This document shows positions 1 through 64,000 of a stretch of DNA of 64,000 bases, piece after piece; position 1 is the stretch's first letter, and each line of letters opens with the position of its first letter. Where the stretch lies: contig CM073321.1 of the NCBI GenBank assembly GCA_037043015.1, positions 30,296,101 through 30,360,100 of the forward strand, read 5' to 3'. The position numbers and the translations under genes are program-made. The notes beneath the pieces were generated by a model, which saw only the letters and a program-made list of their open reading frames with translations, was not told where the DNA came from and did no database searches. This DNA comes from Bryum argenteum. Taxonomy: Eukaryota; Streptophyta; Bryopsida; Bryales; Bryaceae.

Positions 1-1052
1 CCTCAGTTGGAGGTGTGAGCTAAAAGTTATGGGAGTTGGAAGATTGTGGGACTAAAGGGAGTGCTGTCCAGGGACAGTGCTGGACTGGGAAGCTGGCCCG
101 GGACTCCCGAATCTTCAGAGGGGCATAACTCCCTCAATACTTGTCGGAATGAGGCAAGTAAGGTGTCTATCGGCATCTACTTGACGAGTAGATGTCGATA
201 GAGTGGTCGCTCGTCGCGTTTGGATGCGGGACGAGGTAGATACGAGCCCTGGAAGGTTCGGGAAGTCTCCCGGGCCTTCCAGCGGCTAAGGCATTGGGAG
301 ATTGGGTGGTCTTCCAAAACTAAGAGGTGTGAGGGTCCAGCCCTTCACCTAGGACCAGGGGGCTGCCGAATCCCACAGAGTATACTAGGGGGAGGGCTGG
401 TCTCCCTCCCCACTCCCATGGTGCCTTGGTGGTGTCCAAGGTGGGAGTCCCGAGTGGTGTGGCTAGTGTTGGGGCCTCACCATGGGGACTCCCAAGCCAA
501 GGTGAGTCCCAATGGGTGGAGCTAGTGTTGGGGCTCCACCATGGGGACTCAAAGTGCAAAATGAGGCACGGTGGGTGGAGCTAGTGTTGGGGCTTCACCA
601 CGGTGGCTCATAAGGACAAGGTGAGTCCCGGTGGGGGAGCTAGTGTTGGGGCTTCACCACGGGGACTCATATAGGCAAAATGAGGACCATGAGTGCTACC
701 GATGTGGGGTGTCTCTCCGCCGGCGTTGTGATTACTTGGTGGCCTTGGGGTCACCATGGTGGTCATGGGCGGTGGTGAGGAGACACCACTAAGTGCGGTT
801 AGGCCGCGTGGTATGGGAGTGCCACCAAGTTGGGCCTTGGACATAAGTGGAAGTCCGCACCTAACCATTGGCTACCTACGAAGGGGTTGAGTCCCGGTTG
901 CATGAGTAGGAGGGATTGATAACCAAGCGGTGAGCTTGGTGGTTGGTATGGAGAGCTAACTTTGTGCATGTGGGGGATGTGCAGAGTTAGCGCTCGTGAC
1001 ACTTGCTACAGTTGGAAAAAAGTTGGTGTAAGCTAAGGTGAGCTAGCAAGGG
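1..1052. other. G-rich non-coding stretch before retrotransposon A pol
   Basis: I see no convincing gene here. The sequence is G-rich and contains the 59-bp tandem repeat listed separately. It runs directly into the reverse transcriptase reading frame at 1053. The frame just upstream has a stop (TAG near 1044), and no gag, zinc knuckle or protease is visible. So either element A is truncated at its 5' side or this is an unrecognised leader. Confidence 0.5.
420..690. repeat. Tandem repeat, period about 59 bp, four copies
   Basis: The word GCTAGTGTTGGGGC recurs at about 462, 521, 580 and 638, each followed by a variant of TCACCATGGGGACTC. The spacing is 58-59 bp and the copies are diverged. 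No long open frame follows the period, so it is probably a non-coding minisatellite within or beside retrotransposon A. Confidence 0.8.
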
Positions 1053-3389
1053 TTGCGACAGTTGTTGAACGAGAAGATCAAGATGGGAATTTTGGAGCCG
1101 TCTATTACACCATATTCTAATCGGTGGTTTACGGTGCCAAAGAAAAATGGAGCATTAAGGTTTATTCAAGACATGCAACCGGTGAACAAGGTAACTATTC
1201 GGAACATGGGATCAAGTCCAATTGTTGAGGAGTTTGCGGACGCATTTGCAGGAAGATCAATTTATTCGATGGGAGATCTTTATTCGGGATACGACCAATT
1301 CCAATTGGCGGTGGAGAGTAGAGATTTGACTACGATGCGGACGCCATTAGGTTTGGTGAGGATGTGCACATTACCGCAAGGAGCTACTAATTCTGTGGCA
1401 TACATGATGAATGGAATGAACAAGGTCTTGAGGGATTTTATTCCGGAAAAGACTATGCCATTTCTTGATGACGTGCCTATCAAAGGATGTGGGGAAGAGG
1501 ACAAAGATGAGACGTTGGATTTGAAGGGGTGCCGGAAGTTTGTTGCGGATCAAATTGCCGATTGTGACAAGATCTTGACAAGATTAGAGGAGGTTCATCT
1601 AACTTTATCAGGGGTGAAATCAATGTTTGGAGTTGAAGAGATTACGGTGGTAGGGCATATGTGTGGAGCATATCGTCGCAAGCCATCCATGGAGAAGGTG
1701 GATGCCATTCAAAAGATGAAGGAGTGCGCAAATACGATTGAGGTACGTAGATATTTGGGAGCATGCATCTTTTATCATATTTGGATACCACATTTTGCAC
1801 ATGTGGCGGATTCATTATATCTTTTGTTGAGGAAGGGACAAAAGTTTCAATGGAGGGTGGAGCAAAGCAAGTCCATGAAGAAATTGAAGAAGCTTCTTTC
1901 ATCTCCACCAACATTGAAGAAGGTTGACTACGACTCGGGAAGACCGGTGGTAATTAAGGTGGATGCAAGCCCAATAGGGATTGGATGGGCAATTGGCCAA
2001 GATGATGGTAAAGGAAATAGATTTGTGGTACAATTTGGTGCAAAGGTTTTGAACTCTTGCCAACGGGCCTATGCACAAGTGAAGAGGGAGCTTTGGGGAA
2101 TTGTTACGGCCATGAAGCATGAGAAGGAGTATTTGATTGGTGCATCAGTGGTTGTCGAAACGGATTGTCTACCACTACTTGGAATGATTTCAAGTTGTTC
2201 TACACCGGATATTGCTATGTTAAAGTGGATAGCCTACATCAAGTCAATGAATCCAAAGTTCAAGCACATTGCGGGGAAGGACAATGCGGTGGCGGATATG
2301 TTGTCACGGGCAAGGTACGAGGATGAAGAGCACATGGTGGACTAAGATAAAGATGTTGGCACCAATTTTTATACCATGGCGTTAGTGAAGAAAGAAGGAT
2401 TGTGCTTGGCTACACCACTTGAGGCGTTTGTGGAAGACTTGTATGAGGGAGAATGGCTAAATATTGGGAGATACTTGAGTTCCTTGAAGAAGCAAGAGAC
2501 TTGGAGTGATCAAGAATCAAGAGAATTCGAAGAAAGGCTTGTGGTTACTTTCTTCGAGATGGATTTTTGTGGAAGCATCTGAAGCTAAGGGGTGGAGTTC
2601 CACAAAGAGTTGTATGTGGAATCAAAACTCAAGAACGAATCATCAAGGAGTTTCATGAAGGTTGGTGGGCCGGTCATCGTGGAGTTTGGGCAACATTTGC
2701 CAAAGTAAAGGAGAGATATTGGTGGAAGGGCATCTATAAAGATGTGGCAGACTTTGTAGGATCTTGCGAGACTTGCCAAGTCTATTCAAGTATTCGTCAT
2801 AGAGATGAGTTACATCCAACCTATCCACTAACGATGCATGACAAGTGGGTTGTGGACTTGGTTGCTATGCCTATGGGAATAGGACAAAAGAAATATTTGG
2901 TGCTTGCTTGGGAGGATTTGTCTAACCAAGTGGAAGGAAGGGCGCTTCGAACGAAGACAACCGTAGGAGTATGTCGAAGTCTTTTAGAGAATGTAATTTG
3001 TCGTTACGGTTGTGTAGGGAAGATTACGAAGGATAGAGGTGAATTGGACGCGAAGGAAGCACGAGAGTTCTTTGGCAAGTTGGGTATTAAACTTGCATTG
3101 ACAACCGCATATAATCCGGAGGCTAATGGTAAAAGTGAGCGGGGGCATTCGCCAATTGTGAAAGCATTGGTTAAAGCATGTGATGGTAAGATGCTTGAAT
3201 GGCCTCGATTACTACCATTTGCATTGTGGGCGGATCGAACCACTCATAGCACCGTTACGGGATATATGCCGGCGGAGTTGATGTTTGGACAAAAACCAAT
3301 TATGCCAATTGAAGAGGTGGTTCCAACTTGGAGTATTTTGCCATAGGAGGATGGTCTTACAAGGGAGGACTTGTTGGCATTAAGGATTC
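1053..3389 (+). pseudogene. Retrotransposon A: Ty3-type pol, 5' part (RT, RNase H, integrase)
   Basis: Reverse transcriptase: primer-side block TVPKKNGALRFIQDM, then MCTLPQGATNSVA and the catalytic FLDDVPIKG. RNase H: VIKVDASPIGIGWAIG, a central Glu in VKRELWG, Asp in VETDCLPLLG, ending KDNAVADMLSRAR. Integrase from about 2640: an HHCC zinc site (FHEGWWAGHRG, CETCQ), then the D,D,E core (VVDLVAMP, KDRGELDAK, GKSERG). Lesions are TAA at 2343, a one-base frameshift near 2570, and TAG at 3344 where relatives carry Trp. Translation reads DLLALRI up to position 3388. It continues as RQLERRTEDIEEA only at 37213, so the gene was cut by a 33.8-kb insertion. The host element is a dead Ty3/Gypsy copy. 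Confidence 0.92.
3386..3389. other. Target-site duplication ATTC, left copy
   Basis: ATTC at 3386-3389 abuts the left inverted repeat and recurs at 37209-37212 right after the right one. Removing one copy with the insert rejoins the integrase codons ATT CGA CAA CTT GAA, giving I-R-Q-L-E, the sequence expected from the family. Confidence 0.85.
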
Positions 3390-3417
3390 AACACGTAATT
3401 CGTTATAATGGGAATAT
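3390..3417 (+). repeat. Left terminal inverted repeat of giant transposon
   Basis: It begins AACACGTAATTCGTTATAAT. The reverse complement of 37181-37208 is identical except for one base at the 21st position (G here, A there). Similarity stops after 28 bases. Confidence 0.9.
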
Positions 3418-3589
3418 ATACTGATTTTGGTAATTAGGGAGACTTCCATTTAGATCAATTCTGACCTGATTAGTTACCAAATCACCAGGTTTTTAGTGAT
3501 AATGATGAATTTTCTCAATATAAAAGACAATTAAAGAAAGGAATTCATAATGCAAGCTAAGAAGTATGCTCCCCCAAGAGAAAATTTTA

Positions 3590-4284
3590 TTGATATGAAA
3601 GCACAAATACAGTTTATTGGTGTAATTGTGGACCTCCAACAGTTAGGCATTGTATTATCCACCAATCACGACATGGCGGAGAGGAGGTATCACCACAAGA
3701 ATCTGTCTTAGTGAATACATTTTCCTCACTGTGTGTGTATTTAGAAAAGGCAGGTTCGTCCATCTCCATAAGCGCACCACTTCTACGACGCTTCGATGCA
3801 AGTCTCTGTAATAGACGGTGAGTCTCAGACGAAAATCGTGTTGGATGAACGCGAGTGCTTGCCCCAAGAGATAAGGAGCAATGAGCCACAGTATTTGGCA
3901 AGGAACTATTTAGCTTGAATCGAGCTAAATAGGCACGGCCATCGACGACAGAGTTGCGTAATACAGCTTCACCTTGGGGTGCCGCTGCAACCGCGGTCAT
4001 CACAAGGATTCGAATATGGCAGGTTGCAATAATTGGTTGAATTTGAATAGGGGGACTGTCTACTACACCGTCATCGTCATTATCCATGTCCTCCTTCGTG
4101 TAATCTACAGCCGACGCGTCGTCCGAAGCACAGTAGATCAACCGTCCCCGCATTCGTTCTGAGAAAGTTCTGGAGTCCTCACTTGTAATGGAAGCATCGG
4201 ACACCGTTGAAGGACCAATTACAAGATTTGCTTGCAAAGCACATGATGGACGTGGAGAGAGCTGACGTCCAACAACAGCAACCT
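3590..4284 (-). pseudogene. 3' exons of the FCP1-like gene: acidic, KRRR-containing tail
   Basis: Reading leftwards, a plausible acceptor (ATAAACCAG) at about 4285 opens a frame with an acidic run (EDMDNDDDG) and later ASKRRRSG, a possible nuclear localisation signal. It stops at 3614. Two AATAAA polyadenylation signals on the minus strand (about 3588 and 3611) lie at the stop, supporting a real 3' end. One copy of the element's palindrome (3908-3930) falls inside the open frame. In the neighbouring gene these palindromes lie in introns, so a small intron may be present here. The segment follows the phosphatase-like exon and is probably the same gene. No function is recognised for it alone. 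Confidence 0.5.
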
Positions 4285-4483
4285 GGTTTATAAACACACC
4301 CATTTTAGGAAGTGAGTCCATGACACTAAGTGCAATGAAAAAGGTACACAATATAACAACGCATTTAATCAAGTATGTTGAGGGGGGATTCACCAATCGA
4401 TCTACAATATATCTCCATCTAAACAACCAATAAACATAAGGTTTCTAGCGTAAAAATCAGAATAATACCAATGATAAAAGTAT

Positions 4484-5251
4484 TTAAGGCAAATTCTTCC
4501 CACTGATTCGGTCCTGCTTCCACAAATATGGAAGATTACGGCTCAAGAGCATATACAACTCTGAGTCCTTCGACAGTTCATTATGCGTGGGTCTACGATA
4601 CCGCATAGTCTCGTGAAAATTCTCAGGACCGTTCAAATGCACGGCAAGACATATCTCGCCTATCCTTTTTGATAACTCGAACTTTGGCTCCTTTGGACAG
4701 GAATGGTTCCACGGAACAGTGAAAAGTGTGTTCTTAGTGGGAACCGCAATGCAAGTCTCAGACTTGGAATCAACAATGAGCAAGTTATCGTCATTGAAAT
4801 TGGCACCCTTTCTAGGATACAACCACCGTCGAGGATATTTTAAGAGGATGGGATTTGTCGTGCCGGGGTACTTGATGAATGCGTAATTCTTCAACAACAA
4901 ATTATCGCATTGGTTGGAAGCCAAGACAAGTCCAGGGGCAGCGTCTGACTTCGAGAACAAAAAGGAGCAGAGTCCATGGACAACCTTAGGCTCTAGGGTA
5001 CTCCAGACGTGGATATGGCAAAACAAATTTAATAAGCGAAGGAACCCGGTGAATCCGAGACGACAGTAGACGACTCTGCCGGCAACTAAGGTTGGGACGG
5101 TGGAGGAAAACACCGGAGGATTATTAGGATCCGAAAAAAACAGGCACTCTGCAGGCGTTGGGGTAGACACAGAGGCCATCGACCATAGAACCCCGTCCAA
5201 CTCCAACATCACATTCAACCACTTCGGGTCCTGCTTGCAATGAGGGAACAC
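4484..5251 (-). pseudogene. FCP1/NIF-like HAD phosphatase-fold domain
   Basis: The layout matches the NLI-interacting-factor (FCP1) branch of HAD phosphatases. There is an N-terminal hydrophobic strand with LELDGVLW (the family has D-x-D-G-T/V), then FLRLLNLFCHIHVWST (family: Fl..l...yev.iWSs), then a late NLLIVDSKSE strand (family: ..llvDDs) and an Arg/Lys-rich middle. The first catalytic Asp is replaced by Glu (E-L-D), so activity is doubtful. The frame has no internal stop over 255 codons. About 35 bases upstream, retrotransposon B is inserted, and the expected upstream sequence resumes at 20238. In the giant element it lies downstream of, and on the same strand as, the ParB/methylase-like gene. 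It could act on phosphoserine of a nuclear substrate; that is inference from family only. Confidence 0.6.
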
Positions 5252-5283
5252 GTAACAATGGCAAATGGTATTAAAGAAAGAGG

Positions 5284-5288
5284 GTGTG
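5284..5288. other. Target-site duplication GTGTG of retrotransposon B
   Basis: GTGTG precedes the 5' LTR and recurs at 20238-20242 immediately after the 3' LTR. The insertion split the sequence just upstream of the FCP1-like exon. Confidence 0.85.
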
Positions 5289-5885
5289 TGTTAACGGAAT
5301 ATTTGTAGTATATTCGCTAGGCTATTTTTAGTCTAGTCTCTACCCGGCAGGTATAGACCCGGCAGGCGATACCCGGTAGGGTCAGCAAGTCGGTTATCTA
5401 TTTGGCATAGTTAGAGTCCTAAATAAGTTTAGGACACTCGACTTTATGGCTGACTTAGCAGCCAGGTCGGCTGACCTGTTATGCCGAGCTGGATCTGACA
5501 GTCAGTCAGACCCAACCGACTATATGTACCACTCTCTTCTCCGTGAGTGTTGTTGCTAGTCAATCTGTTTCTCTTTTTGCCAGTAACCTCAGAGTTCTGC
5601 ATAGTCTTCTATCTTGTTCTTTCTTTGTGTGTGTTGGAATAGACTAGTTGACTTTTGCTTTGCAGGATCTCTGATCTGTTTGTGAGAATCGTGTGTTTAC
5701 ACTCCCTCTAGCGTTTAGCAGACCCGACGTAAAGCTGTCTGGTCATTCTAGGTATTCACTAGTCGGTAGATTCAACTCTCTTTCCTTCTTGCTAGTAGCA
5801 GGTTTTGATAACCCGACGTTACTGCGACTAGTAGGAAACTAATTTAGACTCGCTAGGGTGTGTTTCCAGAAAAACCCCCTTAACG
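5289..5885 (+). repeat. 5' LTR of retrotransposon B
   Basis: It starts TGTTAACGGAATATTTG and ends CCCCCTTAACG; the last base is A in the 3' copy. It aligns along its length with 18905-20237 once the 749-bp insert in the latter is ignored. Two bases later TGGCGACCTATGC could pair with a tRNA 3' end (primer-binding site). Confidence 0.9.
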
Positions 5886-6142
5886 TTTGGCGACCTATGC
5901 TTGAGTTTGAATCCATTGTTTCCAGATTGCGCAGATCTGAAGTAGAGCAGGTAGATCTCCCGCAACATTGGGCTACCGTGCGATTGTCTGGTCCAGCATT
6001 TTGGATCTGTAAACAAGTAGAAACTGTGTCGGATGCCATGTATTTACTTTATCTTCCCTTACACGTTTATTGGTGTAAAACCCGTGTTCAGGTGACTCGT
6101 GTATCGTTCCAGGGATTCTGTGAAGTGACCAAGACAAGTAGT

Positions 6143-9100
6143 GCTAAAACAACCAAACCCACAAACGTTTCCTAGTCCCAACTCATGTTTTAGCCATGCA
6201 GGGCAAGGGTATCCCTTTGCAAGAGGGGATGCACAAAGACTCTTTCCCTTATGTTTACCGTGGCGGAAACTTCCACACTTAGACTCTACACACACACACA
6301 CACTAAGGCACACATTACGTCCTCACAACTAATCCGTCCTATCCGTCCGAACTAGCAGGTCACGCAGCCGTCCCCCCGGTTACCCTATCACCCTTACTAC
6401 AATGACAGACTCCAAGAGCTCCGAATCCGGCTAGAAGACGTCTACACGTATTCTGGTCACGTACTGCGCTTGATCCGTCCTCTGAGACCACAGAGGAACC
6501 CAAGTCTGTGGCAGCTGGAGGCCGGATTGGAATCCGTCCTCACACACTATACTCCCAGACCCTCCCAGACCGTAAGTGTTTACCACAGCAGTTTCCCTCT
6601 CTCAGACACCTAGACTAGTCCAAGACACAAGGCACTCAAGAATACGCCCAACCCGACTTCAACTCCACAGAAACGATCTAGCAAAGAATCCGGATTCCTA
6701 ACTCCCAACTCATAACACACAAAAGTAGATCCGGCTTTCCAAGCACTCAACTGAAAAAGAGACAGGGAAATGATCACACCGAATATGCGCATAAGAAGGT
6801 TCGATTAACACTCAAGCAAGGAATGTTTTGGTGGACAAAACTCCCACCTATAAGTACTTCTAAGTCAACGACTTAGATCCCTAACTGGATTGCGGCGCCG
6901 GCCTATCAGGCCTACTCCTCAAAAAGCGGCACGCATTCCCCAAAAAGAAAACACTATACTGACCTAGGACGGATACCAATCCGGCCTCCTAACCCTGGCC
7001 GTTCTGTGACAGCCGTCCTCTAAGACGTCCTACCTCTTCCTTCGCGAACTAACTCCGTGCTTCGGCCGCTTCAGTGGCGTCGCTGCGATACGTCCTGCCT
7101 TCACTCTCTTGCCCGTATCGGTTATCACGTACTCGTCCTCGCTGGAGTTAGTCTCGTCCCCGCTCTTCAACTCTTCCTCTTCGGAATGCTCGAGGCCGAT
7201 GTCGTGAAGCTTCTGCGCCCCGGGGGACTTCTCGTATTCCTCGGCCGTGAGCTTCCTCTTCGCGGTGCGAGTGTTTTTGGCCGGAGAGTCTGCTGGGGCG
7301 GATGCGTCCGTCTCCGTCTTCACCTTCGCCTTGCCCTTCGTGTCGGTCGGACTGGAGGGCCCAGCATCCGTCCTCGTTGGATCCGGCCGCGGGGTCTTGG
7401 CCGGAGTAGAAGTGAAGGCGGGCATGACTACCTCCTTCATCTGCTCCCGGACGGCGTCGAGCAGCACCTTGACCTCGGCGTTGCTCTTCTCTACCTTCGT
7501 GGCGTACGTCTTCGCCGCCAAGAGGAACTTCTTGAACGTCTCCGCTTTGAAAACCTCCGACTCTAGGATTCCGGCCTCGAACAGGTTCGCCCTGTGCAGT
7601 ACCTCGGCCGGAATCTCGCAGATTTCCACGAGCTTTACGACCTGCTCGTTTGCCGTGATTACGGCCTGCCTTCCGACCAGGAGTTCCTCCTCCCTTCTTC
7701 TGACCGTCTCACGAAGACGTCTATTCTCCAGGATCAGCTTGGTCACTTGCTTCTCCATTTGTCGAAACTGCTCCGCGTCCGGCTTGGATTCCCACTTCGC
7801 CTTGACCTCCAGCAACGTCTTCACTCCAAATTCTTGGCATAGCTTTGCCAGCAGTCCTTGGTAGAAGAAGTACTGGCACCTGGCCTCCGTGAAGTGGTGC
7901 CATGCTCGCCTCATGGGATCCGGGTGATTGGCGGACGGACTGGAAGGTGGGGGGAGTCGGGGGTCGTTCGGATTCATGGGGTTCTCCCAATCGGCCGTAA
8001 CTTCCCCTTCATCCACCGGCCTCGAAGGCTGGCCTCCCTCAGTCTGAGTTCCGGCCTCGGTCGGGTTCGTGGGAGGGGACGGGGACGGAAGGATGATTAC
8101 CTCTGGACGCGTCCGCGGTGGGGTTGCCTCCGGAGCCGGCTCCTCTGGTGCGTCGGGTGGAACGTCCCCGTCGTCTGATCCGACCTCGTCCTCCTCCTCT
8201 TCCGAGTACACGGCCTTGCTATCCGTACTCTCCTCCGACTCGAACACACCGTTGTTTTGCGACGATAGCGCGATCTCATAATTCGACTCCTCCTCCTCCG
8301 TCAGCACCTCCTCCTTCTTGTACAGGTGGTAAAGGAAAGGAGTAATAGGGCTAGGACGGGTTTTACCTACGTTCTCCGCAAGCCGGGCGACCAAGTCGCG
8401 GATGATCATCCCCCAGTCCGCCTCCCGTTTGCCGCGCAAGGAGCCCAGGACGGTGTTGGCCAGCCGTACGGTGATCCGGTGCGGCTTCTCTCCGTGAATA
8501 ATTGGCGCCAAGAACTTGATGACGGCGCGCTCCCTCGGATTCCTGCAATCCTCGATCGAGTAGCCATTGTTCTTGTGCGGATCCCCGTAGAACGCCTTCT
8601 TCGCCTACTTGTGTTTCCGGCCGCATAACCCTACTCCGTTGTTTACGGTCAGGCCGTAAACAGCTCTCCAGTGGTCGGCCGTCCAGGAAGCCGGCTTCCC
8701 TCTAACCGTCCCCTCGAATTGGTTTGGCGCTCCGACCTTGATCTCGCGCACCATCTCCGCGTCGCGCAAACCCCAGGGCGTATCCAGCAGGCCGGCTAAC
8801 CCCATCCTCTCGAGGTCTTCCGTCAAGGACTTCTTCTCATCCTCCTCGATCGGAATACACGGCGACACGAGCTTGATGGAAATCTTCAGCTCCTCTTGCT
8901 CCTGAGCGGAAGTGGACGCCGTTCCTGCCATTGGAAAGTAGTGCGACAAGAAATACAAGGTCGCCGGGCTGAGATCGGCCAGTGGGCCGGATCGGAGCTA
9001 GGGACGGAAAGCAGAAAGATGGAGGACAGGAGCGCAAGACGACAAGGGGCGCAGAAAACGAGGAGGCAGGTGACGACAAGGGCGGACGGGTTGCCTTATA

Positions 9101-9479
9101 TCGAGGGGGCCGGAGTTAAGTCCGACCATCATGACATGGTCCGCCGCCATCATTATCCTCACCGTACGGAGTCGCCTTCTGGATTTCTCGCCTTTATTAA
9201 ATTCTTCGCCGCTCCGTCCTTCACCTACCATCATAACTCCTAATCCGTCCTCTGACAGCACGTCCTAGCCGTACGGGGACAGAGTACGGATTGGCAAATC
9301 CGTCCTACTTAACACAAACTAGATTTTAACTAATTCCTTTATTCGTAAAAACGTAATTGCCTTATACTATACGGCTTAGCAAATACATAGGTCGGATTCT
9401 AAACACTATACTTATTCTTAATGCGCATTAAAACATAATGGCCAAAAATCGAAAAAACGGGGTCCGACAAACTGTGTAG
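6143..9479 (-). mobile_element. Minus-strand element nested in the leader of retrotransposon B
   Basis: In minus orientation it starts TGTCGGACCCCG (near 9479) and ends GCACTACTTGT (near 6143). About 230 bp at its start and 700 bp at its end match, in the opposite orientation, the sequence at 59899-61434. Between them is a long minus-strand frame (7030-8931) that the second copy lacks. The TG start and repeated ends suggest an LTR-type or terminal-repeat element, but I could not find a clean target duplication, so the exact ends are uncertain. Confidence 0.65.
7030..8931 (-). pseudogene. Retroelement protein with a plant-transposon-protein-like fold and coiled coil
   Basis: The frame opens with MAGTASTSAQEQ at 8931 and runs to the stop at 7030, broken once by TAG (8605) in phase. 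Residues 60-190 contain WTADHWRAVYG, then YSIEDCRNPRERAVIKF, RITVRLANTVLGSLRG and DWGMIIRDLV. This spacing resembles the putative plant transposon protein family found in plant retroelements. It continues as an acidic, proline-rich stretch, a coiled coil (about residues 370-470), and a basic end (KRPKHGVSSRRKR). The extra 3' frame of retrotransposon B (15762-18574) shows a similar order of parts. Function unknown; related plant proteins are accessory, not catalytic. Confidence 0.6.
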
Positions 9480-9920
9480 AGCATGCCGACCCAGATGTCG
9501 ACCCTGTACAAATCTGCTTTGAAAGTGTCTGCTATAGAGTTTTAGAAGTATGCAACCTACCGGTCGGTTGGCACAAAAGTTGCTGCCATCAAGGTTTCAG
9601 CAAAAATCTGTCTCCTACACTCAACAGCATCTGACCCAGTCAGGTGGAGTACGGCAACATAGCTAAAGCGCGCCTCGGAGATCATAGCCGCTACATGTCT
9701 ATCCAGCAAAAGTAGAGTCGTCTAAGAGTGCTAAGAAATCTGTAGAGCGGTGCGTGGAAGAAGCTCACGGTGCCAAAAGAGCAACTAAGTGAACTCACAC
9801 AAAACACCAGCCAAGCAGACGGCAGCGCCAGACTCTACCTGCCAGATCCAGATTCAGATCTAGATCTGGATCGAGATCCGAAAAAACCGGATCTCGATCT
9901 GAAAGTGACACGTCACCATT

Positions 9921-11447
9921 ATGACGGGTCCACGCACGCGTGCTGCCGGCTCTCCTGAGCCAGTTGACTTACCACCCAACCAGCTAGAAAATTCCAGACT
10001 GTATCGGGAATGGAGTAGGTTGCAGTCCTGGATAAATCCGACTTCAGACACCCGACAGTCGACCCCAAGGGCCAACCCCCTCCCGACATATAGTGTCAGA
10101 AGACAAGTCTCAGCATCCACGTCGGATGAAGCGTCCCTGCACCACCTGGTCGAATACACCCAAGGTATGACGGACGTCCCAGAAGGTACAGTCTTTCACG
10201 AAACGTCTTTTCCAATGAATCGTGGCAGGTATACCGACCCGACCCGACCTGTGGCCAATTTGCCACTAACATCGTCAACAGCGGATCAATACACCCGACC
10301 GAGTGTGGCGACACATACGATTTCGAACCCATCAACGCCCCGACAGAACCGGGACGACCAACCACCACTTCCTGACCGACCGTCTAGTGCCAACCAGCGG
10401 CTTGTCAGGTACAATCTTGACCCGTCCATCATTATGCAAGAGCGTCAGCACGAAATTGATTTACTACGTAGTAGTCGGGCCGAACTCGATCTCCGTCTGG
10501 CCACTGTGTTGTCTAACCCGGGCCTGGCAGAGCACCCGCCCCTACCAGGTCGGACCCCGCAGTCGGCATCATCTTACCGAGAACCTAGTTCTCCTGGTCC
10601 AATGATGAGCCGACCGGGTACACCCCCAGAAGAAAGTCCGTCCCCGACTGCTAGACAGGAGTTCGACCTCCATACGGTCCATCAAATACAGACTATATAT
10701 AATCAAGGAGTCGACCCGTTAGCAGTCAGACCCGCCCTACCCAACATTCGCACGCACCCACCGGACGTATTAACATTAGATCCGCCCGTCAACCTTCCAC
10801 TCGACCATAGAATGTCGACCCCACAGGCTTTGACCCAACACCGTCATCAGGCACAGCCGGCACAACGGGTCTTAGTTACCCAGCCGACCGCCACACCTGT
10901 ATCATCCTCGACTTTTTCCTGGCCATTCTCAGCCAACACTTATGGTCGACCGGTAGACCCACAGTCACTACCTATGCAGGCTGTGAGTCTACCAACTGCA
11001 CCTATACAAACGGTCACCCGACCAACCACCCTACCCCATTCATCGGTGTGTACGTACTGTCACACCCCGGGCCATACTATTGAATACTGCCCCTATTTAG
11101 AGGCACCCAGACCAACAGCACCAGGTCCGGCACCACCTGTCTACCCGGCAGCGGTAGGACCTACTTACGCAGTCGTTCCAAAACCGTCTCCAGCCCCGTT
11201 CAATTTGAAGATGACAAACGGCACCTTAGCCCGCCCTAAGGGGCTACTACGGGATGTCAGGATCCACATCCATGGCATACCTTACGTAGTGACGATGGTG
11301 GTGCTAGACTGCTCGACAGTCAAATCGGACTACCGATTGCTGCTGGGTCGACCCTGGCTCCGGCATGCTAAGGTAATCCATAATTGGGGTAATAATGAAG
11401 TGCAGATCATGGGGAATGGCACAGTTAGGACTGTCAAAATCAATTGA
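9921..11447 (+). pseudogene. gag: Retrotransposon B gag with CCHC zinc knuckle and remnant of protease
   Basis: It starts MTGPRTRAAGSPEP at 9921. The protein is Pro/Thr/Arg-rich, as in Ty3 gags, and carries CTYCHTPGHTIEYC (C-x2-C-x4-H-x4-C) at about residues 375-388. After this comes a retropepsin-like end with LLGRPWLRHAKVIHNWG, but no D-S/T-G active site is visible upstream, so the protease looks truncated. A TGA at 11445 and another at 11610 interrupt the frame, which continues in phase into the RT region at 11751. Gag and pol were therefore probably one polyprotein. Confidence 0.85.
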
Positions 11448-14189
11448 GAATTGGGGTACGAGGCGGTTACACCACACGCCCTCGTATGTTATAATTTCGT
11501 TGAAGGCATAACAGATGAGGAAGAAGCCATACTACTGGCATCCGACCCCGACCTTCACCTATTGGGTACCATCGACTGGAATCTCCTGGCGACTGACTCT
11601 CCGGCAAACTGACTGAAAACGGTCGACCCCCACTTCCAGTCGCATGTCGACCCAGCAATACAACCACGAGCCTCACTCCAGGTAGCGGTTCCAGTCGACC
11701 GGTACCTTTCGACTAGGATCGACCCTATAGACGGCACCACAGGCCCGCCCATGGAGCCAAAGATGACCCAACCTCCACATGTCGACATTCCCCATATGCC
11801 AAGAGAGATGTTGCTCGATGAGACACCCATCCAGCAGAAACTCCAATACATGGACACTGTCCACTGGAACCACAACGAGGACGACCGACTCGACCTCGTC
11901 AATGTCGGTACCCCTACCGACCCGAAACTGCTGAAGTTGAATGCCAACCTGAGCCCAGAAATCAGGCAGGGGGCGGAGTCCTTGTTCACTGAGTACGTTG
12001 ACATCTTCGCCTTCTCGTACAAGGACTTACGGGGCATTCCGGAGCACATAGCGACACATCGAATCGAACTCGACCCAACCATGTCGCCTAGCCACCAGGC
12101 TGGGTATCGCATGAATCCCAATTATGCACAGGCAGTCAAAGATGACCTGGAGCGACTGTTAACTGTAGGGTTCATCGAACCGGTTGACCAGGCATCCTGG
12201 CTATCACCTATCGTTGTGGTGCCGAAGAAAAACGGCAAGCTGCGCATCTGTGTCGACTTTCGTCGACTCAATGCTGCCACTAAGAAGGACCCGTACCCAC
12301 TACCCTTCACAGATGAGGTACTCGACACAGTCATCGTGTATGAAACATACTCATTCCTGGACTATTTTTCAGGATACCACCAGGTCCGGATCCATCCAGC
12401 CGACCGACCTAAGACGACAATCATTACCGAGTGGGGCGTATATGTCTGGGTTGTCATGCCGTTTGGACTAAAGAATGCTCCCCCGACCTATCAGCGCATT
12501 GTCAACCAGATCTTCAAGGAGTACCTGGGCGACTTCATGAAGCTGTTTTTGGACGACTTCAGTGTTTACAGTGACATGGCGACACACCTACCGAAGCTCA
12601 GACTGGTCTTTGACAAATGTCGGCAGTACAGGGTAAGTTTGAACCCTGAAAAATGCATTTTCATGGTACCGACAGGTGTCATCTTAGGGTACATAGTCGG
12701 AAAGGAAGGCAAGTTCCCGGATCCTAAAAAGATCCAGGCGATAGTCGACATGCCGACACCCACCACTGTGAAGGCCATCCAGGAGTTCAACGGCCTAGCA
12801 GTCTTCAATCGCTGTTTCATAAAAAACTATGCAGCGATCATGGAACCAATCACACGACTGACTCGGAAGAACGAAACCTTCATCAGGTCGACCCAGTGCG
12901 AGGCAGCCTTCCAAGCTATCAAGTCCAAGTACAGGTCGGCACCCATTCTGATCGGAGTCGACTGATCACTAGAGTTCCATATCCACACCGACGCATCCGA
13001 CATAGCTGTCGGGGCAGTGCTGGCACAAAACCCGACCGGCAAGGTCGACTAGCCCATTGCCTACGCTTCGCGACTACTGAACAAGGCGGAGAAGAACTAC
13101 ACGACAACCGAGAAGGAGGCTCTCGCCATGGTCTACGCCATTAACAAGTACCGACACTATTTGCTCGGTAACAAATTTGTGTTCTATGTCGACCATCTAG
13201 CTTTGCAGTACTTGGTGAACAAGCCGCAGGTGTCGGGGCGACTGGCACGATGGTTACTACTGTTCCTGGAGTTCGACTTCACCGTCGTATATAAACCGGG
13301 TACGACACATGGAGTAGCAGACGCCCTTTCACGCAACGAGAGCACTGAACCGGCAGTCGGCATCCCCGACCAGCCCAATGTCGGGCACCTGTTCAAAGTC
13401 GACCCCGATTGGTTTCAACCGATAGTTGACTACCTCTAGTCGGGTACGTTTCCGACCACCATGTCGACCGAAGCGCGGAAACGGTTGGCTCACAAAGCCA
13501 TCCCGTTTCAGCTTATACAGGGGCGACTCTACCGACACGGTAAGGACGGCAGACCCCGCCAGGTTTTGACCGGCACCCAGCCGACAACTATTCTGCAAGA
13601 GTTACACAAGGGCAACGCTGGAGGTCACTTTTCACACGACATCACGGTGAGAAAATTTTTGGATGCTGGGTACTGGTGGCCGACCCTGTACCAGGACACT
13701 GTCCGGTATTGCCAGTCGTGTCACGACTGCCAAATGTCGGGTGGTCTGCCAAAGTCGGTATCCACGAAACTGGTAACGCAGCTTCCCGCCGAACCTTTCA
13801 TGAAGTGGGGACTCGATTTCATTGGACCAGTAGTCAAGACCCGACAAACTGGGTGCCGGTACATCCTAGTGGCAACCGACTATGCCACCAAGTGGGTCGA
13901 AGCTCGCGCACTACGTGGCAACACTGCCAAAGAGACCGCCAAGTACCTGTACGAGGCGATCTTGACGAGATTCGGCTGCCCATTGCAGCTGTTAAGCGAT
14001 CAAGGCAGCCACTTTATTAACAAGACGATCCAGACCCTGACCGACTATTTTCTGCTGCATCATACAACGTCCACGACATACTACCCTCAAGGAAACGGAC
14101 AGGCAGAGTCTACCAACAAAGTGATCGTCCGTATGCTGCAGAAGTTAGTCGACCACAACCGAACCGACTGGGATGTCCAGTACATATAG
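11448..14189 (+). pseudogene. pol: Retrotransposon B pol: reverse transcriptase, RNase H, integrase core
   Basis: RT (about 12100-12960) shows VVPKKNGKLRICVDFRRLN, SFLDYFSGYHQV and the catalytic FLDDFSVYS. RNase H (12970-13330) shows FHIHTDASD, TTTEKEALA, FYVDH and HGVADALSR. The integrase has an HHCC site (HKGNAGGHFSH, CQSCHDC) and the D,D,E core (GLDFIGP, LLSDQGSHF, GQAES). The frame is broken by TGA at 12963 (expected Trp in D-W-S-L), TAG at 13050 (expected Gln in D-Q-P-I-A-Y-A-S), TAG at 13437 (expected Gln), and a frameshift at about 14188 just before LFAYRTAYK. Otherwise it is complete Ty3/Gypsy order. Confidence 0.94.
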
Positions 14190-14191
14190 TC

Positions 14192-15208
14192 CTGTTTGCA
14201 TACAGGACTGCCTACAAGGTAGTGACTGACCACTCTCCTTTCCAGTTAGTCTATGGACTAACACCTCTGATGCCGACCGAATATGTCATACCGACATTAC
14301 GATCAGGACCCTTAGATCTCGACCCCAAGCGTGTTCTCACTGCTCCAGTAGCCGACCTGGAGAAGCTGGACGAAACCCGACACACTGCTGCACTCCATCA
14401 CGGAGCCACGCAGTGGAACAGGGCCCAATGGGCCCAGACACAAGGCCCGACAAAGCAGTATAATGTGGGCGACTATGTCCTGTGGCACCCCAAAGGCGCT
14501 AACCTACATGCAGACAAACTACGTGGCAAGTGGTTCGGACCCTATCGGATACAATATGTTCTTCCGAACAATACTGTCCTCTTGGTTAGCATCCAACACT
14601 TCGACCCCGACCCGGTAGTAGTCAATGTCGGTAAGCTCAAACCGTACCGAATTGCAGAAGATCTACTACCGCCGGATGTTCCGAAGCCGTCCCTTAGCAA
14701 GTCCGATGTCAAGAACATGGTGTTACGTAATGAAGACGAGCTTCCAGGCACTCGACCTGTATCCGTCGCATTGACGACCTTGACCCGACCCGACATAATA
14801 GAACCGACCCTCTCCATACTACTCAAACCGCTTACCAACAGTTTTGAAAATCCGACCCGACACCTTAGACTCATCCCGTCGGCCAAAAGACAACTGGTCG
14901 TTGACTGGCAATTAAGACGTCAGAGACTGGCTGTTCACTGCCAATCATCTTCCAGTCCACTACTAAAAGCGTATTCAGTGGCAGCCGTCGAAGTTGTCAC
15001 TTCGACACAATTAGGGCAAGTATTTAACCCCATGGCCAAACCTCCCTCCCCTCCTTTTTCATTTCCCTTGCTTTTGCCCTCACACGAACAGCACACCGCA
15101 GCTCTTGCACTTTGCGATCTTGGAGGAGTTCCGAGCGGCATTTTTTGCTACGGGGAGAAGCGCGCTTGCGGACAGTCGCCGGTCAAAACATGTCAGCAGC
15201 AGATATAG
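14192..15208 (+). pseudogene. pol: Retrotransposon B integrase C-terminus (GPY/F module) and tail
   Basis: In the shifted frame, LFAYRTAYKVVTDHSPFQL completes the integrase core. NVGDYVLWHPKG and LRGKWFGPYRIQ form the GPY/F module that binds DNA. KLKPYR ends it, and a long divergent tail runs to 15208. No chromodomain is clear. Confidence 0.85.
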
Positions 15209-15761
15209 CACGCAGGAGCAGCGAGAACAAGACGGAGTTGCCGGCGCAAACCCTACCTGGGTCGGCAGGAGAGAAGTGGACGGGTGACGCGCAGCCGGGG
15301 TTTTTGCGCAACCGACATTTGCCAGCAGCGGCGAGCATCGATCGGTAGCACGGAGGGATCAGCTCGCAGGCGCGAGAGTTTGCGCCGTGCCGACGGCCAA
15401 CGGCAGCCACCATCAGGCACGGAGGACGCGATTCAGCACACCTGTCCGAAAAGCGCCGCCGTCTTTGTGCCGGCAGCGTTTTTTAGGGTTTCAGAGGAGG
15501 AGCGGAGCAGCAGCGCGCAGTTTCACGGTACCGACGTTTTGCAGCCGGTTTAGATTGTCGCTCCGCCGAAGCCAGCAGAGAGGCACAGACAGGACTCCTG
15601 CAAACCCTACCGACATCCGCCAGCATCGTCCTCGGTCGACCGTGCAGCAGATTCACCACAGCGGCGGCGCACTTCTGGAGAGACCGACCAAGTTCACGTT
15701 ACGGTAACAAAGTCGCCCACTCTTTTCTGCATGTCGAGTCCTTCCGCACACAGATTCTCCG

Positions 15762-18574
15762 ATGGCGCGTGGAAAGTCGACCGCCACAGACAGCCGTGTG
15801 ACTCGCCAGCCACGCCGGGTGAACCAGCCCGAACCCATCCGGACAGCAGACGGTCGGTACAAGGTTCTGTCCTTCGTACGCATGACGAAGTTGGTGGAGT
15901 GGCAAGCGTTCGCACACAGGAATGAGGCGGAGCTGCAGTTCGTCACCCAACTCGGCCTTCTCCCGTTCCTTATGCAGAACTAGGCGAACCCAATGGCCGC
16001 ACCCAGGATGGAGTTGGTAGAGGAGTTCGTGAACGCAGCCGACATTGACGACAAGACGGCAATCACGGCCAAGGTTCGAGGTCGGTTCGTTCGAATTGAT
16101 GTGGAGCTGATCCAGCGGCTTTTGAAGCTACCGACAGGAACGACCATGGAGCCCCTCGTCGAGGTCGAACAACCTGTCGATTATCAGACCTTGCTGCAGA
16201 CGTATCGCGTGCCAGAAGCGAAGTCCGACGAAGGCTACACCATCTCCCGGTGCCACCTTAGGTTCCGAGCACGTTTTAGAGGTATGATCCTGGGCCTTAG
16301 TTTCAAGCGCAGGATGACTTACGTCAGCAACGAAACGTTTGCGGTTTTGGCCACCGCAGTGACACTCGCCACCTCCGGCGACGGGTCGTGGAACTGGGCG
16401 CAATGGATGCTCGAGTCGCTTATCATCAACGTCGAGGCAATCCAACGCACGAAAACCCTACAGTGCCCATCGGCAGAGGTACTCGACAGATTGCTGGAAG
16501 CTTTCTTTTCATCAACTGAAGACGGTGCACAACCGACCACCGAAGCAGAGCAGCAGGTGGCAGAGCGCAGGCGGCTGGAGGAGAACACCAGGAACAACTT
16601 TAAGGGCCCCGACTACCTACTGGCCAATGGTGGATTAGGCATCGACCCCCAGACCCGACCAGAGACGGTCGACCTTACACGTAGGAGGCATCATCCTCAG
16701 AGATCTATGGCCACTACCGACCAGCACCGACCGTTGTTGTCAATTGCCAGGACAAGGCATGTTCCAGCCACCCACCTCCGGTAGTCGACATGTCGTCCCT
16801 TGTCGACCCTCCGTTGGGACAGATCCCGACGCGCAGAACTCGACACCGTCGAGCCGTGGAACAGTCGACCCCTCGACTCATGGAGACACGAGCGACTACC
16901 ACTAAGAAGCGGGGACACGACACACCGAAGAAGGACACGCTCGGGCAGACCAAGAGGTGGAGAACGTTGCTGGTGACGGACTCTTCCAACGATGAGCTCC
17001 CGTTCACGCCGGCCGACAGCGACACCCAGTCGACCCGAGGCAAGTCTTGTAGTGAGCATACTCTGCTCAGTTCTGTTCCCTCCCCAGTAGCCGACACGGT
17101 TCCTATGGAACTAAGTCCAGACCAGGTCGACCCTTCAATTCCGGAATTTAGGTCCCCACAGGTCATTTCTCCGCGCCCGACCCACACCTGACCGCAGGCA
17201 ACCGATTCAGCCCAGGGTCGATATGCCACACACGCAGAGGAATTCCAGGTTAGCATCAGTGCACTCCGCCCGCACCTTGTCGACGTTGAGGCCCATGAGG
17301 TCGCCCTCACCCTGTACCTCCAGGAGACTCTGCGTAGTCAAGAGGCCTTACGGGTTGAACTCGACAACACCCAGCTGGAGCGCCAACGTTTAGCGTCCGA
17401 CCTTGCCGAGATACGCCTGCAGATTGACTCTACCGTCAAGCAGTTACGGGAGATCCGACAGCACGTGGCAGACCTGGAGAGGAAGTTGCAGGAGAGTTTG
17501 GCAGCTAATCAACGTTTGCAGGAGACGAATCAGACCAACGCTGGTCTTTTGGAGGAGGTCAGGACGCAGCTACAGCATACCGACTAGGCGCATACTACCC
17601 TCCGCAACGAGCATATCAAGCTCAAGGACGAGTTCCGGGATGCCGACAAGCGCAGCCGACAAGCTCGGCACAAGCTCCAGAAGGTGATGGAGCGTATGAA
17701 GTAGTGGTAGGTCGACTCCGGCAGACGCGACCATATGTTGGCACGTTTGCGTAGGTCAAAACACTCCCTTTGCACGCAGCTCAGAGAGAGGATTCAACTC
17801 CTCAACCACGCGCTAGACATCCAGACGCGACAGTCGACCCGGTATAGTCGCCAACTCGACGCTATCCAGAAGACCAACCCCGAGATTATCCTACCGGCCT
17901 TCGACGAGGAGGAAGAGGAGGACGAGCTACTCGACCCCCGGTTGTTGGAGAACCTACCGACCGACAGCGACGAGCAGCTGTCAGAGGGAGAGGTGACACC
18001 ACCCGACAGCCCGACGTCGGATGACGATCAGCAAGCTCCCGGGATGCAGCAGCGCGACGACGAAGATGACGATGACAAGCACGACACGGGAGGCCACACG
18101 GAACAGACCGAAGAAAAAGACGCAGACGACCAGCAGACCAAGGGACCCGACCTGGCAAGACCACAAGAGCAGCCACCTAACAGGGACCAAGGCCAGCAGG
18201 ATCCGCCTTGTGAACAACAACCTCCCCAGACGGAGCAGGTATCTCCGTCTTCGCAGCCGATCGGCCTATTGCTGCAGGATAACCGCACACCAGCTGCACT
18301 TATCAACCCGACCGAGGCGACCCTCCTTGTCGACCCGGGTCGGCAGAGGACAAATCCCGAGCTTTCGCGACTTGTCCAGCCCCAGTTTTCGCAAAAGGAC
18401 TTTCCTTCCTTCCGACTCTCCCCAGATCGGGTCTGGAGTCAATTGTCACCTCCGATCCGCACCGATTCACTCGACTTCCCGACAGGGGACCTCCGGACCC
18501 CTGGTGTACGTGATGATACGGCTGGAATTCCTAGGCGACCTACAGGCCTGCCATCACCACTGCAGCCACTTTAG
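15762..18574 (+). pseudogene. Extra 3' reading frame of retrotransposon B: plant-transposon-protein-like domain and long coiled coil
   Basis: It begins MARGKSTATDSRVTRQPRR at 15762. The first part (to about 16780) contains ISRCHLRFRARFRGM, YVSNETFAVLATAV and WNWAQWMLESLI, a layout like that of the minus-strand protein at 7030-8931. A frameshift near 16785 leads to a basic stretch (HRRAVEQST). A long coiled coil follows (about 17215-17730; heptads such as LRVELDNTQLERQRL), then an acidic tail (DEEEEEDELL) and a Pro/Gln-rich end. In-frame stops: TAG 15981, TGA 17189, TAG 17585, 17702 and 17708. The position after integrase is where plant elements keep antisense or envelope-like genes, but I see no signal peptide or membrane segment. 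Function unknown. Confidence 0.65.
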
Positions 18575-18904
18575 GTCGAGCGTTGGCACCCAACAGGAGG
18601 TCTGCCACGCTCCCCTTCTCCACTCAAATATCCCTTACAGGAGTCTACTGCACACATCAATCGTGTCCCAGCACCGACACCACCCACAGCATTCCTCAAG
18701 GATCCACCATCTCCACCAATCTTGGCAGTCCAAGAGGCCCGCACCGACCTAACATCGATGGACAGCCCAACCTTGGAAATCTCAAACCTGTCTGAGCAGC
18801 CACATCGACATTTAGTCAGGTCACTCTACGGCCCGACCTCTACCGATCGCCCACCGGTTTAGGCTACAAGTCCACAGGGGTGTACTGGGCTTAAAGGGGA
18901 GCAA

Positions 18905-20237
18905 TGTTAACGGAATATTCGTAGTATATTCGCTAGGCTATTTTTATTCTAGTCTCTACCCGACAGGCGATACCCGGTAGGGTCAGCAAGTCGGTTATCT
19001 ATTTGGCATAGTTAGAGTCCTAAACGAGTTTAGGACACCCGACTTTATGGCTGACTTAGCAGCCAGGTTGGCTGACCTGTTATGACGAGCTAGATCTGAC
19101 TGTCAGTCAGACCCAGCTGACTATATGTACCACTCTCTTCTCCGTGAGTGTTGTTGGTAGTCCATCTATTCTCTTTTTGCCAGTAACCTCAGAGTTCTGG
19201 GCAAGTGTCCAATCAGGGTATCCTTTTCCGGACTGTCCGGACTTTAGAAAAATGTCCTTTTGGAAATGAAAAAAATATTGGAAAATTACAAAACTTTCAT
19301 GGTGTCATAGATGGCATGTTGGTACACAATAATCATGTGATTTATAGGTTAAACTCAAAAATTGAATATTTTCCTAATTTATCATATTCAGCAATTGTTC
19401 ACATTATAGTAGCAAAATGACTATGAATTTAAGATTTTATATTGAAACAAATATTCATGCATTTTATTAAGTTTATATTTGAGCATTTCATATAGTTTCA
19501 AGACATAGATAATATGAAATCATAGTCCTTTTAGGTTGTGTAAAAATAGCTGATTTTTGAAAGTTCTCATAATTAAGGAAATATAGTAAAACATCAAATC
19601 TGGATTTAAGATTAAACATAGATATAACTCTAATCTTGTATTAACTAAATTTCTTCTTCGTCACCTATTTTGCTTTAAATTGATATTCCGGATTGTTCCT
19701 TTTGTCTCAAAAAGGAATTAAGACAGATTCCTTTTTGAAAACTAAAGGAATGAAAAGGAATATGAAAATTGTTCGATTTTTCTTGCTCAATGCAATTTTG
19801 CATGGAGTATTACAAGTCTCTCATGAATCCATCATTGAATACATGCGAATTGAAAAAGTGTAATTTCTAGCACACAATAAGTGTAACATAAAATGACAGT
19901 GTTTTAGTAAGACAGTCCTTTTTGGTACCCGTATCAGACACTTACCCTTCTGCATAGTCTTCTATCTTGTTCTTTCTTTGTGTGTGTTAGAATAGACTAG
20001 TCGACTTTTGCTTTGCAGGATCTCTTATCTGTTTGTGAGAATCGTGTGTTTACACTCCCTCTAGCGTTTGGCAGACCCGACGTAAAGCTGTCTGGTCCTT
20101 CTAGGTATTCACTAGTCGGTAGATTCAACTCTCTTCCCTTCTTGCTAGTAGCAGTTTTGATAACCCGACGTTACTGCGACTAGTAGGAAACTAATTTAGA
20201 CTCGTTAGGGTGTGTTTCCAGAAAAACCCCCTTAACA
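18905..20237 (+). repeat. 3' LTR of retrotransposon B, interrupted by a 749-bp element
   Basis: It is preceded by a purine-rich tract (AAAGGGGAGCAA) and starts TGTTAACGGAATATTCG. It matches the 5' LTR up to 19198 and again from 19952, ending CCCCCTTAACA. Confidence 0.9.
19199..19947. mobile_element. Small non-autonomous inverted-repeat element (MITE) in the 3' LTR
   Basis: Comparison with the 5' LTR shows an insert of 749 bp. Its ends are GGGCAAGTGTC and, inverted, GGGTAAGTGTC (10/11). TTCT is duplicated on both sides (19195-19198 and 19948-19951). It is AT-rich with no coding capacity. The 4-bp duplication is the same length as that of the giant transposon, but the ends are unrelated in sequence. 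Confidence 0.8.
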
Positions 20238-20371
20238 GTGTGTTCCTTGCAAAATGCTGAAACATGCAAAGAATTGCCAGCACTGATTGGGTATCGAACC
20301 GCCACACCCAGAGGTAACATGAGGTTGTTGGTGGGGAACTTTGAAGCAATCGGACGGAACAAGGTATTCAT
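20238..20371 (-). pseudogene. Upstream exon of the FCP1-like gene, cut off by retrotransposon B
   Basis: On the minus strand an ATG at 20371 opens MNTLFRPIASKFPTNN and runs into the target duplication at 20238-20242. The sequence originally continued at 5283 leftwards, 30 bases before the phosphatase-like frame. Joining gives a stop soon after the junction unless an intron is removed, so the exon structure is uncertain. Confidence 0.35.
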
Positions 20372-20472
20372 AAGGGGAGCCTGGTAGAAAAGGACGATGG
20401 TTAGGGCCTTGTGATGAGAAGGACGCAGACTCTGTGAAGACGAAAAGTGATGTACAAAAAAAGAGTCTCAAT

Positions 20473-20478
20473 TTTATT
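20473..20478 (-). terminator. Polyadenylation signal AATAAA of the ParB/methylase-like gene
   Basis: On the minus strand ATTCAATAAAATTG lies about 90 bases after the stop codon of the gene ending at 20568. It also separates that gene from the FCP1-like gene. Confidence 0.6.
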
Positions 20479-20567
20479 GAATGATGTTTCAATAAGTACA
20501 ACGTTTATAAGTGTACTATGTACAAAAAGCGAAACAACATCCAATAATTTGGAGACTACTCGTCGAC

Positions 20568-23500
20568 CTACTCGCCGCCGTCAGTGCCGAACTCCTGTCA
20601 AACAAGGAGCCCCGGCTTTAAGATTACTAAATGCAAAAACTTCAAGACATGAGGGAATAGCAGAGCAACTGCCATCACTAGCAACGATCACAAAGACAAA
20701 GAGAAGGAAAGGATAGTAACTAACCTCTGGATTTAACGGTGAAGTCTTAGCCGTCTCGATAGCAGCCATGGGAGAGTCACGGGAAGGGCCAACCTCTGCA
20801 TTCTCCTCCACACCCAATGCTACTGCAGCGGTGTGATGCGTCGGCATTGCCGTAACCCAAGTCGGGACATCATCCTCTTGTGCAGGCCTATCCGAAATCT
20901 GGAGGTGTACGGGGCAGGGTGCGATCTCCGGTTCAGAAACATGAGGAGGTTGTGGAGGCGCGACGATGGCTGGTGGACTCGCGTCACACATGCTGAGGCG
21001 AGGTTGATCAGGATTGATGGAGGCAATGGGGAGAGGAATATGGGGCAATTGGTTTAAGATATTCCCGAATGAAAGAAACATCTGCTCCATCTTGCCCAGT
21101 GCCATGCGGGTTTCAGACTGAGAGCTCAGGAATGTGGACTCCAATCTGTCAACTCGTGCATTGTGGGTTGCGATGTCTGCTAACCTTTGCTTCTCTCTCT
21201 CCAATTCTTCCTGTGCCTTGCGAGCCTTCTGCGCCTCCTTCTCTTGCTGCTTCTGTGCCCGCTTCTGATCCTTCGTGAGCATAGGGGCGACAATTTCCAG
21301 CGTCACTGGTGGTTGTGAAGGCTCTCCTTCTTCCCTGAGCAAAGGCACGACATGGAGAAGAGGATCATCTACAGTGCTCTTTGGCTTTGGAGAATTAGGC
21401 TCCTCCGAGAAGTCGTAATACCGGATTTCTATGTTATCCTCCGGCTCGTCCACGGGCTTCCAGACACCTTTCACGAACCATTTGTCGTACTTCCCCTTCT
21501 CAATCTGCCTCCTGTGTGCGATCTGCAAGCATTGGGGAGCAGTTGCCAAAGTAGTCTCCTCCTGGGATGGATCAGGAGCCACCTCGTCGCCTAAGGTCAT
21601 GGCCATGGGGTCAGCATCATCAGCGCGGTCATCGTCGTCGCTCAAACCCTCAACATCGTCATTGTCTGAGGAGTCAGAGCTGTCGAAAGTTGGCGCATCC
21701 CGTGGCAGTCGCTCTTGCCCAGGATCTACATCGTCTTCGCCAAAGAGATCCCGGTAGATGTGATCATTCGAGTTCTTTGAACAAATCTCCCTTCAAAAAC
21801 CCGAGGGTGGAACCCTGTGTTGAATTGGAGTCTCAGCGGCCCCAAGATCGACGACCCCAAGAGACTGCTGATTTAGCTCGACTCGAGCTAAATCCTCATC
21901 CGATAGACAAACACGACGCAGGCGCTAGAGGGGGGGGGCTCTCTATGTCCCCAACAACATCGCAGGCGCCATAGTTGGCTTCGAGCGCCCTCTGTGCTTG
22001 AGGCACAGTAGCGCTTCTTGACCGAGAAGCCTCTCCAGCTCGCGCCTCAGAAGAAGAACGCTTGGCAAATTCGCGCGGGGAGGCGCGTGCTGTACCGCGG
22101 CCATGAGACGCTGAAGACCGAGCTCGACCGCTTCTACGACCCAGAGGGGGAGCACGAGCAGTACCACGATTACGAGGGGGAGCACGAGCAGTACTGGACG
22201 GAATTGCCACCGCTCCCTAGTTAATTGCGGGAGGAGACACAAGAGGAACAGTTGAATCCATGGGGGAATTCATCCCCGCCGGAGAAGAAGGACCATCTTC
22301 ATCTTCACGTTCGTGCTCCGAAGCTGAAGAGTCGCTTAGAGGCTGGGTGGACTTCTTCTTTGACTTCCTCTTCTTTCCCTTTCCCGACCCTTCAGCAGTA
22401 GGCTTCGGACCGGGATTAGCTTCCGGATTTACGTACGCTGCGACATTGATATCGTTGTAGTCTCGATGTTGGTAGTCCGCCGCAGCATTCATATAAGCCT
22501 CCGCCTTGTTCTTGCTAATAACAACATATGTCTCAGCTTGGCACATCTCTTTTGGAAGGAGACAGAAACTTATAAGAAGACTAAGACGAAATAGCTCGAC
22601 TCGAGCTAAAAGGCCATGGACAAAATAAAAAGAATGAAAAGATTTGATCGTGAGACTGTTTAGCTCGACTCAAGCTAAACGAGCATGAGACCGTTTAGCT
22701 CAACTCGAGCTAAACAAACATGAGACCGTTTAGCTTGAGTCGAGCTGAATGAGCGTATGCACTTGCAATTAAAGGAATGGTGCGAGGTACTTACAATTCC
22801 AGCCAATGTTGGCTTTGTGCCAGCCATTATCAATATGAACTTCCCCCCCGGAGATGAAAACATCTTCAACACCCAATAGTAGAACTCCAATCGCAGCTCC
22901 AAGTGACTGAGACCTAGGTCGTGTTCTCTGTACGCGCCGAGCTTCGAGTAGAGGGGCAAGTATGGAGCGTAGAATACAGAGGGAATTGTATTCAACACAT
23001 TCTGAGCGTGGCTGCTCTTCTTGACAAGGAAGAGCAAGGGGAACAAGTGCTTCTCTGAAGCTTTTCCCTCTCCTATGCCATTGAAACGCTCGTTGCTGGA
23101 AGGCATGTAGTTCGCTGCCTTGTCAGGGTACTTGTTCTTCAACTTCTTGTCGACGTAAACCACTGCCTGGCAGTGACGGTCAAAGTTGGAGGTGATCAAC
23201 ATCCACACCTCGGGATTCTTGATGGGAGGATCAGTCACGGTGTCTGCCCACACACCAAGGAATTCTTGGAAGTATGGACTCTCCGTGTCGTCCACTCTAC
23301 TTCCACTCCCAGGGAGAAATCGCAAATCGATTAAGCCGATATCACACTTGCTAGATTGGTTCCAGGCGTAGTCCTTGTCCCAAATCCTGAATCTGAATTC
23401 CGAAGAGTAGAAGTGCCGCGTGTAAACAATCGGTGCAGGAGGTTCAAATGTCCTTTTGACATCCAGGAACTTCTTGAAGAACTTGGCTGCATACTCAGAA

Positions 23501-25806
23501 ATCTCTTCTGCACTCTTATTCTTTGTCTGCTTTTGGCGGTAGAGAGTAAAGAACGAGTCTCTCGGGACCGAAAGAAGCATGGACATAGTCTGACGAGTCA
23601 GATTGTAGTCCTTCTTAAATTTCTTTCAGTTGTCGACGTCGAATTGCCACTCGGAGTTGAACAAACCAAGCGAGCGCTTCAGGTTGTGCAATTCCCTTGC
23701 GACAGTGTTCTTCCTCTTCCGATTCTTGACCCACTGCTTCGCATTTATGCACTGGAAGTATTTCTTCGCATGCTTCTTTATGGCCACCTTCGGGTAAGGC
23801 AATGTTCGATCCGGAGTCTCGTTCAACAAGTGCTGCGCCAACACCTCGAGGTCCTCTGCGTCTAGCTGCCTCATTCCCTTGAAGAACTCCGTGTTCAAGG
23901 TGAACTTCTTTGCCGCGGTTTCCCAATCTTTTGCCTGATTGAATGGGAGCTCGGTGTCGAGGTCGACCAGCTCACCAAGTCCATAGTCGGTGATGAACCT
24001 CGACCACAACTCGTAGACGTCGTCCGGAGATGTGATGATCAGAAGCTCGTTGCGAAGGTCGGACGGTCTGACGATCTTGTCCTTTGCATTTATATTGATG
24101 CTCATGAACCTCTTCACCATAGCAGCCGCGAATGCCTGGACCAAAGCCAAACAAATAAGGAACAAGCTATGCTGTTTTAGCTCGAATCGAGCTAAAACAA
24201 CTTCCCGAAAAATGCCGACATACAATGAGAATTAATCCAACGAGAAACAGAAAAGAACAAGTAATCTCATACCTCATAACGCTTACTGTTATCTACTTCA
24301 AGCGCTGTTTTACGTTGGTGTGGCTTCTTCAGTTTTACCGGGCGGCCGTAGTCTTCCCAAACCTTTCTAGGGCCCTTGATGTTCGTTGCCCAGGAAGGAA
24401 TGAAGGTGCCAGCATTGTTTGTCTTGTTCGCCATGGCCGACACGTCCAGAATCTTGCCTATGTCTGAATGCCACACAACATGGGCTTTCCATGTCTACAG
24501 GGCAAGGATCTTCGCTTTGTCAACCTTGTCACGAATCAACTGTTTTGCAACCTCAACGTGGTGCTGCCCGTCGATAATCCGGAACCGACAAGTTTGGACC
24601 AGATCTTCCCAATCCCAAATCTCAGGCTCATCCTTAATCTTCGGCATAATGATGATGGTTTGCCTGGAACTAACATCGAGGGAATTCATCAAGATGTTCT
24701 TGTAATGCGCAATTCCGGTCGGTTCCAAAGATCGCATGATAAACCTTGGTTCTGCAGGGTCGAGCAGGTTGATCGACACATCAAGCGGATTGTCGCGACC
24801 GAAGGCATAACACTCTGCACAGTTGTCCCAATAGTCCTTGAGAGACTTCATCGCTTCCTCATACTTAATCTCCTTCTCCGAGACAACCACGTTCATTGTA
24901 GGGTTCATGAACGTAAGTGCGTTGCCGGAGGATTTGCTCCTTTTGGAGCCAGAGCTAGATGAGATCGGGTTTGCTCGCTTCGATCCCTGCCCACCTTGAC
25001 TTCCCTCTGGAGTGCCTAGACCCGACGGAGCATTCTCGGATGGAGCTTGCAACAGTAGACTCCCGGACCGTTTCATCGGAGCCTTCCCTTTCTTCTTAGC
25101 AGTCTCGAAGTCAGACAGAGCCTTCCAAATTTGCGTTGTGTATGGAATGTAGGATCTCACGAAGGCTTTTGGCGAAGAACATTGGGCAGGAATCTCGTGT
25201 CAAGATGAAGAAGTTGAGTGGCATCCACCTTGCCCACCTTATAATTGCGGATGAAGTTGTGGGAGAAACGGACTTCATTGGGCGGAAATACAATAGTGAA
25301 GACGAAACCTTCAACCTCTGTCGCTTCGAACTTGATCAGGAGGTAAGCATCTTCATAAGTAACAAGACCGATGAATGCATCAAGACACAGAGGTAAAAAT
25401 GCCCCATGAGACCCTGATTGTTGGTAGAAAAAGAAATGGGTCTTGTTCATCGGACGAATAGACCAAGAGACGATGGACTTTCTCTTGGGGGTCCACAACC
25501 TCCCCCATTGCGCGTCCTCAGCAATGGATGCAAGCCGATTGTCTGCTGATTCGAGTTCGACTGGTTCAAGGAATTCCTCCAGTGCTCGCATGTTGTAAGT
25601 GACCTATGGATAACAAATTTACGGAAGGCAAATTAGCTCGACTCGAGCTAAATGGACACATCAAATGGGCATATGGATATGCGGTGGAGTTTTACCTCAG
25701 GAAGAGACTGTTGCTCCTCCGCTTCCATATCGACTTCAATCTCAGGCTCGGCAGGTGCACTCGCAGCCATCTGAACAATTCTAGCAGTTTGTTTGGTTCT
25801 CGGCAT
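20568..25806 (-). pseudogene. H3-tail mimic, ParB-like and DNA-methylase-like cargo protein, six exons
   Basis: Exons I infer, in order: 25806-25696, 25603-24273, 24135-22795, 22546-21915, 21790-20725, 20594-20568. All are bounded by GT and AG and keep phase, giving about 1,500 codons. Residues 1-12 read MPRTKQTARIVQ: after Met removal RTKQTAR equals histone H3 residues 2-8. Around residue 380, CRFRIIDGQHHVEVAKQLI resembles the ParB/sulfiredoxin D-G-x-H-R core. Around 750-910, CDIGLIDLRF and then FSSPGGKFILIMAGT follow the order of beta-class DNA methylases (motif IV before motif I), but D-P-P-Y is not kept (DLRF). Then come basic and RG-rich stretches (KGKKRKSKKK), acidic DSSDSSDNDD, a coiled coil (QKQQEKEAQKARKAQEELE) and the end EFGTDGGE. 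Lesions: a one-base deletion near 25165, TAG at 24495, TGA at 23626 and TAG at 22217. Introns 1-4 each hold the element's palindrome. Function is inferred only: chromatin targeting plus DNA binding or modification. Confidence 0.72.
21871..25655. repeat. Palindromes inside introns of the ParB/methylase-like gene
   Basis: Copies of the 23-bp palindrome, some with one or two changes, lie at about 21871-21893 (intron 4), 22590, 22660, 22690 and 22725 (intron 3), 24176 (intron 2) and 25632 (intron 1). None falls in an inferred exon of this gene. Confidence 0.85.
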
Positions 25807-25902
25807 CACTGTCATTCAAAAAAAACCCCATGTAAGATTCATATAATATACACGCACATCAGAGAAGTATAAATTGCAAGTCTTGATTCAATGGCGAGAT
25901 CA

Positions 25903-26540
25903 TTTAGCTCAAGTCGAGCTAAATCGGCTTGAGCAGAATTCCTATTTTTTGCGCAAAATTCTTATTCTTGAGAAGAATTCCTATTCTTGACCTCAAAACG
26001 AGGTTAGCGACCATTTAGCTCGACTCGAGCTAAATTGGCTTGACCTGTAATCCAGTAGCAAGTCCATTTACCTCGACTCGAGCTAAATGGACTCGCTACT
26101 TGGTTTCAGGTCAAGCCCATTTAGCTCGAGTCGAGTTAAATGGGCTCACTACTTGGCTCCAGTTCAAGCCCATTTAGCTCGAGTCGAGCTAAATGGGCTT
26201 GACCTATGAACGAGGTTCGCCACCATTCAGCACAAGTCGAGCAAAGTGGGCTGGAATTACAGCCAATTAGTGAGCCCATTTAGCTCGACTCGAGCTAAAT
26301 GGTCTAGGACCTTGATTGAGGTCAGGCCCATTTAGCTCGAGTCGAGCTAAATGGGCTCACTACTTGGTTGTAGTCCAAGCCCATTTAGCTCGACTCGAGC
26401 TAAATAGTCGCAAACCTCGTTTGAGGTCAAGCCCATTTAGCTCGAGTCGAACTAAATGGGCTTGCTACGTTGTCTCAGGTCATGCCTATTTAGCTCGACT
26501 CGAGCTAAATGGGCTCACTACTTGGCTGTAGTCCAAGCCG
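25903..26540. repeat. Hairpin array 1: about ten palindromes at a 52-53 bp pitch
   Basis: Each unit holds arms ATTTAGCTCGA and TCGAGCTAAAT around one central base (C or G), usually extended by GCCC...GGGC. The intervening text varies (ACTTGGCTGTAGTCCAA, CTTGACCTATGAACGAGGT) and is itself partly inverted between units. One degenerate unit (about 26226-26250) shows ATTCAGCACAAGTCGAGCAAAG. The array lies just upstream of the start of the ParB/methylase-like gene. Confidence 0.93.
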
Positions 26541-27213
26541 AGGACAAGCAAATGGCAAGTTGAGCGCAGCAGGCGCAAAGCAAACGCGGAGCAGCACAAG
26601 ATTGAAGAGAGGATGAGCGGGGGAGCTCGCAGGTTGAGCGCAACAGCAGCAAAACCTAAAACAAGAGCACTATGGTTGGAACCTAAATTAATTCGTAGGA
26701 AATCAAAATCAGGTGGGTAGAGTTATTTTGAAAACTTAAAAAGGACCCCTATAAAAATGATGGTAATATTTATAACTTGTGAAAAAAACGACTTTATATG
26801 CTATGAGTTTTTTGCAAAAGTTTTAATACTTAAAACTTTGAATAATAAGTGAAATGTAAATAAATAAAATACGAAAATAAGATTGTTGTACTTGTATTAC
26901 TTTATAAGAACCTTAAAAATTTGAAAGTATCCTACAAATAAAATATAGGGGTAACGAGTCTACATTACATCATCTACATTAACCCTCTTAAGTTTGTATA
27001 AGGAAGTGATTATCATTTCTAAAATACCTAAAGAAAACCATATATTTGTAGTGAACGTGTTAAAAATATTATATGCTAAAAGAAACTATTTGTAGAAAGA
27101 AATGAGAATTCAATAATCCGATAGAATTTGAAGTAAGTAAAAAAAAAAAATGTATGGGCAACAAGAGAGTGTAACTAAGTGGTTTTTACAACTTTAATAG
27201 AAAATAAATTCTT

Positions 27214-27216
<3 letters not shown>

Positions 27217-27258
<42 letters not shown>
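27217..27258. repeat. (TA)n microsatellite
   Basis: About 21 uninterrupted TA dinucleotides. Confidence 0.95.
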
Positions 27259-27262
<4 letters not shown>

Positions 27263-30131
27263 GAAAGATTTTCAATTCAACTTTCTTATAAATCATGAAG
27301 GTATAATGTTCAAAGATGGAAAATAAGTTTTTTTTTTGTTCTTGCATAATGATTTTGGTATATTTCGTAAACCCAAAAAATCATTTTCTGAAATAGCGTT
27401 TTTTTCCATTTCTTATTTATATTGACTTTGCAATGTTGTCTTAAAAAATAACTTTAACTCTTTGATATTATAACCTCTAAAAAAATTTGATCTTTTACAT
27501 AGAGATATGCAAAAATTCATTAAAAATAGGAGAAAATTAAAATCACAATTTTCTGTGAGTTTGAGCCCTTTTTGGAAAAGAGATAATTCTAAACGAAATT
27601 TAAATTGAAATTAGCATATATTGCACTTGTGTGCAATATACACATTCATTGCTCTAAAAGAGCCTCAAACCTAAACTCCTAATCAATAGTGAATCGTGAA
27701 ACATGTATGCCTTTCTTCGATTTGTTAGCCAATTCTTAGGCTCCCATTTCAACATAAAATTTGTTGTATTGTGAGTTATTGTTCAATCGAATGTATGAAC
27801 AAGTAGTGATCACCCGTAAATTGCAAAACAATAATTACCATTAATTTTAATTTACTTAATAATAATATAGAAAATTAATATTTATTTATTCAATTTAGTT
27901 TTCTGAATCTTTACATTAACTTTTGAAAACATCATCATAAGATTTATGGTCTTCAGGTTATGGAACTTAGTTTTGTACATGACGTTTCACTTTTAACTAA
28001 TGTTATCATGAGTAATATAAGCAATTTTAATTAGAACTGAATCGGTCGATTAATTCTAAAGCGCCTTAATAGACTCTAAAGATCATTTATAAAGATGAGT
28101 ATATTGTAGATAAATAACCATACTATATATACAGGTCTAAGCCAAATTACTGTTTTCAAATGCAAACTAGAGACATTTAAAAACTAATTTGAAATCCCAA
28201 TCGTATTTAAAAAACTTAATTTTATCATTTTATTTAAATTAGTGCATTAAACTGCAGTCTAAAGAAATTCACTTTGAATCCGATTATCTATGATTGTCTT
28301 AAAATGAAATACAAAAGACTTCTTTACTAATATAATTGTTCAAAAGTCTAAATACAAACTTTAGATCCTTAAATGCAAACTTAATACTAGAAGTACAAAC
28401 TTAGAACCAACAAGTACGAACTTGGAACCCGCTAGTATAATTATAGTATAGTATTAACTTGACACTTCTGGTCCTCTAGTACAAACTAAGAACACTCAAA
28501 TATTTATTTAGGATCTAAACTGAATTTCAAAAATCTAATTTTATAATTTTATTAAAATTAATGCATAAATCCAAAGTTTCAACAATTAGGATCGTATTAT
28601 TTATATTTTCATTTGTGTCGATCATAATTCACAAGGAAACTTTAACGTCCAATGTGACGGGCGACATTGTAAAATTTGAATCAAGTAAGAAGAACCCCTT
28701 GCGCTTCTACTACATCGCCTTCTATACCAATTGCTTACATTTCTTGCAAAAAATATGAGGAACGATACTTAACTTGTTTTGAATTTCAATTTCGCATACC
28801 TAAGTTCGCATAGACAAACCTAAGTTTCTTAAGATAGTAAGATACAGAATTACAAAAAAGATATTTTTGATTCTAAAGATTTAACTTTTATTAGTAAAAC
28901 GTGCTTCATGTTTTATATACACCAATCCTTATGTAATTATTCTCTAATTCAACTTTATTACATTATTGACTTTTATTAGAATAAACTTTTATAAGATCCT
29001 AAATCTATTATAAATGTTATAATCTTCACAAACTCGTAAAGTTCAATGTCCTCTCACTACAACCTGCGTAGGTTGGTATGCTCATAACGTTATCAATCTT
29101 CATTGTTTTAAGTTTTCACATCTGGCATATTGCATAGAGATTATAGTCCGTGCTCAGAGTTCTTTACTAATTTGCTTCACTGTTTGTTTAAAATGGTTCT
29201 ATTTCAAAGTTAGGATAAGTTTTACTATAACAACGTAATTATCTAATTGAAAAGTTTAAACTTTAAATTATTTCACCTACATTAAGTAATTTTGTATGCA
29301 ATAAGCATATTGTTAGCAAAGAATAGAATAAAGTATTAACGCACAATTAAAATTGCATTTAATTTATGTATGACGAATGCACATGATTACTAATCTACAT
29401 TTCCTCATTTAGTAGGGAAATATCCTAATGGAACAAAACATTATAAACATTCACATTCAACTATTACAACTGATAGACATTATATATTATTAAAAAATTC
29501 AAAATACAATAGATTATTCTATTGATATAATAACTATTATTTAAATATAAATTAATGTAGTGATATAGTATATAATAGCATATTCAGTAATAGTTAATAT
29601 ACTTTAATAAGAAATATATTTTCATATAGTACAATATGGTAAAACAAAACATATTAGTATATTAAACAAAAATTAATCTAAACACCTTAATCTTTAATCA
29701 AAAATTAATACTTAAGTAAAGAATATACAAATAAACAAGTAATGACGATTTCACATAAATATTGTGGTAGGGTAAACATGGCACATGTAAAAAAATAATG
29801 AAATTTAAAATTTAATGCACAACCAATACAATTAATTCGCATAGCTTAATATACAAATTTCCTAAAATCAAATGTGCCATTTGCAAAGATTTTACAGAAG
29901 CAATTATCAGATTGATTCAATGAAAGAACCAAGCGGAATCAAGTAGATCAATCCTACAATGATCTACTTGATGAAACGGAGGCTGCAGCAAATCTACCGG
30001 GAGAAGAGCTTCCAAGAAGCGCAAGAAGGAGAATGAGCGGGAGGATTAGCTAAAGTAACATGAGCGAGGAGTAGGAGCAGAAGACAACGGCGGAATAGCG
30101 AAAGGAGATGTACGCGGGGAAAGTGGAGAGT

Positions 30132-30180
30132 GCGCTACGAGAGTGAATGCGCTACAAGAGTGGATGCGCTACGAGAGTGC
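30132..30180. repeat. Three 17-bp tandem repeats
   Basis: GCGCTACGAGAGTGAAT is repeated three times with few changes in a GC-richer island. Confidence 0.85.
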
Positions 30181-32470
30181 TCAGTTAGAGTATAGAATTT
30201 AGGCTATAAAATTTAAGAATTAAGGTTTTGGTTAATGTGTTAAGGGTTCAGGATTAAAGATTAATTATTTTTGAAGTTAAAGAATAAGGATTGAAAAGTA
30301 AACATAGAAGTTAGATATCAACTTTATATTAAAAAGCGTAACTGCGGATACATTCTAAATTTTTGAAAATAACTTTGGAATACTATAATATAAAAATCAT
30401 CTTAGCATAAGAATTGAAGTAAAACAAAATATTATTATGTTTGAATATCACACATAGAATACTAAACTTCTAAAATATATTTAGTTACTGAATGTTAACA
30501 AGACTGAATTTTAAAGCAATAATATTATATTTTAAATATCATATGTGGAAATAATAGACTTGAAAAAATACGTAATAAACTTATAATTTCTCAACTTATT
30601 CACTATCTAAATACCTATATAATATTATATCACATAAATATCTTGAATATTATGTTTATAATGGCCATTTGTAGAATATCACATTCAACATAATTGAATA
30701 TCATACGTAATACACCACACCTAATTAAGTAGAAACTAATCTTATAGAATCACATTTAAATAAGTTGAATATAATATTTACTATAACTGTTTCAACGTGT
30801 AAAGTATTAATCTTTTAATATTACACGTAATTTAGAAAATACGAATCTTACAATACTTCACATCACCTGTCGATTTTAATCAATTAAGCATAAACGCTAG
30901 GCTTAAAGGCTTAGCAAATGATAATAGCGTCCAACATTTCACATGTTAATTCACCTAAATAAACCTAACAATTGTTATGATGAAAATATGGAAGTAAAAC
31001 AAATAGATTCACATAATTAGTGTATTAATAATTCTACTCCCATTTGAATACTGTACCACAACTTTATGAAACTTTTCGAAGTTTTGCGTACTTAATTTAG
31101 TATAAAGTAAAACTAAATCATTCAAGACTATATGAATCCAAGGTACACGACGGGAACAATTTGTTTTCCCTCTAAACATTTATTCAGTATAAGTTTCATG
31201 TAATTTAATCATTTTCATGTTTTTCTTCCTATACTCTATTTAAGGTAATCTAATAAACTAAGGTTCAAATAACAAATGATTCTATCTCTTTAACAACTAG
31301 ATTGAAGTTTATTTTTCTCGTTGTGTAGACGGATGAATTGTGGTAAAGAATGTTTGCAACAATGGTAAAAGTTTTATTATTATAGTTATTGGTTTTAAAA
31401 ATAACAAAAGTTAAGTTAGTTATGGTTTAGGGTTTAGAGTTTTTCATTACGGTTTTATGGTTTGATGTAAACTTGACTAATTTCTTTACTAATAATACAT
31501 TAACTCGCCATACATTAACTCGCCACAAAAATTAGTTTCTCAAAATTCTTGTTTAAATAAAATCCATGTAAATGAATGCCTTGGTAAAAACTACCGTAAA
31601 TTTTACAAAGGAAAAATAGTCGAAAACTAGAACCTTTGCATTAAATTTCATGCCTTATCTTCAAAACATCTTAGATCTAGTTGAGGTTTCTATCACTTAG
31701 ACTAGATTGTATTTATAGGCCATCCCAAATAATTAAGTTAAAATCCAACGGTGGATGAAGGAGATATAGCTCCTCAAATATCATCCATTTTGTTACTTTT
31801 TATGTTGACGAAACATCATTGCAAATCGAATAGCAAAATCATTATGATCAGTAAACTTGTCACTATAAAGTTGTTAAGAATCATCTTAAGATTATAACCA
31901 TAAAAAAGCAAATCATGAAAATCTATTTTTAATTTCACATAATTGGCTTGCAATGATAATACATGTTCCATGCTTAGAGTTCCATTAAAATAGAAGAGCT
32001 CTCTTCACTAAAGTGCAGTCCATTAATTCATACTTTATTGCAAATTTTACAATACAAACTAGTCTTGATTTGGAGCATAACCCAAGTGATTTCATCCAAA
32101 ACGAACCTCGGATGAAGAAGTTATGGCTATTCAAAGTTCTGCCTTCCATCCAAAATGTCGTTATTCGACATTCGGCGCATTGAGGGGTTAACATTCTAGT
32201 GCCCAATATGAGAATATTTTGTTAATTTGAGTTTGGGTTATCCATTTTCCTCGCGAATCCGGTTTTTTTTCTTACAATTATGTAATTTCTATTTTTAGAA
32301 ATATTCCAATTTTCACGGTGTCTTAAATTCAAATAATTTTTACTCCCCCAAGATGTCTCCGTTCCTCCCAAAGTTCTTGTGATGTCCCTGTTCCTCGTAA
32401 AGTTCCCCGTTCCTACCGAAGTTCCCAATTACATCGCTTTTACTCAAAACTCTTTGATCGTTACTGCCCT

Positions 32471-32515
32471 TTTTTGGCGCCTTTTCTTTGTTCAGTTCGT
32501 GCTCTTTTTGGCGCC
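32471..32515 (+). promoter_or_regulatory. Two E2F-like sites upstream of the DUF7869-like gene
   Basis: TTTTTGGCGCC occurs at 32471-32481 and again at 32505-32515. Both contain TTTGGCGC, which fits the E2F consensus TTTSSCGC. A CT-rich stretch follows (32560-32720), as in many promoters. If functional, expression of the putative transposase would peak at S phase. This is a motif match only. Confidence 0.4.
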
Positions 32516-33097
32516 AATTCTCCTCCCGCTTGGTGTTGCTCGCTCTTCTTTCTCATTGCGCATTATCCCGCTTTACGCTCCTCTGCTACTCCGCTCCTTT
32601 GCTCTTCCGCTCCTCCGCACCTTCGTACCTTAACTTATTTGCCCTTCGCCTCACCTCCGCACCTCCGCATCTCTGCCCTTCGTCTCACTATACTACGTTT
32701 CGCCTATACTCCGTTTTCCATTTGTGCTTCCGGTTTAGTAAATTGTGATTAGGGTTTGGGACTCTTAGTAGCTCTGAAGTTGATGCGCGTGCTGCTTTTG
32801 AGGATTCCCAGGACCTTCGTAAAAGTATTGCTGTTGTCGGGCACGGCGTGAGGGTGAGTTCGATCAGTAACCCCAATTTCAATGTGTAACAAGAATTTGT
32901 TGTTGGTTGGTCATTTGTTGCCTTCATTGTGGTGCATTCCTGATGGCAAAGTGGATTTCGTCGGAGTTGGTGTGCACGGAAATCGAGGCAAATATACTAT
33001 TTTACTTGTGCACAGTTCCCAAGAATCAAACTCACAAATTACTGTGCACGAATATCGAGGCAGTTTCTTATAACAAATGCATGAAATATGGACAAGC

Positions 33098-33690
33098 TCA
33101 TTTAGCTCGACTCGAGCTAAATGGGCATCCACATCCAAATGCTTCGAGTTCACGAAGTCTTGTATTTGAATAATTTATTGGACGACCATTTAGCTCGACT
33201 CGAGCTAAATGGGCGTCCAAATCAAAACGCTTCGACTTCACGAAGTCGTGTATTTGATGAATCATTGGAAGACCATTTAGCTCGAGTCGAGCTAAATGGT
33301 CATCCAACTAAGTGTTATTTGTTTATTTTGATAGATGATTGTAGGAAAACCATTTAGCTCGAGTCGAGCTAAATGGTCTTTTTCATTCACATGCATTGTG
33401 AGCGTGCCGAACAGTTTACCTGATGCCCATTTAGCTCGACTTGAGCTAAATGGGCTTCAAGATAACTGTCTATCACTCACTCACGATGCACGTGTATAAT
33501 GAAGACCATTTAGCTCGACTCGAGCTAAATAGTCTTCCTTTTCGACATGTTTCGGGATAAGCGTGATTTACAATGATCTTGAAGACCATTTAGCTTGACT
33601 CGAGCTAAATGGTCCTCATTATTCACGTGCATCGGGGTGAGTGATGGTCAGTTAACTTGAAGCCCATTTAGCTCGAGTCGCGCTAAATGG
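33098..33690. repeat. Hairpin array 2: eight palindromes at a 76-88 bp pitch
   Basis: Palindrome starts are at about 33100, 33188, 33275, 33352, 33429, 33509, 33590 and 33666. Flanks differ between copies but pair within a copy: for example GGAAGACC with GGTCATCC, TGAAGACC with GGTCCTCA, and TGATGCCC with GGGCTTCA. The array sits at the 5' side of the DUF7869-like gene, probably in its first intron. Confidence 0.93.
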
Positions 33691-33779
33691 TCATACATTC
33701 CCAATGGTCATAGAAATTTGTGACTGCAGGTATATTAAGTTACCATTGATTTCGCATGATAGTGTGTTTATTGCTGGCA

Positions 33780-36758
33780 TTCAGGTAATCATAGAGTTGA
33801 GTGAATCCGAAGGCGACGGAGATTTTCAGCGTCTTTTTTCTGAGGTATTTGACTTACTTCTTTTGCTTAATATATTTTTGTCTAGAGTTTATCCATTCGT
33901 ACTAATTTATCTTTGTTTGTGGTCTTATAGGACTTGGATGGTCCTTCCGAGCTTGTTCTTCCGGACGATTTAAAAGATTGCCCCGGACTGCCCAGAAGTA
34001 AATGGGATACGAAATTTGTGACACTTCTCAACGATAGTGGGGACGTTGTTGGTTAAGGCATTTGTCAGACTTTGGACGCTGAAAGAATGTTAAAGAGTAA
34101 TGACGAGCCTGTATGTGAAGATCAGGTAGTTGTGCAGATTGTGAAGTGCTTGAATTTGGACTTCGTACCTACTGAGACCATATATGGAACTAGGAGTTAG
34201 AAGCTTAGCCATGCAATCCATGTGGGTTGGCCACTACTCGATCATTTACGAGTGGATCAATTTAACATAGCTCTTTATGTTTGCGATCATCCAAATATAA
34301 AGGGGGTGCGACCGTATGAGTTGGGACATCGGAACTCAGGATCCTTAAGGACCAAGAGAGAAGAGGAGCTTCTGACGATAGATTCAGTCAACTTGGTTGC
34401 AAGCAAGATTTGCTGCAGCAAGAACTGTTGCCAACCTTTTCCTCGAGATAAAATTTTGGCTCTCCAAAAGTAGATGTACGAGGCGTCGGGTTTTAAATTT
34501 AAGTCACATTTCAAGATAGATGTTCATAATCGTTTTCATCAGGCACCAGACGGCACGATGATGGTAACGACTGAAGGCAATGATGTTTGCGCGCGTGCAT
34601 AGCAACATATAAGTGGAGTTCCGATTTCAACATTCTACAGGAGGAAGGCAGAAGCTGCAGCTGGACTACGTGCTCGCCACCATGGGAATGTTGGTCAAAA
34701 GAAACCATGATTGCATGTTAAGCAAGCTGTAGCTACTCTGAAGACATTCATTGACAATGCTGCTGATCATATGCCTCACAGGACGAAGATGTTGACATCT
34801 GGTGAGAAGGTTGTGTCTCGGTCCTTGCCATCGTCCTTTAGATGGAAGGATGCCATACCCGGGATCAATGACATCAATGAGAGGTTGGGCTTGAAGTCCA
34901 TTTCTCAAAGCACACTGAGCAGGATTAGGAGGTCAAAATTTTCTGAGTATTGAAAGAAGGCGCCGGGGGACAACTTTGCTCGTTGCTCAACTTGTAACAG
35001 GATTTCTCAGAGCACACTTAGCAGGAGACAATGATTAAGTCTATGGTTCCTGATTCATGTGAAGTGAATATGTGGATCAAGAAGCTTGAAGAGCATTTGC
35101 ATCATCAAGAAACGCATCGTGAGTATTATTACTCAAATCGTTCTCTTTCTATTCTGAGGCCGAGAGATGTCCTTTGTATAATACATGACAAAATGGATCA
35201 TGTGAAGACTGCCTGCCCTGTATTTTCACATAAAACAAAGGCAAATGATGCATTGATGAAGCTTCCAATTGCTGTGACTGGCATGATTGCTCACGGGCAT
35301 AGCGATGTCCGGTATGCTCATTATGGGCTCAATATTTATCCAAGTGATTGCAATCACACTGTTGGATCAATATAAAAGCTTTTATGAGATCTAGAAGGTG
35401 TTCTGATCTCGTATTCGAAGTCATTATTCGCAAATTCGGGGTCGCTGCCTTTATTTGAAGCTGTATTGTTAGAAAAAGAAGGGTGTTTGAACTCTCTTCT
35501 ACCTGAAAGTGAAGTTTCTGGGGTGGCAGAGCCTCTACCTCCTGTCTTGCATGTGCAACTGGATAACGCAGCTTCTGACAACAAGAATAGTTTTATGTTT
35601 TGCTTTTGGTCTCTTCTGGTACACATGGGTGTGTTCCGTAAAGTATATGTCAATTATTTTGTTAGTTGGACATACCCATGAAGATATTGACGCCCTCTTC
35701 GGACGTTGGAGCATGAATCTCAAAGAGAATGACTTTCTCACACTTCCTCAGTTGATGAAGTCATTTATGGACGCAGAGTCTTTGCTGGTTATTCCTCATT
35801 TGATAGAGGAGATACCAAACTTCAAGGGTTATATCAAAGAATACATTGGTTCTAGAGATGAAATTCTAGTTGGGCATTCGGAGGGTCAGCAATTCAAGTT
35901 TTACAAGCATAACAATGGATGGCCCATGATGCAATATAAGACAGTATATGCACAGACAATGAGTGGTTACCTTCTACTAATGGAGGTATAAAATTGTGGA
36001 AAGAGGACCGAAGTACAGGAAAACCATCGTTACCTACAGGTGAGATGAAACCTTTGGCGCCCATTCCCATGAAGAACCGTGATGACATTGTAAAAGGCAT
36101 TGGAGGGTTTATTAAGATGTGGGAGACTTCAAGTGCGGAGGACATATCTGGAGAATTTCGTCGGCGTCATGAATTTGTTATTTGCTATTGGCGAGCTGTG
36201 AAGCTTGCATAGGTTGAGCCTATAGAAGTGTCTTCATTTTTGAAGAACGGGTGTTGGCCTTTAACTCGAGTACCTGCGACACGAGAATTCTTAAATACTG
36301 GCGAATTGCGAGAGAAATATGGGCGTGATCCGCACTTTATCGGACGGTTGTGTGATAGACCAAGGGAGTCGTTTCGGGTTGGTCGAGATGTTTTTGCTGG
36401 ATATTTTGTAGCTCTACGTCCAGCCGATGGGGATGCTCGTCCTTTTTGGATTGCTAGGGCTATAACTGATTTTGATGTTGATCACAACTATCCAGGCTGT
36501 ATTCATATGCAATATTTTCAACCTACATCAAAAAATAGTGTTGTTCACGAAACCTATGTTGGTTGGAATACGAAGAAGACTTTCAAATGGACAGTTGAAG
36601 ACACTCACATTCCGGAATGGCTTCATGCTGATGCTATTTTTACGTCATGGAAATCAAGTGCAAAACTTGGCTCTCGGCGTCCGATTATTTCATTATCGGA
36701 GCGTCAAATCGACATCATCAAACAAAGTATTGAGCGGTTCGGCGGTGGAGAGGAGTAG
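33780..36758 (+). pseudogene. DUF7869-like putative transposase of the giant transposon, decayed
   Basis: A spliced start (exon 33786-33842, intron, exon from about 33931) leads into one frame to about 34980. That frame has stops at 34054, 34198, 34471, 34600, 34708 and 34951, then a Cys pair NFARCSTCNRI. After a frameshift come RPRDVLCIIHDKMDHVKTACP (35160-35220), stops at 35373 and 35385, HVQLDNAASDNKN, and after another shift VGHTHEDIDALFGRW. A last frameshift near 35980 gives KLWKEDRSTGKP, a TAG at 36210, and the end at 36758. The order Cys pair, DKMDH, QLDN..NKN, GHTHEDID is what I know from proteins labelled DUF7869, which look like RNase-H-fold transposases with Asp at QLDN and acidic residues in GHTHEDID. 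It is the only transposase candidate in the giant unit and sits next to its right end. Confidence 0.68.
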
Positions 36759-37180
36759 CCTGACATCCCTAGTTTATTTGGGCATGCCAATTTAGCTCTA
36801 GTCGAGGTAAATGACCTCAGTGCAATTTGAGCTATCAATTTATCGTGTCGTGACTTTTTGCCAATAGATTCATCTTAGAAATGCACGTAGAAGTCCTCCC
36901 TCTTATCTTTGCTAGCGGTTGATATCCGTAGTTAAGTATTGGTACAGTTGTTGTGCCTTAAAGGTCAACGATTCAAGTGTTTGTAATTTTTCGGAGTTGA
37001 TTGTCGATTCCCAGTTTAATTGAGTTTATCGTTTTATTGTGCTCTTTTTGCAAATTGCTGTCGGGATGCATTTTGCGTTTGCTACTTTCATCATCTTTTG
37101 TATTCAATTTAGCTCTACAATACGCGCGTTTAGCTCGATACATATGTTGGAATTTAGATCGATTGGTTTTGAGCGTTTGA
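36759..37180. other. Right sub-terminal region of the giant transposon
   Basis: No gene. Degenerate palindrome relics occur at about 36790 (AATTTAGCTCTAGTCGAGG) and around 37108-37140 (TTTAGCTCTAC, TTTAGCTCGATA), so the motif reaches almost to the right inverted repeat. Confidence 0.6.
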
Positions 37181-37208
37181 ATATTCCTATTATAACGAAT
37201 TACGTGTT
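37181..37208 (-). repeat. Right terminal inverted repeat of giant transposon
   Basis: Inverted copy of 3390-3417 with one mismatch; followed by ATTC at 37209-37212. Confidence 0.9.
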
Positions 37209-37212
37209 ATTC

Positions 37213-37613
37213 GACAACTTGAAAGGAGGACGGAGGACATTGAGGAAGCTATCAAGCGGTTGAAGGAAGCAAGATTGAAGAACAAAGAGAGGTTTGACCG
37301 CAAGCATCGGTTGCGGCCTAAAGCTATTGAAGAGGATGATTGGGTGTTGGTTTACGATAGTAGTTTGGACAACCAATATAGTACGACCAAGATTTTCTCC
37401 AAGAGATGGTTTGGGTCGTTTGTTGTCAAATTGGTTCACGACAATGCTACCTATTCATTGTGAGAGTTGGACGGTACAACCTTGAAGCTACGGATAGCGA
37501 GAAAACAAATCAAGTTGTTTAAAAAGCGTGGTGATAATTTTAAAGATGCAGGTGAAGACGCCGAGATGGAGCTTGATGAAGATGAAAACCAAGCTGACTA
37601 CATCGAACATTGA
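37213..37613 (+). pseudogene. Retrotransposon A: integrase C-terminus, 3' part
   Basis: The codon split by the insertion (C at 3389, GA here) is completed and the frame reads QLERRTEDIEEAIKRLKEA. It continues RFDRKHRLRPKAIEEDDWVLVYD, then a GPY/F-like KRWFGSFVVKLV, one TGA at about 37461, KQIKLFKKR and an acidic end to TGA at 37611. This is the family's normal ending, in phase with the part at 2567-3389. Confidence 0.88.
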
Positions 37614-37683
37614 TGTAGGCCCACATCATTTATTCATCCAAATTTGCACATTCCAAGAGATGTGCATGTTTAGAAGGGGTGGA

Positions 37684-38523
37684 TGTCGTGATGTGGGCCG
37701 TTTAGTAGTTGTGATTATTTCTTTAGTGGTGTTTAGTACTAATTTATATGTGGTTAATGTGGGATTGATTTTATGTTGTGGCTAGGGTTTAGTTTATGTT
37801 GAGATCATGATTAGCCTTTGTTTATGTTGATGTTAAGGTTGAGAACCGACGTTTGGTTGTTAGGTAGAGTAGATATTTAGTTAGATATTTAGTTGGATAA
37901 GGTGGTGCGAAGGAGGCGGCTTGCTATTGGACCGACCAAAAAAGGCTTAAAGTCAACCATGTGGAAGCTTACCATTGGACCGACTAAGGTAAAACATCAA
38001 GTTGGCGATGTGCAGGCTTCTCATTGGACCGATCTTGCAAAAATCCTCTTTGTGTAACCTAATATGTGGTGGTTTCTTATTAGTTAGAGCTTGGGCGTAG
38101 ATTAGTATAAATTGGCTAGGAGTTTGGAGTTGGGCATGAACAACAAGTGATTGGTGTGTGTGTGAGTTGGAAGTGGGATTTTGAGTGTCTCTAAATATTC
38201 TTCAATACTTAGAGGTTTAGAAGGTGTTGAGTTTGGTTGGAGGGGTGAGGAGATGCACAAAGCATCTAGCTTGTATCTTCTCTCATGAGCTATAAAGGGA
38301 GCAGAAATTTTCATCTTACGTTTTGAGCCGTATCTTTTGCTTGGAGAGGTTCTATGAGGAGAGATTTTAGGAGGTGTTAGAAGGCAAGATATTCTACTTG
38401 TGAGAGGTGGTTTCATGCAAGGAGCAATCTGGAGCAAGGAGAAATGAAGGCCTGAAGTGGCCGAGAGGTTGCAAGAGTGTTGAAGTGAATGGGTTGATAG
38501 AAGATTCACCTCCATAAGTCACA
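37684..38523 (+). repeat. Probable 3' LTR of retrotransposon A
   Basis: A purine tract (AGAAGGGGTGGA) directly precedes TGTCGTGATGTGGG at 37684. A stretch of about 840 bp without coding potential ends GTCACA at 38523, after which the ParB-like gene 2 begins abruptly. No second LTR lies in the window, so the ends rest on the TG..CA rule and the polypurine tract. Confidence 0.45.
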
Positions 38524-38527
38524 CTAA

Positions 38528-41520
38528 CTACCGTACCAAGAAGCTCCGCGCTTACCCGGATGCACAACAATCTTTATGACAGCTCTTCGTTTGAAGTCCA
38601 AGCACAAGTCACATCTGAACATTCCTCTTTGGAGGCTGAAGAGACTAACAGCTGTAAGACCCGCAATGAAGAATGATATCAAACTTCTTGAAAGTCGATT
38701 TGTCAATGGAGGATACATTGAGGGCGTGGCTGTCTTATACGTTGCATTAGAAGACGACAATTCCAAGTCCCATGACGTGATTGAGGAGGACATGCTGTCG
38801 TGGAGCGACAACTGGTGTGTTGTTAACGATGAGTTTGAAGCGAAATTGAAAGATGATCGAGTTTTGCAACAGTTCTTGAACAAAATGTTTAATATTTGGG
38901 ATGGTAATCACCGGTTGCAGGCTTGGCTACCAATCATCAACAGAAAGTACGCTTGGCTATCAATACTTGTGATGAGAAGTACGAAGGTAAGTTCATCGAG
39001 AAGGTGAAGGAGCAATACGAGACCTTCCATCCCCCCGAGATGCTCATCGAGAGGTTGTACGCATTTGCAACCTCTGCAATGGACATCAACTCCAAGCTCA
39101 CGTGGTTGGACAGATGGAACTGGAACCTGAAGTCCAGGGAGGAATTGAAATTCCCAAAACAAAAGTTCTCTGATGAACAATTCAATTCCTTCTTGGACAA
39201 AGCTACTTTCTGGGCACATGTAAATGTCGGCAATTGAATTTGGACCTTTGGAATGTCTGGCTTCTTATGGAACGTCGCTTTTTCCTTTTCTTGCAGCTTT
39301 TGGAAGATTGTCAAACCCAAGTAGTTGGTGCTCTCAAGGCATTGAGGGTGGACGTCAATTATGAACAAGAGAGGCGAGACCAAATCGTGCAAATCCAGGA
39401 CTACGTTGAACAAATGCACTGCAGACTCTGGGTTCCGGCATTCTACCGAGAATTCCGCCCGAAGGTGGATCCCAACGACGCAAAATCAGTCGGCATCTAC
39501 AAGGGCTACCAACCGGAGGACCAGCTTGGTTTGAAATACGCAGCTCGTCTAGTGTTATACTGCTACTTCAAGCACGTCTTGCTTGCAGCGAGAACTGTGC
39601 CAATGCTTCCCGTGTATTTTGAGAATTGGACTGATCCAACTCAAGACACATGCATGTACACAATTGCAATTTAGACCATGTATGGGCATCAGCATTTTGA
39701 TTTCTATGGTTGGTACTTAGACTGCTAGAGGAACGATTGTCCGGGTTGGGAGGTGGATCAACTCAACAGCATTGAACCTGGCTTCTTAAACATCAGCAAG
39801 GACGTGGTGGACTTGGATGAAGTCGACGATACCACTCCACCAGCGGCAGTGAACCCCAAGAAATCAAAGAAGCGCCTTAGAAAGGGCGAGTGTCAGGCCG
39901 ATGTGCAAGCTCCGGCTCCATTATTTGCAACACCTCCACTTGGTATGGCTGCAGCACTACGACTAGCAACCCCAAAGACAAGAGCTGCACTTCAGGAGGC
40001 AGATCTTACTCAAAGCCAAATGGTACCCGGGTCCCAGCCAACGGAGTCTCAAGTTGAAGAGGCCAACTTGCCATTCGTAGACCGCCGCCAACGAAGGCTT
40101 CTGATCAATGATCTAGAAGATGATGAGGCCGCCCCAGCAGAGCGTCTACGTTGTGTGACGCCTGCCTACTTGCCTGGAGAGTCCTCAAGGCAGAAACGGC
40201 CAAAGCACGCCTGTAGCGAGTCACCTGCCCCTGTAATGCTGCATTGCCCAAGCTCCGTGGTGCGAATGATGGTCGATCCTCAGCAGGTGGAGACAAAATC
40301 AACGTCTAAGTGCCTCATTGTCATCGCTTCGATCGTGCGCTGGATGGAGTTGAGTACGATAAAGAAGCCATTGCCAAAGGAATACGACCACATGAAAGAC
40401 TTCATAGCTGAGGTACTACATCAAAGCTGATGTCATTGAACATGTTTCCAACTCAAGTTACTCCACCTCAAATATGTAATTCAGGTGGTGTAGGGGAGGA
40501 CTTTCTACAAGGATGGGAAGCTCATGAAGCTAGATAAAGAGCCCATTCGAGTTGTCGATTTGATAATTGCAGATTATCCAGGCGGATAACGCATGCCTGG
40601 TGTCTCTGATCCGCCACACGCAGTTCCAAACTGGAACATGCAGGACGTTTCCTTCCTGAAGAGTGTCATGCAATACTCAACAAGGTATCTGCATGACGAT
40701 GCGGTAATGTTGCTCTTCTACCTGGACTCTTTGACGATAAAAAAGGAAATCATGACTTACTTCAAGAATTTCAAGCTAAAGGTGTTTGACGAATGGAACG
40801 TGTTTCAAACGCTACCTCTTGCTAGTCACTTTAACAAATCAAAAACAGTAAGTTTTTAGTCGATCTCAAATTCTGTTGAAGCGTTTACATCTTCTTTGTT
40901 TCGAATATTAACTTGAAATATCGTATTGCAAACAAACATGTTCAAAGCTATTCTACTTGTCCGCTCTCTCGACAAGAAGGTCTCCAGGCAGCCAAAGCCA
41001 CTTGAGATTAACCCCGATCAGTATGTACCTGATGTTGATCTCAGCAATAACGATATGTTGTACAACCTTCACGGAGTAGATGACAGCGTGTGCAGAAAGT
41101 TGGATGGGCCAACTTCGCGAGGTGCAAAGTAGAAATCTACGCTTCTTCTGAAAGCCTTAATTCACGGAATTTGCCCTCAAAATGGCACAATTGTGGACTT
41201 CAAAACTGGAGTTGGTAAGATTACTATACTTGAATCTATTTTATGCCATATGTCGTATTCAAAGGACTTATGTTTAGCGACGTTCTTCCATTGCAGGATC
41301 CTCCGTAATTGCTGCAATGACTCTCAATCGCAACATCTTTGCAATGGAGAGTGACTCCAAGCTTTTTGAGGAGATTCTCATTCCTCTTCAAGCTGCTCTG
41401 CTCGACACACCAGAATCTCCACAACGAGCATTGATACCAGATATGGAAGATTCACCTATTTCAGATGCACCATTTGAATCTTGCTCTAAGTAAGTTTTCT
41501 TGAAGTCTGTAAATTTCATA
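38528..41520 (+). pseudogene. Second ParB-like plus DNA-methylase-like gene, truncated
   Basis: The open frame begins at the LTR edge, so the N-terminus is probably lost. LNIPLWRLKRLTAVRP and, at about 38885, FNIWDGNHRLQAWLPI look like a ParB N-terminal core (D-G-N-H-R). Exons with GT-AG borders follow: intron about 39218-39296 (ends TTCTTGCAG), then LLEDCQTQVVGALKALR and a basic linker (KKSKKRLRKG). RVVDLIIADYPGG stands in the D-P-P-Y position. NGTIVDFKTGVG, spliced across 41216-41297 to SSVIAAMTLNRNIFAMESD, closely matches methylase motif I (D-F-x-x-G-x-G) with the following acidic residue. Stops: TAG 39672, TAG 39726, TAG about 40490, TAA about 40587, TAG about 41130, plus a frameshift near 38960. 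Same overall plan as the gene at 20568-25806 but only distantly similar. Confidence 0.66.
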
Positions 41521-41759
41521 GCTTAGTGATTCTGAATACTCACTGAAATTGTGTTATTTGCAGATTAATGAGTCCGACGTTTATATCGAGAAAGCGGAGA
41601 TTTCAGTCCACATTTTCGAACCCCATCGCCTTCGTTCCGGCTCCCAAGTTATGCAGCATCCCTGGCTCGAGCGTTTGCGAGTGCCATATGTGATTCTAGT
41701 CATAGAATGACCCCACCACCTCGTATACATAGTCGGGTTAGGCAATATTTGGACCTAAG

Positions 41760-42470
41760 TGCAGCAGAGTCAGACTCTGATACGCCATAAAACAGTTAGC
41801 TTTATATGAACGCGTTATGACTATGCTATGCTTTAAACATTTTTCCTTAAGAATATTTTTGTTTTGCTTGGAACTTAAGCTATTCAGTTGTTTACAGCTG
41901 TTTGAATTTTGGACCCCAGCGGGCGAGCGCACCGAGGGGTGGTACCCGCACCTCTCTTGCTGTAAGTAAGTTTTGTGCTTTGAAAGGATTTTGAAGTTGG
42001 TAGGATGTTGTAAGCTCATTATTGATTGGTTCATTCACAAAGCTTAAATTCAAAAGTCTGTTATTCATAATGCTCAAGCAAAAATTATGTTGAGATCCCA
42101 TTTTGGACTGCCGTCTCAAGACCCAAAATGAAATAGGCCACAAATTCCCTAATACAAACACCAGTACAATCCCAAACAGTTGGTTATCTAACACTAAGAA
42201 AACTTTGCTGAATTTGTTTTGGTTGCCTTATTGAGAAATATCTAAGATCCCAAACGACGTTCAGTAAATTGGATGTGCCTTCCAACTCACCAAACTCTTT
42301 ATTCAAATCTTAGGGGTTAAGGTTTATAATTTTAATTTATTTGGGGGTATACCTTGACTTCGAATGACTACTAAACTTATGCACGGCCCCAAGTCAGTAT
42401 ACTAAGGTCGCGATTCTAAGGACCCACCTTTACGTAAAATATATTATACATTAATGACGTCAGCCCTAAA
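41760..42470. other. Non-coding stretch
   Basis: No gene or clear repeat seen; moderately AT-rich, with a GC-rich patch at about 41915-41955. Confidence 0.5.
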
Positions 42471-42474
42471 TTTC

Positions 42475-42867
42475 TTAGTTACTATTATCAATTGTATTAT
42501 CCATCCACAACTGGTACTGCGAATGATAATCTACATCTTGGAATTCATCCAATTCCGCCATGGCCTTCAAAATTACCGCCTCCAATTTCTTCTTCAGTCT
42601 CCCTTTGCCCCTGCTAACATTCTTCAGGTAGTTGTGCTCTAGGAATTGAGCCTCTGTTTCCTCATACCAATCCAAGCATGCTTTTTCCGAAAACCTAGTA
42701 TAATCTGATGTTGGGAATCCGGGAGCTACTTCTTTTGGGTGTCTCCTCTTCCTCCTATGGCCTCCACTTCCACTAGCTTGTTGCATACCAAGGTCTGGTG
42801 CAAATGTTTCGGGGGCATCTAGATCCCATGTTCGTTGTCCCTCCTGGTGCTTTTTGGATTTACTCAT
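42475..42867 (-). CDS. Small unknown basic protein or gene fragment
   Basis: On the minus strand MSKSKKHQEGQRTWDLD starts at 42867 and stays open for about 130 codons to 42475. It has a basic GHRRKRRHPKE segment and a helical second half (RLKKKLEAVILKAMAELDE). It is divergent from the RING gene, with a GC-rich repeat tract between their starts, and may be part of the same mobile unit. Not recognised; it could be the first exon of a larger, lost gene. Confidence 0.4.
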   Translation of the reverse strand: MSKSKKHQEGQRTWDLDAPETFAPDLGMQQASGSGGHRRKRRHPKEVAPGFPTSDYTRFSEKACLDWYEETEAQFLEHNYLKNVSRGKGRLKKKLEAVILKAMAELDEFQDVDYHSQYQLWMDNTIDNSN

Positions 42868-43049
42868 CGTTGAACTTCTTGAAAAAACCGGCAAAAAATC
42901 TCCCCCCTGCTATTAATGTGCACCAAACCCCAAAAACTCCTCAGACGACCCGGCAGTGCGCATCATTAAGACGAGCAAGGACACAGGGCGGAGGAGAGTT
43001 CGGTAGCGGTTTGGAGAAAAGTAATATCAAGCCCGCGCGTTGGGGTTTA

Positions 43050-43350
43050 TATATCCCTGGAGACCGGCGGTCGCCCTACAGTCGCCCACCGCTGGTCGCC
43101 CCAGGTCCTGCTGTCGCCACAGCTGCACCGGCGGTCGGCCTACGTCCCGCTGTCGCGACAGCTGCACCAGCGGTCGCTCTACATCCTGCTGTCGCGAACA
43201 GCTGCACCGGCGGTCGCCCCACCTCGTGCGTCGCGACAGCTGTACCTGCGGTCGCGCCCTCACTGGACCGCTGGTTGCCACGCAACGTCATACCTCTATC
43301 TGGACCGCCGGTCGCCTTGAATTTGTGGTCACCCCGGCGCGAGGTTGCCC
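43050..43350. repeat. GC-rich tandem repeats, core CGGTCGCCC, period about 39 bp
   Basis: Units such as GCTGCACCGGCGGTCGGCC repeat with changes, about 39 bp apart, in a 300-bp tract between two divergent genes. The same core is found at 47720-47960 and 48960-49400, in the same orientation, and I did not see it elsewhere in the window. Confidence 0.85.
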
Positions 43351-43483
43351 TATATATTCCCCCATCGTAACTGAACTTCTTATTTGGGTTTACTGGCCTG
43401 GCGCGTTGTCTTACATCCATTAAATTGGCTGCATGCTCGTTTCGGGTAGGTAATAACTATTCGCCATTTTGGCTATTTCATCC

Positions 43484-45817
43484 ATGGCTACTCTCGGGCA
43501 ACTTAGGAAGGAAGAGAACGACAAGAAGAGGAAGAGGAAGGGCGCTCCACAACGGAAAAGATTACACGTGCTTCAAAATCCAAATAAGCTTGCCTTCAGA
43601 GGTTGGGAAGATGAACTAGATATGTGGACGATGGCCACTTGCGAATAGTTCATTGAATGGTGTCATATTGATAAGAAACCCCCTCACTCTCGTCACCATT
43701 TTCATCAGCACACCAACAAGGCAAATCTTAAGTTTTGCGAATGCCCAAACTTCAAACAACGATGCATTGAGGTTTACCAAGTCCTGTATGGCATGCCATG
43801 TGTGGAGCGCAACGAGGTTCCATTGTTTCTTGCTTGTGGAGTATACGCCGAGGTTGCTCTTGGTAAACGAGTGGATTGGACAACTGTCAAAGAGGGGAAG
43901 CATGTAACACGACCTTCAACGAGTGACATTCCAACAGGCATTCTAAGATTCCCTGACGCTCCTAATGGTGGCATGGGAGTGACGAGGTCTATTACCAAGG
44001 CTATGGAGGAGGCTTCCTATCATAGTGCTACATCGGAAGAGGACGATGACTCAGATGGTTCGCGGCCTCGTAAGGCGGTGCGTCAAGTACAACAACCTCT
44101 TCCTCCCTCCAGCGTTGTGATTGATGCGGATCATCGTCGTAATTTACCTGGCCGCGTTCCTGAAATAGGTGGCTCTCGCCCTCCAATAGCAAGTAATCAT
44201 CCACCCATAGTAGAGCCCCATAGTACTTGCATCTTACTATTGGAAGAACTTGACACATCTTCTGATCTCAAAGCTCTTCTGAAGAGCAAAGACGATGTCA
44301 TAGCAAGATTGCAAGCGGATCTCGAAAAAACACGAGCAATGTATGAGGAGAAGGTGAAAGAAGGGGACGAGCTTTCCGTGGAATATGCACGCATGCGCGA
44401 GAAGATGCAAGAACTATCTCACGCACGTATCATTTGTGGAGATATAGAGAAATCAGACATGGCGGATGTTGATAGAGTTGTCTTCAACCTTACAGAGGAC
44501 TTGGCATTTGGAGAAATGTCACCGCAACGCCCTATATTGCGCCGTCCTGTGAAAGCTCAGCCATGTGTTGTTAATATGTCGGGCCTCGAACGAGAAGAAG
44601 ATGTACGATGTGATTCTCAAGATTCTTTATCTTTACCGTTGTTCCCCCCTATTCGTAATCCCCCTTTCATGTCGTCTGATGGATACAACTCCTTACTAAA
44701 GGAAAAGCAACAACTGCAAGCTCGTTTGGAGCAGTTGTCAGCCACTTACTACCATTGGAAGGTGGCATGTATACTTTCGGTGGACAGAGGGAGACAAGTT
44801 GCAGCGGAGCTGGAGAAGATCGATAAGAATTTTACTAGTGGAGCTAGTCGACGAACGTTCGGTATGACCTCGTGGCCGAGTGTGGATACATTGTTTTATG
44901 ATCTTCCTATGGTGGACATCAAGATGCAAGATGACACTTCTACAGAGGTTGTAGGTTGGAGCAAAGCCGGGTGGAATTTCAAACACCACATGTCGGCACA
45001 TGTTGATGTAGCATCCAGGACATTATTGTGGCCCAACCCTCCGCAGTTTGTATTGGATCACTCTACGTGTCCCATATGCCTAAATCCATTTGGACCTGAG
45101 GGTGGATGGGCTTTAGGCTCATGTGTCCATATGTATCATCCGCAGTGTCTTTTAGTTCATTGTTTGACTCAAAGTCGTTGTGCTATATGCAAAGCGCCTT
45201 TTCACGAGCGGTTTTACAAGATGTTCAATCTAAGAACTTATATGCCGCCTTCTTGGGAACACAATGCTGAGACTACTGAAGAGGTTCGATTCTGGGGTAA
45301 AGACCTTATTTGGAGTTGGCGTAGAGGTGAACATGATCTCGAAAAGAGTACTCCTAGCTCCCAATTGAATTGGGAGACTGACCCAAACGAGATTCTAAGA
45401 GTTGCACCAATACTTGCCGGACAAGGTCCACAGCATGAGGGTAATCGGATGTTCTTCTTCCAATGCCTTGGAGGCTATTTTGATGTGAGCTCTAATACAT
45501 TCAAGTGGGGACCCCACCCCATGGAACATCGACGGAATCAATATGGAAAGAGAGTAACCGATGGTGAAGGTCATGCCTCCATGGAAGATTTGGAAGAGCG
45601 TCAATATGCTGAGTCTACTTGGGGGCCACGATACGAGTCTCAAGCTCTAGACTATTTACTGGATGTACATAGTCCCCTCACAAGAAGGACTTTGCAAGAC
45701 TTGAAAGACTCTAGAGTCTTAGATCTGATCTTAAATGCAGATGGTCCATTCAATCGAACTCGTGCAAAGCGTAAACTTCTTGTTGGAGAATGCTCCAACC
45801 CTCAGCCTAGTGAATGA
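43484..45817 (+). pseudogene. RING-H2 protein of a repeat-flanked gene pair
   Basis: ATG at 43484 (MATLGQLRKEE) opens 777 codons, interrupted once by TAG at 43646. The N-terminal 120 residues (LAFRGWEDE, FIEWCHIDK, YAEVALGKRVDW) match the convergent gene at 46250-47574. A coiled coil follows (about residues 265-310, KSKDDVIARLQADLEKTRAM) and a second one near 405-420. At about residues 528-572 lies a RING-H2: CPICLNPF, GSCVHMYHPQC, RCAICKAPF, the zinc-binding pattern of E3 ubiquitin ligases. The C-terminal 200 residues are unfamiliar. The stop at residue 55 could be a recent nonsense change. Role inferred: ubiquitin ligation. Target unknown. Confidence 0.7.
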
Positions 45818-45834
45818 TAATTACGATATTGTGA

Positions 45835-46240
45835 ATCCATACACTCCAGCATAGCGTATGGTTTTAGCTATATAGGACTATATTTGATTATAGTATTATC
45901 GAGTGACAGCTTTTTGCAACAATGTATCTCGTTTCCTATCGTACTACTTTCTGCACCGATTGAATCAATGGTTTGTATTTGGTTCACTCCTTTGCTTGTG
46001 GTGTATCGATTGTACTTTGTCAGCTTTTATTGTATCTTACATCTTCATAGTCCATATAACCCGCCCAACCCCTTGTTCCAATGCATAAACACGTACTTAC
46101 GCATGATGAAAGGTAAAAACAAACTTCCATATATAAAGTGTATGCGAAAAAGTACATAGAAGTAATTACGTACACTTTCCCTACACCTAATTAACGTAAA
46201 TCAAATATCGTTTGGTGAATGTTGGGGGTGTAAGTCCATG
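45835..46240. other. Intergenic gap between convergent paralogues
   Basis: AT-rich 3' flanks of the two convergent genes; no further gene seen. Confidence 0.5.
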
Positions 46241-46249
46241 GTCTCTACG

Positions 46250-47574
46250 TTAAGAATCTTCAACTTTTTCCTTGCTCTTTGAAAAAAGTGATCGTTGCGG
46301 TTCCAAATCAACGTCGATTGAGTTTATGTTGATGTCAACTTTTGCGTTATTTTTACAATGAGCCCACTCTGCCCATGCGTCCTCGAATCGAGCATTCTCC
46401 TCAGCTACACGTAGTTGCTTCGCGAGTTTTACATTCTGGTCTTCACTCGATTTCACTAGCCTCTTTAATTTGTCAACTTCCTCTGGAGTCTTGCCATACT
46501 TACCCGCAAATGCCAAATCACGAATGCGTAGCATCTCTTTATCTACCTCTAGAGCAATAGATTCTTCAATATCCGTCAACCGATCCCTCCTCTCAGCTAG
46601 GACCCCTTCCAGGTAAGTATTTTTCGTTGTCCAGAACTCTACGTAGTCTTCTATGGAAAGGTTGTTTGAATGTTTCTTCTCCAAAACTTCTCACGAGCCT
46701 CTTTTCGTAGCACAAGCATGGTCTCCATGTCAGCTATGTTGTCTAGAACTTTTTCCGAAATCTCCCGACAATCTTCTTGTACATCGTATGGTGCAGAAAG
46801 GGCTCTTTCTTTGAGGGCTTCCAATTCCTTTCTATGCTGCACTACTTCCTCCAATTGCACGCATTTTCCTATACTGAAATTGTGCAAAATGATAAAAGTA
46901 TCCATGACTTTGGATAATCTTCCACCCACTTTTCGGAGTGGATTTGCCTCAAAGGAAATTCCTTCAGTCCAATTTATTGGAAGACCTGTTGGTTCACAGA
47001 GCTCGTATTCGTGTGTGCGTTCATCCTCCGAGGATTCGGAAGAAGACCCTGCTGTGTAAAATTCCGCGTTGGCCTTAGGACTCATAGGTATAGTTCCAAT
47101 TCCATCTCCTTCAATAGTCTTTGATGTCTCTCCAACCTCTATTGGTTCGGTCTTCTCATGTATAGGCAAACGTGGATGCGTCCACCAATCCACCTCCTTC
47201 CCGAGAATCATTTCCGCATATGCCATATTTGCCAAAAAGTAGGGAACCTCATATTTAAAAATATGGTTGTTACCGTATATCAAATGCCAAGCATATATGC
47301 ATCTTGCTTTAAATTGGTAATGATGGCACTGTCGAAGGTTTGCTTCATTCTTGTGCCGATGAATATTGTGCCAATGTAGAGGAAAGAGCTTGTTGATGTG
47401 GCACCACTCTACATATGTCTCACATATGGCAAAAGACCACGGCCCCGTCTCTTCCTCCCATCCTCTAAATGCTAATATCTTTGGATTCTTCAAGATGTCT
47501 ATGCGCTTCTTCTCAATCCGACCTCGGTCATGGCGCACCATGAATGTACCCGCTACAACGGGTAGTGCCTCCAT
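46250..47574 (-). pseudogene. Paralogue of the RING-gene N-terminus, without the RING
   Basis: It starts MEALPVVAGTFMVRHDRGR at 47574. Residues 30-140 align with the start of the plus-strand gene: ILAFRGWEEE, YVEWCHINK, NEANLRQC, MAYAEMILGKEVDWW. A Ser/Glu-rich linker (GSSSESSEDE) and a coiled coil follow. A frameshift near 46670 separates the last part (NLSIEDYVEFWTTKNTYLE to SKSKEKVEDS). No RING motif is present. The two genes are tail to tail, and their 5' sides face GC-rich repeat tracts. Function unknown. Confidence 0.62.
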
Positions 47575-47719
47575 AAAAAAAATTCGTGGAAACGCAAAGT
47601 CTCTCTACGAGCAAGCAAGCAGCAACACTGAAGTCCATACTAGTCAATGCGTGAAAAGGAGGGACTCGCAAAGTGTGAAAATGGACTGCCCGTCGCATTC
47701 TTAAGCACAGTAATAAGGC

Positions 47720-47960
47720 GACGGGCGGTCTACAAAATCTGCACCGCCGGTCGCCCGCCGGTCCAGCTATTGCCCTATCTGTACCGCCGATCGCCCCAGC
47801 GACCGATGTTCGCCCCAGCGACCGACGTTCGCCCCAGCGACCGACGTTCGCCCCAGCGACCGACGTTCGCCCTAGCGACCGACGTTCGCCCAAAGCTGGA
47901 CCGCCGATCGCCCTAGCGACCGACGTTCGCCTATAAGCTGAATCGGCGGTCGCCCTATTT
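47720..47960. repeat. 19-bp tandem repeat AGCGACCGACGTTCGCCC(C/T/A)
   Basis: At least five consecutive 19-bp units from about 47799, bordered by the related words CCGCCGGTCGCCC and CGGCGGTCGCCC. It lies about 150 bp upstream of the minus-strand paralogue. Confidence 0.93.
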
Positions 47961-48959
47961 CACCTCTTTATGTTGAATGCGAGTGCATCAGGTTTCATAG
48001 CAGCTCCTACGAGGATGAGAATCGTGAGATGAGGATGAATATTGGATGGGTGAGGAATAAAAGAGCCCTTTAGTTTATAATGTATTAATTTAAAAATTAG
48101 GAAGGTATGCATAGGGTAGGAAACAACTGAGGAGTTGGTCAAAAAGCTACTTGTGATCGCAGAAGAGGAGAGGTTCTTAAAAGCAAGGATTGAAGATCTA
48201 TGTATTGTAAATAAGACAAAGGAGAAATGTCGGAGCTGGTACCATTGATAAAAAATCGAAAGTACAATGGAAGAAGATTAGAGTAGGCGGATTCAAATTT
48301 TAGAAAGACGTTCGTGTGTTGGTTATATCCATTTACTTTATTTTATTTGTGAACTGAAAGTTGGGAGATAAGTGCTAGGCTGGATGTTATACAATGTATC
48401 TTTTTGATTATATGATATGTTTTTACTAGTAAGATACCCGTTGAACGATGTTATGTTTATTATTTGTATATATGCCCACGGTCTTAGTTTAATCATCTTG
48501 TTTATTCTATTTGTGTTTTTATTTTTTATTTTAAATGCATGATTTGGAAATATGTAAAGAAAGGTTCTTAGAATGGTATGTAGGTTGGTAATTATTTAAG
48601 TTGGTAGGTTTGTATGTTGGTAGGTTGGTGGATACTTTGGACAGTGGTATTTTAGAAAATTATGCCGTCTATACCATTCCATATGTATATATAATGATAT
48701 TGAATTTTGGAAAGCTTTGATTAGCATTAATCCACGATGAAGTAATGATAAATAATTTGTAAAAATTTGGAATCATAACTAAGTTGTTGAAGTTACGTAT
48801 AAATATATGGTGGGATTTAGTTGCAAGTATTTAGAGTCGATGAATATTTTGACAAAGCCCCCAAAACATCTAAACGTAATGATTCATTATAATCGTACAT
48901 AATTTCAAATATGCAGAAAAAGATCTGTAGCAAAAGAGGGGGAAGATATTTGCGCCCAT
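47961..48959. other. AT-rich spacer
   Basis: No gene seen; runs such as GTTGGTAGGTTTGTATGTTGG at about 48600. Confidence 0.5.
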
Positions 48960-49400
48960 CACGTAGACCGCCGTTCGCCCTCTCAGCGTCGTTCGCCCAT
49001 CGGCTGGATCAGCGGTCGCCCTAGCGACCGACGTTCGCCCTTCCGCTGTATCGGCGGTCGCCCCATCAGGAGGGGTGCGCGGAGGCTCGCGGACAATTTC
49101 TCCTTGGGTCCTTGCCCATCACGTAGACCACCGGTCGCGTCGTCAGCGTCGTTCGCGCATCGGCTGGATCGGCGGTCGCCCTAGCGACCGACGTTCGCCC
49201 AAGCGACCGACGTTCGCCCATCCGATGGATCGGCGGTTGCCCCATCAGGAGGGGTGCGCGGAGGCTCGCGGACACTTTCTCTTTGGGTCCTTGCCCATCA
49301 CGTAGACCGCCGGTCGCCCTGTCAGCGTCGTTCGCCCATCGACTGGATCGGCGGTCGCCCTAGCGACCGACGTTCGCCCATCCGCTGTATTGGCGGTCGC
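48960..49400. repeat. About 179-bp higher-order tandem repeat built on the 19-bp units
   Basis: ATCAGGAGGGGTGCGCGGAG occurs at about 49065 and 49244, and the text after it (GGACAATTTCTCCTTGG versus GGACACTTTCTCTTTGG) is also repeated. Within each large unit lie one or two copies of AGCGACCGACGTTCGCCC. Confidence 0.9.
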
Positions 49401-51920
49401 GCGATCTGGAGGTTTTGAATCAAGTTAACACTAAGTATCCTATACCATGCCAACGTTGAATCAAATTAACACCAAGTATTTCCTTCCATGTAAATCCAAG
49501 TTCCATGTGGCTTCTTTCATGATTCAATATATTTAATACGGTTAGAGAAAATAATAAAACCACCTCCTCCCCCCTTTAGTATAACTTCCTCTATTACTCA
49601 GCATCCTACAAAGTCAAAGTAAATCATAACATGTAGATACGTTTCTCTTACGGGAAATTTTATTCTTCCATAGTTTTTATTATAAGGTCTTTTTTAGTCA
49701 ACACAAGTTTTAAAATCGTTATCCCTTTCCACAAATCTATTTTCCGTATATCATTCAATATTCTACTCATTCAAATGACTTACAAGTAAATGATGACCTA
49801 TAGATGAGATATCCCCACGATTTTCTAAATAACACCATCATTTCCATAGGGTCATCATTAGGTAGTCTAAGGGTTTAAATTGTCCCCTTACCCCTTTATC
49901 TATTTTTTCTTATTTTTTGAAGTTTTGGTGTTTCTAAGTGCTTGCAACCAAAATCCACCCTATAGATCCTTTACTCCAACGATTTTTTTTTATAGCTCCA
50001 TCATGTTCATAAGGTAGGTATTAAATAGTCCAATTCTTTTTTAAATATTTTTTCTCTCCATTTAACTATTTTTTATCTATTATTTAAACCTCTACTTACT
50101 TCGAAAATTCTAGATTAATTTGGGGAAAATAGTACAGGTTGTCCTATAATATTTTTGATGATTCCATCATTTTTATATGATCCATATTACCTACACTAAA
50201 TAGGGAGATTAGTATTAGATACACTAATTTACATAAATAGGCTATAAGTTTTTACTATTAGTCAATATTTGTACCCTCTACAATGGTGAAGATGGGGATC
50301 CTTACATAGTATTGGAACCAATACTCTTGGTAAATTTTCTATACCAAAAGTAAAAACTTGTAGCATTTTCAAATCTTATAAAAATCTAACACTAATGTAC
50401 CTATTGAGTGTAGTCCAAATGTTCAAATTACATTCCCCACTTTGTTTTCGTATGCATGTGCGCACACCGCCTACTTTCACATGACTATTTACTTTTTAGA
50501 AATTCGGGAAAAATACTTTCGTTCCTCCCGTGGCCCTAAGATTTATACCATATTTTTTACACTATATGAATCACCTAGGAAAGTTATCAACACCCCTTCC
50601 ACTCCCTTTTTGCTTATATATTTACATATGCCCCCGTGCTTCAAACCCTGCAATTCAAATATCCCCATATAAATTCAACCACATAGTTCGCGTTCTCCTA
50701 TGGTTTTATGAATACTTCCATTACATTCATGAGGCCCTTATTACCTAATTCAAGTGTTCGTATCACCTCCTCTACCCTTTTATTCTCTTTTCCCGGGTGA
50801 ATGTACACTAATCCAGTACAGAAATGTAGTCACAGAGACAGTTTCAGGGGTGTGTGGTATTGAATCATATGTCAATTGAATTATAGGAAGTTTTTGAGGT
50901 TTTTGGTACCATAATATGGATAAATACTCAACCTACTACCAATGTTTGAAGTGTTTATTAATAGATTGTGCTTCAAATGAACATAAAGAGTATATTTATA
51001 TACTGACATATACTTGTCAGAGTTTTGTATTTGGCACAAATATACTTTGTTGGGCAAGAGAATTTGTAGAATCTAGGTGTAACTTATGGATTGTAAAATG
51101 TACACACATTGGTCTTGCACATTCTATATGGAAATATGCAAGCCATAGTCTAAATTGTCATCTATTGAAAGACTTAGCTTATTTAGTTCAGTACAAAGAA
51201 AAACTAAGTGGAATTGTTTTTTTTTAAATTTTTTCGTGGTTACTGTTTAATGTGACCAAAATGTACGTGGGCCAGCTATAGCAGAGAATAAATTCCATTC
51301 CGTTAGCAGATATTGCCTCGGATCTAAAAACACAGCTAGGGAGAACTTTATGGTATGTTATATACTCTGAAGTACCTGAATGTACTCAGTGACACTAGTG
51401 GGGCCTGACACAACGCCACGTGTCTCGCCTTTCTGCTGAAATCGGCGGCCCTCTGACAGCGCACGACCTGCAAAAGTAACCTTCGCATGATGACGCTCCG
51501 TTGTTGCATGAAGCTCGTTAATATCATTGGACAGGAGTGGGTAAGTGCCGCCTTCTTCTCCCTCAAAACGGATCTGAAGTGCCTGCTTTATCGTCCTTCC
51601 TTGGACTCTTGTAATTGCTTCTGTTGTAGGGCGGCGCTAGAAGGCTATCTTCAAAGCTCAGACTTGAATTCAACGTCCATTTCGTTCGAAAATGGGAGAA
51701 TTTTCTGTGAACGTTTGTCAGATGAATGGAACCCCAGTGAATTTGGGAGGTTTAGGGTTTGGTGTTGTGCGCAATTGTCCTTTCTGGTCAGTTTCTTCTG
51801 TTGTTGTGTTTTTTGAAGCTGTTTCACCAAAAACTCAGAAAGTGAGAAGCCGAAAAGAGAGAAGTCGAGAATATGTTGTGCGCTTTGATTCCTGGAGAGT
51901 TAATGAAGCGCTAGAGAAGA
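49401..51920. other. AT-rich region, no gene recognised
   Basis: Mostly AT-rich DNA with short chance frames. From about 51370 the sequence becomes GC-richer and probably contains the promoter and leader of the transposase-like gene that starts near 51927. Confidence 0.5.
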
Positions 51921-51926
51921 TTCAGG

Positions 51927-54900
51927 ATGTACGCTGAGAATCTGGAGGACGAAGAGAGAATTCGTGAATGCTATCAGCGGTTTGAGGAGTTCTTGAGCGC
52001 ACTCAGAAGTGAAGGGCCTCGACACCAAACCCCAATCTCACCGTGGGATTTCGATCTAGGTATCACTTATCCATATTAATCTGCTGCTATTTCTTGTAAC
52101 AATGTCGAAAAATTTCAACCCATGCTGCATTACTGCTTTCCCTGCTCATATGGCTTTTTTTGGTGGTTTAGGGTTTAGGAAACGAACTGGGAAATGCGAC
52201 AACAAAGCTGAATGTCGACGTCGCGCGCATTGGGAAGCTGCAAAGGGGTTCAGAATACTACCTAATCTCGACGTGAAGCACTGCCTGTAGCACGTCCCGC
52301 TTTGTCCCGGCACGAGTCCCTCTATCCCGGTACGAGTGCCGATACTAGCCCTTGTGCGAGTTTCAGCAGGAGCCTTGGTGCTAGTTTCAGCAGGAGGCCC
52401 GGTGCGAGTTTCAGGAAACGAGACACGGTGCGAGTTCGAGCAGGAGTCCCGCAGCGCGTCCCGCCCGAGTCCCACCACGCAAAATCATCTAGCGCAAATC
52501 AGAAGGTAAAGTGACCGACGTTGCATCCGGTTTTTGGTCTGCAGTTAGCGTTTCACATCTGTAGGTGTGTCTTGTAATCGTGTCGGACGCCTGTTACCTT
52601 GCATTAATTTGTTTTCATCGCTTAGCTTATTTGACTCTGTATTGTGGTAACTACGTAGTGAACCACATGGGGAATTCCTAAAACCAACAACGGCGCCTTG
52701 GAGTGAGGCGTCATGAACCTTCTCAGAGAGCAGAAGCAGTTTTAGAAGAGCATCTGCAACCTGATGTTGTTCTTGCAAGAGAGCGTGCAGCAGAGTGGCA
52801 GCGACAATGCCGGGCGCGGAAACGTGCTGTTGAGGAAGCATCGAGAATGCTCCCTAGAACTGATGAGCCTGGAGCACCATCACGTGAAATTCGGCGAAGA
52901 GATACGTCCAGAGTTTCAAACAAAATAGTCCAGTTCATCATCGAGGAGTTTCAGGGTGTGAGTCGGGGCCGTGAGTTCAGGAAAGCCGTCTTGGAGTCAA
53001 TGCTTCGTAACAATGCGTTTGTGCTCCATCTGCCGGACTACTACTCGCGTCCCTCCGAAGCCAAAGCTCAGCATTCGTTCATCCAGAGTTACAGGACGGA
53101 ATTGGAAGCACTAAAGATTTCGACTTCGAAAGAGAAGTTGGTGAGGAAGACAACACTGCTAGAAGCCGCGGTTTGCAGAGATGTTCCTGGGGTTCGAGCA
53201 CTATCAAGGGTCCTCGGCACAAAGATAACAAACATCTCCAATGCAATTCAGAGGCGCCAAAATCTTGAATCGAATGGTTCTTCAATTTTCACACTGGCTG
53301 AATGTCGAAAGCGAGAAGGCATCTCGAAGAGCAGCAAAGCTCTAGTTAGTCTGTGGTGGACTTCACAAACTTATGTAAGTCCTAACAAGAAGGACGTAAC
53401 ACGGAAGAGGTTGGGGCCGAAGACTTATGAGCATCACCCAACACAGTTCCTCTTGGAAAGCCTGGTACGTTTCTAACTCCTATTGTACTCCTCATTACAT
53501 GCCTTAATCTTGTAGACTTTTGATGGTGTGTTGTTGAACCGTTTGTACAGAATGTGTACTGGTAATTGTACCCATTTGGTGTAAGAGTCCAAAACAGTGT
53601 ACCCATTCGGTGTAGGAGTTGAAAACAGAGTACCCATTCGGTGTAGGAGTCCAAAACAGAGTACCTTCTAAAGGATTTAATGTACCATAAGGTGCACCGG
53701 AATACTGGATGGTTTACATCCTAGACCCCACCTTCTTTGTCTATTCTAATATATACTTAGTAGTATATGTCTGAATCTGAAATATACATTATATATATCA
53801 TACATACATATCATTGTATATTTAGTGTCAGTATTTACTATATAGAGTACCATGCATGTACTGCTGTTTGTATATACTGAACTATTATATACTTCTCGAA
53901 GTCTCTCTTTTTTAAACCTTGTATGTGGGTACAGTACTCAAGTATGAATATAATAGTGTCCCACATATCCTCAAAGGTATATTCATTGACTTACGATGCC
54001 TTGTTTGCTTATGAATTTCAAGTATAGACTGATTGTGTTGCGGTCATTTACTTACCTTCACTGGGCATGTACCAATTATTGATTCTGGCAGGCTTCTTTC
54101 CATTTTTGGTTCCGTATGGCGCATAAAGACCATTCCGTAGGATTAAGCACATTCGAGAGACTGAAGCCGTTTTTTGTGAAGAGGTGCAAAGACCGGAATG
54201 TTTGCTGTTGCAAATATCACGTAGAGATGGACTTGTTGCGGGAAGGGATGAACAACATGCGAAATGCCAGCAAGGGACTACATGCCTCTCTTTCTTGCAA
54301 TTGTGATTGTCCACTTTGCATCGATGCATCTGGACTGACATGCTGTGCGAAAGAATATAGTTTCAAAGGAGTCACAATGTTGTGGGAGCAAATTGTCTGC
54401 CCTAAGGCTGAGACTGCCGAATTTCACAAGCTCGAATGTCTCATGGGGTTGTGTGGAAACTGAGGTGCAGATAAACTCCCAATCTGTCCCCTAGAAAGGA
54501 CGAATTCAACGTGGACCTTGAAATGGAGGTGTTTTGAGAACGAGTTAGTCGGGTTCAATGACAATGGAGAGCCAAGGAAGAAAATTCAGGAAGTATTTAA
54601 GGAAACTTCTTGCTATGATTTCATAAAGTATTTGTTGCCAAGATTGCAGAAATTTGTGACTCATAATTTTGTTGCGAGGTGGCAAGATGTGTAATGTCGG
54701 AAAAGTATGGACACATTGGCTCACGATGTGGTTCTGTCTCACATAGACTTTGCAGAGAATTATACTTTTGAGATTCAGAATGAAATACAATCTATGCATT
54801 GGCAATCTTCACAGGTAACGACACTAGTTCATATCACATACCGCATGGATATGACAACAGGTAAAATAAGGAAAGACACTCATTTTTATGTTTCTGATGA

Positions 54901-55948
54901 CCGCACTCATGACACCTTATTTGTCCAGCATTGTTTGCTTCTTCATTGGGCCTGGATGAAATCTGAAGGTGTTAACCCCTCCCGCCATTGGGTGTGGAGT
55001 GATGGGTGTGCAGGGCAGTTTAAAGGGGCTAGATCAATGTATTTTGTAAGTCGTTATCCTGGACTAACTGGCGGGTGTGAGATTACTTGGAATTTCTTTG
55101 GGACAGGTCATGGAAAGGGGGAATGGGATGGGGCGGGAGTCAGAGCGAAGCGGGCTCTTCGGACAGAGCAACTTCACAATCCGTCAAGAAAGTTGCAGGA
55201 CGCCAAGGATGTGGTGGATTTTCTACAAGAGTCCATGTCAGGCCTGGTCTTGAGTTCTCTTCAATCCAAGAGAACAGTGCCGTATAGACACTTTTACAAC
55301 ATCAAGCCAGATGATGTGGAGAGGACACATGTATATGGATGTGACACAATCCCAGGTTCAAGGAGTTTTCATTCCATACACGCAGTCTCACCAGCGGACC
55401 CGACATTGCTGATGGTGAGAGAGCTTGCTTGCTATTGTGCGCCATGTATAGATAGTGACTGGCAATCTTGTGAGAATACATCACATGTTAAGTCTTGGAG
55501 GGTTGTGAAACTAGCCCCCACTAATGTGACTTTTGTGAAGGACCAAATGCTACCTGGTCCAGGAGAAGGAAGCAACTCTGCTGAAGAAGAGCCGTGGGAT
55601 TACGTATCCGATGATGAATCGCTTGGAGGTTTGGTGAAAATTGGTGACAATTTTGCTGTTCCTGCGATCAGAGGCAATGTAGAAGGTGTTGACTTTTACA
55701 TTCTGCAATGCCAAAAAGAAAAACAACTTGTGCGAGAGAGCTTCAATTACGTGTGGGGTGGAGAGTTTGAGCGTGGACAGCACGTTATTGCAGGTACCTA
55801 CTATCAAAAATGGGGGAATAGTGAGCAATCATATGTATATTTGAGTAATTCCCAACTTGCTTACATTGATGCAGATTTAGTTCTTGCCTACAAGTTTGCA
55901 ATGGTACCCGCTCTTTATAGAGTGAAAGGGGATGATCCTGCTTATTAG
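51927..55948 (+). pseudogene. Transposase-like protein with DFAENYT / DGCAGQFK / GHGKGEWDG motifs
   Basis: A likely first exon 51927-52059 (MYAENLEDEERIREC) and Arg/Ser-rich exons near 52150-52510 precede the main exons 52703-53464 and 54092-55948, whose GT-AG junction keeps phase. The protein has a basic helix region (RERAAEWQRQCRARKRA), a Cys-rich block (NVCCCKYH, CNCDCPLCIDASGLTCC), then HIDFAENYTFEIQNE, a strand WVWSDGCAGQFKGAR, and WNFFGTGHGKGEWDG. The spacing of the Asp residues looks like an RNase-H-fold DDE/D catalytic core. The acidic tail has SAEEEPWDYVSDDES. TGA at 54461 and TAA at 54692 break it. I know similar unnamed proteins in algae and invertebrates but no name. It is convergent with the SET gene. 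Confidence 0.6.
53568..53664. repeat. Three 33-bp tandem repeats in the intron of the transposase-like gene
   Basis: GTACCCATTCGGTGTAGGAG followed by TCCAAAACAGA, three times in a row with few changes. Confidence 0.85.
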
Positions 55949-55979
55949 CTCAGTAGTGAAACTATCAAAGTCATTAGGA

Positions 55980-57000
55980 CCAGCCTTGAGGGGTTCTGAT
56001 GTATGATAAAATTAATAACAATAACGTTTGGTGAAATTTTGTCTTCTTGATAGAGTATATAATACTCTGTGGTTACATTCTTGGGTCTGAATAAATACTG
56101 TAATGCACTTTGAGTGTAATACTGTAATACTGTAATATACTTTGAGTGTAATACCGTAATATACTTTGAGTGTATCAGTATACTTTATATACTCAGTCTC
56201 CATGCCCTGTATACTTACCGAGTCCTTTACATACTTGTTGCATGATATGATGATACGTGCATACATGGGGGAGTGGTAGAAAATCAGTTAGTGAAAAAAA
56301 AAAAAAAAAAAAAAAGTCCCAAACATGGACTAGCTCCAGTTTGGGTGTTCAATTGTGTCATGCAAGAACCGGTCCCTCCCCACATCAAGGGCAAGGTACT
56401 TTCCCCTTATGATTTCTCTCGTCCCCGATCTGAAGGACAACTTGGTGTCTTGCTGACGAAAGGGACTCGGGTAACTTCTGTACTTATTTACCCCTTGAGG
56501 TAACTTCCCGAACAATATGAGATAAATCAGTTTTTACTGCGACGTCGGGTTAAGACCCCGAACTCTCACCCCGATTAAATTTTTTTACCATTTGCCCTTC
56601 TCACTCTTGAGTGGTTTGGACATTATAAATGCAGCTTCAAAAAACCAGTTGTTCATGAAAGAGTTAGCAAATTAGATTGTGAAATTTTTGAATACGAAAT
56701 CAGGTTAGATATCATGTGTGCAAGTTTCTGTAGTGAATGTGATGTATAAAATTAATGACATGTAAAAACACATATGGAAATGACATTCAGGTAATTCAAG
56801 AAAACACACATGGACATACTGATAGGAAGCACAAAAACACACAGGGCTCCTCACAGTTTGTAGTAACCAGAAAGTACTAGTACAGTACTAGTAGTTTTAT
56901 TTCCTTGGTATAATTCTTTGAGGTAACACATGGAACCAAACCGGCTCCTCACTAGTAACTAGACAGTACTAGGATAATTATTCCCTACTTTTACATTATT
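55980..57000. other. Non-coding gap between two convergent genes
   Basis: It contains short repeats of TAATATACTTTGAGTGTA (56090-56180), a run of about 22 A at 56294-56315, and otherwise no gene. Confidence 0.6.
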
Positions 57001-57082
57001 GAGGTAACACATGGAACCAAACCGGCTCCTCACTAGTAACTAGACAGTACTAGGATAATTATTCCCTACTTTTACATTATTG
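56920..57082. repeat. 81-bp tandem duplication at the 3' end of the SET gene
   Basis: GAGGTAACACATGGAACCAA starts units at 56920 and 57001, and a third partial unit (GAGGTAAGACATGGAACCGG) at 57082 is the end of the last SET-gene exon. So 3'-terminal gene sequence has been duplicated downstream. Confidence 0.85.
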
Positions 57083-59670
57083 AGGTAAGACATGGAACCG
57101 GCACCGATATCCCTGCAGTACGGGCTGTTGCAGCAACATCTGAACCACGAGGCTGAATCGTCCGCATCTTCGAAACTAATGCCGTAATCCCAAGTAAGCT
57201 CCTCGCCCACCTTCACTTCATGTTTCGTGAAAAATGCAACCTATTCCCACATCCAAATCGGTAGGCGATGAAATCATTACAATCGTAAACAACAATTGGA
57301 AGCATACTAAATAAATTATTAATCGTACTCACATGATAGTATCGTGATTCCATAGAATCAATCTTGACCAGAATATCAACAAGGTTTGCATCGAAACACC
57401 TGAGGAGCACACACAACATGTTCATACACAATTTTCACTCCATGTTCGTAGACCATGTTCATACAACAAATTCAAAGAAAATGTTAAAACCACATAATTT
57501 ACCTGTGGTTCAGGAAACGAAACACGTTCCCACACTTTGTAGCATCCAGACACAAGGCCTCATCATCAGTCAGCTTCTGTTCATTCCTCCAATCCGCATC
57601 GAGGTCCATCACAAACTTCACGTGATATCGCCGGGTTGACATCTCTTGGTTACTCACTATCTGTCCAACATATTCAAACACAAAGGCTCCCTGCGGAAGG
57701 TCCTCCAAAGTGCGTATACCCCACTCTTTCCTTGAGTTTGTCCAAAAGATCTGAAACACCGAAATACAACTCAAGATAAAAATAATTTACATTATAAAGC
57801 ATTTGCAAATGAAACCATGGAAATGTTTTATAATGTAAGCTTAAAACAACGCTGAATGTGAGCAATCCTACAAATTAACCTGTAGTCTTCTTCTTAAACC
57901 TCGCTGCACAATCGGGTTTGTGCAGTTCCTGTGACATCCACAGTTATTGCTACATTCCTTCAAAAATGTGCGAGATATATGGCCGCTGCACATTCCTTTC
58001 GCCAACGCCACACAATCTTGTTCATCGCAGTATTCGTAGACGTCCTCCACTTCTCCAGCCTTTTCTCTCGTTGCCTAGTCAATGACAACAAACATTTTAG
58101 ACAACATTCCAATTTAATACACATGCAAAGGTAAAAGTTAAGGTAGTACCGTCTCAATGTAGTGTGGGTGAAGTAGCCCATTTGCATCGTATGGAGGTAG
58201 TCCCCCTTGGACAGTAGCACAGGGACAGCGCCTCCTCTTTGTCCCACAGCCCCGCCCACACTTCACCGTACACCTATCACCACTCTCAAAAATCCCCGGC
58301 AACTTCAGATTTGCACTTCCATGACGTACGCTACACTTCACATACTTGAAGTGCGGGGGTCCTTGCCGTGTGTCTTCTCTGCATTGCAAGTCAACGGGGC
58401 ACTTTTCTAACCCCATAGAAAGATCAGACCAGAGATTTCTGTTCGTTCGTGTCACAGGCCCCACAAAAAGATCAAAAGATACTTTCTTTGTGTTTCCTTG
58501 TTTTATCTGCATCAACTTATTCAACAATGTTCAAACAATACACATAAATCTAAAACCAAAAGAGGCCATAAAGTTTAGAAACAAAGTCAATTCACAGAGA
58601 GCCGCCTAATTTTGATGGCTCCTCGCAATCCATACATGTTGTGTGAGTGCCATCAATTGCTAAAATGACAACACCATCTAAGGAAACCATGAGGCAGCAA
58701 TACTAAAACCCCTAAACACATACCCACATCGCTTTGACTAAACCTACTAAACCCACTACTATACTCCCCTACGTCTCACTACCTCCTTCCTGTAACTTTT
58801 ACCTTTGTTGCTGTGAGTAGGTCCTGATCACCGGGTATTGACTCGTTCTCTTCATCTTCCTCGCCGTGCGAAGACACCGGTAGGTCTACCTTCTGCCTCT
58901 TTTGTGCCTTTGCACCCCTCTTCTTATTCTCGACTTCCTTCAACGGTCCACCCCCCCGAGTCCATACCATGGTGCGCATAGTGACTACAAGAGACTTCGG
59001 AACTGGGGCTAATGTAGCCAGAGTCCTTGTCTTTACAGGTCCTTCGTTATCAGCTTCACATACCTGGAATGGAGGTACCTTCTTCACAACTCCCTTCAAG
59101 CCAGACTCGAGCGCGGTTGGAGATTTGCTCTCCCTCTCCATGGATGAACCAGAGGGACTGTGCGCCCTCAATGCTGCAATCTCTGCCCTCAACTTGAGGA
59201 CGATGACTGTTGTCCTGGTTACTTATAGTGGTATCACCTCCATCACATGGATCTGCAACTCCATCGAGATCATCGGCCGCATCTTCAAGGGGGAGAGGTG
59301 GCATTTCTACATCCGTCGTGAGCTCCAAAATACCAGGCGCAACATCTTAATCGCCTTCACAATGCACTGCTAGTGCAACGTCGTTGCCACCTCCTAATCC
59401 GAGGTCAGCATGCAATGCTCGGGGCGCTAAACCGTCTACAGGTTCACCTCGCGATTTGCGAGCATCTCCCTTCACCTTGTCAGAGTCAGGCGTATTCTTC
59501 CCAGTGTCGTCATCAAAATATTCGACAATACGACCACGAGACTCCTCAATCCTTGGCTTCAATCGCGAGTTCTTCGCATGGCTAGCCTCTCCAACACTCG
59601 AGACACCTGTACCCATGGAGACAGGCCCTGAAGGCACTGGCTGTGATGAAGGCAGTGGCTGCGATGAACC
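57040..59670 (-). CDS. SUVR-type histone methyltransferase (pre-SET, SET, post-SET)
   Basis: Exons that keep phase: 59670-about 59200 and 58803 upwards (uncertain), then 58506-58150, 58074-57880, 57750-57503, 57399-57333 and 57240-57040. Pre-SET: KCGRGCGTKRRRCPC, DANGLLHPHY, then CSGHISRTFLKECSNNCGCHRNC and IVQRG. SET: WGIRTLEDLPQGAFVFEYVGQ, LDADW, ALCLDATKCGNVFRFLNHR, CFDANLVDI, RYYHVAFFTKHEV, GEELTWDYG, with the catalytic N-H and W-D-Y-G present. Post-SET: FRCCCNSPYC. This wording (LRTLEDLPKGAF, DANL, YYHLAFFT) is that of plant SUVR1/2/4, which methylate histone H3 lysine 9. No stop lies in the SET exons. Upstream, TAA near 59353 breaks the N-terminal low-complexity frame. A WIYLD domain, usual in SUVR1/2/4, was not found. 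Confidence 0.85.
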
Positions 59671-59898
59671 TGCAAAATATTCGGCTCACTCATATTCATG
59701 CCTTGAGTGAAACCCAAGAAAAGCATACACCTAAAAACAGCAATAATATTATACATGGGAAAGTACATAAGTCAAAAAATAAACTCAGCGGGGTATGCAA
59801 TCTTACCACTGAAGTCCCAAATGTACTACACGGTAGTATGGTATACAACTTTTGAGAGTCCGTTTACTTATTCTAGGTATATTCTCGTACTCCAAGTG

Positions 59899-61434
59899 TC
59901 GGAACCCGTTTTCTTGATTGAATACTTCATAAGCGTAATGCGCATTAAAAATAAGTATAGAGTCTAGAATCCGACCTAAGTATGTGCTAGGCCGTATACT
60001 ATAAGGCAATTACGTTTTTACAAATAAGTGTTATAGTTAAAATCTAGTTTGTGTTAATAAGGACGGATTTATCAATCCGTACTCGGCTACCGTACGGCTA
60101 GGAAGGACTGTCAGAAGCCGGACAAGGGCTTTAAGTACGGCGGCGAAAGGACGAAGTCGCCAGAATACAACAATGACGGAAATGGCAAATGACAGCTCTG
60201 TACCAGACCAGGGTATGATGGTCGGATTCAAATCCGTCCTCGAGAGGATCAAGGAGGTCGGATCCATTCCGGCCTTCCCAGACACACCAGCACAGACCCC
60301 GGTCGCTCGTCCTCCTCTAGTGGACACGCATCCATATGAAAGCGACGAGAAGTACGAGGTAGCAATACAGACTTGGAATCCGGATTGAGAATCCGGTCTA
60401 GAATTCGAAAGCCGGAAACGAATCTGGCCTAGAATTAGGAAGCCGGATTAGAATCCGGCCTAGGTTTGAGAAGCCGGATTAGAATCCGGCCTAGGTTTGA
60501 GAAGCCGGATTAGAATCCGGCCTAAGTTTGAGAAGCCGGATTAGAATCCGGCCTAGGATTGAGAAGCCGGATTAGAATCCGGCCTAGGGTTAGAAATTCC
60601 AACTATGGCAGTAGGTAGGATCTTTTTGGGAAAGCGAGCCGCTTTCCGTAGTGTAGGCCTAGTAGGGCGGTTGCCGCTAAGTTTTTAGGTTTCTAAGTCG
60701 TTGACTTAGAAGTACTTATAGGTGGGAGTTCGGCCACCTAAAACATTCCTTGCTTGAGTGTTAATCGAACCTTCTTATGCACATATTCGGTGTGATCATT
60801 TCCCTATCTCCTTTTCAGTTGAGTGCTTGGAAAGCCGGATCTACCTTGTGTGTTGTGAGTTGGGAGTTAGGAATCCGGATTCTTCGTTAGATCGTTTCTG
60901 TGGAGTTGAAGTCGGGTTGGGCGTATTCTTGAGTGCCTTGTGTCTTGAACTGGTCTAGGTGTCTGGGAGAGGGAAACTGCTGTGGTAAACACTTACGGTC
61001 TGGGAGGGTCTGGGAGTAGAGTGTGTGAGGCCGGATTCCAATCCGACCTCCAGCTGCCACAGACTTGGGTTCCTCTGTAGTCTTAGAGGACGGATCAAGC
61101 GCAGTACGTGACCAGAATACGTGTAGACGTCTTCTAGCCGGATTCGGAGCTCTTGGAGTCTGTTATTGTAGTAAGGGTGATAGGGTAACCAGGACGGCCT
61201 GCGTGACCTGCTAGTTCGGACGGATAGGACGGATTAGTTGTGAGGACGTAATGTGTGCCTTAGTGTGTGTGTGTGTGTGTAGAGTCTAAGTGTGGAAGTT
61301 TCCGCCACGGTAAACATAAGGGAAAGAGTCTTTGTGCATCCCCTCTTGCAAAGGGATACCCTTGCCCTGCAAGGCTAAAACATAAGTTGGGACTAGAAAA
61401 CGTTTGTGGGTTTGGTTGTTTTAGCACTACTTGT
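59899..61434 (+). mobile_element. Second, shortened copy of the 6.1-9.5 kb element, inserted in the SET-gene region
   Basis: It starts TGTCGGAACCCG and ends GCACTACTTGT. The first 220 bp and last 750 bp match 9479-9250 and 6860-6143 in inverted orientation, including the run CCACGGTAAACATAAGGG and a (TG)n/(CA)n tract. The long frame of the other copy is replaced by about 560 bp with a small frame (60173-60388) and hairpin repeats. It lies in what seems to be an intron or 5' flank of the minus-strand SET gene. Confidence 0.75.
60440..60600. repeat. Five 31-bp tandem repeats with a CCGGATT/AATCCGG hairpin
   Basis: GAAGCCGGATTAGAATCCGG is repeated five times at a 31-bp pitch; each unit folds as CCGGATT-AG-AATCCGG. 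The copy at 6143-9479 lacks the array. Confidence 0.92.
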
Positions 61435-61459
61435 ACATGTAGTATTGTACTATAGTACA

Positions 61460-61690
61460 GTAAGTAAGGTCTAAACCTGCACTTAACTAGATAACTCCAC
61501 ATATACTATAGGTGTGTTCTCTAACTTCTCTGCCATTTCAGTACATCACAATGTACTACATTACATTAAGAACAGTCTAAACCTACACTTAATTAGACAA
61601 TGGCTTATACTACAGGAGTGTTCTCGTACTCAGTGGTCCAGTATTGGATATGCTATACTACAGTATGGTCTAAACCTATACTTAACTAGA
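61460..61690. repeat. Three dispersed copies of a 26-bp word in a probable intron
   Basis: GTCTAAACCTACACTTAA and following TAGACAA occur at about 61470, 61580 and 61665, embedded in GTACTATAGTAC-like text. Confidence 0.75.
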
Positions 61691-61985
61691 CAAATATACA
61701 TAAGTTTGTTGCGTTGAATAATCTAGCATAGCAAAAACAGTATTACATGAATTCAAAAGTCTATACGTTTACTCATGTAGGGTACAGTGCCAGACTTTTT
61801 CCTATCATAATACTTATCCTTCACACATCCAAATTCAATCTACACTGTATGGCCATTTTTCGCAAACTCTATCCTTCACTCATTAAATACTAAATGAATG
61901 CAAGTATGTAGCATAAAAAATCTGCAGTAGTATATGATACAACCAAAGAGAGAGAGACTGAATATGATAAGGTAAGATATCTCAC

Positions 61986-63548
61986 CAATATCAGGGAATT
62001 TTCCCTTCGCAATTGTAGTTCTCTCGGAGATCACCTGTTGCCGTTGCACCTCACAGTCGAGCTCCTCTGCCTTTTCTTGAAGGGCAGCATGGGGCTGAAC
62101 AAATCCAAAACTTTTGTACCAATTAGGGTGCACTATGGATTCACAAGATTTCTCTTTACATTTCCAAGAAGTCCTAAACCATGTAATTGCACACCACGGG
62201 TGGTACTAGTGTCTACAACTACAAACGAGGATGTCACTGAATGGGAAAGAAAGGTCACACACCACACAGTTTGCTATCTTTATGTAACCATGGTCATTTA
62301 AAGGGAATGAAATGGAGGATGTGATAGGGTGAGGGTGAAGTGCAAATCCAGGCTGACCCCTATTCAGTGAATTCAATTGCGAGGTTAGAGAGGCTAACTG
62401 ACCCTCCAAGAAATCCGTCCTCTTCACCAAGCTCTCATGCTTGTCCACCTTCACCGACTGTTCAGCTGAGATGCTCTCAAATTCAGCCTGTTGCAATGCC
62501 AACGTGGTGTTAAAAAACTCCAACGTCATCTGCAGTTTGATTGCATCTGCTCTATCTGGATTTGCTGCGATCTTTGAACGGCAGTCTTCACAAGTCTGTC
62601 CCATCGTCCCTAATGCCATGCGCATGCTCTCCACCTTCTTGCAGATGTCTTCCTTTTCCTTCAGCGCATCTTCCAAATCCTTCTTGATGCACTTCATCTC
62701 CATGCGGATGACAACCAGCAATTTCACAATCTCCGTTTTCATCTGGCTGATGAGGGCATTAGCTTCTCCAACCCCACCTGCAGCTGTCACTACTAGACTC
62801 TCTAAAGCATCGTTCTTCACCGCATACATCCCCTGCAGCACGTCAAGAACTTTAATCGAAGACTTAAAAAAACCGGAGAATAACAAACACTACAAGCACA
62901 CTAAAAATAAGTGATAAATAATACAAGCACACTAAAAATAAATGATAAATAATACAAGCACAAGGTTGAATGACTCAACTTTACCTCCAGTAGATCGTCC
63001 AAACCCTCCTCAGCTGCCACCTCCTCGAAGGATTTATCTGCGATCTCTGCCTTAGATTGCAAAGCTGTGACCATTTTTTTCTTCCATGCGCTGCGCTGAT
63101 TGCAATTGGTTTGAAGCGCAAAAGCAGCCCAGCTTACATCTAGTTTCTTCACAACATCGGCCACAATTCCAATGGCGAAGTCCTTGCCGATCAGTTTGTT
63201 CTTGGGACCATGGGGATGCTGATAAACAAAAGGGTAAATCCTGTTGATGGCATTTTTCACCTCTACATTCTTGCAATCCCCCAAAAAATACCCACTCTTA
63301 ACTTTCTGGGCTCCATAAACTGCCTCCAGCTCATTTTGCTTTATGACCGCGGTATCTTTTTTTACGTGAGGGTTCATACCTTCAACGGGCAACCCAAACT
63401 TGTCGCGGAAATCCTCCAGACTGTATTGCGGAGGGGGCCTACCTTTCCTCAACATAGCAATCCTATCCTCCACATCTAGTAAGGCTACTTCAGCGTCGGG
63501 TTCTTCTTCACTCTCCCTAGCTCTGGCTTTGCATGGACGCTTCCCCAT
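61986..63548 (-). CDS. Coiled-coil protein exons upstream of the SET gene
   Basis: ATG at 63548 opens MGKRPCKARARESEEEPD. The first exon runs to a GT donor at 62984 (DDLLE) and contains a compact unknown domain (YSLEDFRDKFGLPVEGMNP, KNKLIGKDFAIGIVADVVKK). A second exon from 62862 (SSIKVLDVLQGMYAV) is a long coiled coil down to about 62370 (EMKCIKKDLEDALKEKEDI). A third, about 62095-61986 (PHAALQEKAEELDCEVQ), ends at a GT donor. All are minus strand and open, and point toward the SET gene 2.3 kb downstream, with the 59.9-61.4 kb insertion between. They may be the N-terminus of that protein or a separate gene; the sequence alone does not decide. Confidence 0.5.
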
Positions 63549-63683
63549 GACGAAAAACCAAACCCCAAGATGGCGGGACCCAGTCTCAAACCCTACACCG
63601 CCGCACCGCTGCACCGCCACACCCTGCAACCTACACCCTGCACCCTTCAGAATCCACGAACAGCAATAGGTAGCAGCATTCAT

Positions 63684-64000
63684 ATCCAGCTTCCTTCGGA
63701 GCTCTAAACCCTCTGTGTCTACAAAATGTCTGGTCTAAGAAGGTCGTGCTACTGTGTAAAAGTGCTGCGATTGCTACTACGCTGTCTACTGGAGCGAGCG
63801 CTTACTCAGCCGGGAGAAGCTTCTTCACAAGGCGGTAAACAGTGTAGGTGCCCGCGAGCACGATGTTGAAAATGACGCAAACACTCTCGCGCTGACCTCA
63901 AAAATGTCTAAAACCCTATCGATGCCAGACTCTCTCGAAAAAAAGCAATAACCACATTACTATTCTTAGACCTAGGGAGTGATCGACACACTCAACTCTC
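63684..64000. other. Right edge, no gene recognised
   Basis: Probable 5' flank of the minus-strand gene starting at 63548; no motif stands out. Confidence 0.4.

Follow-up and report, generated by a model that had tools for sequence, protein, structure and literature searches.

Large TIR DNA transposons with a conserved palindrome-bearing module in the genome of a probable moss, and one member inserted in one LTR retrotransposon and interrupted by another

It is nearly certain that the stretch described here is a transposon. It belongs to an abundant family of cut-and-paste TIR DNA transposons, which are large (about 14-20 kb) and flanked by 4-bp target-site duplications (TSDs). This element inserted into the integrase gene of an LTR retrotransposon and was later hit by a second LTR retrotransposon. 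Beside its transposase gene it carries a conserved module that consists of an accessory gene (gene 2), a gene for a NIF-like phosphatase and arrays of a 21-bp palindrome. For the transposon, its nesting and the conserved module taken together, we estimate a probability of about 0.88.

The window (the whole stretch of DNA that was analysed, 64,000 nucleotides) lies at C1:30296101-30360100 of a genome of 258.8 Mb in 25 contigs. The DNA transposon spans positions 3390-37208 (33,819 bp, nested retrotransposon included). Its ends are AACACGTAATTCGTTATAATRGGAATAT; 27 of their 28 bases are identical and ATTC stands outside each of them, so that the inverted ends and duplication described in the first-pass annotation were seen again at 3390-3417 and 37181-37208. 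The boundaries of the element and of the nested insertion are:

3386..3389, no strand: left target-site duplication ATTC, from the sequence ends and empty sites
3390..3417, plus strand: left TIR AACACGTAATTCGTTATAATGGGAATAT, 28 bp, from genome-wide matches
5284..5288, no strand: left GTGTG duplication of the nested retrotransposon
5289..20237, plus strand: nested LTR retrotransposon of 14,949 bp, from its LTRs and domains, not part of the DNA transposon
20238..20242, no strand: right GTGTG duplication of the nested retrotransposon
37181..37208, minus strand: right TIR
37209..37212, no strand: right target-site duplication ATTC, from the sequence ends

Once the transposon is removed, the joined flanks give an open integrase frame (...LALRIRQLERRTEDIEEAIKRL...). 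A 300-bp query made of these joined flanks was compared with the same genome, and all 18 candidates were scored. Nine of the 18 matches are uninterrupted at 97-99% over positions 1-300, six more are uninterrupted at 68-70%, and one is partial (213-295). The window's own halves match the query at 1-154 and 147-300, that is, they abut with the duplication. These matches, empty sites and window halves alike, show that both flanking halves are one retrotransposon copy. An origin of the halves from two different copies, which had been named beforehand as a refutation of the proposal, is ruled out by the empty sites. Ends, duplication and empty sites bear out the earlier proposal that a TIR DNA transposon sits cleanly inside a retrotransposon integrase gene, and also that its removal restores the integrase frame.

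The apparent length of 33.8 kb is nearly double the real size, because an LTR retrotransposon landed inside the element. The LTRs of this second retrotransposon lie at 5289-5884 and 18905-20237, with ends TGTTAACGG...CCTTAACA, the 3' LTR holding an insert of about 750 bp; their identity is 97.2% over 290 columns and 90.0% over 311 columns. Its domains are RVT_1 (in 11613-12962) and H2C2 and rve (in 13440-14186). The DNA transposon without it measures 18,865 bp. The initial description of a 33.8-kb TIR transposon was therefore right about the type of element and its exact ends and wrong about its size, since 14,949 bp belong to the nested LTR retrotransposon, which has a separate 5-bp duplication. 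A single giant transposon carrying every gene seen, including the reverse transcriptase, would agree with the single pair of TIRs and TSDs that encloses everything. However, this reading is refuted, its probability being close to nil: the insert is bounded by LTRs and a GTGTG duplication of its own, and it is absent from all eight other copies aligned (A-D and F-I, in whole or in part, among the alignment rows listed). The correction is a warning against taking nested insertions for giant transposons.

The 28-bp end has 1,232 matches genome-wide (609 + 623, with at most three mismatches), while the reversed-pattern control gave 0 + 0. Copies A-I were chosen as zero-mismatch TIR pairs 13-20 kb apart and consequently lean to young, complete elements. 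Eight other copies measure from 13,742 to 19,690 bp. A 4-bp duplication, each time of a different sequence, is present in all seven other copies in which both flanks were examined (8/8 with the window). The search for further copies with the same ends, which had been suggested as a check, thus yielded hundreds of sister copies, and the condition that no other copy has these ends, which would have refuted the proposal, does not apply. TIRs, a TSD of constant length, many copies and empty sites, by which a TIR class II element is recognized, were all found.

The genes and palindromes of the element are arranged as follows:

3614..4444, minus strand: putative frame of 276 aa that holds one palindrome (3909)
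4484..5283, minus strand: frame of phosphatase type, NIF/FCP1-like and interrupted by the nested insertion
20722..21811, minus strand: exon 5 region of gene 2 with approximate ends, acidic and coiled-coil-like
21872..21892, no strand: single palindrome between gene 2 exons 4 and 5
21944..22546, minus strand: gene 2 exon 4, 3' end provisional
22590..22749, no strand: four palindromes (22590, 22659, 22694, 22729) in intron 3 of gene 2, at the same position in other sources by translation
22795..24135, minus strand: gene 2 exon 3, 447 codons with one TGA, seven homologues at 59-79%
24176..24196, no strand: palindrome in intron 2 of gene 2
24273..25603, minus strand: gene 2 exon 2, frameshifted in the window copy, 13 stops in the frame read
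25632..25652, no strand: palindrome in intron 1 of gene 2
25696..25806, minus strand: gene 2 exon 1, which reads MPRTKQTARIVQMAA...
25903..26509, no strand: array A, with ten palindromes upstream of exon 1 of gene 2
26600..32300, no strand: AT-rich filler between two divergent gene groups
33101..33687, no strand: array B, with eight palindromes in what is likely an intron upstream of the transposase frame
33931..36758, plus strand: DUF7869 (PF25273) transposase gene, broken by stops in the window copy
36791..36811, no strand: palindrome-like site, 33 bp past the transposase stop

The frame equivalent to the broken transposase gene is open in copy B, where it codes for 933 aa (P0001). P0001 scores 145.2 bits against the PF25273 profile (cut-off 26) and the window fragment 61.2 bits. 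At E ≤ 1, P0001 matches no other Pfam family (neither rve nor a MULE domain, nor, within Pfam, a transposase profile of KDZ, CMCT, hAT, PHIS or other DDE superfamilies). Of its 107 homologues, six are labelled with an organism, in each case a moss (Ceratodon purpureus or Physcomitrium patens), and the host is therefore probably a moss too; one homologue, P0102, shows a weak match to Transposase_23 (En/Spm TNP1) at E 0.023, below the cut-off. The search of solved structures gave no match for the transposase or for the NIF-like protein. Tudor-like (26-105) and MazF/chromo/BAH-like (807-910) domains appeared in the transposase as weak model rows and are not claimed. We infer that the DUF7869 protein, with its putative integrase-like core, is the transposase of the element and that it performs the catalysis; it is a candidate DDE/D transposase, a class marked by an RNase H-like core with an acidic triad.

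The expectation of at least two non-transposase genes agrees with the presence in the element of gene 2 and the NIF-like phosphatase gene. With respect to the latter, the NIF profile gives E values of 0.0037 in the window (below the cutoff), 6.7e-5 in copy I (above the cutoff) and 9.1e-13 in a second family. In the window frame, the first Asp of the DxDx phosphatase motif is Glu. A 261-aa counterpart of the left 276-aa frame is also present in copies B, C and E. The AT-rich filler (GC 0.26-0.33 at 26-32 kb) and the hairpin arrays, both of which had been noticed at first sight, are real by GC profile and repeat analysis.

As homology queries, the spliced exons 1-3 of gene 2 gave no match at E ≤ 0.001, and exon 3 alone gave the seven homologues. 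The pN/pS of exon 2 covers only 233-244 codons; copy D was excluded from the gene 2 alignment and from both selection tests, and copy A from the gene 2 ones. A ParB-like DGQHH motif and degenerate methyltransferase motifs, seen by eye in gene 2, found no profile, PDB or structural support, and therefore neither identity is claimed.

Exon 1 of gene 2 contains RTKQTAR in seven of nine copies, and copy E has RTKETAR. The pattern M-x-RTKQTAR occurs at 65 places in the genome, of which 52 begin with MP, one with MS, and 12 with MA, the last being presumably histone H3 genes. When the middle codons are left free, 70 family 1 copies are listed, 51 of which keep MPRTKQTAR; pN/pS over the eight codons of this stretch is 0.32 (68 of the 70 rows, two majority rows not being included). 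A likely splice acceptor directly in front of TGATGCCG would place the start of the gene 2 protein at MPRTKQTAR, but there is also an in-frame ATG three codons upstream. The accessory protein of family 1 probably begins like the histone H3 tail, a striking match that makes it a candidate mimic; the locus of the second family holds no exon of this type. Such an N-terminus would fit a contact with H3K4 readers or writers, although we regard this contact as improbable.

The palindrome, TTTAGCTCGASTCGAGCTAAA, is 21 bp long. All 27 window sites (at most four mismatches) are inside the element, and at this threshold there is none in the nested retrotransposon or in 30 kb of flank. The array upstream of gene 2 comprises ten sites and the one upstream of the transposase frame eight; introns 1-3 of gene 2 contain six, and single sites are found between its exons 4 and 5, past the stop of the transposase and in the putative left frame. 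The palindromes thus sit mostly in introns and leaders. Nine copies contain 287 sites (at most three mismatches), whereas shuffled copies gave 0. Within the palindrome core (the S centre excepted) the identity per base is 91-99%; outside it most positions have 30-79%, but at five bases from the core a G (92%) and a C (95%) are conserved as well. The whole genome contains 4,929 exact sites (control 0). Among the first 100 listed, 90 are within about 20 kb of an element landmark, and the other ten, which have no assigned landmark, are around C1:380-387 kb, 480 kb and 1,120 kb. Translation of the sequence that directly follows exon 3 gives LARVELN/K or FSS(S/T)RA, which is the palindrome read through. 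Since this translation is found in both families and in four of the seven gene 2 homologues from other sources, the palindrome is kept in the same place across species and families.

The second family was recognized in the palindrome cluster at C1:813-826 kb. Its counterpart of gene 2 shares 33% identity with that of family 1 in exon 2, and 34% and 24% in two parts of exon 3, and its NIF-like protein shares 28%. The TIR on the NIF side, AACCCCATATTCGTTATATTGGGAAATATG, resembles that of family 1 yet is distinct (146 matches, control 0). At this locus (C1:802001-830000), 14-mer inverted ends were not found, the TIR being identified on the NIF side only, and no transposase was found in the 28 kb examined; another copy of family 2 has a transposase 46% identical to P0001. 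The palindrome core is the same in both families, and its flanks differ yet remain self-complementary (CCA..TGG versus CAG..CTG).

What the palindromes do we infer by analogy. In the available text of two reports, the Arabidopsis protein VANC21 binds repeated motifs of the transposon VANDAL21 and removes silencing (PMC5735166, PMC10398659). Dense motif repeats in the introns and upstream regions of the element, as in a VANC-like layout, were found here too, and this parallel makes gene 2 the best candidate for a self-encoded anti-silencing protein. Its product would act at the dense non-coding palindromes, keeping the element's own chromatin open. That the module works like the VANC system is a tentative proposal, to which we give somewhat less than even odds. 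It may be extended to a new moss transposon superfamily in which the gene 2 protein recognizes the palindrome, the counterfeit H3 tail of family 1 (PRTKQTAR) recruits or blocks the H3K4 machinery, and the element is kept open and reaches hundreds of copies, above all on one chromosome; this whole chain is unlikely. If true, a VANC-type system would have originated a second time, here with a motif that is frozen rather than racing.

Motif and proteins do not diverge together, the core being unchanged between families whose proteins are 24-46% identical. That the motif is frozen counts most against a strict VANC model, and it speaks for a host factor or for nucleic-acid structure. The palindromes could be sites of a conserved host DNA-binding protein (a transcription factor or chromatin boundary factor) that the element exploits as promoter or insulator, gene 2 having another task. 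A core identical in two such divergent families and arrays upstream of both gene groups agree with this possible but doubtful account. However, host sites would also be expected, and the window sites all fall inside the element, while 90 of the first 100 listed genomic sites are near an element landmark, though the ten listed sites that have none could be of that kind.

Another account, which we consider improbable, is that the palindromes work as hairpins in the RNA of introns and leaders, with a part in, for example, splicing, nuclear retention or escape from small RNAs. Four sites folded as RNA gave -11.7 to -26.1 kcal/mol (z -3.3 to -8.0), but any DNA palindrome folds likewise. The bases of the outer pair -1/+1 complement each other in 0.91 of 293 sites (expected 0.66), and the family-specific flanks retain self-complementarity; however, the units of an array arose by copying and are therefore not independent, the pair signal is lost gradually beyond -2/+2, and double changes in the core do not keep the palindrome more often than they break it (3 versus 4, with 158 single changes). 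Subterminal repeats bound by the transposase are known from CACTA elements, and in all nine copies a site lies at 519-522 bp from the left end and another at 417-480 bp from the right end, as would suit transposase-binding sites for synapsis. Nevertheless, most sites are far inside the element, and in the family 2 locus about 2.5 kb separate the NIF-side TIR from the site closest to it, so that this function is quite improbable. The VANC-like module thus remains our preferred, if tentative, reading.

Among known elements, Polintons/Mavericks have a 6-bp TSD according to the accessible part of PMC10045372, and they are rejected here by the 4-bp TSD of all eight copies tested (window + 7). The frames scanned (the 20 larger element frames in the window, plus copy frames) contain no Pfam match to a type-B polymerase, packaging ATPase or capsid, and the earlier exclusion of a Polinton stands by this gene content. 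Ginger1/Ginger2 have TSDs of 4 bp (4-5 bp in Ginger2) in the same portion of PMC10045372 and, as far as the available text of PMC2836005 describes them, share TIRs, 4-bp duplications and probably an integrase-like core fold with the present element. They differ in that the present transposase (P0001) lacks an rve match at E ≤ 1. Ginger ends are TGT...ACA, whereas those of the present element are AAC...GTT. Fungal DNA transposons carrying TET/JBP are similar in having an accessory gene thought to counter methylation, and the part of PMC12730594 available mentions no palindrome arrays in them; there is no TET/JBP gene among the element frames scanned.

The DUF7869 proteins of C. purpureus and P. 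patens, compared as proteins alone, are 48-52% identical to the present one over their full length or nearly so. They are listed as hypothetical or DUF proteins, whereas the present one sits in an element with defined ends. DUF7869 is not named in the open-licence PMC papers searched, and DUF7869 proteins, many of them deposited as hypothetical, can now be linked to an actual element for which ends, duplications and empty sites are defined. In the same open-licence literature no fitting moss or new plant DNA transposon was found, which is compatible with the suggestion of an undescribed family within that scope (Repbase and subscription papers lie outside it).

Sequence-specific anti-silencing by transposons was represented in the literature searched only by the Arabidopsis VANDALs. 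As far as the accessible text of PMC5735166 and PMC10398659 goes, VANDAL21 is likewise a large plant DNA transposon with a transposase and accessory genes, and a short motif is dense in its own introns and upstream non-coding parts and enriched in its own copies. However, VANDAL21 has a MULE transposase and the present element a DUF7869 protein without a MULE domain match; the VANDAL21 motif is directional, of 9 bp and fast-changing, while the one described here is a perfect palindrome of 21 bp, known from sequence and invariant across families. The likeness presumably arises by convergence. The same layout with another transposase, a fixed motif and changing proteins makes two questions directly testable in moss laboratory models, namely whether systems of this kind have repeated origins and what keeps the motif constant.

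Family 1, the family of transposons with a DUF7869 transposase to which the element belongs, is strongly enriched on C1 (CM073321.1, the contig of the window) relative to the 17% of the genome that this contig represents (44.1 of 258.8 Mb). In a genome-wide listing of 70 family 1 copies of exon 1 of gene 2, the spliced accessory gene of the element, 45 are located on C1, as are 33 of the best 40 matches to the left terminal inverted repeat (TIR). Possibly this contig is a sex chromosome, or it may recombine rarely for another reason.

The existence of a third family or subfamily is suggested by a further TIR variant, AACCTCGTATTCGTTATATTGGGAAATATG, found next to clusters of the 21-bp palindrome common to families 1 and 2 (C1 positions 1050137, 1582385 and 2239360, among others).

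Outside the element, window positions 59936-61434 hold partial inverted copies (85-98%) of the 5' internal region (6134-9430) of the nested LTR retrotransposon. At 48954-49412, units of about 179 bp are repeated in tandem (92%); this repeat is related to 47.8-48.0 kb. An open frame of 721-722 codons (43649-45814) shows a weak RING-finger match (E 4.9e-5, under the Pfam cut-off).

Exons 2-3 of gene 2 (window 22795-25603, minus strand) contain a DGQHH segment, whose counterpart in family 2 is NGQHS, and a PGG..AGTKP..AG segment. Profile searches of these exons found no support for ParB-like or DNA-methyltransferase motifs; by eye, the two segments are reminiscent of such motifs.
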